Virus record (IMG/VR): IMGVR_UViG_3300009537_000066
Location: 1-38,305 of that record
Length of the DNA: 38,305 nucleotides
Direction: 5' to 3' (one strand)
Source of the DNA: a virus
The position numbers and the translations under genes were made by a program. This document shows, piece by piece, positions 1 to 38,305 of the stretch (its first letter is position 1; each line of letters begins with the position of its first letter). Under the pieces are notes generated by a model. The model saw nothing but the letters and a program-made list of their open reading frames with translations, did not search any database and had not been told where the DNA came from.

Positions 1-81
1 ATGGAAAGGGTCCCATTTTTTGAACCTTGTCGTGGTAGTGTCTACCCACACCTCAAACTAAAAACTAAAATTAAGTGGTAA
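1..81 (+). CDS. Open frame entering at window start (3' end of a gene?)
   Basis: Frame 1 is open from base 1 to a TAA at 79-81 and would give 26 residues ending LKTKIKW. Base 1 happens to be an ATG, but there is no room to see a ribosome site. The partial gene at the far end of the window (38114-38305) ends exactly on a codon boundary, so if the molecule is circular the two pieces form one 90-residue basic protein. No family is recognised. It could also be a chance open stretch. Confidence 0.3.
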   Translation: MERVPFFEPCRGSVYPHLKLKTKIKW

Positions 82-120
82 CATCCCTTTTAAAATTAGA
101 AAAAGTTTATGGTAACATCC
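76..120. repeat. Pair of 11-bp direct repeats upstream of terminase
   Basis: TGGTAACATCC occurs at 76-86 and again at 110-120, start to start 34 bp (about three helical turns), in an AT-rich non-coding stretch. The rest of 121-190 holds nothing I recognise beyond an AAGGAGAAG purine tract with no usable start after it. Repeats ahead of terminase genes can be packaging or regulator-binding sites, but that is inference. Confidence 0.45.
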
Positions 121-191
121 ATATTTTAAGGAGAAGAAACTTAGAAGTTCAATGGCTTAGCGTACTCGGCGGCTCTAGGGTAGCATAATAT

Positions 192-219
192 TTGTATATA
201 AATCAAGTTGTGTTATAAT
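192..219 (+). promoter_or_regulatory. Extended -10 promoter for the zinc-finger/terminase operon
   Basis: Extended -10 TGTTATAAT lies at 211-219, with a weak -35 TTGTAT at 192-197 (16-bp spacer). The transcript would start near 225-227, right at the AAGGGGTGAT ribosome site of the gene at 239. Unlike six related promoters in this window, no terminator hairpin follows it. Confidence 0.7.
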
Positions 220-238
220 TCCTAAGGGGTGATAAACT

Positions 239-472
239 ATGGCATTTAAAATGAAAAAGTGTCCTCATTGTGAAAAGAGTATGCCTCCTCATATTCTGGC
301 AAAACATCTAGTTAAAAGTCATTCCGTACCCACAGAACAGGAAAGTGTAGATCAGGCTGTTAAGGAAGGTGTTTTGTGGGATTGGGGAGAGGTAATTGAG
401 TGCGGAGTGTGTAAAGAAAGATGGCCGAATAAGCTTTTAAGATTTCATTTGAGGATCGAGCATGGTATCTGA
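239..472 (+). CDS. Double C2H2-type zinc-finger small protein
   Basis: This 77-residue protein carries two evenly built metal sites: C8/C11 with H23/H28, and C55/C58 with H70/H75. They are separated by an acidic linker. The ATG follows AAGGGGTGAT at good spacing. It overlaps the large terminase start by 11 nt, so the two are probably co-translated. The position just before TerL is where a small terminase subunit usually lies. No helix-turn-helix small terminase is visible here, so a DNA-recognition or packaging role is plausible but inferred. It could equally be a transcription regulator. Confidence 0.8.
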   Translation: MAFKMKKCPHCEKSMPPHILAKHLVKSHSVPTEQESVDQAVKEGVLWDWGEVIECGVCKERWPNKLLRFHLRIEHGI

Positions 473-1748
473 TATAAAAATAGATTATAAACCGCACAAA
501 AACCAAAAAATACTGCATGATGATGAGCATAGGTATAAAGTTGTAGTTGCAGGCAGAAGATTTGGTAAATCCGTCTTCGCTAGGCATCATTGTCTTCTGA
601 ATGCTCTCTATGATCCTGGTCTTTATTGGATAGTTAATCCGACTTACAGGCAAGGAAAACAAATACACTGGCACGAGCTCAAGAAAGAGATACCCTCCGA
701 CCTTATTTCTTATAAGAACGAGCAGGAATTAAGCATCCACCTGACTAACGGGGCACGGATCGAGATAAAAGGAGCTGATAATGAGGACTCTCTTAGGGGT
801 ATAGGATTAAAAGGTGTGGTCATGGATGAGGCTGCGGATCAGAAATCACGTACTTTTTGGGAAATTATCCGCCCGACTCTTCTTGATAGTGAGGGATGGG
901 CGGTTTTTATAGGTACTCCTAAGGGTTTTAACTGGTTTTATGACCTTTATAACATGGGGGTTAAGGGAAATAAGATATATGACCCCGAATGGGCCAGTTT
1001 CCAGTTCACTTCTTATGACAACCCCACTCTCAAAAAGAAAGAAATAGATAAAGCTAAGGTTTCAACCGATGATGATACCTTCACCCAGGAGTATTTAGCG
1101 AAGTTTAAAAGGTATAAATTGGCAATTTACGCTGATTTTGAAAGAAAAACTCATGTTATAGAACCTTTTGATATACCTTTTTACTCAGATTGGGAGATAT
1201 ATAGGGGTCTTGACTTCGGGTACGGTGCTGAACCTACTGTTTGTTTATGGATAGCTGTCAATCCCGAAGGGAGTAAGTGGTATGTAATTGATGAATATTA
1301 CGAGATCAAGGACACAAGCGACTATCATTGTGGAATAATTCTTTCTAAAAGTCAGCAATACCCGTCTCCTGTGGCAACCTTTGGCGACCCTGCCAACCCC
1401 CAACTGGCTCAGGATTGGGGAAAAAGAGGTGTTTATGTCACCAGTGCTTCCAGAGAAGGAAATACTAATTTAACTGAGTGGGTAAAAACAGGAATAGGGA
1501 TAATTCAGGAAAAGATTAAAATAAGCCCCATAGACCAACAACCATCATTTTATGTAGTAAACCACTGTGAACAGTTGCTGAAAGAGCTTGAATCGTATAA
1601 ATGGAAAGAGGAAAAAGACGGAAGTACAAGAAGACCTGACAAAACCAATGACCATGGACCGGATGCTCTTAGATATTTCGCCATTTCTTATAGAGGAAAA
1701 CAGAATATTCAATTGCCTGATGATGGAAAAAACTGGAGTTTTACATGA
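462..1748 (+). CDS. terL: Terminase large subunit (packaging ATPase/nuclease)
   Basis: This 428-residue motor ATPase and nuclease fills procapsids with DNA through the portal. The N-terminal ATPase shows a Walker A-like loop AGRRFGKS (30-37), Walker B VVMDEA (D122, E123) and the coupling motif IGTPKG (150-155). The C-terminal RNase H-like nuclease shows its acidic residues in GLDFGYG (D251), FGDPANP (D309) and GPDALRYF (D401). All motor and nuclease landmarks are present and the length is normal for a compact phage TerL. It starts inside the preceding zinc-finger gene and ends in an ATGA overlap with the next gene. Confidence 0.97.
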   Translation: MVSDIKIDYKPHKNQKILHDDEHRYKVVVAGRRFGKSVFARHHCLLNALYDPGLYWIVNPTYRQGKQIHWHELKKEIPSDLISYKNEQELSIHLTNGARIEIKGADNEDSLRGIGLKGVVMDEAADQKSRTFWEIIRPTLLDSEGWAVFIGTPKGFNWFYDLYNMGVKGNKIYDPEWASFQFTSYDNPTLKKKEIDKAKVSTDDDTFTQEYLAKFKRYKLAIYADFERKTHVIEPFDIPFYSDWEIYRGLDFGYGAEPTVCLWIAVNPEGSKWYVIDEYYEIKDTSDYHCGIILSKSQQYPSPVATFGDPANPQLAQDWGKRGVYVTSASREGNTNLTEWVKTGIGIIQEKIKISPIDQQPSFYVVNHCEQLLKELESYKWKEEKDGSTRRPDKTNDHGPDALRYFAISYRGKQNIQLPDDGKNWSFT

Positions 1749-1975
1749 AATCACTGCCAAGCATAAATCCTGAAACATTAGTAAAAATGAAAGTGGCTCT
1801 TTCTCAATTAGGGACGGATGCTGAGTTTTTGGCCAGATTTGTAGAAAGTGTCCAAAAAGTAACCAAGGGTTCGGGATTTGGCAAAATAACGGTTTATGTA
1901 CAGGAAAAAAGAGTTAATTTGATAAGAAGCGAAGAGACGCATAGTTTTAGCGATGTTGAAGAAAAGAAATTTTAA
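1745..1975 (+). CDS. Small hypothetical protein after terminase
   Basis: This 76-residue protein has no recognised family. Its N-terminal half looks helical (LVKMKVALSQLG, FLARFVESVQKV) and its C-terminal half has alternating beta-like stretches (KITVYVQEKRVNLI). It starts in an ATGA overlap with terL, so it is translationally coupled. It ends where promoter cassette A begins (-35 at 1956 lies inside its 3' end). A packaging accessory role is suggested only by position. Confidence 0.75.
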   Translation: MKSLPSINPETLVKMKVALSQLGTDAEFLARFVESVQKVTKGSGFGKITVYVQEKRVNLIRSEETHSFSDVEEKKF

Positions 1976-1983
1976 TGTATAAT
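1956..1983 (+). promoter_or_regulatory. Cassette A promoter (upstream of portal)
   Basis: -35 TTGAAG at 1956-1961, 16-bp spacer, -10 TATAAT at 1978-1983 preceded by TG. The predicted start lies at AGGTTAA (1990-1996), a sequence placed 7-8 nt after the -10 in the related cassettes C, D and E. GTTAA and TTAAC (1992-2004) can pair into a small first hairpin before the terminator. Confidence 0.7.
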
Positions 1984-2009
1984 ATGTTTAGGTTAAGTTT
2001 TAACTAACA

Positions 2010-2046
2010 CCACAGTAGGTCGTAAAAGACGAAGCTGTGGTTTTTT
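2010..2046 (+). terminator. Cassette A terminator/attenuator
   Basis: CCACAG (2010-2015) pairs with CTGTGG (2035-2040), with an inner TCGT/ACGA helix, followed by six T at 2041-2046. It lies only about 20 nt after the predicted promoter start and before the portal gene. It could end upstream terL readthrough and also attenuate cassette A transcripts. Confidence 0.8.
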
Positions 2047-2063
2047 AATCAGGAAACAAAAAG

Positions 2064-4067
2064 ATGCCAAAAGAAGAACCTATGGTTCGGGGAACGCCTG
2101 AAGAAAAGGAAGTTTATTGGGAGACAAAAAGACATTATGATATGTCTCGTGAGGATCTTGATAAACGAATCTCCGACTTTAACAAAAAAGACGAACTCTT
2201 CAGAAGCCACATTGATGAGAACGGGTGGCCATATTCTGCAATGGTTTTCGATCCCCGTGTATTTACTGCAATTTATGAAAAGAGTGCAAGACTTCTAGCC
2301 AACAAGCCAAGGGGGAGAATGGTACCCCGTGAGGGAGGGGATGTTCTGGGAGCCAAGATTAATAATAGTATATTAGATTTCCAATGGGATGATTCTGAGA
2401 GAGTAGATGGAGAACCAATGCTCTCTAAATGGGCAAGGATGGATATGAATGCCAGAAAGTATGGAGCTTCATTTGGTCTAGCTAAATGGCATTATGAAAA
2501 GCGTCCCGTTCCAGGGGGTAAAATATCTACGTGGTTTGACGGCAACACATTTACTCCTTGGAACAACCGTGATGTTTTACACAACCCCTCATATTCGTCT
2601 ATCCAAAAGTGGATACAGTTAAGAGAGTGGGTAACTCTTGAGGATCTGCAAAGGATAAACGATACCGCACAAAAGAAACCTATCTATAAAAATTTAGACA
2701 TAATCAAAGATTCCCTTTCAAAAGAAGCTAAGGGAGGGGGAGATATGCGTTCCACGGCATGGCAATCCAAAAACCTCTCGATTAAAGGGCTTTCAGATTT
2801 CAGGGGAAGAGACCCTGTGTTTAAAGTATTCGAATTTGTGACCGAGTACCGAGATGATAGATGGATTAGTTTTGCCCCAAAGTATGGCGTTATTTTAAGA
2901 GATGTTCCCAATCCTTATATTCACGGTAGGATTCCTGTGATCCAACTAAAGTACTATCCCATTGATGAAGATATTTATGGTCTTTCTGAGATAGAACCCA
3001 TTGAAAAACTTCAAAAAGCACTCAACGCTCTTGTCTGCCAATATTTGGATTCTATAAATATGAACCTATATACGCCCATAAAGGTACGTACCGCCTCTGT
3101 ACAACTTCATACTTTAGAGTTTGGTCCCGGAAAGAAGTGGTTAATGAATGACCCGTCAAGTGATGTTATGCCTTATGAGACCTCAGCCACAGGAGTGGCA
3201 GAGTTTGCCCAGACTTACAGGTTTATAGTAGGAGCAATGCAGGAAGCCTTAGGAGAAACAAGCGCTGCCGTTTCCCAGTTGGTCCCAGGTGAGGGAGAAA
3301 GGACTGCAACAGAAATCCGTGAACTTACCCTTCAAAGAAATGTCAGAGATAATTTCAATCAGTTATTCCTATCGGAGGCAATTAAAGATCAAATGATGTT
3401 CTGGTACCAAATGAATCAGCAATTTTATTTCAATGAAAAGAATGAGCAGAAGGTAATAAGGATAGTGGGAAGAGATGCGGTGACTTATTTCGAAAATGCA
3501 GGTCTTTCTGAACAGGGGATATCTGAAGAAACAATGGATAGGCTAACAAGCCCCGAAATGGAAGAGGTCTTTACAGATCCTGGCTTTGATATTAAAAGTG
3601 TAATGGAACCACTTTTCCCTGTTTCTACACCTGAGGGAAAAATACCCAAGATGGTTATAGAAAACGATGGATCTGTAGGACACATGATAATAGAAGAGGA
3701 TGACCTATCAGGAGTTTATGATTATATTCCTGATGTCAGGAGTATGGCTAACCCAGAACCAGCCACTACAAGTGCTCTCACTCAGATGCTTTTGCAGGCT
3801 AAAGACCCATCTGCTATTGCAGCAAGGGCTAAAGAAGGTGTAACATTGAAGTTATCGGAAGTAGAGAAAGACTACTTCGAACTATTAGGCCTTAAGGACT
3901 CGGATAAATATTACGAGAAATTAAGCCCTGAACAAGCAAATGCCGAAATCCAACTTAACAGCCCAGGAGGAGGCCCAGCTCAAGCAGGACCAAATGCTGC
4001 TGGACCTAACGGGGATGGAGGTATACAAGGCGGGACTGAAGCCGTGGCTGGAGGACAAGCGGTCTAA
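2064..4067 (+). CDS. Portal protein
   Basis: This 667-residue protein should form the dodecameric portal ring through which DNA is packaged and which joins head to tail. Family-like features include the N-terminal region with VFDPRVFTAIYEKSARLLANKPRG, the mid-region IEPIEKLQKALNALVCQYLDS, and the segment GETSAAVSQL...GERTATEIREL typical of podovirus-like portals. The C-terminus is low-complexity (Gly/Pro/Ala/Gln) and encodes another gene in a second frame. The ATG has AGGAAAC upstream. Position between terminase and scaffold/capsid genes fits. Confidence 0.9.
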   Translation: MPKEEPMVRGTPEEKEVYWETKRHYDMSREDLDKRISDFNKKDELFRSHIDENGWPYSAMVFDPRVFTAIYEKSARLLANKPRGRMVPREGGDVLGAKINNSILDFQWDDSERVDGEPMLSKWARMDMNARKYGASFGLAKWHYEKRPVPGGKISTWFDGNTFTPWNNRDVLHNPSYSSIQKWIQLREWVTLEDLQRINDTAQKKPIYKNLDIIKDSLSKEAKGGGDMRSTAWQSKNLSIKGLSDFRGRDPVFKVFEFVTEYRDDRWISFAPKYGVILRDVPNPYIHGRIPVIQLKYYPIDEDIYGLSEIEPIEKLQKALNALVCQYLDSINMNLYTPIKVRTASVQLHTLEFGPGKKWLMNDPSSDVMPYETSATGVAEFAQTYRFIVGAMQEALGETSAAVSQLVPGEGERTATEIRELTLQRNVRDNFNQLFLSEAIKDQMMFWYQMNQQFYFNEKNEQKVIRIVGRDAVTYFENAGLSEQGISEETMDRLTSPEMEEVFTDPGFDIKSVMEPLFPVSTPEGKIPKMVIENDGSVGHMIIEEDDLSGVYDYIPDVRSMANPEPATTSALTQMLLQAKDPSAIAARAKEGVTLKLSEVEKDYFELLGLKDSDKYYEKLSPEQANAEIQLNSPGGGPAQAGPNAAGPNGDGGIQGGTEAVAGGQAV

Positions 4068-4257
4068 AAGCTATCCTGATCCACAGCAATTTAAAAGTAC
4101 CGATGAGTTTACCTACGCAGCCCAAGTGGCCTCTATTTATAAAAAGGTCATAGCGGAGCTGTTGAGTTATTTGGAGAATGAAATACCGCAAAAAGTGAAA
4201 GAAATGAACAAAAAAAAGAAAGGAGAAGCTCCCAATTTTGGGATTGGCAGGGGGTGA
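3940..4257 (+). CDS. Small protein overlapping the portal 3' end
   Basis: This 105-residue charged, probably helical protein overlaps the last 128 nt of the portal gene in another frame. The non-overlapping part reads naturally as protein (SYPDPQQF, YAAQVASIYKKVIAELLSYLEN). The overlapped part is also plausible (a Gln/Glu-rich helix), while the portal frame there is low-complexity. The start is uncertain. ATG at 3940 has little SD, whereas ATG at 3994 has AGGA 4 nt upstream and would shorten the protein by 18 residues. Function unknown, perhaps a head-assembly accessory. Confidence 0.75.
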   Translation: MPKSNLTAQEEAQLKQDQMLLDLTGMEVYKAGLKPWLEDKRSKSYPDPQQFKSTDEFTYAAQVASIYKKVIAELLSYLENEIPQKVKEMNKKKKGEAPNFGIGRG

Positions 4258-4261
4258 TTTT

Positions 4262-4516
4262 ATGACAGGAAACATAAGACTAAGAAGAGACGGTGATGAT
4301 GCAGAGGTTGCTGGTGACTCTGAAGTGACACACACAGTAATAGATAATGAGGGATATCAATGGCACTTTGGTCCTAACGAAGCTAAGGTTCTGCCGGATG
4401 ATGGTAATAGAACAACTCTTGCCAGCAACGCAACTGTTAAATGGGGGACAACAACTCAACAGGCGGCGGCACCAGAGGTTATAGCGGACATAGACGATGT
4501 AGTTGGGAGAAGTTAA
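4262..4516 (+). CDS. Small hypothetical virion-region protein
   Basis: This 84-residue acidic protein starts at the ATG following GGGGGTGATTTT, a clear ribosome site that overlaps the stop of the preceding gene. In-frame TTG codons upstream were not chosen. The core GYQWHFGPNEAKVLPDDG looks like a small beta fold. The tail is Ala/Gln/Asp rich. No family is recognised. A head decoration or neck role is possible from context only. Confidence 0.75.
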   Translation: MTGNIRLRRDGDDAEVAGDSEVTHTVIDNEGYQWHFGPNEAKVLPDDGNRTTLASNATVKWGTTTQQAAAPEVIADIDDVVGRS

Positions 4517-4524
4517 TTAAGGTG

Positions 4525-4533
4525 TGATATAAT
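4525..4533 (+). promoter_or_regulatory. Cassette B promoter
   Basis: Extended -10 TGATATAAT at 4525-4533. The -35 is weak (TTGGGA at 4503-4508, 19-bp spacer), so the extended -10 probably carries it. The start would fall near AGCCAAAG at 4540, the position where the other cassettes carry AGGTTAA. GCC at 4541 and GGC near 4562 could pair. Confidence 0.65.
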
Positions 4534-4561
4534 ACAAAAAGCCAAAGCTATATAAGCAAAA

Positions 4562-4590
4562 GGCCACAGAAGTGTGGTCTTTATTTGTTT
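4562..4590 (+). terminator. Cassette B terminator/attenuator
   Basis: GGCCACA (4562-4568) pairs with TGTGGTC (4573-4579) across a 4-nt loop, followed by a T-rich run TTTATTTGTTT (4580-4590). The next gene's ATG is at 4594, so the T-tract runs almost into the start codon and there is no separate ribosome site. Confidence 0.7.
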
Positions 4591-4593
4591 AAA

Positions 4594-4815
4594 ATGCCAA
4601 TAGTTAAAAATCTACCATCTTCCAAAGACAAGTTTTGGGAGGGAGCAGATGTAAATGTAAATAAATTAGTAAGAAAAAAATGCGAGCACTACTTCGAAAG
4701 AAAAACAGGTTTAATAATATCCTGCAAAAACTGTGGGATGGGCTTCATTCTCTCTGGGGGAAAATTCTACTTAAAGCAAAATCATATTTACAAAGGTAAA
4801 AGATTTGTAATCTGA
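4594..4815 (+). CDS. Zinc-ribbon small protein
   Basis: This 73-residue basic protein has C-E-H-Y-F at its centre and CKNCGMGF further on. It looks like a single zinc ribbon with three Cys plus His ligands. I chose the ATG at 4594; an in-frame TTG at 4585 lies inside the cassette B T-tract. There is no SD between the terminator and ATG. It stands alone between cassette B and a strong hairpin (4809-4844) that includes its stop codon. Its role is unknown, perhaps nucleic-acid binding. Confidence 0.75.
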   Translation: MPIVKNLPSSKDKFWEGADVNVNKLVRKKCEHYFERKTGLIISCKNCGMGFILSGGKFYLKQNHIYKGKRFVI

Positions 4816-4886
4816 GTTGGGGGGTAATTCTCCCACCCCAGATTATAAGTCTGGAAAGCCCGAGTATGCGGCTCGTTAAATCGCAT
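4809..4886 (+). other. Structured leader between zinc-ribbon and scaffold genes
   Basis: A 15-bp imperfect stem (4809-4823 with 4830-4844) surrounds the stop codon of the preceding gene but has no T-tract. It may protect a 3' end or be a weak terminator. Further on, ATGCG (4866-4870) can pair with CGCAT (4882-4886) around a CGAG/CTCG motif just ahead of the AAAGGAGGTGG ribosome site of the scaffold gene. These could tune expression of scaffold and capsid proteins. Confidence 0.5.
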
Positions 4887-4903
4887 TAGAAAGGAGGTGG
4901 AAG

Positions 4904-5668
4904 ATGGCAGATCCACAAGACAAGGCAGAATCTGCTGAAGAGCAGAAACAGGAACCAGTGCCTAGTTCCGAAACGGAGAATAACCAGTCTCAAGAAGCAG
5001 CTCCCGAAACGGAGGAAACTTCTGAGGCACCAGCTGGTGACTCTGAAGAAAAGCTTGAGTTGGATGACGAGGTCAAACAACGTACAGCTGAGCAGTTTGA
5101 AAAACTAAAAGAGCAACTACGACAAACTAGGGATGAGTTGTTTGAGGTTAAAAGCAGGGTTGAGCCCCAAAAGGCTGAATCTGACAAACCTCTTTACGAT
5201 AAATCCACAGGACTTGTTGACATAGAGGCTCTGGAACAGTTAAGACGGGATGCGAGGGAAGCGAAAAAAACTGTCGAACAGCTACAGAAAGAACGAGCTG
5301 ACCAAGAGGTTAATAGTCTTTATGATGCTTATCCGCAACTTAAAGAACCTAAGACTTCTAGTGACAAGGAGTTCTTTGATGAAGCTGAAAAGGTTTGGGT
5401 TCATTCTCAAACCAATCCTGAGAAATATGGTGGGAAACCACTATCTCAAAAACAGGCGGCGGATTTCGCCAAAAAACGCATGACCAATAAAACTCAAGAC
5501 AAGTCGGAGTCTAAAGAACAGGCTTCGGCTGGAGCATCTGGACAACCATCTCAGGGCGTGGCCAGTAAAACTTCGGAAGAAGACACACAGCGCCTTCAGG
5601 TAGGTACCAGATTGGGAGATAGAGATTCTATGATTGCACGAATGAGGGCAATTAGAGAAACTAAATAG
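4904..5668 (+). CDS. Probable capsid scaffolding protein
   Basis: This 254-residue, very acidic and Gln/Glu/Ser-rich protein has a long predicted coiled coil (about residues 45-135: TAEQFEKLKEQLRQTRDEL, EQLRRDAREAKKTVEQLQ) and a basic end. This is the usual build of a scaffold that directs procapsid assembly and then leaves. It has a strong AAAGGAGGTGG ribosome site and lies directly upstream of the major capsid gene, the canonical place. There is no protease motif. Identification is by composition and position, not by sequence family. Confidence 0.8.
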   Translation: MADPQDKAESAEEQKQEPVPSSETENNQSQEAAPETEETSEAPAGDSEEKLELDDEVKQRTAEQFEKLKEQLRQTRDELFEVKSRVEPQKAESDKPLYDKSTGLVDIEALEQLRRDAREAKKTVEQLQKERADQEVNSLYDAYPQLKEPKTSSDKEFFDEAEKVWVHSQTNPEKYGGKPLSQKQAADFAKKRMTNKTQDKSESKEQASAGASGQPSQGVASKTSEEDTQRLQVGTRLGDRDSMIARMRAIRETK

Positions 5669-5739
5669 GTTTGATACGGACGCTGTATCAGACAACGGAC
5701 TGGCTGGCAAGACGACTAGCGTAATAGGAGGTGATTAGT

Positions 5740-6654
5740 ATGGCATGGGGTGATATTACATATCAGGCAGGTACAAGAAAAGAGGATCTTTTGGATTTCA
5801 TCGCTGATGTTTCTCCAGACGACAATCCCCTTTCAACTTTATTTGGCGTAACTGAAGCTTCCAACACCATTCACGAATGGACGGAAGATTATTCAGCACG
5901 ACCAACTTCTGTTAGTGGACAAATCGAGGGCTCTGCGGCTACATTTGCCGACTTGACCAATCCGTCAAGAAGAACAAACATAACCCAGATAATTCGACAA
6001 ACTTACAGGGTATCCGACACTATTCGTGCTGTTGATGTTGCAGGTATGAGCGATATGCTCGATTATCAAGCAAGTAAAGCAGCTCGAGACTGGAAGAACC
6101 AATTGGAGTATTCTGTTGTTAGGGCGACCATTGCATCGGGTGATTCCGGTGTTGCTCGCCAGATGGCTGGTATTCAGGCAACTGTTACCTCCCACTACAC
6201 AACCAGAGACTCTGGTACATCACTTTCCGAATCTGAACTTAACGACATGGTTTATGATGTCGCTAATGATGTGGGAATGGAGGATGTTTTTGACATGCTC
6301 GTACTTCCACTTCAACTCAGGCAGAAAGTTTCTACATTTACCGCTGGTTCTACCAAGTATGTAGATGCTTCGGACAAAAGGTTGACAAGACCTGTTGCTG
6401 TTTATGAATCTGATTTCAACGTTATGAGAATTTTTGCTCACAAAGATGTTACAAGTGCAGCTGCGACTCCAGGACCGCACGTATTGGGTCTTAAAGAGAG
6501 TTCGTGGAAGCTGGCTTACCTACGCAGACCTGAAAGGACCGAACTCGCTAAGTTGGGTTCAAGTTCTGACGGAATGATAGAAGGTGAAGTAACGCTTGAA
6601 TTCTTGGCAGAAAGAAGTAACGCACGAAGATCTGGTTACAATCAGCAAGGCTAA
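5740..6654 (+). CDS. Major capsid protein, SU10/DUF5309-like
   Basis: This 304-residue HK97-fold-type shell protein is of the kind annotated as SU10 major capsid protein (DUF5309). Family-like stretches include TYQAGTRKEDLLDFIADVSP near the N-terminus, HEWTEDYSARP, the central RRTNITQIIRQTYRVSDT, and LVLPLQLRQKVSTF. I chose ATG 5740 because it follows TAGGAGGTGATTAGT; an in-frame GTG at 5731 is part of the ribosome site. A GATAC/GTATC hairpin (5674-5690) lies in the leader. Confidence 0.9.
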   Translation: MAWGDITYQAGTRKEDLLDFIADVSPDDNPLSTLFGVTEASNTIHEWTEDYSARPTSVSGQIEGSAATFADLTNPSRRTNITQIIRQTYRVSDTIRAVDVAGMSDMLDYQASKAARDWKNQLEYSVVRATIASGDSGVARQMAGIQATVTSHYTTRDSGTSLSESELNDMVYDVANDVGMEDVFDMLVLPLQLRQKVSTFTAGSTKYVDASDKRLTRPVAVYESDFNVMRIFAHKDVTSAAATPGPHVLGLKESSWKLAYLRRPERTELAKLGSSSDGMIEGEVTLEFLAERSNARRSGYNQQG

Positions 6655-6695
6655 TAGGAACTAACTTGCAAGTTTCTTACTCAGCAAGTGGCTAC

Positions 6696-6716
6696 GGGGA
6701 TTGCCTTAATATCCCC
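6696..6716 (+). other. Leader hairpin before the gene at 6729
   Basis: GGGGAT (6696-6701) pairs with ATCCCC (6711-6716) over a 9-nt loop, just before TAAGGACTATG. There is no T-tract. It may act as an RNA processing or stability hairpin after the capsid gene, and it argues against the longer TTG start at 6666. Confidence 0.45.
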
Positions 6717-6728
6717 ACCTTAAGGACT

Positions 6729-7133
6729 ATGAAAGTGTATAATCAAACCCTAAATAGGTTGGTAGATTCTAAAGACCAACTTCTTACGGATAAAATATGG
6801 GAAGCTAAGAAAAATAAAAACCCATGGGATGTTGTCGACATGGTAATTAAAGCCTTCAAAGCACGACAGCCTAAGAAGTACCAATCTTACTTAATTAGAT
6901 TAGAGGCACTAAGAGCTGCACAGAAAAAAACATGGGTGGGAAATAAAGAATTTAGAGGCGTAGTAAAAGACAAAAAGAATGATGCCTACCTTGCACACAC
7001 AGTTGATTTTCCAGTATGGCTTTTAATGGCGATAAGAAAAGTGTATAATACTAAAGAGTTAGAAATGGACAAAAAATTTTTTAGAGAATTCGGTAAACGT
7101 TATCCTGAGTTTAGGATAATGGAGGCCGTGTAG
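6729..7133 (+). CDS. Hypothetical head-region protein
   Basis: This 134-residue Lys-rich protein begins MKVYNQTLNRL. A longer TTG start at 6666 would add 21 residues, but that extension runs through the GGGGAT/ATCCCC hairpin and has unconvincing composition. AAGGA lies close before ATG 6729. It is predicted mostly helical, with a C-terminal FFREFGKRYPEFRIMEAV. It lies after the capsid gene and before a small basic gene. No family is recognised; possibly a head completion protein. Confidence 0.75.
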   Translation: MKVYNQTLNRLVDSKDQLLTDKIWEAKKNKNPWDVVDMVIKAFKARQPKKYQSYLIRLEALRAAQKKTWVGNKEFRGVVKDKKNDAYLAHTVDFPVWLLMAIRKVYNTKELEMDKKFFREFGKRYPEFRIMEAV

Positions 7134-7145
7134 GAGGTGAATAAT

Positions 7146-7364
7146 ATGCCAGCAAATGCACAACAAGAGATGGGACATCTGTATAAAGCAGAAAAACCAT
7201 CAAGTTATAACAAAGGACAAACAGGAAAAGGGGTTAGTATTAAAGGAAAGGTTACTGCTATGAAAGGAAGTGCTTTCCCAACAGGGGGAGACAAGCAAGC
7301 AGGAGTTCTTAAGAAATTATGGGGAAAAGCGATGAATGCGAAAAGTAAGTTTGGAAATTTTTAA
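7146..7364 (+). CDS. Small basic hypothetical protein
   Basis: This 72-residue protein is rich in Lys, Gly, Gln and Ser, with little hydrophobic content. The ATG at 7146 follows TAGGAGGTGAATAAT, a strong ribosome site; the in-frame GTG at 7137 is part of that site. It is probably disordered and nucleic-acid- or capsid-associated. It is the last head-region gene before the glycan island. Function unknown. Confidence 0.7.
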   Translation: MPANAQQEMGHLYKAEKPSSYNKGQTGKGVSIKGKVTAMKGSAFPTGGDKQAGVLKKLWGKAMNAKSKFGNF

Positions 7365-7376
7365 GCTAAAGCTAAC

Positions 7377-9830
7377 ATGAAGCCAGAAAGCAAGATTGCC
7401 CTCGGGATGATTGTAAAAGATGATTCCGAAGTAAAAATGTTGGAGCGATGTTTAAACTCCGTTGCCCCATATGTAGATGGTATCTTTCTTACAATTACCC
7501 AAAAACCCTACAAGAAACTTCAGAAACTAGCCAATAAATTCGGTGCCAATGTAGATATAAGACCAGGTGAGTTTGACCACATAGTAAAAAAGAAAGAAGT
7601 CAAGTGGTTAAAGAAATACTTCAAGTACGAACCCCACATTAAGGAGGGTCAAAAAATATTTAAGTTCTCGGAAGCCAGAAATACTAATCTGGATTTTATT
7701 CCCGAAAACTATGGATGGCTTTTTTGGATGGATACTGATGATGTTTTGATTAATGGTGAATTACTTAAAGATTCGGCACAGAAGGCCCTTTTACAAAAGG
7801 CTGAGGCAGCTTTTTATAACTACATCTACCAAGCAGAATTGGAAGATGGGAAGATAAAAAACGTGATTATCCAGCATCTAAGAGAACGGCTGGTAAGAAT
7901 AAACGGAGAATACAAGGGTGTTTACAAATGGATAGGCAATATACATGAAACATTAATAGAACAACGTCCCACCAACAAGATAGAAGACACCAGGATAGAG
8001 GTTCTTCACCTTTCCAGCCCCGACAGGTTCAGATTAGCTCTTGAGAGAAACATGGCTGTACTTGAACACGAGATTTACAATGTTAAAGGAAAAGATCCTA
8101 GGCCGCTTTATTATTTAGGAAAAGCCTATTTTGACCTACACAATCCCGAAGCCCATAAAAGGGCGGAATCTTTAATATTAGAATACCTATCTCCTGAAGG
8201 GCATGAGAAAAATATGAGCGGATGGAAACAGGAACGTTCACAGGCCTGGGAATATTTGGGAGAGATATACCGTGAAAGAGGACATTACAACAACTCTATT
8301 AAAGCACTACATAATTCCCTAGTAGAATATCCCCAATTTCCTTCTACCTATTTCGCTTTGGCGGTAACTCACATGTTAAAAGAAGAGTGGGATACTGCAA
8401 GGTTTTGGGCGATAATGGGTTCTAAGGTTCCGCCCGCTAAAAGCACTCTTGTGTCCAATCCAAGAGATGTGGAATCCCGTGCTTATGAGGTAATATACAA
8501 CGCAGCCATTAAGACCAATCGAATAGATGAAGCACATAGTGCCTGTGAAAGACTTAAGGGCTTATATCCCGATGATCCTAGAATAGATGAACAGTGGAAG
8601 TTTATAAACGAAACTCGTGAAGTAAGAGACCAGCTTAAAAACTACATGGGGTTGGCCAATTATCTAAAAAATAAGGGTGAGGGAAACAAAGTACGGCCTC
8701 TCCTCTCTGCAGCCCCCTCTAGTTTAGAAGGAAACCCTCTTGTGGTTAAAATGAGACAGAGTCTTTATCCTCCCAAAAACTGGGAAAGTAATTCGATAGC
8801 TCTTTATTGTGGTCCTCAATTTACGGCTTGGGACCCGTCAGTACTTGATAACGAAGGGGCAAGTTTTATAGGTGGAAGTGAAGAGGCAGTAATATTTATG
8901 AGCCGTGAGCTCGCTAAACTGGGATATAAAGTAGTAGTTTATGGTGATCCTGTCAAAGAGGGTATTCATGGGGGTGTAGAGTATTTGTCTCATTACAAAT
9001 TCAATGTTCAGGATACATTTAATATTGTCATCTGGTGGAGATCAATGGCATACACAGATATGAATGTCAAAGCTAAGAAACAATATCTATGGTGTCATGA
9101 TGTTCAGAATCAAACCGAGTATACAAAAGAAAGACTTAAAAGGCTAGACAAAGTAATTGTACTTTCGGAAGCACACCGTAAAAATATCCCCAACGTACCT
9201 GATGATAAAATATTTGTGTCCACGAATGGTTATGTGGAACACTACCCCAAGACAAAATCCGAGAATAATCCCAAACAAGCTTTATGGACTTCAAGCTACG
9301 ATAGAGGACTGGAACACTTACTCGAAATATGGCCTGAAGTTATAAAGGAAGTGCCGGATGCCGAGCTTAATGTTTTTTACGGATGGAAGCTTTTTAAACA
9401 TTTTAATAAGGATAATCCTGAAAGAATGGCTTGGATGAAAAAGATAGAAGATTTGATGAAGCAAAAAGGGGTAACTCATCATGGACGAGTTAGTCAAAAG
9501 GAGATTGAGAAGTGGTACAAGAAATGTGGTGTTTGGGCTTATCCTACACATTTTTATGAGATTAACTGTATTTCAGCTATCAAGGCTCAACTTTGGGGTT
9601 CAGTGCCCGTCTGCATCAATTACGCAGCCTTAGAAGAAACCGTAGATAGTGGTTTTAAAGTAGAGGGTGACATTTGGGATAAAAAGGTAAAAAAGGAGTA
9701 TACTGAGAAACTGATACAGGCACTTAAAGACAGCGAGTGGCAGAAAGAAGAAAGAAAGAAAGGCATCGAACACGCCAAGAAATACGGATGGGATAAAATA
9801 GCAGCTTCTTGGAAGGAGGTGTTTAAATGA
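7377..9830 (+). CDS. GT2-TPR-GT4 fusion glycosyltransferase
   Basis: This 817-residue enzyme seems to carry two transferase modules. Residues 1-230 are a GT-A (family 2-like) domain opening KIALGMIVKDD and holding the metal-binding DTDD (119-122). Residues about 235-410 are helical repeats of TPR type (PLYYLGKAYFDL, AWEYLGEIYRERGHYN). Residues about 470-817 are a GT-B (family 4-like) domain with IGGSEEAVIFMSREL, the nucleotide-side TNGYVEHYP, and the E-x7-E-like region YEINCISAIKAQ (about 728) near the end. It probably adds two sugars in turn to a glycan or a virion protein. It heads the island and ends ATGA with the next gene. Confidence 0.88.
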   Translation: MKPESKIALGMIVKDDSEVKMLERCLNSVAPYVDGIFLTITQKPYKKLQKLANKFGANVDIRPGEFDHIVKKKEVKWLKKYFKYEPHIKEGQKIFKFSEARNTNLDFIPENYGWLFWMDTDDVLINGELLKDSAQKALLQKAEAAFYNYIYQAELEDGKIKNVIIQHLRERLVRINGEYKGVYKWIGNIHETLIEQRPTNKIEDTRIEVLHLSSPDRFRLALERNMAVLEHEIYNVKGKDPRPLYYLGKAYFDLHNPEAHKRAESLILEYLSPEGHEKNMSGWKQERSQAWEYLGEIYRERGHYNNSIKALHNSLVEYPQFPSTYFALAVTHMLKEEWDTARFWAIMGSKVPPAKSTLVSNPRDVESRAYEVIYNAAIKTNRIDEAHSACERLKGLYPDDPRIDEQWKFINETREVRDQLKNYMGLANYLKNKGEGNKVRPLLSAAPSSLEGNPLVVKMRQSLYPPKNWESNSIALYCGPQFTAWDPSVLDNEGASFIGGSEEAVIFMSRELAKLGYKVVVYGDPVKEGIHGGVEYLSHYKFNVQDTFNIVIWWRSMAYTDMNVKAKKQYLWCHDVQNQTEYTKERLKRLDKVIVLSEAHRKNIPNVPDDKIFVSTNGYVEHYPKTKSENNPKQALWTSSYDRGLEHLLEIWPEVIKEVPDAELNVFYGWKLFKHFNKDNPERMAWMKKIEDLMKQKGVTHHGRVSQKEIEKWYKKCGVWAYPTHFYEINCISAIKAQLWGSVPVCINYAALEETVDSGFKVEGDIWDKKVKKEYTEKLIQALKDSEWQKEERKKGIEHAKKYGWDKIAASWKEVFK

Positions 9831-10021
9831 AATTTGAATGTCCAGGACACGAAGGTAAATGTGAATTTTGTAAAAAGGAGGGTGGTGCCCCACGTTCAGT
9901 GGAGGGAATGCCCGAAGTTGACAGGACAACAGGTAAGAGATTAATAGATAATTGTTGTAAAGCCTGTAGGGGGAATATGCAAGATGCAGCACGGGAGTAT
10001 CACAGAACGTCTATATCATGA
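9827..10021 (+). CDS. Cys-rich zinc-ribbon-like small protein
   Basis: This 64-residue protein has CPGHEGKCEFC near the N-terminus and CCKAC near residue 45, a four-or-more-Cys metal site with two knuckles. Its start sits in an ATGA overlap with the fusion transferase, and its end overlaps the next methyltransferase (ATGA), so it is translated within the island. Function unknown. It might be a small partner of one of the enzymes. Confidence 0.75.
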   Translation: MKFECPGHEGKCEFCKKEGGAPRSVEGMPEVDRTTGKRLIDNCCKACRGNMQDAAREYHRTSIS

Positions 10022-10617
10022 CCTCAAAAGATTTATTCGAAAGAGTAAGGCCTGCTTGGGAAAAATACGACATAAAAAAAGCAAAACCCTACCTAAAAGG
10101 AGTCGGTCAGACAGCAATGAACGACATTCTAAACAGGGAGGGTTCGGGTTATTACCAATTCCTCCCATGCCTTATTTCATACTTGAAGCCGAAGCAAATA
10201 GTAGAACTTGGTGGTGCTATGGGTGCCTCCGCACTCATGATGTTGTCTTCACTCCCCTCGAAAAGCAGGTTATATTCTATAACTCTACCCGAAAACGGAT
10301 TGGAATTTTCCTACATCAAAAAGGACTACAAACAATTTGTGCAAGTTGTGGGAGACGATTTAAAATTGAAGAATTGGCCCAAGAGTTTAGATCTCTCCAA
10401 AACTGATTTGTGGTTTTTTGACAGTGAACATACTTATGAACAATTACACGCAGAGATTGAACTTTACAAAAAGTATTTCAAAAAGGGAGCTGTGATATTG
10501 GTGGATGATATCCACCTATCTTCTAGCATGTTTAAAGCATGGTTGGAGTTTCCCGGAAATAAATTCGATGCCACTGCGTGGTTACACTGGAGTGGGTTTG
10601 GAATTATAACCATATGA
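10018..10617 (+). CDS. SAM-dependent methyltransferase (MT24-like)
   Basis: This 199-residue class I methyltransferase has motif I VELGGAMGAS (62-71), a central DLWFFDSEHTYEQ and the later VDDIH. The SEHTYE...VDDIH pattern is typical of Methyltransf_24/CmcI-like enzymes, which often methylate sugars or small molecules. In this island, methylation of a glycan built by the neighbouring transferases is likely but inferred. It is coupled on both sides by ATGA overlaps. Confidence 0.85.
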   Translation: MTSKDLFERVRPAWEKYDIKKAKPYLKGVGQTAMNDILNREGSGYYQFLPCLISYLKPKQIVELGGAMGASALMMLSSLPSKSRLYSITLPENGLEFSYIKKDYKQFVQVVGDDLKLKNWPKSLDLSKTDLWFFDSEHTYEQLHAEIELYKKYFKKGAVILVDDIHLSSSMFKAWLEFPGNKFDATAWLHWSGFGIITI

Positions 10618-11105
10618 GAACACAAACAAAGACATTTTTAGATCAATTCTTGGGAAAATATAAAGGTATTTCATCAGCCCTTGATGTTGGTTCCAGAAAT
10701 GTATCTGGTACGGTAAAGGAAAACTTTACCAAAAGAGGAATAACTTACACAGGTTTTGACATGATAAAGGGAGACAATGTGGATGTTGTCGGAAATGGAC
10801 ACGAATTGGACAAGTATTTCAAAAAAGGACAATTTAATATGATAGTTTGTTTTGACACACTTGAACACGATGATGAGTTTTGGAAAACCGTTCAGCAAAT
10901 AAAAAACCTTTTAAAAAAGGGAGGATGGATGCTAATAGGAGTTCCGAGCAGATATTGTCCCAAACACGACCACCCTCATGATTACTGGAGATTTATGGAG
11001 GATGGTGTCAGATCCTTCTTTAAAGGTTTTGAAGAGGTTAACATTCAAATAGATTACAACGATAAAACTGAGGATGAGATATATGGTTGGGGTAGGAAAC
11101 TATGA
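10614..11105 (+). CDS. SAM-dependent methyltransferase (MT11-like)
   Basis: This 163-residue class I methyltransferase has SALDVGSRNVSG (21-32) as SAM-binding motif I, FDTLEH (80-85) as motif II-like, and LKKGGWMLIGVP as the strand after helix E. The fold resembles Methyltransf_11 enzymes. The start at ATG 10614 is set by the ATGA overlap with the preceding methyltransferase. It is rather short and its substrate is unknown; the context suggests sugar O-methylation. Confidence 0.83.
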   Translation: MRTQTKTFLDQFLGKYKGISSALDVGSRNVSGTVKENFTKRGITYTGFDMIKGDNVDVVGNGHELDKYFKKGQFNMIVCFDTLEHDDEFWKTVQQIKNLLKKGGWMLIGVPSRYCPKHDHPHDYWRFMEDGVRSFFKGFEEVNIQIDYNDKTEDEIYGWGRKL

Positions 11106-11920
11106 AGATAGCACTAATTTGGTGGTTTGATAAGGCTAGTTCGGTTTATGACAACTGGAGAGATGGTGTAAGGGGTGCAATGGATGTTATTGGGGAAAAT
11201 CATAAAGTAGGATGGTATTTGGATAAAACAATGCCTGATCCCAACAGTGTGGATGTACTTCTGTTTTGGTCCAGTAGCGAGGAGGATTACTTTGATTTGC
11301 TTGAGAGATATCCTAATGAGAAAAAGGCACTTCTTTTAACAACCAATCCCCGAAATCTTAATAATCTTCGTAAACTTGATGTTATATTCTGTGAAAGCCA
11401 AGTTGTGTATGATGAAGTTAGAATGCACGGACTTCACGCCGTAAAGGCATTCGGAACTGATATAGACTTTTTCAAGCCTGGTAAAGTTAAAAAAGATGTC
11501 GAGTACTTTTATCCGGCAACCTTTAGCCCATGGAAACGACAGGGTGAAATAGCGTATTTGGGTAAGGATCTGCTTTGTGTAGGAACCATTCAACCAGACG
11601 GAAAAGAAGAATATGAGGTGTGCAAAAAAGCGGGTGTTCAAATAAAAGAAGGATACTTTCCGGTAAAGAAAATACGTGACTATTATCAAAGAACTAAAAA
11701 CATAATCATACCCGCAGTACATGGGTCAGAAAGAACTGTTTTAGAAGCCATGAGTTGCAACATATTACCGACAGTGATTCACAAAAGAGAAAACGCCAAA
11801 GCACAAACTTATTTGGACGAATATAAAAACAGCAGATGTAAAACACCGAGAGAGTTTGTAATCAAAAACTATTCTCATTACATATATGCCAAAAAAATAC
11901 TCGAAGGAATTGAAGATTAG
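11102..11920 (+). CDS. GT-B (family 4-like) glycosyltransferase
   Basis: This 272-residue protein is a compact GT-B enzyme. The C-terminal half has the nucleotide-sugar-binding signature GSERTVLEAMSCNILPTV (about 208-225), with two Glu in E-x-x-x-x-E spacing. The N-terminal Rossmann half is short (MKIALIWWFDKASSV, then VDVLLFWSS). It is expected to transfer a sugar from an NDP donor. It is joined to its neighbours by ATGA at the start and a 35-nt overlap with the next gene. Confidence 0.82.
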   Translation: MKIALIWWFDKASSVYDNWRDGVRGAMDVIGENHKVGWYLDKTMPDPNSVDVLLFWSSSEEDYFDLLERYPNEKKALLLTTNPRNLNNLRKLDVIFCESQVVYDEVRMHGLHAVKAFGTDIDFFKPGKVKKDVEYFYPATFSPWKRQGEIAYLGKDLLCVGTIQPDGKEEYEVCKKAGVQIKEGYFPVKKIRDYYQRTKNIIIPAVHGSERTVLEAMSCNILPTVIHKRENAKAQTYLDEYKNSRCKTPREFVIKNYSHYIYAKKILEGIED

Positions 11921-12647
11921 TGTAGTTATGCCAGTTTGGGTGCTGGATGATGACCTGTATAGATTGACTGCAACGTCTATCCAATCTCTTAAGCTTGTTG
12001 AAGATTACAATGCTGAGATGATAATAGTGGACAATGCTTCCCCAATAGGCGGGGACCAGCTGATGGCACAGTCAGATATCTATATTCGGAACAGGGTCAA
12101 CTTGGGTTATCCCAAGGCTGTCAACCAGGGTATTAAATTGTCATCAGGTGAGCTTGTATGTGTGGCTAATAACGATATCAAAGTATCACCAAACTATATC
12201 AAAGTATCTCAAGAAGTGTTTACTAAACTACCTAAGGCAGGATCTCTTCATTTTAAAATGCTCTATTATGATGAACCTTTTAATTTAGGAGATAGTGTGT
12301 GGGACCATGGCAAGGAGAAATGGTGTCATGGATCGTTCTTCGTATTTAGAAGAAAAGCTTATGATGATATAAAGGGAATAGATGAAGGATACGGATTGGG
12401 AGGATATGATGATTACGATTGGCAGTATAGAATGAGAAAGAAGGGTTGGAAAACGGCCTATACCAATGGTGCAGCTTTTCAACACAAAGACTCTTCTACA
12501 CAGAACTTACTAGACCAAGATGAACGTAAAACTTCTGACAACAAAAATAGAGAGTACTTTAAAAAAAGGCATGGTGAATATCCTGATACTCTTTGGAACA
12601 AGATGTATCCTGAACAAGTAGATATTCCCTGGCGACCTTTCCCATGA
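11886..12647 (+). CDS. GT2 family glycosyltransferase
   Basis: This 253-residue GT-A enzyme opens ISVVMPVW, followed by MIIVDNASP and the acceptor-side NLGYPKAVNQGI. The metal site region is VANNDIKV (about 92-100) in place of a classical DxD. Later GYDDYDWQYRMRKKGWK is the ED-xx-RW-like region of family 2. It is most like rhamnosyl- or hexosyl-transferases, but the donor cannot be read. It overlaps the previous gene by 35 nt and the sulfotransferase by 4 nt. Confidence 0.88.
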   Translation: MPKKYSKELKISVVMPVWVLDDDLYRLTATSIQSLKLVEDYNAEMIIVDNASPIGGDQLMAQSDIYIRNRVNLGYPKAVNQGIKLSSGELVCVANNDIKVSPNYIKVSQEVFTKLPKAGSLHFKMLYYDEPFNLGDSVWDHGKEKWCHGSFFVFRRKAYDDIKGIDEGYGLGGYDDYDWQYRMRKKGWKTAYTNGAAFQHKDSSTQNLLDQDERKTSDNKNREYFKKRHGEYPDTLWNKMYPEQVDIPWRPFP

Positions 12648-13156
12648 TATTACTAAAAAACAGTATATTTTACGATATCCCTAAAACAGGTTGTAGTTGG
12701 GTGGCAGAAGGCCTAGTGTATACGGGCATGGGACAGTTTATAGAAAAAACATCACACAGACCACCCAAGAAGAGTGATAAGAAAAAGCACGGTAAAAAAT
12801 ATACCTTTACATTTGTTAGAAACCCTGTTGATTGGTATAGGTCTTTTTATGCGTCCCGTGTTGATAAAAAACTAGCCGAGCCGTTTAAGTTTTATGAATT
12901 TTTAATAGAGATGTATTCAGGAATGGAGATATTTGGTAGAAAGTGGACAACTCTCAAGGACTATCTAAAACCTTTTATGAAGTGCGACTTTGTTGGAAGA
13001 ACTGAGAATCTCAGGCTCGACCTTAAGAAAGCCATGGAAATGTTTGATGAGAGAATGGAGGGAAATCTGTTAGACAGACCCAAGGTCAATGTTTCTAATT
13101 ATAAAGTTGGTCCTGATAAAGAATCTATAAAATTAATTAAAAGAATGGAAATATGA
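12644..13156 (+). CDS. Sulfotransferase (PAPS-dependent)
   Basis: This 170-residue protein has the 5'-phosphosulfate loop at IPKTGCSW (12-19) and the 3'-phosphate region TFVRNPVDWYRSFY (56-69), the two PAPS-binding signatures of carbohydrate sulfotransferases. It is short compared with cellular enzymes but keeps both sites. It would move sulfate from PAPS to a sugar hydroxyl. No PAPS synthesis gene is here, so the donor must come from the host. It lies between two GT2 genes with ATGA overlaps, which points to a glycan substrate. Confidence 0.82.
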   Translation: MILLKNSIFYDIPKTGCSWVAEGLVYTGMGQFIEKTSHRPPKKSDKKKHGKKYTFTFVRNPVDWYRSFYASRVDKKLAEPFKFYEFLIEMYSGMEIFGRKWTTLKDYLKPFMKCDFVGRTENLRLDLKKAMEMFDERMEGNLLDRPKVNVSNYKVGPDKESIKLIKRMEI

Positions 13157-13992
13157 AAATTAGCGTAATGAATCTAACAGCAAGGTACGGCGGATTTGAT
13201 ATCCTTCGAGCTGACCTAGAAAGACAGACTATGACCGAGTTTGAGCTAGTTATAGTAGATGCTTTGTGGGAAGAAAGAGAAAAAGAGGTAAGGGAATATT
13301 TTAAAGATTTTGATTTAAAATATATAAAACAAAGCAAGAAGAAAAAGGGTGCTTATTCTAACTTAGCACACGCTGACAACGAGGGATTTAGAAACTGCGA
13401 GGGAGAATTAATAGTTTGTTTACAGGATTACATCTGGATACCCCACAACTCTTTCGAAAAATACTGGTATGCCTATAAAGAAAAAGGAGATTGTCTGGTA
13501 GGCGCTGTGGGTCATCAATACTGCTACCCAGGAAAAGATGATATCAAAGACCCTGAAGGAAAAATAACTGTATTTGGTGAACCTTTTACCGGAAAGCCTG
13601 AGAACCAATGTTGGGCAGACCCAAGAATGAGAACGGATCAGGGAACTTTCTATGAAACAGCACCTATTAACTGGGAGTTATCATACGCTTCAATACCAAG
13701 AAAAGTTATTTACGAGTTAGGGGGTATGGATGAGGAGTATGACTTTCAGGGTTTTGCCTACGACAACACCAACATAGCCCAGCGGGCAGAATTTGCAGGA
13801 TATAAAACATATCTCGATCAATCTCATGAATACATGGCACTCAGTCACGATGATTGGGCAATGAGTAGTCACAAGAAAGACAAAGCACCTGACATAGCCA
13901 GATTTCACATCGAAAGAATGAAGGATATAATTCATGGAAGATTTCCGTTAAAATTGAATTACCTGGACCCAGATGATAAAATTAAGAAGTAA
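13153..13992 (+). CDS. GT2-like glycosyltransferase
   Basis: This 279-residue GT-A enzyme has an N-terminal strand MKISVMNLT, then RQTMTEFELVIVD. LIVCLQDYIWIP stands where the DxD-like metal motif is expected. Acceptor-region LGGMDEEYDFQGFAYDN matches the G-G-x-D-E-x-F pattern of family 2 enzymes. It is the last enzyme of the coupled island and ends 8 nt before the next gene. The classical DxD is altered, so the metal ligand set may differ. Confidence 0.82.
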   Translation: MKISVMNLTARYGGFDILRADLERQTMTEFELVIVDALWEEREKEVREYFKDFDLKYIKQSKKKKGAYSNLAHADNEGFRNCEGELIVCLQDYIWIPHNSFEKYWYAYKEKGDCLVGAVGHQYCYPGKDDIKDPEGKITVFGEPFTGKPENQCWADPRMRTDQGTFYETAPINWELSYASIPRKVIYELGGMDEEYDFQGFAYDNTNIAQRAEFAGYKTYLDQSHEYMALSHDDWAMSSHKKDKAPDIARFHIERMKDIIHGRFPLKLNYLDPDDKIKK

Positions 13993-14000
13993 AAACTTTT

Positions 14001-14420
14001 ATGGTAAATTATTCAGTAAAATCAAAACCTTTGCCGACGAGAGAAACTAGAGTTAGTGATGACTGGCCCAATAGTCCCAAGTTTCAGGAGTTTGCAACGT
14101 TTCTTGGTTTACCAGCAGAAAAAGATGCAAGGGGTATTAATTGGAGACATGACAAAAAAACAGCCCAAAAGATTGAGGAAATTTACGCATGGGGGAAGTT
14201 AGTATCGGACAGTGAAGACCCGGTTGAGATAATGCTTTCTGTTAAACAAGCCATTAGAGACTTGGGTGTTCAAGTAAGGGGAAAAACATTGGTTGACCAT
14301 CTTTGGGGATGGACACAGCTTGATAGTAAGGCACAGGGGCTTAGAAACCAAATAGATAAGATCGACAAGGAAAAACAACTATATGAGCTATATGATGAAA
14401 TAACCGAAGATGCTAGCTAG
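14001..14420 (+). CDS. Hypothetical structural-region protein, paralogue of the gene at 20738
   Basis: This 139-residue protein shares a clear pattern with the protein encoded at 20738: SPKFxEFAxFLGL, W, IYxWG, KTLVDxLW, and T..DS..Q in the same order. Both then continue into a charged tail. This copy is shorter at the C-terminus. No Pfam family is recognised. It follows the glycan island and begins the tail block, and its end overlaps the next gene. There is little SD before the ATG. A tail assembly or adaptor function is a guess. Confidence 0.78.
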   Translation: MVNYSVKSKPLPTRETRVSDDWPNSPKFQEFATFLGLPAEKDARGINWRHDKKTAQKIEEIYAWGKLVSDSEDPVEIMLSVKQAIRDLGVQVRGKTLVDHLWGWTQLDSKAQGLRNQIDKIDKEKQLYELYDEITEDAS

Positions 14421-14703
14421 AGATCATACAGGAAATATACTACCAAGTATTGGTTTAGAAGAACACGAGGGTGTTTTAAACGCTCACAGGAGTTATACTG
14501 CTCCTAAAGCAGTCAGACTGGATGAGGTAAGTTCAACACTGAGTTATGTGGGTCATGCGGCAGTTGGTACAATAGATTCGGATTCGGACTGGAGAATAAT
14601 GAAATTGGAAAAAACAGGAAACATCACTTCAACAACTTATGCTGATGGGGATGAGAACTTTGATAATGTGTGGAATGATAGGGCTTCCTTGACATATGTA
14701 TAA
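14410..14703 (+). CDS. Small tail/virion protein
   Basis: This 97-residue protein reads as beta-rich. The segment TLSYVGHAAVGTIDSDSDWRIMKLE followed by ADGDENFDNVWNDR matches a small virion protein type that I have seen repeatedly in uncultured phage tail modules. The ATG lies 11 nt before the stop of the previous gene, so it is coupled. It ends just before cassette C (its -35 is at 14709). Confidence 0.72.
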   Translation: MLARDHTGNILPSIGLEEHEGVLNAHRSYTAPKAVRLDEVSSTLSYVGHAAVGTIDSDSDWRIMKLEKTGNITSTTYADGDENFDNVWNDRASLTYV

Positions 14704-14708
14704 AGTAC

Positions 14709-14737
14709 TTGCATTCTATAAAAAACAGTGTTATTAT
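14709..14737 (+). promoter_or_regulatory. Cassette C promoter
   Basis: -35 TTGCAT at 14709-14714, 17-bp spacer, -10 TATTAT at 14732-14737 with an extended TGT before it. AGGTTAA stands at 14745-14751, 8 nt after the -10, at the predicted transcript start. CCTCGAGG at about 14754 forms a palindrome between start and terminator. Confidence 0.65.
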
Positions 14738-14765
14738 ATTTCAAAGGTTAAACCCTCGAGGCAAA

Positions 14766-14788
14766 CCCGCTGAGATGCGGGATTTTTT
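14766..14788 (+). terminator. Cassette C terminator/attenuator
   Basis: CCCGC (14766-14770) pairs with GCGGG (14777-14781) over a 6-nt loop, followed by A and six T (14783-14788). It lies about 20 nt past the predicted promoter start and 19 nt before the next ATG. Confidence 0.75.
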
Positions 14789-14807
14789 GTTGGATATAAA
14801 TATCAAG

Positions 14808-14981
14808 ATGGCAAAAAGCAAACAAAAGGTATTGAAGGTGGAACTTGTTAAGGAATTTAAAAGCAAGGACAAAGTTGTTTATAGTAACTACGGCAGATTT
14901 AAGGTTTCAAAGGCAGGTAAAATAAAACTGGTCTTTAATGATGGAGAAAAAGAAAGGAACATTAAGGCAAATCACGCCTAG
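14808..14981 (+). CDS. Small basic hypothetical protein
   Basis: This 57-residue Lys-rich protein starts at the ATG after the cassette C terminator; longer in-frame starts would run through the hairpin. Short beta-like stretches alternate with lysines (KVLKVELVKEF, GRFKVSKAGKIKLVF). It has no recognised family. It is followed 7 nt later by a long tail gene. Confidence 0.65.
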   Translation: MAKSKQKVLKVELVKEFKSKDKVVYSNYGRFKVSKAGKIKLVFNDGEKERNIKANHA

Positions 14982-14988
14982 ATAAAAT

Positions 14989-17763
14989 ATGGGAGCAATA
15001 TCAGATTCAGATGTATCAATAGACGCATCAGGTAATATCAGGTGGACAGGGGCGGCTACAACAAACCGACACACCATACTGGAATTTATTCAGTGGTTGA
15101 TGGACAAACAAGATGATGGTCAGGCTGCTGGCAATGACCTTCTTGACATTACTGTTGATACTCCGTTTGACCGTTCTACGGATCAAATCGTAACCCTCAA
15201 TTCTCCATTCAATATAGATGACACCTTTGCTACACATTTGTACGATGGCTCAGTAACCCAAAACGGGGGAGACGATATTTATTCAGGATTGGCAGTCATC
15301 GGACCTGTTGAAACCGGAACTGAATACATGATTCTTCAGGGTGGAAAAGTTCTCCCTTCTTTCTGGGGAACAGGTATAAACGCAGAGGCTTCTCCTTCAC
15401 TGGTGTTCTCACGACATCTAGTTAAGTCCAGAGAGGGTGGAGCAGACATTGATGGTCAGAGAATTACCGTACTAGCAAGAGAGCTTGGAGACCAGTACCG
15501 AAGGTTCCCTGTTACTCTTGGAACTGGTAACTCCGTTGCAGCTATTTCAAACGGTGCTGATATATTTAATGAGAAGTCAGACGCAACCCTTGCTGGATAT
15601 ACAACCATTACTAATACAGAAGGGTTCCAGCAAATTGATATTGATGGAAACGGAACAGGTGCAGGAGTTAATGAATACTACTCACAATGGACTAAGGCGG
15701 CACTTGAGGTTAATGATGTATATGAGAGAGCAAAATGGATTAGTCAGAGATCGCACCAGACCGACGTAACTGAAAATTTTGTTGCGGATACGGATTCTAT
15801 TATTGAAAATGGAACAATTGACGGACAGGCTCAATCCTTTATTGCAAGAGCAACAGTAGAACTACTTACTGAAGCAAGGGCAAATATTAAGATTAATGCT
15901 GGAACTCCAACAGGAACTTGTTACGCAGAGCTTTATATATCAGACGATGCTGCTTCAGAGCTTGCAGAGCCTACGGGAGGATTACTTGCAAGAAGTGAGG
16001 ATGTTTTAGCCTCGGCATTTACAAGTTCTTATGAAGAAACAATTTTTAGATTTAATAGATTTAATCCTGCAACAGGTGCAGACCAAATAGATGGTCTAAG
16101 GCTAACCGCTTCTCAAGAATACTTCATAGTATTTAGACATGATGCAGGAGACAGTTCAAACAATCTAGCAATATCTAGCGATGTTACAAATCCAGACTCA
16201 ACCATGAACACGGCTGAATCTTCAGCAGCTACTTGGACAGCAGCAGCTGGGGAAGATATTTACCTTGAGGTTAAATCAAGCCCAGAAATTCACGGAGTAC
16301 CAGGAGAAATCTTCCAGGGTATTAACGTGGAAGTGGGATACACTGGAGAGTCTGGAGCGGGTGTGCTTGAAACCGAAGCAACCAATGATGAACTGGCCAT
16401 TTGGGGAACACGAATTACTTATAATGGACTAACAGGGTCATTCCGTGAGGGTGAATATGTCGGAATATATGCCGATGGAACAACCACAAGTCCAAAATCT
16501 GGTGGACAGGTTCTGTATGACGATGGAACAGACATGGTTGTTGCATTAGAGAATCCCTCAGCCTCTGTAATTGCGTCAACCGATGATATTATTGGAGTTA
16601 CATCAGGTGCTGATGCCAATGTCACAGCTGTTGTTGATGAAGACTTGTCTGGAGGGTCTGGATATGTACTTGCTAAAGATGACAATGGAACAACTGGAGA
16701 GCTTTATCTTCAAGTCATCAGTGGAGTAAATCCTGTTAATACTAATGTAATTAGGTCAACTTCTGGTGCTGCATTGACAGCTTATGTAGACGCATCGGCC
16801 TCTATTACCACACGAACCCTTAACCCTGAGTTTATTGGAACATCAACTGGTTCGAACATAATTGGTACTTACGGTATTGGCTTTAACAAAGACGATGTTG
16901 GTGCAAGCGACAAGTTCTTTGATCTTTCAAACACAGACAGGACACCACCCAACAATGTTGTCTTTACTGTTTCAGGGCTAGTAGCGGGAGAAGACAGGGT
17001 TTTGGTTGGACCACGAAGTGGGTCTGCCCTAGACAGAGGACAATGGCTTGTTAGCACATTGCTTTCAAGTGAGACGGAAACATCTCTTGTAGTAAAAACA
17101 GGTACAGACACAGTTCCTTTCCCCGATGCCGAAGAGAATTGGCCTGACACTGGAATTGGATCAGACAATAGCAGACTTAGGATAGAAAGAGATGATGGTA
17201 TTTATGCAAGAGTTCCTTATGATAGTCATGACGGAAACAACACCTTTACTTTGGGAACTCCCAATACCGGAACTGCAACTATTGAAGTAAACGCAACAAA
17301 CGGAACATTTAATAGGTTGGCGGATGGCGACTTCCTAGCAGAAGGATTTGAGCACGGTTCTGTATTCACTGGGTCTGGCTTCACAAACGGGGGCAACAAC
17401 GCCCAATTTCTTGTAGCCTCAGCCAATGCTTCGCTCATAACTGTATATGACTCAACTGGAATGGTAACTGAGAGTGGTGGTGGTGGAAATGAAGTTCTGG
17501 CATCGGATGGATGGGATTTCAGTGCCACCAACGATTCAGCCAATGCTGCGGTAAATAATGATGTGTTTATGGCCTTTATTGATGTACTTGCTGATGCCAC
17601 CAGTGAAACCTTTACTGGTGTTCACACTACTGCCAATGACAGAAACCTGTTTGTACGAGTAAGAGATGGTGGGGGTACTCCAATTAAAACTTTTGAATCA
17701 ACATCTGCACAATTTAAGTCAACACCTCAGACTGTTGCCGCTGTTAGAACAGCTGATGTATAA
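14989..17763 (+). CDS. Large tail/baseplate structural protein
   Basis: This 924-residue, Gly/Thr/Asp/Ser-rich and almost Cys-free protein has the look of a multi-domain beta-rich virion protein. The N-terminus (FDRSTDQIVTLNSPFNIDD, GSVTQNGGDDIYSGL) is a pattern I have seen in structural proteins of uncultured podovirus-like phages. The middle (about 260-440) resembles a jelly-roll accessory domain. The C-terminal third holds repeated beta units. No enzyme motif is seen. It may be a tail-tip, fibre or neck appendage protein. Confidence 0.78.
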   Translation: MGAISDSDVSIDASGNIRWTGAATTNRHTILEFIQWLMDKQDDGQAAGNDLLDITVDTPFDRSTDQIVTLNSPFNIDDTFATHLYDGSVTQNGGDDIYSGLAVIGPVETGTEYMILQGGKVLPSFWGTGINAEASPSLVFSRHLVKSREGGADIDGQRITVLARELGDQYRRFPVTLGTGNSVAAISNGADIFNEKSDATLAGYTTITNTEGFQQIDIDGNGTGAGVNEYYSQWTKAALEVNDVYERAKWISQRSHQTDVTENFVADTDSIIENGTIDGQAQSFIARATVELLTEARANIKINAGTPTGTCYAELYISDDAASELAEPTGGLLARSEDVLASAFTSSYEETIFRFNRFNPATGADQIDGLRLTASQEYFIVFRHDAGDSSNNLAISSDVTNPDSTMNTAESSAATWTAAAGEDIYLEVKSSPEIHGVPGEIFQGINVEVGYTGESGAGVLETEATNDELAIWGTRITYNGLTGSFREGEYVGIYADGTTTSPKSGGQVLYDDGTDMVVALENPSASVIASTDDIIGVTSGADANVTAVVDEDLSGGSGYVLAKDDNGTTGELYLQVISGVNPVNTNVIRSTSGAALTAYVDASASITTRTLNPEFIGTSTGSNIIGTYGIGFNKDDVGASDKFFDLSNTDRTPPNNVVFTVSGLVAGEDRVLVGPRSGSALDRGQWLVSTLLSSETETSLVVKTGTDTVPFPDAEENWPDTGIGSDNSRLRIERDDGIYARVPYDSHDGNNTFTLGTPNTGTATIEVNATNGTFNRLADGDFLAEGFEHGSVFTGSGFTNGGNNAQFLVASANASLITVYDSTGMVTESGGGGNEVLASDGWDFSATNDSANAAVNNDVFMAFIDVLADATSETFTGVHTTANDRNLFVRVRDGGGTPIKTFESTSAQFKSTPQTVAAVRTADV

Positions 17764-17787
17764 TGGTAGCAATTTGAGGCTATCATT

Positions 17788-17961
17788 ATGGCAAGAAAAT
17801 ACACCAAATGTAAAGACTGTAAAGATATTATGTGGTTTGGAAGCAACGATACAGCTCCTCAAGCCGTGGTTTGTCCGTGTGGTTCAACCAAACTCACCGA
17901 AAGTGGCCCCGAAGGTAACTACGAAGAATTAACTCAAGAAGAAATTGATAGTTTACCTTAA
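17788..17961 (+). CDS. 57-residue zinc-ribbon protein
   Basis: This short gene runs ATG 17788 to TAA 17961. Its protein begins MARKYTKCKDCKDIMWFG and continues to VVCPCGSTKL, so two C-x2-C/C-x-C knuckles form a four-Cys rubredoxin-like zinc ribbon. The tail is acidic (EELTQEEIDSLP). It starts 24 nt after the large tail gene and stops 2 nt before the next ATG, so it fills the gap exactly. AATTTGAGG is a weak ribosome site. Function unknown. Confidence 0.8.
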   Translation: MARKYTKCKDCKDIMWFGSNDTAPQAVVCPCGSTKLTESGPEGNYEELTQEEIDSLP

Positions 17962-17963
17962 TT

Positions 17964-19829
17964 ATGGCAGCACCAACCTACGCAACAGATTTAACAGATA
18001 TAAACCTCGTAGAAACCGCTGGGGGGACTACTAATTGGAGTGCCTTGGGGGGTGGGTCTGCAGGGTTGTCTTCAGAAACAGACTATTTTATTCAGGGTGA
18101 CGGTTCTCTTTCAAAGGCTGGTTTTACAGCTACTACTAAAGGTATGATTTATGACGCCACCACCACAACCATAACTTCAGGTGATGCAATTTTCATTTGG
18201 ATGAAACAGAACAACCGTAACCTCATGGACACTCAGGCTGCTGGCGGACAACAGGTTGTTGTTGGAGATTCTACAAGTGTTTATGACCACTTCTACATTG
18301 ATGGTAGTGATTCAAGTGGTTCTGATTTGGCAGGATGGCGTACATTTGCTGTAGACCCTACACAGACACCAAGTACATCAACAGGAAGTCCAACTACTAC
18401 AAATTTTATAGGCGGTTTGTGGAAAATTCTTGGTTCAGGTTCACTTAAAGGTAATCCTAATGCCATAGATGCTTTTAGGCACGGTAGAGAATTAACCATT
18501 GTTGATGGAGATGCTGGAAATGGATATGCTACTTTTCTTGGTGCTGGTGCATTTGACGCCGCTACCACCAGAAGATGGGGAATACTCACACCAGTACAGG
18601 GTGGTTATATATTCCACGGAGCTTTTGTTATGGGAACAACCGGGACTTCGACAGACTTTAGAGACTCCAACAGGACAATAGCTGTGTTAGAAGATGAGTT
18701 TGTCCCAAGCACCTTTAACGAGTTTGAGATTAGACACGCCTCAAGTAATGTAGAGTGGAATAACATAACGATTAGCGCACTAGGTTCTACCGCCCCATTT
18801 ATTTTAACTTTAGATGTTGGCACATTTACGGGAGATGGTTGTATTTTCACAGGCGCAGGCACTACAGCTCTTGTAGCTTCTAGCGCTATGACCAATAGTC
18901 AGTGGATTAGCTGTGACACCGTAACAGCACCAGCCTCAGACTTAAGAGGTTCTAAGATTATCACAAGCGTTGTGGGAACAGATGCGGGGGCTTTGGTATA
19001 TAACAGTGCCACAGACACAGACGGAAACTTAGATAATATGACTTTTTCTAAAGGCTCTAACCAACATCACGCTATCACCTTTGGGACATCTGTTAGTAGT
19101 GAGATTACATTACGAGGCATTGAGTTTACAGATTTTGTGGCAACCCAAGACGACAACGGGGCAGCCCTTCAATTCCTTAATACGACAGGTGGTTTTAATG
19201 TAAATCTTGTTGGGTGTACTGTCGGCGGTTCGCCAGCCACCTCTAGTAATTTAGAAAGAGACGATGCTGCTTGTGCAACTGATGTTAATTTAGTATTTGA
19301 CCCAGTAACGGTTACAGTAAATGTAAAAGACCACCTTGGAGTAAACCTGCAAAATGCCAGAGTATATTTTGAGGCTTCTGATGGAACAGGGGATTTGCCA
19401 TACAATGCTTCAGTTACAAGTATTACTCGTTCTGGTACTACAGCAACTGTTACTTTCGGGGCTAGTCACAACCTTAATACTGGAGAATACATAAATCTTA
19501 GTGGGATAACTAACACTCTGAATCAAAAGGATAACTACGGGGCCAAACAAGTAACTTATTCAAGTTCAACAGTTGTAACTTATCAAACTCTTAACGAAGG
19601 AGATACCACTTATACAGGAACTATTACAGCAACGGGAGCTTTGCTTTATGGTTTAACTGATGCAAGTGGTAATATATCAAAATCAAAAACACTTACTAAT
19701 GACCAACCCCTAACTGGTTACGTTAGAAAATCTTCGGCCTCACCACGATATAAGACTTTTCAAATAGCTGGTACGTTGCCTAATGACGAAAACCTGTCAA
19801 TTAGTGTAAGATTAGTATTAGATGAATAA
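17964..19829 (+). CDS. Tail fibre/receptor-binding-type protein
   Basis: This 621-residue beta-rich, Thr/Gly/Ser/Asn-rich protein has a central part (about 250-420) that reads like short parallel beta-helix turns (NITISALGS, GCIFTGAGTT, WISCDTVTAP, LRGIEFTDF). It then has a regulatory-like beta-sandwich (VTVNVKDHLGVNLQNARVYFEA, about 450) and a C-terminal domain. This build fits fibres or receptor-binding appendages. There is no visible catalytic motif. It follows the zinc ribbon by 2 nt. Confidence 0.75.
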   Translation: MAAPTYATDLTDINLVETAGGTTNWSALGGGSAGLSSETDYFIQGDGSLSKAGFTATTKGMIYDATTTTITSGDAIFIWMKQNNRNLMDTQAAGGQQVVVGDSTSVYDHFYIDGSDSSGSDLAGWRTFAVDPTQTPSTSTGSPTTTNFIGGLWKILGSGSLKGNPNAIDAFRHGRELTIVDGDAGNGYATFLGAGAFDAATTRRWGILTPVQGGYIFHGAFVMGTTGTSTDFRDSNRTIAVLEDEFVPSTFNEFEIRHASSNVEWNNITISALGSTAPFILTLDVGTFTGDGCIFTGAGTTALVASSAMTNSQWISCDTVTAPASDLRGSKIITSVVGTDAGALVYNSATDTDGNLDNMTFSKGSNQHHAITFGTSVSSEITLRGIEFTDFVATQDDNGAALQFLNTTGGFNVNLVGCTVGGSPATSSNLERDDAACATDVNLVFDPVTVTVNVKDHLGVNLQNARVYFEASDGTGDLPYNASVTSITRSGTTATVTFGASHNLNTGEYINLSGITNTLNQKDNYGAKQVTYSSSTVVTYQTLNEGDTTYTGTITATGALLYGLTDASGNISKSKTLTNDQPLTGYVRKSSASPRYKTFQIAGTLPNDENLSISVRLVLDE

Positions 19830-19830
19830 T

Positions 19831-20247
19831 ATGACAAAAATAAGTAAGGCTAAGGCTACAAAGATGGCTAATAAAATACAAGAGGATTTTATAGCCAAAG
19901 GTTTTAAAAAACTAGATAAGGATAAGATATCACTTAGACCACCGAAGATTAAGTGGGGCAAGCAATATGGTAAGTTTACAAGCGAAAAGAAAATTGAGTA
20001 TTTGGAGAAACTAGCTGCCACCATGAACCACGCTGCATGGCTTATTCAGAACGAGCGTAATGAACTGTTGAAAAAGATTGATAAAAAGGAAGAGCAATTA
20101 GAAAAAATGAAAGAGTCAATGGACATGAATATTCAGATGCTACACGGTGAGATGGAGAAAATTAATCTGGAGCGTCAAAAATTCAACGATGCAAGTACGA
20201 AAATTAAGGGAAACGATATTAAAGAATATTTGAAAAAATGGCAATAA
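19831..20247 (+). CDS. Coiled-coil hypothetical protein
   Basis: This 138-residue Lys/Glu-rich protein has a long coiled coil through its second half (NERNELLKKIDKKEEQLEKM, then EMEKINLERQKF). ATG 19831 is preceded by GAATAAT, as at other starts here. An ATG at 19822 adds three residues and cannot be excluded. It overlaps the next gene by 10 nt. It may be a chaperone or assembly factor for the fibre genes next to it. Confidence 0.72.
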   Translation: MTKISKAKATKMANKIQEDFIAKGFKKLDKDKISLRPPKIKWGKQYGKFTSEKKIEYLEKLAATMNHAAWLIQNERNELLKKIDKKEEQLEKMKESMDMNIQMLHGEMEKINLERQKFNDASTKIKGNDIKEYLKKWQ

Positions 20248-20672
20248 TAGAAGGGGTTACTGTGGATTGGAGGTCGTCGCCGAGGATAATTACAGTTCCA
20301 AGTCCTCTTACAGAAATAACAATAACAGACCTTCAGGATACATTACTTGACATAGAGGATAGTGATGAGGGTATTTTGTGGCCTCATTTAAGAAACACTG
20401 CTGGTGGTGAAGATCTGGGGGGAGGAGTTTTTGTTTCCCTAACGATGGAATTACAAAATGCAAAGCTGGCATTCGAGGCTAGGGGTGGGCCAGACTATGT
20501 TGCTTGTGTTGTGTCTGGTGGAAATTTGGTGGCTGTCGATGATGTGGGAGACAGTGCAGATCCCATACAACCAACCGATTATACACAAGTAACAATAGCT
20601 CAATCTGCCTCCGCCACATCTTTAGATACAGACTCACTTTCTCTCGTTAAGTTTCTTGCTTTACAGGAATAA
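20238..20672 (+). CDS. Small virion-associated protein
   Basis: This 144-residue beta-rich protein begins IEGVTVDWRSSPRIITVPSPLTEITI, a pattern I have seen in tail or neck proteins of uncultured phages. LWPHLRNTAGGEDLGGGVFV and LQNAKLAFEARGGPDYVACVVSGGNL follow. It starts within the end of the coiled-coil gene and ends at cassette D. No enzyme motif. Confidence 0.72.
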   Translation: MAIIEGVTVDWRSSPRIITVPSPLTEITITDLQDTLLDIEDSDEGILWPHLRNTAGGEDLGGGVFVSLTMELQNAKLAFEARGGPDYVACVVSGGNLVAVDDVGDSADPIQPTDYTQVTIAQSASATSLDTDSLSLVKFLALQE

Positions 20673-20683
20673 TGTGCTATAAT
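20656..20683 (+). promoter_or_regulatory. Cassette D promoter
   Basis: -35 TTGCTT at 20656-20661, 16-bp spacer, -10 TATAAT at 20678-20683 with extended TGC. AGGTTAA is at 20691-20697, 8 nt after the -10. GTTA/TAAC (20693-20710) can form a small hairpin around AAAGCTTT just ahead of the terminator. Confidence 0.75.
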
Positions 20684-20712
20684 TTGACAAAGGTTAAAAG
20701 CTTTAGCTAACA

Positions 20713-20737
20713 CCCGCCAAAAGTGGTGGGGTTTTTT
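20713..20737 (+). terminator. Cassette D terminator/attenuator overlapping a ribosome site
   Basis: CCCGCC (20713-20718) pairs with GGTGGG (20725-20730), then six T (20732-20737) directly followed by ATG 20738. GGTGGGG is also the only SD-like tract for that gene, so terminator folding would hide the ribosome site. Confidence 0.8.
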
Positions 20738-21253
20738 ATGTCTGATTTAAAACCACTTACTTTTAGTATCGGAAAGGGGTCATGGACACTTTCCCCCAAA
20801 TTTCATGAATTTGCGGACTTTCTAGGATTAATAGAAAGGGATGCAAAAGGTGTAGTGTGGAAAGTAGACGAAAGGACTAAGGAGAGATTGGGACAAATAT
20901 ATCTTTGGGGAGTGTTTAAAGCAAAAACTACAGATATAGACAAGGTTAAAGAGCAGGTTTACGAATTACAAAGAAAAGTGGGGAACAATTGGACAGAGAA
21001 AACCTTAGTAGATAGGCTTTGGGATCAAACAATGTTTGATTCTAGCTTTCAAAAAAATTTAGATGGGCTTTTAAAATACGACAAAAAAAAGAAAGAAGAA
21101 AAAGAGACAAAGGTAGACAGACCTAAAAAAGCTAAACCAGCACAAGGAAAAGAACTTGGAAAGGTTGAGCCAATCAAAAAAGAACCAGAAAGGGAGCTGA
21201 AAATAAAAGAGAGCCCTGGGGGGGAACTCAAATCAGAACCAATTAAAATATAA
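20738..21253 (+). CDS. Hypothetical protein, paralogue of the gene at 14001
   Basis: This 171-residue protein has an N-terminal domain that matches the product of the gene at 14001 in order and spacing (SPKFHEFADFLGL, VVWKVDE, IYLWG, KTLVDRLWDQT). The extra C-terminus (about 115-171) is very Lys/Glu/Pro-rich and probably disordered. ATG 20738 was chosen over in-frame GTG codons lying in the cassette D hairpin. Its stop overlaps the next ATG (TAATG). Function unknown. Confidence 0.78.
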   Translation: MSDLKPLTFSIGKGSWTLSPKFHEFADFLGLIERDAKGVVWKVDERTKERLGQIYLWGVFKAKTTDIDKVKEQVYELQRKVGNNWTEKTLVDRLWDQTMFDSSFQKNLDGLLKYDKKKKEEKETKVDRPKKAKPAQGKELGKVEPIKKEPERELKIKESPGGELKSEPIKI

Positions 21254-22662
21254 TGGCAACAAGAAAATACCCTAACGAAGTAATAAGAGACGAACACGAT
21301 GAAACATTAAACGCTAAGAAAGTTAGCATTATTTCTGGTGCCGTGGGTAATGCGACAGTAAATGTTGCCGGTTCAGCCACAATTTATGCGGTAGTAAATG
21401 CCGGTAGCGGCGGGACTTCAGCTACCGACGACTCAGCCTTCACGGTAGATTCTGACTCAGGAACTCCCTTCATGGGTCTTTATGAATCCTCAGAAGATGT
21501 TGTTGATAACAATGATGTTGGTGTGGTCGGAATGACAGCAAACCGCTGGCTTAAAACTTCCCAACAAAGCTCGGCTACTATTTTTGCAGTTGTAAATACA
21601 ACGGCGGCAGGACAGGCATCCGTTGTAATAGATGGAGTTGTTGCGGTGGACGCTACAGGACAAGGTGATGTACCAATCACACTGGACAGTGAGGCTGTGG
21701 TGTTAGGTGGTAGCGTGGCAGGGATAGGATTTGCAACCGTTCACCAGGGCGACGATCCCTGGAATGTTGCAGTTGTGGGCAATGTCACAGTAGACCAAGT
21801 AGATGTTGTGACTGCTGTTACTGATATCACAAATCCAATTGCTATTAAGGGGAATATGACATTGAGTGATTCTAAAACCTATGTTGGTTTAGCCACTATT
21901 ACCGCAGGGAGAGGACATCAATACATAGGTTTGGCAACAGTAAGGCCCGTTGGTTTAACGACAGTGGTTCAAACAGGAAATACGACTGTTATACAGGCAG
22001 ATGTATCCAGAACTATAACAGGAAATATAACTCTTTCAGATGCTAAAACATATATTGGTCTAACAACTTCCATTATTGGTAATCCAACAACAGCCCCAGG
22101 AGTTTTTCAATTATATGACGATGCCTCTGGACCCGTAGATGTGGCTTCAACAGGTTCTGATAATTCTTCAACCGACAGTTTGAGGCTCAAGGTTCGTGCG
22201 GGTGCGGAATATTTCAATGGTACAGGATGGGACAGAATGAGAGGGGACACAACAGATGGCTTACTCGTTAATTTAGGATCTAATAATGATGTAGCGGTAA
22301 AGGGGAATGTAACCGTAAGTGTGGCAGGTCCTGCACAAACAATAGTCCCACAGAAGATATCTTTATCAGAAGCATCAATAGCAACCATAGCTATTCCCAC
22401 AACCACATTCAAGATAACAAGTATGGTTATGAACTCAGATGCCACCGTTAGGGTATCCATAAAATCTGGTGCAACATACTTAACAGGTAATGCTACCATA
22501 GGGATAACACTAAATCCTGGAGGAGGTTTTGTAAAAGATGGAACCATAGATTCACCCTCGTTTACAGGACTTGCTAATGCCGAGGCAATAGTGATAGAAA
22601 AGTTTGATATGACGGGAACATCGGCAAACATTGGAGGATATTTGAGTTATTATGAAGATTAA
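21253..22662 (+). CDS. Repetitive beta-rich tail protein
   Basis: This 469-residue Val/Thr/Ala/Gly-rich protein has degenerate repeats. GNVTVDQVD, GNMTLSDSKTYVGLATI, GNITLSDAKTYIGLTT and GNVTVSVAG recur through residues 170-360. A C-terminal beta-sandwich ends NIGGYLSYYED. The repeats suggest an elongated fibre or spike shaft. It is joined to both neighbours by one-base stop/start overlaps (TAATG). Confidence 0.72.
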   Translation: MATRKYPNEVIRDEHDETLNAKKVSIISGAVGNATVNVAGSATIYAVVNAGSGGTSATDDSAFTVDSDSGTPFMGLYESSEDVVDNNDVGVVGMTANRWLKTSQQSSATIFAVVNTTAAGQASVVIDGVVAVDATGQGDVPITLDSEAVVLGGSVAGIGFATVHQGDDPWNVAVVGNVTVDQVDVVTAVTDITNPIAIKGNMTLSDSKTYVGLATITAGRGHQYIGLATVRPVGLTTVVQTGNTTVIQADVSRTITGNITLSDAKTYIGLTTSIIGNPTTAPGVFQLYDDASGPVDVASTGSDNSSTDSLRLKVRAGAEYFNGTGWDRMRGDTTDGLLVNLGSNNDVAVKGNVTVSVAGPAQTIVPQKISLSEASIATIAIPTTTFKITSMVMNSDATVRVSIKSGATYLTGNATIGITLNPGGGFVKDGTIDSPSFTGLANAEAIVIEKFDMTGTSANIGGYLSYYED

Positions 22663-23747
22663 TGTACGACAAATCCAAACTAACACCAAAGAATGAGCCT
22701 AAAGATAGAATTGAAATAGAAATTGGAGACTTCAAGCAACCCGAATTTATACCACAGGTTAAGTTAATGAGGTGGGATAATGAGGTCAATGTCTCCATCC
22801 GTCAGCAAAGCGAAGGTACTCCCAATTTTTATGAGGTAGATGAGGGGTATGAATTCGAAGTTATCTTAACCGAGAAACCCGTAAGTAATAAAGTAAGGTT
22901 TACTATCAACCACAAGGAACTTAACTTTTATTACCAGCCCGAATTAACCCAAGAGGAGATTGACGAAGGTGCAGTAAGACCAGATGAAGTAGTAGGAAGC
23001 TACGCTGTATACCATAAGTCTAAAGGTGGAATGAACCGAGCCGATGGAATGGAATATAAGGCAGGTAAAGCATTTCATATCTACAGACCCTACGCCCAAG
23101 ACGCAAATGGAATGGGAGTTTGGTGTGATCTAAAAATAACAGGTGGATATCTAAACATAACCATTCCTCAAGACTTTTTAGACCAAGCAGCATATCCAGT
23201 AATAGTAGATCCTACTTTTGGTTATACGAGCATAGGAGGGTCAGGTAATGGCACACAACTAGATGCAGACAGAATTTGGGGTGCAGATGATACTGGAGCA
23301 ACAGGACATCATGACGCTCCAGAAGATGGCAATGTTTCATCTATAACTTTTTATACAGGTGGTTCCGATGCAATCAGACCCGTTTTGTATGATGCTGATG
23401 ATTCTTTTGCTCTTGTTACCTATGGAGACGAAATCACAACGAGTGTTGGGGCTGATTGGAATAATATGTCCGTTACTTCAGCACCTATCACTTCAGGAAC
23501 AAGATACCCCATGTGTTTTTGGACAGGAACCGATAATGTTCTCTATTACTACGATTCTGTTACCGATGATGATGTAAGGGGAGATTCTTTTACTTATCAC
23601 TCAACAAATGCTCCCGCAGACCCAGCAGCTTTTACATCTACAATTGCTGATAGAAGAATGTCCATCTACGCCACCTATACAGCAAGTGGTGGAGGAACTA
23701 CTGAAGATAAATCATTCATGACAACCAATAAATTTTGGGGAGGTTGA
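22662..23747 (+). CDS. Tail fibre-like protein
   Basis: This 361-residue protein has an N-terminal half (1-180) resembling a capsule- or envelope-type beta domain that ends DFLDQAAYPVIVDPTFGY. This hinge sequence precedes variable C-terminal domains in many phage and bacterial surface proteins. The C-terminal half (190-345) is a Thr/Ser/Asp-rich jelly-roll-like unit. The hinge suggests exchangeable C-terminal tips. Its end overlaps the cassette E -35. Confidence 0.72.
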   Translation: MYDKSKLTPKNEPKDRIEIEIGDFKQPEFIPQVKLMRWDNEVNVSIRQQSEGTPNFYEVDEGYEFEVILTEKPVSNKVRFTINHKELNFYYQPELTQEEIDEGAVRPDEVVGSYAVYHKSKGGMNRADGMEYKAGKAFHIYRPYAQDANGMGVWCDLKITGGYLNITIPQDFLDQAAYPVIVDPTFGYTSIGGSGNGTQLDADRIWGADDTGATGHHDAPEDGNVSSITFYTGGSDAIRPVLYDADDSFALVTYGDEITTSVGADWNNMSVTSAPITSGTRYPMCFWTGTDNVLYYYDSVTDDDVRGDSFTYHSTNAPADPAAFTSTIADRRMSIYATYTASGGGTTEDKSFMTTNKFWGG

Positions 23748-23772
23748 TAGATTTTCAATTGAATGATATACT
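23744..23772 (+). promoter_or_regulatory. Cassette E promoter
   Basis: -35 TTGATA at 23744-23749, 17-bp spacer, -10 TATACT at 23767-23772 with extended TGA. This is the best -35/-10 pair of the cassette family. AGGTTAA is at 23780-23786, 8 nt after the -10. Confidence 0.78.
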
Positions 23773-23800
23773 ATGCAAAAGGTTAATCTTTTAAGAAACG

Positions 23801-23824
23801 CCAACGGGAAACCGTTGGTTTTTT
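23801..23824 (+). terminator. Cassette E terminator/attenuator with GAAA tetraloop
   Basis: Perfect 7-bp stem CCAACGG/CCGTTGG (23801-23807 and 23812-23818) closed by a GAAA tetraloop, followed by six T. It begins about 21 nt after the predicted promoter start. The next gene begins 52 nt further on with its own GGGGTGATT ribosome site. Confidence 0.88.
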
Positions 23825-23875
23825 GTGTGGCAACAAATTAAAGCCGAACATAAGACAGAAATGGGGTGATTAAAC

Positions 23876-24256
23876 ATGGCAGACCTAACAGACTTACAAT
23901 CAGCAAGCGATAAGCATATTTTAAACGATGATGCTACGCCAACGCTAAAATTAACTAACACCAACACCACTTTAAGCAGCTACGCTCTTGAAGTTAATGG
24001 TATGGATTTGAATGTTTCAGCTAGCAGGATTCCTGCAGCTAACGCAACTGTCATTAGTTACAACGTGGCTGGTGCTTCTAGGGCAAGCGGAGCAGTTTTG
24101 GGATTTGAGGCTGGAGCCTTAGTATCTCTTACATCCGTTTTATCAACCACAGGAGGTGCAGCAGGAACATATGGACTTAGAGTTTTAGTGGGTGATGGTG
24201 AATTCGGATGGATTCCTGTTTACCCAGATGGTGCTGTAACAGCAGCAGCTTTGTAA
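23876..24256 (+). CDS. Small virion protein
   Basis: This 126-residue Ala/Thr/Gly-rich protein has a strong ribosome site (ATGGGGTGATTAAACATG). The beta-rich middle (SYALEVNGMDLNVSASRIP) and hydrophobic end (TYGLRVLVGDGEFGWIPV) resemble small head decoration or tail proteins. It leads the connector/tail tube operon after cassette E. No confident family. Confidence 0.72.
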   Translation: MADLTDLQSASDKHILNDDATPTLKLTNTNTTLSSYALEVNGMDLNVSASRIPAANATVISYNVAGASRASGAVLGFEAGALVSLTSVLSTTGGAAGTYGLRVLVGDGEFGWIPVYPDGAVTAAAL

Positions 24257-24260
24257 TAAC

Positions 24261-24935
24261 ATGGCACATACTTTAGACGACCTGCAATCAAGAGTGGCGT
24301 CTGTAATTGATAAGGATGAGGATACTTCTAACATCACCTCAGCCGACTACTCTTTGAGAACATCGTATCTTAACTTGGCTCAACGTGAGTGGAGTGAAAC
24401 ATACGATTGGCAATCCCTTTATAGGGAAAGTAATTCCGTCATATCAACATCGACAGGTAACGCCAGCGTGGCATTGCCTACCGATTTCAGGAAATTAGCT
24501 AGTTTCCCCCGTATTGCTTACGATGGAGCCACAAGTTATAACTTTCAGGAAATAAGACCTCAAGACAAATACCAGTATGCAAGCACTGATAAGTACATAA
24601 TGATACTGGGGGATGACAATGTAGGTAAAACCATGTTTATAAACGCAACCACCCTTTCATCGGGTGCAAGTGTATATATTCCCTACTACGCAAGTGTTTC
24701 TAGTTTAGTATCACCCGCAGATGTGGCCATGTGTCCCAATCCTGATTATCTGGTTCAGAGGGCTCTGGCGTATATTTACGAAGCGGAAGCAGATCCTAGG
24801 TTCCCACAAGCTAAAGTACAATCAGACAAGATATTACGCAACCTACTGGAGCATGAGCAGGTTCCGGGAGAAGCACAAGACAACAAGGTTCAGACAGTAG
24901 ACAGAAAAGACTTTAGTTTCAGATGGGGAAAATAA
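24261..24935 (+). CDS. Head-tail adaptor/connector-like protein
   Basis: This 224-residue protein has an N-terminal helical part (LDDLQSRVASVIDKD, TSYLNLAQREWSETYDWQSLYR) and later LPTDFRKLASFPRI, a pattern often annotated as phage adaptor or head-to-tail connecting protein in podovirus-like genomes. It is placed directly before the tail nozzle-like gene. It should sit under the portal ring. Identification is by pattern and position. Confidence 0.75.
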   Translation: MAHTLDDLQSRVASVIDKDEDTSNITSADYSLRTSYLNLAQREWSETYDWQSLYRESNSVISTSTGNASVALPTDFRKLASFPRIAYDGATSYNFQEIRPQDKYQYASTDKYIMILGDDNVGKTMFINATTLSSGASVYIPYYASVSSLVSPADVAMCPNPDYLVQRALAYIYEAEADPRFPQAKVQSDKILRNLLEHEQVPGEAQDNKVQTVDRKDFSFRWGK

Positions 24936-24939
24936 TGAC

Positions 24940-26877
24940 ATGCCAATATTTCAAACAAGAACACCGCAATTTAATTCGGGAAAAGATCTAAATTTTAACT
25001 GGGAAAATTTCCGTGGTGGTCTCAACACGCTCTTTAAAGATACAGAAATCAAAAGCAACGAGTTAGCTCAAGCAAACAACCTTATGTTGACGGGTGAGGG
25101 TATTCCTACTAAAAGATGGGGTACTGCACTTTATAACACAGCCGGAGCAACCGGAGCAGTAAGGGGAATGAGTGGGTTTTATCAGGCAGATGGAACTAAC
25201 GAATTGCTTTCGGTAACAGACTGGGGGCTTTTGGGTAAAAAGAATGGTTCAAGTTATACCGAAATTACAGGGGCTTCTTGGCCTAGTGGTTCGATGGTGG
25301 AGATGTCTCAGCTTGCGGATAATATGTATATTGTTTCGGCTGGAAGGGAACATGCCTATTATGATGGATCTACCTTAGTAGGATTTTCTACAGTAGCAGC
25401 CCCCTCCAGTGTATTTGCAACTCAAATATCAGGAGTATCGGGAACAAATACTTTTTCTTACAGACTAAGTCATATAACTAATGTAGGAGAAACAACACCG
25501 TCTAGTGCTTACACTTTCGTTGACCAACCAGAAGATCCCAGTGATGGTTCGACTAAAGTAAGTTGGGCTAACGCAAGCAACGCATCTATAATTGTAGGAA
25601 CCAATATTTATGGTAGGAAGCTAGGAAATGAAAGCTTTTTAGCACAGGTTGATGGAGAGGCAACAGAGTGGATAGATGATGGAAGCTCTGTCCCATCTCT
25701 TTTCGGATACGCTTATTTGGTGGTTGATTCAACTGGAGGAATTAAGGCAAAGTACATTAAAAGATTTAAAGATAGGTTAATATATGCAGGTATTCCAAGT
25801 GCTCCGACCAGGGTAATGATATCTGCAAGATATCAAGACCACGAAAAGTTCGATTTGGCAAGTGGCGGAGGACTTATTGATATAGAACCAGATTCGGGTG
25901 ATAACATAACTGGTCTTGAAATAAAGGGAGACAAGATAATTGTATTCAAAGAACGAAGCATATGGGAAGTGGAAATTGATGGAGATTGGTACGGGAACTA
26001 TTTCCTAATAGAACCAAAGGCTACCTTGATAACCAATGCAATAGGGTGTTCCAGTAGCAGATCCATCCGTCACGTCGAGAACGATATTTTGTTTTTGGCT
26101 ACAGGCGGTAGGGGTATCTACGTACTAGGAAACGAACCTGGAATAATCGGGGATATATTAAGAACCAACGAAGTGTCGGTTAGGATAAGGCCATTCTTTG
26201 AAAATCTTACACCGGCTCAGGAAAGCAATGCTTGTGCAGCGTACTTTAATAACAAATATTTTATCGGCATACCAGGTAAAAATCAGACAATGGTATTTGA
26301 TAGGGAAAGAAATGCTTGGATGGGACCGTGGACATTTGATGCTAATATATTTGATGTATATTACGACTCAAACAGCCAACCCACACTGATTAAGGGAAAT
26401 TCAGCTACTCCCGAAATAGAGAATATAGATGATAGTTACAGAGACGATAGAGGATCATCTTTTTCTACTACTCTCCGAACTAAGAGAGAAGACTTTGGAG
26501 ACTTTTCAAGCTATAAGACGGTAAGAGATATATTTACTCTCTGGAGAAATGTGACAGGAAGCGTAGGAGTAGACATAAGACTGGAACAGCCAAGCGGAAA
26601 CACCTTGACAGCAGAAAGTTTTAGCATCACACCTGCAGCAGGAAACGCAGGGTGGGGAGCAGATCAATGGGGCAACACTCAATGGGCTGACTCTGAAGAA
26701 GGTGGTAACGCACAAGACCTGTCTGAAATCATCAGACAAACGAAACTAAGAAAATCAGCAAGAAATACACAACTAATAGTAAAAACAAGTAACGCAGGAG
26801 ATAATTACGAACTTATGAGCGTAAAAGGAGAAGCACACAAATTAGGGAAATTTAGACCACTATCGTGGAAAACCTAA
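24940..26877 (+). CDS. Tail nozzle-like (beta-propeller) protein
   Basis: This 645-residue protein begins FNWENFRGGLNTLFKDTEI and contains recurring blade-like units (LLSVTDWGLLGKK, MVEMSQLADNMYIVSAG, RFKDRLIYAG, NKYFIGIPGKNQTMVFDRERNAW). This is the usual look of podovirus tail nozzle/tubular tail proteins with a propeller. C-terminal residues 500-640 form another beta domain. It is the main evidence for a short-tailed particle. It follows the connector gene by 4 nt. Confidence 0.78.
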   Translation: MPIFQTRTPQFNSGKDLNFNWENFRGGLNTLFKDTEIKSNELAQANNLMLTGEGIPTKRWGTALYNTAGATGAVRGMSGFYQADGTNELLSVTDWGLLGKKNGSSYTEITGASWPSGSMVEMSQLADNMYIVSAGREHAYYDGSTLVGFSTVAAPSSVFATQISGVSGTNTFSYRLSHITNVGETTPSSAYTFVDQPEDPSDGSTKVSWANASNASIIVGTNIYGRKLGNESFLAQVDGEATEWIDDGSSVPSLFGYAYLVVDSTGGIKAKYIKRFKDRLIYAGIPSAPTRVMISARYQDHEKFDLASGGGLIDIEPDSGDNITGLEIKGDKIIVFKERSIWEVEIDGDWYGNYFLIEPKATLITNAIGCSSSRSIRHVENDILFLATGGRGIYVLGNEPGIIGDILRTNEVSVRIRPFFENLTPAQESNACAAYFNNKYFIGIPGKNQTMVFDRERNAWMGPWTFDANIFDVYYDSNSQPTLIKGNSATPEIENIDDSYRDDRGSSFSTTLRTKREDFGDFSSYKTVRDIFTLWRNVTGSVGVDIRLEQPSGNTLTAESFSITPAAGNAGWGADQWGNTQWADSEEGGNAQDLSEIIRQTKLRKSARNTQLIVKTSNAGDNYELMSVKGEAHKLGKFRPLSWKT

Positions 26878-26891
26878 GGAGGTGAAGAATT

Positions 26892-27683
26892 ATGGCAACT
26901 AAAACAAAATATGTAGCACCAACAACAAACTATGTAAGTACATCGCTTAACGGAGCGATAAATGATTCTGTAGATACAATTACACTTAATAGTACTACTA
27001 ACTTGCAGGCTCCTGGATATCTAGTTTTAGACAGAAAGGATGGTTCAGGAACAGCAACCCCAAGTGCAAGAGAAGTCATATACTTCACAGGGATAAGTGG
27101 AAGTGACATAACAGGAGTAACAAGAGGAGCAGACAACTCAACAGCACGTTCGCACTCGGATGGAGCTTTGGTTGAATCCACTCCCACAGTAGGAATGTGG
27201 AATTCATTGGTTACTGTAGTAGATAACGCCATTGATGACAACGGCTACCTGAAAGCTATCGCATCACCAGCTTCAATATCTGAGATGCACATAGCAACCA
27301 GACTGGAGATATCAGGGGCATCTGTAATTGGACCTGGTATAGGAATTAATCCTGTATTTAGCTTTGTAGGAAGTCTTTCGGGACCAACCACATTTGTCCA
27401 AACACCACTTGTGATGCCTCAGGCGGGATCATTTAGTTGGTTCACATTTATGACTCGTACGGTTGCGAGTGGAGCGAGTGCCTACATTGATATTAACAAA
27501 AATGGAACATCTATATTTGATGCTGGGACAAGACCTACTATTTCTGGAGGAGGAACCTTTGTTTCCACAGCCTCGATTAAAACCAAGGCTTTTGCAGCAG
27601 GAGACAAGCTGACATGGGACTACGACCAGACAGCAAGTGATGGACATATAACAGATTTCGTAATACAAGGGAGGGCTGAATAA
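26892..27683 (+). CDS. Virion/fibre protein
   Basis: This 263-residue Thr/Ser/Gly-rich protein has a strong AAGGAGGTGAAGAATT ribosome site. The N-terminus DTITLNSTTNLQAPGYLVLDR...EVIYFTGISGSDITGVTRG is a small beta domain seen in phage tail proteins. The C-terminus (about 140-263) is a lectin- or TNF-like beta sandwich. It likely forms part of an appendage. No catalytic motif. Confidence 0.75.
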   Translation: MATKTKYVAPTTNYVSTSLNGAINDSVDTITLNSTTNLQAPGYLVLDRKDGSGTATPSAREVIYFTGISGSDITGVTRGADNSTARSHSDGALVESTPTVGMWNSLVTVVDNAIDDNGYLKAIASPASISEMHIATRLEISGASVIGPGIGINPVFSFVGSLSGPTTFVQTPLVMPQAGSFSWFTFMTRTVASGASAYIDINKNGTSIFDAGTRPTISGGGTFVSTASIKTKAFAAGDKLTWDYDQTASDGHITDFVIQGRAE

Positions 27684-27684
27684 T

Positions 27685-28341
27685 ATGGCAGAAGTAACTT
27701 TAAATCCAGCGGTGGGTGCAAATGCACCAGTTGACGGACATGTTTATCGTGGATCTGTTAGTGAGACCTGGGCCACAATTAAAGCGGGTGCATTACAGGC
27801 ATACAGTGACACCATAGCAAATGGTAACTCGCTACTTCTCCGATCAACAGCAACCACAAACCAGTATCAGTATTTAACAAGGTCTGTTTTTGGGTTTGAC
27901 TTGTCAAGTATCTCATCTGGTTCGAAAATCAATTCGGCCATCTTATCTCTTTATGGAAGCAATAAAGTTAATGGAAACGGTTCTACCCCTTATGATATAT
28001 GCTCTGCTGACCCAGATTCAAACAGTACGCTTAGTGGAACTGTTTTGGCAGATTTAGGTACCACACCTTTTGCGAGCATAAGTTATGCTAGTTTTTCTGC
28101 AAGTGCATACAATGATTTTACTTTAAATGCAGCAGGAATAACTTACACTGAAGGAAAATTGGGAGGATATGTTTTTTATTCAGGCAGGCTTGGCTGGGAA
28201 ACAGACACTGGTGGAAGTCCAACATGGGCCTCACTTCTAGATACAGGATATGATGTTGAGTTTGCAGATAATGCGGGAAACAAACCGAAACTGGTGATTA
28301 ATTACACTGAACCAGGAGGTTCAACAGCATTTTTTATATGA
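27685..28341 (+). CDS. DNRLRE-like beta-sandwich fibre protein
   Basis: This 218-residue protein has the features of a DNRLRE/CBM-type sandwich. These are an N-terminal strand set, SVFGFDLSSISSGSKINSAILSLYG, and a C-terminal KPKLVINYTEP that closes the fold. Such domains occur in phage appendages and bacterial surface proteins. It starts 2 nt after the previous stop with GAATAATATG. It may bind surface glycan. Confidence 0.75.
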   Translation: MAEVTLNPAVGANAPVDGHVYRGSVSETWATIKAGALQAYSDTIANGNSLLLRSTATTNQYQYLTRSVFGFDLSSISSGSKINSAILSLYGSNKVNGNGSTPYDICSADPDSNSTLSGTVLADLGTTPFASISYASFSASAYNDFTLNAAGITYTEGKLGGYVFYSGRLGWETDTGGSPTWASLLDTGYDVEFADNAGNKPKLVINYTEPGGSTAFFI

Positions 28342-28380
28342 TAATAAGATTAATTAAATATACGGAGGGGGTGAATAAGT

Positions 28381-29583
28381 ATGGCTAATCTATTTGGAAA
28401 TTTAAGACAATCAGTCGGAAATCTTTTCGATGTTGTTGGGACAAAATTAAATCTACCTGAATTTGGTGTTTCTGAAGCATTGGCTGCTGGACCCACTCGA
28501 AATACCACTGGCCAAAGTACGGCACCATTAACACCCAGGCCACTTCAAAGCACACAGCCAATATTGGGGGCAAGTAGTTCCCAATTTGGTGGTGGTCAAC
28601 TTGGTGGTGGTCAATCTACACAGCAACAAGTGCCGGTAGGACCTGCACCGTCAGGGCAAGGGCCTCAGGAACAAGCACCAGGTCAGCCAGGTACGTCATC
28701 TATTGATGCACTTATTCAACCAGTACTAGATCAGATAAGCCAGTTTGAAGCCGAAACAAGAGCCTTGCTCGGAGGAGGAGAGAAAGAAGCTGATGCGTTT
28801 TATGGCGCAGCCGAGGCTAAAGCTACACAAGGAAAGAAAGAGGGGGAAGCAGCAGTAGCCCAAGCCCAAGGTAAAGCAGAATCCGCAGCAGAAGGAGCAG
28901 AAGGACAGCAAAGAAGAGGTTTCGCTGAACTGGCCAAGGGTTTAAGATCTAGGTTTGGAAGTGCAGTATCAACGGGTCTGGGGGCAGAAGCAATTCTCGG
29001 AGCTGAAACGATGAGAAACATCGGCAATATAAGAGCTGGTTTACAACAGACTATTCAGGAATTGAATGTTCGTAAAGATCAACTAACTGACATCTTTAAT
29101 TCTGCTTTGAGTGAAGCTAAGTTTCAAGCTGAGAACCTGAAACGACAAGCACGTGGCCAATTGCAAGCGGCTTTGTCTGAAATCAATTCAAGAAGAACCG
29201 AGTTGCAAACAAGAAGGGCTGATATGGTAAACAGAGCCCTCGAGATGTATAGGCAAAACGTCATAGACATAAACGCCAGAAATGTGGATTTTGAACGGCA
29301 AATAGCAGCTCAAAAAAACGCTACTGATGAATCTATAAGAGCAGCACAAGCAAGAGCAAGTAATATAGAACAAAATCTACCAACGTTCAGCGTGCAACCA
29401 GGAGAAACTAAATTTATCCCATCAAGTCAATTGGGGGGTGAAGGTGGAATGGCTGGTCTTTCAGGAACAGAATTGCCGGGTGGTGTACAATTTGGTACAG
29501 CAGGGCAGTATGGTGTATTTGCAGGACCCGAAGAAGAAAGTAGTCTGGAAAAAAGGATTAAAGAGACTGATTTTGGAGGATAA
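28381..29583 (+). CDS. Coiled-coil internal virion protein candidate
   Basis: This 400-residue protein has an N-terminal Gln/Gly/Pro linker (40-105) with a tandem 15-bp DNA repeat giving GGGQLGGGQ. A long Ala/Gln/Glu/Arg-rich helix region follows (about 115-330) and then a flexible end. It has strong GGAGGGGGTGAATAAGT upstream. Its place just before the giant internal protein, and its helical build, match podovirus internal/ejection proteins. This is inferred, not a family match. Confidence 0.72.
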   Translation: MANLFGNLRQSVGNLFDVVGTKLNLPEFGVSEALAAGPTRNTTGQSTAPLTPRPLQSTQPILGASSSQFGGGQLGGGQSTQQQVPVGPAPSGQGPQEQAPGQPGTSSIDALIQPVLDQISQFEAETRALLGGGEKEADAFYGAAEAKATQGKKEGEAAVAQAQGKAESAAEGAEGQQRRGFAELAKGLRSRFGSAVSTGLGAEAILGAETMRNIGNIRAGLQQTIQELNVRKDQLTDIFNSALSEAKFQAENLKRQARGQLQAALSEINSRRTELQTRRADMVNRALEMYRQNVIDINARNVDFERQIAAQKNATDESIRAAQARASNIEQNLPTFSVQPGETKFIPSSQLGGEGGMAGLSGTELPGGVQFGTAGQYGVFAGPEEESSLEKRIKETDFGG

Positions 29584-29585
29584 CT

Positions 29586-32500
29586 ATGCCGCTAAAAAAT
29601 TTACGAGCCGGTTTAACTAATTTAGCAGGCCGTATCAGGCGGCCAGTGGATGATTTGGTTGAAAAGGTTAGAAAACAAAACTTCAGAACGGTAATTCAAA
29701 AACCACTAAAGACCACAATTGAACAGTCTAGAAAATACAGAGAGGTTGGAGACAAAATCTCTCAATTCGGCATGCCAAAGGAGGGAGAAAGTCTTGGAAA
29801 AAGATTACTTAAGGCTCCACTAGCTCCTCTAACCACGCTTGTAGGTGGAACTATGTATGGTATAGGTTCTACTGCTGAAAGATTTGCCAAACCCAGAGAA
29901 ACACTGAGTGTATTCAAAAAAGCCCCTACGCTTAAACCTCTTAGTGAGGGCTTAATAGGAACATTTGAAGAACCAACTAAGGCTGGAATAGCATTGGATG
30001 TTTTTGGAGCAGGTCTTGATGTAACGGATGTGGGTAGATACGGATTAATAGGTTTGTTTGGTGCGGGTATAAGAGAAACCCCTGGAGTGATAGCAAAATC
30101 CGGAAAGACAGCTTCTGTGTTAGACGACATTAGTGAAGGATTTGAGGCAGCACGTGCAGCCAGAAAAGGAACAAAAAAAATCCCGAAATCGGTAGATGTT
30201 AGAACACAACTCCTAGACAGGCTTACTCCTATATTTGAACTAACTAAAAAAGCAGGTAAAGAATTACCAACGGAGGTCAATCCCTATAAAAGAATGAGGC
30301 TTATCGCAGGAATAGGGGGAAAGATAGATGCAACTCTTAATCAAGGATTAGCACCCGTTCTCCAAAGAAATGCTAATAATTTAGAAGATCTTTCCAGGCT
30401 TCTTGTTCTACAAAGAAATCAAGAACTTATAGAGAGGGGTGTCAAAACTAAGTTTTCAGCAGCTGAGGTGTCGGAAGGACTATTGGAATTAAAAGCTAAA
30501 TACGGAGCGACAGATAATTTATCACAAGGTAGATTGAGCGTCACACAACAGCCATCAGTTAAAGGTGGGGTAAGACCAAAAGAAGCTGGACAATCGTTCT
30601 TTGTTGATGCCAGAGGTCAAGCCATAGATGTTGCTGAACATAAAGCAGAGGCTTTTGGGAAAAGTGACTTAAGGGTGGTAACAACCCCCAATGAACTAAA
30701 CATAGAAACAAAGAGAGGTTTTCTTCCAGAACAAATAGACACCCTGAAAAGGATGTTTAATAAGATTAAGAGCAAGAATCCCAACGCCAAGATAATAGCA
30801 GACACACCACAAGGAAGTGGAACATTTAAGAGCGTTGATGAGTTAGTCACACAACAGCCACTAAAAGAATCAAAAGTTGGAATAAGCAATGGATTCAAAG
30901 CCTTAGAACAATCAGCACAAGAAGTGAGAGATTATGGTAATAGTTTACTTAAACTCCTGAATGAGAGTGGAATCATCGACAACAAGTCCTACAAACAAAT
31001 ACTTGCTAAAAACGAGATGTATGTCCCTTTTAGAATAGTTGATTATATATCTGATAGTGCAGAAAGCGGCAAGTACGCAAGAACTTCTTTCAATGTAGCC
31101 AAACAAGATGTAATTAAAGCTCTTAAAGGAAGCGAGAAGGCAGTAGCTGATCCCCTAGAGTCTTTAGTTGAGCGTACAGGGAAAGTAATTTCTTTGGTAG
31201 AAAGAAACAATGCACTCAAAAGTCTAGTAAATCTCCAAGACGAATTGCCAGACCTAATAAAGAAAGCTGGTAAGACCACAGAAAAAGGCTTCGACACCGT
31301 AAACTTATTCGAAAATGGAAAGAACGTCAAATACGCACTTCCTTCAGAGGTAGCAGCAGCCATTAAAAACCTAGACCAACAAACATCCAATGTTTTAATA
31401 GACATCTTAAGACCTCAAGCCAGACTACTTAGGACGGGTGCCACAGGCTTGAATGTGGGATTTATACCCGCAAACATAGTGCGTGACATAGCAGATGCAA
31501 TCTTTAGTGAGACGACAGAGAGGGGATTAAGGGGTGCAGGAGAACTCCTCGCATCATATCCAAGGGCAATATTTTCCGCACTTAAAAGAGATGATCTTTA
31601 TAGAACATGGCAAAAAGCCGGAGGTGCACAATCCACTTTTACCTCACAACTTTTGGATGTTCCTAAACAAACAGTGGGAAGATTGGCTGGCACTCAAAGA
31701 AAGGGTGTGCTAGAAACAATCAAATCTCCACTCGAATTTCTCAACCGTGTAGGCGAGGAGTCAACCCGTATAGCCAGGTTTCAGTCTGGTCTTGAAAAAG
31801 GAGAGGCTACTTTGGAGGCAGCATTTAAAGCAAGAGACATAACAGTGGACTTCGCCAAAAGTGGAAATACCGTCAAGCTTTTAAATCAGATAGTCCCGTT
31901 TCTAAACGCTAACGTTCAGGGTGTAGAGAGAATGTTCCGATTGGCCAAAAGCAATCCCAAGCAGGCAGCCGTAGGACTCGGAATTCTTTCTGGATTTCCA
32001 GCAACCATGCTCTATCTTCATAATAGAAGGTTCGAGGATTACAAAGATATTCCGCAGTTTGAGAAAGACCAGAACTGGATAATCATAGCTGATGATAGGT
32101 CGGAACTGGAGAAAGTTGAGGGAGAGCCAATCAAAGGAATTAAAATACCCAAGGGCCACTTTACACAACCATTCACAGCAATGGTAGAATCAGCACTCGA
32201 AGCAATCGGTAGCGATGATCCCAAAGCATTAGGAACACTGGCTCAAAGAACGGCCAGTAATATATCTCCAATCGGGATAACACCCAGAGAGATTGGGTCT
32301 TCAATCTTGCCACCACTTTTCCAGGCAGGGGTAGAGACTATATTTAATCAGAACTTGTTCACAGGATACCCAGTAGTACCACGAAGTCTTCAAAATGTAT
32401 CCCCCGAAGAACAGTACAGGGAAACAACACCTAAGGGATTTATAGCAGCTGGTAAGGCGCTAGGAGTGTCTCCTCTTAAACTGCAAAATATAGTCCGTAC

Positions 32501-33959
32501 AACAACTGGTGGACTTTTGGGTACTCTAAACCCTGGTCAGTCTATAGCCAAAAGGTTTACTAATATAAGAACAGGTGCTGAGGTAGATCAACTATTTGAT
32601 GAAGTCGACGGCTTCAGGACAGAAAGTGCTACTGCTTCTCTTAAAGATAGACGTGAAGCAGAGAAACTATTTACCGAATTAAAAGATCAGGGTCCTGCGA
32701 TAGCCAAACAAAGACTTCTACAAATAGCTAGAGAGAATCCTGAATTAGTAGAAGATGTTTTGGATATAGCCGAGGCGGATTCTCGGGGCATAACGGCACT
32801 CGACAGGTCTATTAAATCTTTACCAGTTAAAGACGGGTCAAGAGCTAAATTTGTATTTTCTCAACTTAATAAAATGCAAAGTGGTGAGGAAAAGAAAAAC
32901 TACTTGTTGGGACTAGCAAGGAAGAAAGTTATTTCGGAGAGTGTATTAGAACAAGTATTATTTTTACAAGAACAAAAGACCAAGCAAGCAAAACAATCAC
33001 TTGAAACCGAAAGGAAGGACTTTATAGCAGCAGCTCCACCAACAATAAACAAGAATGTAGCCAGTGAATTGTTTGACTCGGTTGTGGATGAGTTGGCAAA
33101 AGCCAATCCCTTCGATCCCCCGGAAGCACAGGCAAAGGCAGGGCCTCTGGGTGAAATGACTTTTGTAATAGAAAAGGATAGGGGTGTAACGAGTGAGACG
33201 GTAGAAAGGCAGAGTATAAAAGATTTCTTAATGGAAAAGATAAAAGTGATAAGGGATAAGATTTTTGGAGGTTCCGATGATGAAACAGTAGAAGATCCAG
33301 AACCCACTCAAGCACCCTTACCGACAGAAATACCAACTGAAACCCCCACGCCCACACCTCAGTTGAGAGTTAATACACCATCATATTACAGAAGTGAGGA
33401 CTCTAATCAAATAGTAATACAAAGTGGGGGACAAAATGAAGACGTTAATGTGATAGATGTCCCACCAGAGATCTCAGAAACTATCACGAACGTGTTTGGA
33501 AGGGATCTGGCACTTGAAGCAGCAAGAGTGCTACATCATCAGTACGGCGAACAAGTAAAGGGGTACGGTCAGGGAGAGAATACAGAATTCAAGATAAGCA
33601 ACATAACAGTTTCCAACGAAGGACACGACACACCTCTAACAGAAGAAACAAGGAAAGTGCTGGATAAAAAGGGTGACGATGGCTATTACCACTCTTTTGA
33701 TAAAGGCTTGTTTAGGATAAATAGCAGAAGATTTGAGGACATAATGCGTGATTACCGTCCAGGATATAGAGACGCTATGTACGAAGCGGGGATAATCGAT
33801 GATCCCTACACCGACAAACCAGTAACGAAAGCTGTCATTCAGAAATACTGGAACGAAATGGATGACTTGGAAAAGAATGTCAAAATGGCTAAAATAATAT
33901 ACGAGATTAGTGGTAGTTGGGAGCCGTGGTTTGCCGCCCCAATAGATTTAATTAGATAA
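29586..33959 (+). CDS. Giant internal virion protein with LPD38-like and lysozyme-like domains
   Basis: This 1457-residue protein begins with a basic N-terminus. Residues about 600-830 resemble large polyvalent protein-associated domain 38 (GLNVGFIPANIVRDIADAIF, LNQIVPFLNANVQGVERMFRL) with a hydrophobic segment near 795. Residues about 1215-1260 form a Pro/Thr linker. Residues about 1300-1457 look like a lysozyme/SLT domain with catalytic Glu candidate E1331 (GQGENTEF), then DKGLFRINS and a late SWEPW. It is likely ejected with the DNA and opens peptidoglycan. A 102-codon insert between direct repeats lies at 319-420. Confidence 0.82.
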   Translation: MPLKNLRAGLTNLAGRIRRPVDDLVEKVRKQNFRTVIQKPLKTTIEQSRKYREVGDKISQFGMPKEGESLGKRLLKAPLAPLTTLVGGTMYGIGSTAERFAKPRETLSVFKKAPTLKPLSEGLIGTFEEPTKAGIALDVFGAGLDVTDVGRYGLIGLFGAGIRETPGVIAKSGKTASVLDDISEGFEAARAARKGTKKIPKSVDVRTQLLDRLTPIFELTKKAGKELPTEVNPYKRMRLIAGIGGKIDATLNQGLAPVLQRNANNLEDLSRLLVLQRNQELIERGVKTKFSAAEVSEGLLELKAKYGATDNLSQGRLSVTQQPSVKGGVRPKEAGQSFFVDARGQAIDVAEHKAEAFGKSDLRVVTTPNELNIETKRGFLPEQIDTLKRMFNKIKSKNPNAKIIADTPQGSGTFKSVDELVTQQPLKESKVGISNGFKALEQSAQEVRDYGNSLLKLLNESGIIDNKSYKQILAKNEMYVPFRIVDYISDSAESGKYARTSFNVAKQDVIKALKGSEKAVADPLESLVERTGKVISLVERNNALKSLVNLQDELPDLIKKAGKTTEKGFDTVNLFENGKNVKYALPSEVAAAIKNLDQQTSNVLIDILRPQARLLRTGATGLNVGFIPANIVRDIADAIFSETTERGLRGAGELLASYPRAIFSALKRDDLYRTWQKAGGAQSTFTSQLLDVPKQTVGRLAGTQRKGVLETIKSPLEFLNRVGEESTRIARFQSGLEKGEATLEAAFKARDITVDFAKSGNTVKLLNQIVPFLNANVQGVERMFRLAKSNPKQAAVGLGILSGFPATMLYLHNRRFEDYKDIPQFEKDQNWIIIADDRSELEKVEGEPIKGIKIPKGHFTQPFTAMVESALEAIGSDDPKALGTLAQRTASNISPIGITPREIGSSILPPLFQAGVETIFNQNLFTGYPVVPRSLQNVSPEEQYRETTPKGFIAAGKALGVSPLKLQNIVRTTTGGLLGTLNPGQSIAKRFTNIRTGAEVDQLFDEVDGFRTESATASLKDRREAEKLFTELKDQGPAIAKQRLLQIARENPELVEDVLDIAEADSRGITALDRSIKSLPVKDGSRAKFVFSQLNKMQSGEEKKNYLLGLARKKVISESVLEQVLFLQEQKTKQAKQSLETERKDFIAAAPPTINKNVASELFDSVVDELAKANPFDPPEAQAKAGPLGEMTFVIEKDRGVTSETVERQSIKDFLMEKIKVIRDKIFGGSDDETVEDPEPTQAPLPTEIPTETPTPTPQLRVNTPSYYRSEDSNQIVIQSGGQNEDVNVIDVPPEISETITNVFGRDLALEAARVLHHQYGEQVKGYGQGENTEFKISNITVSNEGHDTPLTEETRKVLDKKGDDGYYHSFDKGLFRINSRRFEDIMRDYRPGYRDAMYEAGIIDDPYTDKPVTKAVIQKYWNEMDDLEKNVKMAKIIYEISGSWEPWFAAPIDLIR
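30540..30860 (+). repeat. 15-bp direct repeats bounding a 306-bp in-frame insert
   Basis: GTCACACAACAGCCA occurs at 30540-30554 and 30846-30860, exactly 306 bp (102 codons) apart, within the giant virion gene. Both copies read VTQQP in the same frame. The interior encodes a compact unit (FFVDARGQAIDVAEHKAEAF ... NAKIIADTPQGSGTF). Removing one repeat plus the interior would leave an intact frame. Confidence 0.85.
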
Positions 33960-33964
33960 TTATG

Positions 33965-33973
33965 TGTTATAAT
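33965..33973 (+). promoter_or_regulatory. Cassette F promoter for the lysis operon
   Basis: Extended -10 TGTTATAAT at 33965-33973, identical to the one at 211. No clear -35. AGGAAGA at 33981 occupies the place of AGGTTAA in other cassettes. Confidence 0.68.
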
Positions 33974-33990
33974 ACTAACAAGGAAGACTT

Positions 33991-34023
33991 GAGTCGAACT
34001 TTTTAAGGTTGGACTCTTTTTTT
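33991..34023 (+). terminator. Cassette F terminator/attenuator before the lysis genes
   Basis: GAGTC-G-AAC (33991-33999) pairs with GTT-G-GACTC (34008-34016), followed by seven T (34017-34023) that run directly into ATG 34024. It could stop late transcription from the virion operon before lysis genes. Confidence 0.82.
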
Positions 34024-34233
34024 ATGACAAACGGAAAAGTTACATTAAAAGATGTTTACGGCGCTATAAACGACCTGGAGAACAAAGTCGTTCACCGTAT
34101 CGAAGCTGTCGAACAAAAGGTAGATGAGAATACTGATTTTAGAAATCAGTTAATAGGGAAGATAACGGTTATATTCGCAGCCATAGGAATAGGAGTTAAT
34201 TGGTTGTGGGATGCTATTATCAACAATAAATGA
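34024..34233 (+). CDS. XhlA-like lysis/membrane protein
   Basis: This 69-residue protein has an N-terminal amphipathic coiled coil (VYGAINDLENKVVHRIEAVEQKV) and a C-terminal membrane span (LIGKITVIFAAIGIGVNWLW), the layout of haemolysin XhlA-type or pinholin-associated proteins. ATG 34024 directly follows the cassette F T-tract; an in-frame TTG at 34009 lies inside the hairpin and was not used. It overlaps the next gene by 4 nt. It probably helps target the endolysin or holin. Confidence 0.78.
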   Translation: MTNGKVTLKDVYGAINDLENKVVHRIEAVEQKVDENTDFRNQLIGKITVIFAAIGIGVNWLWDAIINNK

Positions 34234-35123
34234 AAGTTCTAAGACCATCTAAGAACTCTCAAACTCAGGGCTACTCAAGTAGTCACAAGGGTTACGATTT
34301 TAGTGGGAAAGGAGATTTAAATGCTTATGCGTGTTTTTTTGGAAAAGTTACACAGGCGAAGAATTCGGAAACAAGGAATTGGTTGGTTAACACAGGTGCA
34401 GACCCGTATTACAAAGGAATCAAAAGAAAGCTTCGTACAGAGGATTATGGCAACTATTGCAAGATCAAGGGCGAGGTTGACGGTAAAACTTATTACGCTC
34501 TCTATGCGCATCTTGAGCAAGGTTCCGTATTACCAGTCGGAACAGAGATCAAAGAAGGCAAAATAATCGGCAGTATAGGCAATACAGGCAATTCTACTGG
34601 TCGTCATTTGCATTTTGAGGTAAGGACAGCAGAAAATGTGAACTTGCCCGTAGAATTCGTTACAGAGGCTCAGAAACCAATCATGGAACAACTACCAAAA
34701 GATAATGTAATAAGGGATTTTTACAAAGCAGCTAAAGAAGAATTCAGCGATGACGAGATAAAAAAATGGCTGCAGGAGAATAAGAATTTGTACGAGATAT
34801 TTACATCTGTCTTAGAAGGTGACGGAGCAGTAAGAGATCATTTATTAAAATTGTGGGGACTAGAGCTAAATACCGATAAAGAGAAATTGATCGAACAGCA
34901 GAAAGACACTATTTTTTCGATTAAAGAGGTTTTGAGAAGAGTGGGACTGGAAGCGGGACAAGACAGTGAAGCTATGGTCGCCAAACTGGAGTGGCTGGTA
35001 AACGAATACTTAAGATTAAAAGAAGAAAAGAAACCTAAAACTATTATCAAGTATCAGGACAAGGACTATAAACCATTATTTAAAATTTGGGAAGTATTAG
35101 TATCTATTGAAGGAGGTGATTAG
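34230..35123 (+). CDS. M23 peptidase endolysin
   Basis: This 297-residue zinc endopeptidase of the LytM/M23 type cleaves peptidoglycan crossbridges. Zinc ligands fit H19 and D23 (HKGYD) and H128 in GRHLHFEVR (H126/H128), with LYAHLEQ between. The peptidase occupies about 1-145. The C-terminal 150 residues are charged and helical, perhaps wall-binding or regulatory. There is no signal peptide, so it needs the adjacent holin. It lies in the lysis cassette. Confidence 0.92.
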   Translation: MKVLRPSKNSQTQGYSSSHKGYDFSGKGDLNAYACFFGKVTQAKNSETRNWLVNTGADPYYKGIKRKLRTEDYGNYCKIKGEVDGKTYYALYAHLEQGSVLPVGTEIKEGKIIGSIGNTGNSTGRHLHFEVRTAENVNLPVEFVTEAQKPIMEQLPKDNVIRDFYKAAKEEFSDDEIKKWLQENKNLYEIFTSVLEGDGAVRDHLLKLWGLELNTDKEKLIEQQKDTIFSIKEVLRRVGLEAGQDSEAMVAKLEWLVNEYLRLKEEKKPKTIIKYQDKDYKPLFKIWEVLVSIEGGD

Positions 35124-35124
35124 T

Positions 35125-35328
35125 GTGGCAAAAAGAGGAGCAAAAGAATTTTATAAATCAAAAACGGTTTATTTTGGAGCATTATTCATCATAATTGCAA
35201 TCGCTAACTTTTTCGGATTTGCAGAGTTTCAACCATCAGCAGAAGTTAGTAGAATTAGTGAAGTTTTGATCGGAGTAATAATTATTGCTTTGAGGTTTAA
35301 GACTGATAAACCAGTTAAGATCAAGTAA
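35125..35328 (+). CDS. Holin
   Basis: This 67-residue protein has two membrane spans (TVYFGALFIIIAIANFFGF and ISEVLIGVIIIALRF) and a basic C-terminus, as small phage holins do. I chose GTG 35125, which follows AAGGAGGTGATTAGT; an upstream in-frame TTG at 35107 is part of the previous gene. It starts one base after the endolysin stop. It would form lesions for endolysin release. Confidence 0.85.
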   Translation: MAKRGAKEFYKSKTVYFGALFIIIAIANFFGFAEFQPSAEVSRISEVLIGVIIIALRFKTDKPVKIK

Positions 35329-35336
35329 ATTAAATA

Positions 35337-35373
35337 GGGGACATTTAAAGTCCTTGGAAAGAACTATGTCCCC
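35337..35373 (+). terminator. Hairpin after the lysis cassette (possible terminator)
   Basis: GGGGACAT (35337-35344) pairs with ATGTCCCC (35366-35373), 8 bp with a 21-nt loop that includes an alternative GGAC/GTCC pairing. There is no T-tract, so it may be a stability hairpin or a weak terminator. Confidence 0.5.
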
Positions 35374-35402
35374 AAATTAGTACCATTTATATTATATCAG
35401 AG

Positions 35403-35433
35403 TATGTCAAACCATATCAAGTTTTAATATGAT
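35403..35433 (+). promoter_or_regulatory. Promoter for the metalloprotein gene, apparently leaderless
   Basis: -10 TAATAT at 35425-35430 lies 6 nt before the GTG start at 35437, so the transcript would begin at or within the start codon. The -35 is weak (ATGTCA-like near 35404). TATCA/TGATA (about 35415-35434) forms an inverted repeat around the -10 and could be an operator. Confidence 0.55.
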
Positions 35434-35436
35434 AAC

Positions 35437-36423
35437 GTGGAAAAAAGACTAAGCAGGAGAGATTTTCTTAAATTAGCCGGTATAACGGCTGGTTCTCTTG
35501 TTGCGGGTAAAACGATAGAGAAATTTACAGAACCGACAGCTTTCGACATTCTTCAAACAGAGGGTGCTTTAACCAAAGACGGTGCCAAAAACATACTTTT
35601 TAAATTAGACGAATATTCTGATCTAGCAGAACCCTATCAACCCAAAGAAATCAAAACCATCGAAGACGCTGAACTTCTGGCGTTAGAAGCAATACCTTAT
35701 TTTCTATTCGAGGGTGCTAATGAAGTGGGTGAGGTTTTTCCCAAAATAGAGATGGCTTACTTCGGAGGGAAAAATGTGTTTTTCATAGGCGGAAGAGCTA
35801 ATTGCCAAAACCCTTTTGATTCAACGGTGTGGCTTAATCATAGGTATTTTAACCCCATGTCCCCCTGGAACGACGGATCAAGAGTGGTTTCGACCCTAAT
35901 ACACGAAATAGGACATTCTCAGTGGGCATCTTGCGATGTAATGAATATGGATGTTGAATCGGCGACTGAAATCTCGACCGCTGAGGTAATGGCCGGGATG
36001 AGTCTTCATGGAAACAAACACACCTTTGTCCCCTTCATCCACCAAATACAAGGATTTGCTTTTGATTATTTGTGGTTACAGTACATGAAAGAAGGAGACA
36101 TGAAAGGCTTTCAAGAGGATGTGGTTAGTAATACAGCTGATAATAAATTCGGGATAGGAGGTTTTGATAAAGCGGTAAGATTTTGGAAAGGACATGAAGA
36201 TGACTTGACCAGTATCTTAGAAAGATACGGAAGCAAACCTTATATTTATTTAGCGGAGTCGATGAGAGACCCGGAAAACGTAACCAGAAAACTACCACTT
36301 CTTAACTTAAACAGAAACTTAGTTATGGATGATACGGCTTATATTTTAAAGAACATTAACGGGTTAACCGCAGATTTTATTAAATTAAGACAAAATGAGC
36401 GAGAGAATATACAAAAAAGCTAA
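35437..36423 (+). CDS. Tat-signal HExxH zinc metalloprotein
   Basis: This 328-residue protein begins with a twin-arginine signal (SRRDFLKLAGITAGSLVAG, about 6-24), then has an HEIGH zinc-binding motif (156-160) and possible third ligands E178 or E183 in SATEISTAEV. This fits a secreted gluzincin-like metallopeptidase. GTG is the only usable start: an in-frame TAA lies at 35425-35427 and no SD is present, consistent with leaderless translation. A phage-borne Tat substrate is unusual. It might cleave surface proteins or act at the envelope. Confidence 0.8.
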   Translation: MEKRLSRRDFLKLAGITAGSLVAGKTIEKFTEPTAFDILQTEGALTKDGAKNILFKLDEYSDLAEPYQPKEIKTIEDAELLALEAIPYFLFEGANEVGEVFPKIEMAYFGGKNVFFIGGRANCQNPFDSTVWLNHRYFNPMSPWNDGSRVVSTLIHEIGHSQWASCDVMNMDVESATEISTAEVMAGMSLHGNKHTFVPFIHQIQGFAFDYLWLQYMKEGDMKGFQEDVVSNTADNKFGIGGFDKAVRFWKGHEDDLTSILERYGSKPYIYLAESMRDPENVTRKLPLLNLNRNLVMDDTAYILKNINGLTADFIKLRQNERENIQKS

Positions 36424-36709
36424 TGATATATTGAATAAGAAGGCTTCGGAAGACTATGGCGAAGGTGTGAAGGAGGTCGAATTGATCAACCAGCAAAAGA
36501 TCTCCACTGAAAGGGATAGTAAATTAAGAGAAGCAGTTAAGAAATCTAATAAGGATTTGAGAACTGTACTGGGGTATTCTCCTGACAGAAAAAACGATGC
36601 TGATAGTTACTTCAGGTCTATGACTATTTTTGAACAGTGTAAATTTAGACTCCACCGCTTACGGGGTAAATTAACAGCTGTGACCGGGGAAGATGAAAAC
36701 CATTCCTAA
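36395..36709 (+). CDS. Hypothetical basic protein
   Basis: This 104-residue Lys/Arg-rich, mainly helical protein begins MSERIYKKANDILNKK and ends in KFRLHRLRGKLTAV. It overlaps the metalloprotein by 29 nt and the HNH gene by one base (TAATG). It could be a nucleic-acid-binding partner of the HNH protein, but no family is recognised. There is little SD. Confidence 0.7.
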   Translation: MSERIYKKANDILNKKASEDYGEGVKEVELINQQKISTERDSKLREAVKKSNKDLRTVLGYSPDRKNDADSYFRSMTIFEQCKFRLHRLRGKLTAVTGEDENHS

Positions 36710-37293
36710 TGCCTTTTAAGAAAAATACCAGAAAATACCACATGAAGGTCACTAACGAAAGGTGCCAGTGGGAGAGTTATTCTGAGGAAAAGGGTTTTGA
36801 TGAGTGCGGCAAGAAGGCCAAACACGACCACCACATAAAAGGAGAGGGTAAATTGATACACGAAGGCAAGGAGGACCCCGAATTCTCACCAGGACTACCT
36901 CTTTGCGAAAACCACCATGTAAGAAATTTAAAAGGTGATATCTATGATGCTAACTCATCTTTTCATCCTGATGTGGGACAGGCGTATAAGGATTACAGGG
37001 GATGGAAACAAAAAGCTGAACACATGAGTAGTATCACTGGCAAAAGAATAAACTACAAAAACAGTCCGTTTGGTGATGTAGGAAGAGAACATAGAGAAAA
37101 GAACAAAAGAGGAGAAAGGTATATTTCAGGAGATGAAGGAAGTGATGCCCATTACGAAAGAAAGATGAAACAAAAGCAATGGGAAGCAAAAAGAGACAGA
37201 GGAATAAGTCCCCCCAGAAGAAAAGGCCACCCGAGATTTAAGAAAAAGAGTTGGATAGAGGAACTTCTAGGAATAAGCAACGAGTGGAAATAA
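36709..37293 (+). CDS. HNH-endonuclease-like protein
   Basis: This 194-residue protein has a His-rich HNH/beta-beta-alpha-metal layout. C19 and C33 are followed by HDHHIK (39-44) with D40-H41, then LCENHHVRN (C66, N68, H69/H70). The C-terminal half is very basic (Arg/Lys) and would bind DNA. Phage HNH proteins near terminase can cut during packaging or act as homing enzymes. If the molecule is circular this gene is about 1.8 kb upstream of terL. The active-site spacing is wider than usual, so activity is not certain. Confidence 0.75.
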   Translation: MPFKKNTRKYHMKVTNERCQWESYSEEKGFDECGKKAKHDHHIKGEGKLIHEGKEDPEFSPGLPLCENHHVRNLKGDIYDANSSFHPDVGQAYKDYRGWKQKAEHMSSITGKRINYKNSPFGDVGREHREKNKRGERYISGDEGSDAHYERKMKQKQWEAKRDRGISPPRRKGHPRFKKKSWIEELLGISNEWK

Positions 37294-37338
37294 AACAACC
37301 CCACCTTATTATTTGATCTGCCCAGGCAGGGTTGTTTT
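37292..37338 (+). terminator. Terminator after the HNH gene
   Basis: AAAACAACCC (37292-37301) is an exact inverted repeat of GGGTTGTTTT (37329-37338), with a 27-nt loop holding a weak CC/GG helix. The A and T flanks make it usable as an intrinsic terminator in either direction. Bases 37340-37435 hold no gene; a small GTCC/GGAC hairpin lies near 37370. Confidence 0.65.
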
Positions 37339-37435
37339 GGAAATCCTTGCGCCTGCTAACCCCTCTGGTCCACAAGCCCTTGGACGTAATCCATTATACT
37401 CATACTTCAAAAGTGTTTGTCAAGACACAAAAAAC

Positions 37436-37500
37436 CGGCGGGTTTGTAAATCCTCTCTGAACTTACTTGAAAAGTATTTGACAAAAGCCCGCCGATTCTT
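37436..37500 (+). terminator. Large hairpin that overlaps a promoter
   Basis: CGGCGGGTTTGT (37436-37447) pairs with ACAAAAGCCCGCCG (37481-37494), a 12-bp stem with a 2-nt bulge, followed by ATTCTTT. It would stop upstream RNA. The -35 and spacer of the next promoter lie in its 3' arm. Confidence 0.6.
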
Positions 37501-37506
37501 TAATAT
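37478..37506 (+). promoter_or_regulatory. Near-consensus sigma-70 promoter, apparently leaderless
   Basis: -35 TTGACA (37478-37483), exactly 17-bp spacer, -10 TAATAT (37501-37506). The ATG of the next gene is at 37513, six bases after the -10, so the RNA would begin at the start codon. Confidence 0.8.
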
Positions 37507-37512
37507 GTATTT

Positions 37513-37863
37513 ATGTATAGTAAATACTCTTCAAGTATACCAATCCGAGTAAACATACGCAAGCCGATCTGGTCTGGTGATGGAGTTTGTGAAGTAGGAA
37601 TAAGGGATAAATACATCAGAAAAGCCCTCGCAACTAAAAGAAAACTCTGCATAATGGTTCCCCAAGGAAGTGTTATAATGACACCCAAAGCTTTTATGAA
37701 GAACGCCACCATGAGAGAGAAAGTATTTAAATTTCCCGACAACCCCATGAAACTTTGGTACGCTAAAATATACCTCGACAAGAAAAGAAAGATAGAAGAC
37801 GTAAGCATACCATTAGACGTAAAAGAAAGATTAAGAGAGATATGGATTGAGAAATATGCATAG
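37513..37863 (+). CDS. Hypothetical protein, probably leaderless
   Basis: This 116-residue mixed alpha/beta protein has a central YIRKALATKRKLCIMVPQGS and a basic C-terminus (RLREIWIEKYA). No family is recognised. The start is decided by the promoter: ATG 37513 lies just where RNA should begin and no SD precedes it. It ends about 40 nt before the structured RNA candidate. Function unknown; the strong promoter suggests appreciable expression. Confidence 0.7.
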   Translation: MYSKYSSSIPIRVNIRKPIWSGDGVCEVGIRDKYIRKALATKRKLCIMVPQGSVIMTPKAFMKNATMREKVFKFPDNPMKLWYAKIYLDKKRKIEDVSIPLDVKERLREIWIEKYA

Positions 37864-37899
37864 TACAGGAGGGATTGATTTCGGTCTGGAGGGGTAGAA

Positions 37900-38085
37900 A
37901 AAAATGTAGTTCGCACCGCATAACTTGGGCTACCCTTCCAGGGCGGAATTAAGGCTCCGTCTCACCTGCTACAATAGGTGTGGTGCAAGACCAGAAGGAT
38001 TGTAGCCCGAACAACATGACCGACGACTGGGAAACCTCAGGCGGAACCGCCTAGGAATACCTATTAAGTCAGAGGGAATAGAAGT
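37900..38085 (+). ncRNA. Structured non-coding RNA candidate (OMEGA/HEARO-like core?)
   Basis: A long stem joins GGGCTAC-CCTTC (37927-37938) to GAAGG-ATT-GTAGCCC (37994-38008) and encloses hairpins GGCGGA/TCCGTC (37942-37961) and CACCT/AGGTG (37963-37980). GCACC (37913-37917) can pair with GGTGC (37982-37986) inside, giving a pseudoknot. Downstream are CTGGG/CTCAG (38027-38040), CGGAACCGCCTAG (38042-38054) and AAGTCAGAGGGAA (38066-38078). From memory these last elements resemble the 3' core of HEARO/OMEGA RNAs that partner IscB nucleases, but no IscB gene is visible. Fold well supported; family uncertain. Confidence 0.5.
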
Positions 38086-38113
38086 GAAGGGGTATGGGGG
38101 TAGGGGGGCTAAT

Positions 38114-38305
38114 ATGGATAAAGAAGATATTAAGAAGTATATAATTAACAACATTCCCATAAGTTCCGGTAAGAGGATCACTGAGATGCTTAAAAGATAT
38201 TGGTTAAATGAAAAGAAAAATAACAATTCGGCGGCAAGTGATAAAAAAAATCCGACAGTGGGCGATCAAATGCAAACGGTGCGAGATGTATTTTTTACCG
38301 GCAAC
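38114..38305 (+). CDS. Partial small gene running off the window
   Basis: ATG 38114 follows GGGGGTAGGGGGGCTAAT and opens a 64-codon frame to the last base, without a stop. The protein begins MDKEDIKKYIINNIPISSG and looks helical, then polar. It does not resemble the PLMP start of IscB/IsrB proteins. Its frame continues exactly into 1-81 if the ends are joined, giving 90 residues ending in a basic tail. It could then be a small DNA-binding packaging protein, but this is a guess. Confidence 0.6.
   Translation, partial: MDKEDIKKYIINNIPISSGKRITEMLKRYWLNEKKNNNSAASDKKNPTVGDQMQTVRDVFFTGN

Follow-up and report, generated by a model that had tools for sequence, protein, structure and literature searches.

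In a set of short leaders found in uncultured tailed phages, the motif at the predicted RNA start is not a stand-alone signal, but one side of a short helix, the other side being the first bases of the 5' arm of the adjacent intrinsic terminator. The arrangement of promoter, box and terminator, the presence of bases common to both possible folds, the covariation between the two strands, and the location of the leaders at late operons are all observed. It is likely that these leaders constitute a RAT-like antiterminator/terminator switch serving a late-gene regulon, a reading from which the factor, promoter use, termination, readthrough and timing described below are derived as predictions.

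The window, i.e., the whole IMG/VR record under study (38,305 bases), is a tailed-phage contig whose genes for terminase, portal, major capsid, glycosyltransferase and virion proteins all lie on the + strand. Its positions 1-25000 matched nothing closely in the phage collection; among cultured or complete relatives, the best capsid match reached 36% identity and no portal match was obtained. As for the host, the capsid homologue was absent from the genome collection and the terminase homologues were too distant. The comparison set consisted of 17 contigs, possibly fragments and with no completeness estimates, 16 of which are related or look-alike phages. Relatives were gathered by terminase and capsid searches, and three contigs (G008, G009 and G010) were added by a motif scan. 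The relatives form a clade of uncultured phages with terminase, portal, scaffold-like and capsid genes in common; G008 and G009 were absent from the capsid search results. Regarding other gene content, a glycosyltransferase-like gene block (7377-13992) lies within the structural region of the window and has a counterpart in relatives, while the protein encoded at 35437-36423 has a twin-arginine-like signal start (SRRDFLKLAG), which is unusual in a phage.

An earlier note on this DNA had described six cassettes at operon boundaries (A to F; Table 1), each composed of a -10, AGGTTAA or an AG-purine variant at the predicted RNA start, an intrinsic terminator and a gene. The sequences are indeed located there, and cassettes A, C, D and E show the complete series: a -35-like TTG, a -10 with AGGTTAA 6-7 nt beyond it, and then hairpin, T-run and gene. 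B and F are looser members of the set. Describing cassette B as an AG-purine variant is incorrect, since its architecture is that of the others in a different sequence, with its own GCC and GGC pairing around an inner hairpin. Cassette F has the promoter, a small hairpin (CAAG-GAAGA-CUUG) and the terminator, with no outer helix clearly inside the transcript. A further promoter was correctly described as lacking the hairpin. The gene after cassette D (20738-21253) and the one at 14001-14420 encode proteins with like openings (KFHEFADFLGL and KFQEFATFLGL, respectively), which suggests that they may be paralogous.

Table 1. Positions of the cassette elements in the window.
Feature	Position	Strand	Sequence and context
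Promoter without leader hairpin or terminator	211-219	+	TGTTATAAT; precedes gene at 239
Cassette A promoter	1956-1983	+	TTGAAG 1956-1961, TATAAT 1978-1983
Cassette A antiterminator	1991-2011	+	box GGT 1991-1993; 3' strand ACC 2009-2011, shared with terminator
Cassette A inner stem	1996-1998 and 2003-2005	+	AGT/ACT; loop TTTA
Cassette A intrinsic terminator	2009-2046	+	hairpin 2009-2041, T-run; portal gene next, at 2064
Cassette B -10	4528-4533	+	TATAAT, TG upstream; no clear -35
Cassette B antiterminator	4541-4564	+	box GCC 4541-4543; 3' strand GGC 4562-4564, shared with terminator
Cassette B inner stem		+	GCT/AGC; loop ATATA
Cassette B terminator	4559-4590	+	hairpin 4559-4582, imperfect T-run; gene at 4594
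Cassette C promoter	14709-14737	+	TTGCAT 14709, TATTAT 14732-14737
Cassette C antiterminator	14746-14767	+	box GGT 14746-14748; 3' strand ACC 14765-14767
Cassette C inner hairpin		+	CC-TCGA-GG; one C.C mismatch
Cassette C terminator	14766-14788	+	hairpin 14766-14781, then ATTTTTT; gene ATG ~14808
Cassette D promoter	20656-20683	+	TTGCTT 20656, TGC-TATAAT 20678-20683
Cassette D antiterminator	20692-20714	+	box GGT 20692-20694; inner AGC/GCT, loop TTTA; 3' strand ACC 20712-20714
Cassette D terminator	20709-20737	+	hairpin 20709-20733, T-run; ATG immediately next, 20738
Cassette E promoter	23744-23772	+	TTGATA 23744, TGA-TATACT 23767-23772
Cassette E antiterminator	23781-23802	+	box GGT 23781-23783; inner TCT/AGA, loop TTTA; 3' strand GCC 23800-23802
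Cassette E terminator	23800-23824	+	hairpin 23800-23819, T-run; gene at 23876
Cassette F, whole	33965-34023	+	TGT-TATAAT 33968-33973; mini-hairpin CAAG-GAAGA-CTTG 33979-33991
Cassette F terminator	33991-34016 (hairpin)	+	T7; ATG at 34024; outer helix doubtful

The order of these elements departs clearly from chance. AGGTTAA followed by T6 within 45 bases occurs four times on the + strand of the window and never on the - strand, and the reversed control pattern has 0 occurrences in it. The order -10, AGGTTA(A), T6 is found four times (all on the + strand) versus a mean of 0.075 and a maximum of 1 in shuffled sequences. Since AGGTTAA alone is not enriched in the window (12 found versus 8.6 expected), the signal corresponds to the arrangement and not to the heptamer. 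When all contigs are considered, with -10 scores as consensus matches, a -10 lies immediately upstream of 42 of the 59 late-strand intergenic terminators at a score threshold of 6.0 (11% with shuffled upstream sequence), and of 28 of the 59 at a threshold of 7.0 (1.3%). On the opposite strand, this is the case for 1 of 25 intergenic terminators; the conventional order, in which the promoter lies downstream of the terminator, applies to only 1-2 of the 59. The cassettes of the window stand at operon boundaries, and the same order recurs at operon starts in the related or look-alike contigs. In most cassettes, an ATG follows within a few bases of the U-run, so that a ribosome-binding site could hardly fit in between.

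The helix formed by box and terminator arm encloses a small hairpin. The box, located at about +2, is GGT in most cassettes, and covarying box/arm pairs include GGU/ACC, GCC/GGC, GCU/AGC, CUC/GAG and GUC/GAC, among others. Within the window, the outer helix is GGU/ACC in A, C and D, GCC/GGC in B, and GGU/GCC in E; the corresponding inner hairpins are AGU-UUUA-ACU (A), GCU-AUAUA-AGC (B), CC-UCGA-GG (C), AGC-UUUA-GCU (D) and UCU-UUUA-AGA (E). Hence, while the hairpins do all differ, as had been noticed before, they differ in a compensatory manner; and AGGTTAA is not a fixed +1 motif kept while the hairpins drift, for the box changes along with the start of the terminator.

This pairing was evaluated in 43 cassettes by means of a structure-free test, in which the bases 4-17 nt after the -10 were paired with those around the terminator start. 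The mean pairing energy was -3.18 kcal/mol for cognate pairs versus -2.10 kcal/mol for permuted pairs and -2.54 kcal/mol for pairs permuted within genomes (0 of 20,000 permutations in both cases), and the effect was unchanged by dropping any genome or redundant arms. As a control, 21 terminators without a good promoter showed no pairing effect (p 0.14). Furthermore, the RNA as it would exist before the 3' arm is made gives better folds with its own leader than with shuffled ones (z -6.1), and the full nested structure appears in 26 of the 43 folds versus 7.6 expected (maximum 15).

Forty structures, written out by eye with the help of folding and each confirmed to be present in its genome, show 15 different combinations in the outer helix and 20 in the inner one. 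Over the 39 distinct rows, the share of cells that pair is 99.6% versus 58.7% when shuffled, all six pairs carry two-sided changes, and the covariation score is 1.094 versus 0.254 shuffled and up to 0.25 when slid, counts that are biased towards the structure because it was chosen by eye on the same sequences; on two milder measures, 46 and 20 of 500 shuffles did as well. Among 36 cassettes, 100 of the 108 bases on the 3' side of the outer helix also belong to the terminator stem, with median energies (standard parameters) of -3.35 kcal/mol for the antiterminator and -13.25 kcal/mol for the terminator. An Rfam search of the window cassettes yielded no match, apart from one chance match at E 0.75.

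Regarding their distribution, the order promoter, terminator and gene was found in G001, G003, G010, G014, G015, G016, G017, G018 and others, often at the position of window cassette A, that is, between terminase and portal. A scan of IMG/VR for TATAAT-AGGTTAA-T6, similar to the one proposed in the earlier note, returned mostly chance matches without hairpins and a few genuine cases (G008, G009 and G010). In two contigs with early-type genes, G013 and G015, cassettes stand solely ahead of late operons, with none found in the early region. Contig G009 carries eight cassettes with a 3-bp hairpin and the loop AAWUA, whose arms differ yet are always complementary; a scan for its motif found a complementary stem plus terminator in G009 only. 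In the same contig, two complete antiterminator-terminator units occur in tandem (~12,977 and ~13,028) before a capsid-like gene, an arrangement that would suit regulated stops. In the G008 set, the inner hairpin is missing. Cassettes of one phage or sub-lineage tend to have a loop in common, while loops differ between lineages: AGAAC is common to G010, G015, G016, G017 and G019, UAGAA-type loops occur in G003, G013 and G018, and those of G014 are UU-rich. In the window they are mixed, with UUUA in A, D and E, UCGA in C, AUAUA in B and GAAGA in F. Since no such cassettes were found in the complete relatives MW202524 and MW202497 (34-36% capsid identity) or in the capsid relatives of G009, the known range of the cassettes is narrow.

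In the earlier note, a promoter running straight into a terminator was taken as a possible attenuator or antitermination site, and this idea has gained in substance: box and mini-hairpin make up a possible antiterminator that shares bases, and covaries, with the terminator. Two features of an attenuator can be read from the sequence: (i) an intrinsic terminator lies between the promoter and the first gene; and (ii) an alternative helix uses bases of the terminator stem and is kept by compensatory change. In the mechanism that we propose, the cassette promoter would drive a leader of approximately 40-60 nt with two mutually exclusive folds. RNA polymerase would start at the box, so the box-arm helix could form first. 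In this second conformation, the RNA 5' end (mostly the GGU of AGGUUA) would pair with the opening 3-4 bases of the terminator 5' arm and enclose a hairpin of 3-4 bp with a loop of 4-5 nt; at about -3 kcal/mol, it would be too weak to win unaided. By default, the emerging 3' arm would displace the weak helix, and the intrinsic terminator (about -13 kcal/mol) would halt the polymerase just ahead of the first gene of the block, shortly before its first codon. A trans-acting, probably phage-encoded RNA-binding protein would read the loop and the internal bulge and clamp the antiterminator; the foot of the terminator would then stay open and the polymerase would read into the late operon. Expression of the late, particle-building genes thus probably waits for a factor that stabilises the hairpin. 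Because the same element fronts several late operons and was not encountered in the early region of G013 and G015, one factor could switch the whole late regulon; that loops are common within a phage or sub-lineage and different between lineages points to a phage-encoded partner.

As to the identity of this factor, neither a NusG-type (PF02357)/LoaP protein nor a CAT_RBD (PF03123) protein was found in the 17 possibly fragmentary contigs, in searches whose controls matched; the ANTAR (PF03861) search gave no match and the control genomes were equally silent. Two small conserved proteins lie beside cassettes. The one encoded right after cassette B (4594-4815) is CxxC/H-containing, zinc-ribbon-like, present in 13 contigs and without a Pfam family. 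The other, encoded in the gap between terminase and cassette A (1745-1975), belongs to a family present in 13 contigs and is modelled as a helix-helix-beta hairpin. Its constant place beside cassette A makes it a candidate, albeit a speculative one, for the switching factor; against this role, only a weak DUF2292-like match, in one member, and no structural match were obtained.

Other explanations must be weighed against the covariation. It is conceivable, albeit unlikely, that RNA polymerase is modified and the RNA is not refolded, with a Q-type factor acting at the promoter, or an N/put-type factor acting on the leader hairpin, so that the polymerase disregards the terminator. AlpA and lambda-type Q systems likewise present a promoter, a short leader, a terminator and genes (PMC9371919), and the mini-hairpin resembles boxB, and the loop in window cassette F is GAAGA; however, neither the Q- nor the N/put-type scheme needs pairing between leader and arm, and yet this pairing covaries. 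We consider quite improbable a translational control in which the hairpin by the start codon gates the ribosome and the U-run is a ribosome-binding enhancer instead of a termination signal. The closeness of ATG and U-run would suit it, as would the frequent lack of a good Shine-Dalgarno sequence in the first genes after window cassettes, although other genes have AGGAGGTGA; but the U-run adjoins the stem in a terminator-like manner even where the gene starts 20-50 nt further on (A, C and E), and the 3' arms are not generally Shine-Dalgarno-like.

The position at operon boundaries would also agree with plain operon punctuation, that is, a terminator that closes the preceding operon and overlaps the promoter of the following one, with no regulated switch. 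This is very improbable: in nearly every case the terminator comes after the promoter and would block its own operon, and the leader covariation would be left unexplained. Finally, a promoter that leads straight into a terminator could have small RNAs of about 50 nt as its main product, but every site differs in sequence while box-arm complementarity stays, a start codon comes directly next in most cassettes, and a small-RNA source does not explain the covariation, all of which leaves this option with hardly any probability.

With less assurance than for the switch itself, we lean towards regarding the cassettes as a new family of RNA switches, in which a phage-encoded RNA-binding antiterminator would stabilise a transcript-start hairpin that invades the terminator of each operon, and so turn on a dispersed late regulon, with loops diversifying in a boxB-like manner as a lineage-specific key. 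Nothing equivalent was found in a literature search on phage cassettes, antitermination and RAT-type leaders that covered a minority of subscription journals. Late phage genes are usually under the control of a sigma factor, the phage's own polymerase, or a single Q-type antiterminated promoter. Running the late programme through a repeated terminator/antiterminator leader would differ from these solutions and, if confirmed, this new family would make available a ready-made set of compact RNA switches. Since the covariation pinpoints the bases involved, the model lends itself to direct testing, and relatives with early genes on the contig (G013 and G015) are a place to look for the factor.

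Among known systems, the PeSLs of T4-type phages are likewise repeated units made up of a promoter and a stem-loop/terminator. They are, however, early and recombinogenic elements, whereas the cassettes are late and their box and terminator covary; to our knowledge, no mutually exclusive pairing has been described for PeSLs. Lambda nut (boxA/boxB), HK022 put, and Q/AlpA resemble the cassettes in that their antitermination elements are located at, or just after, the promoter, and boxB hairpin loops are phage-specific. However, these systems operate via RNA polymerase: AlpA and Q do so starting at the promoter (PMC9371919), and put too works through the polymerase (PMC9378689). In contrast, the cassette leader pairs with one adjacent terminator, in a unit repeated at many late operons.

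LoaP leaders (PMC12691694) similarly contain a small hairpin ahead of an intrinsic terminator, with factor-dependent readthrough, but that hairpin is of the UNCG type and apart from the terminator, and LoaP is a NusG paralog, of which none was found here. In ANTAR leaders (EutV, PMC8934654), a small loop-recognised stem-loop overlaps the terminator stem and is repeated at several terminators, as in our case; the cassettes have one hairpin, mostly with penta- or tetraloops, instead of two hexaloops. Cassette leaders differ from RAT in that they are very short, with the hairpin at the transcript start, belong to phage late operons, and have neither an Rfam match nor a CAT_RBD protein in the contigs. 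As in BglG/SacY/LicT leaders, where the terminator foot overlaps the RAT (e.g., NagY, PMC9981650), they present a small imperfect 5'-leader hairpin whose 3' side overlaps the terminator foot, so that both folds are mutually exclusive, and one protein may serve several leaders. Membership of the RAT, LoaP or ANTAR families is not claimed, but the logic of the cassettes is that of RAT and ANTAR leaders.
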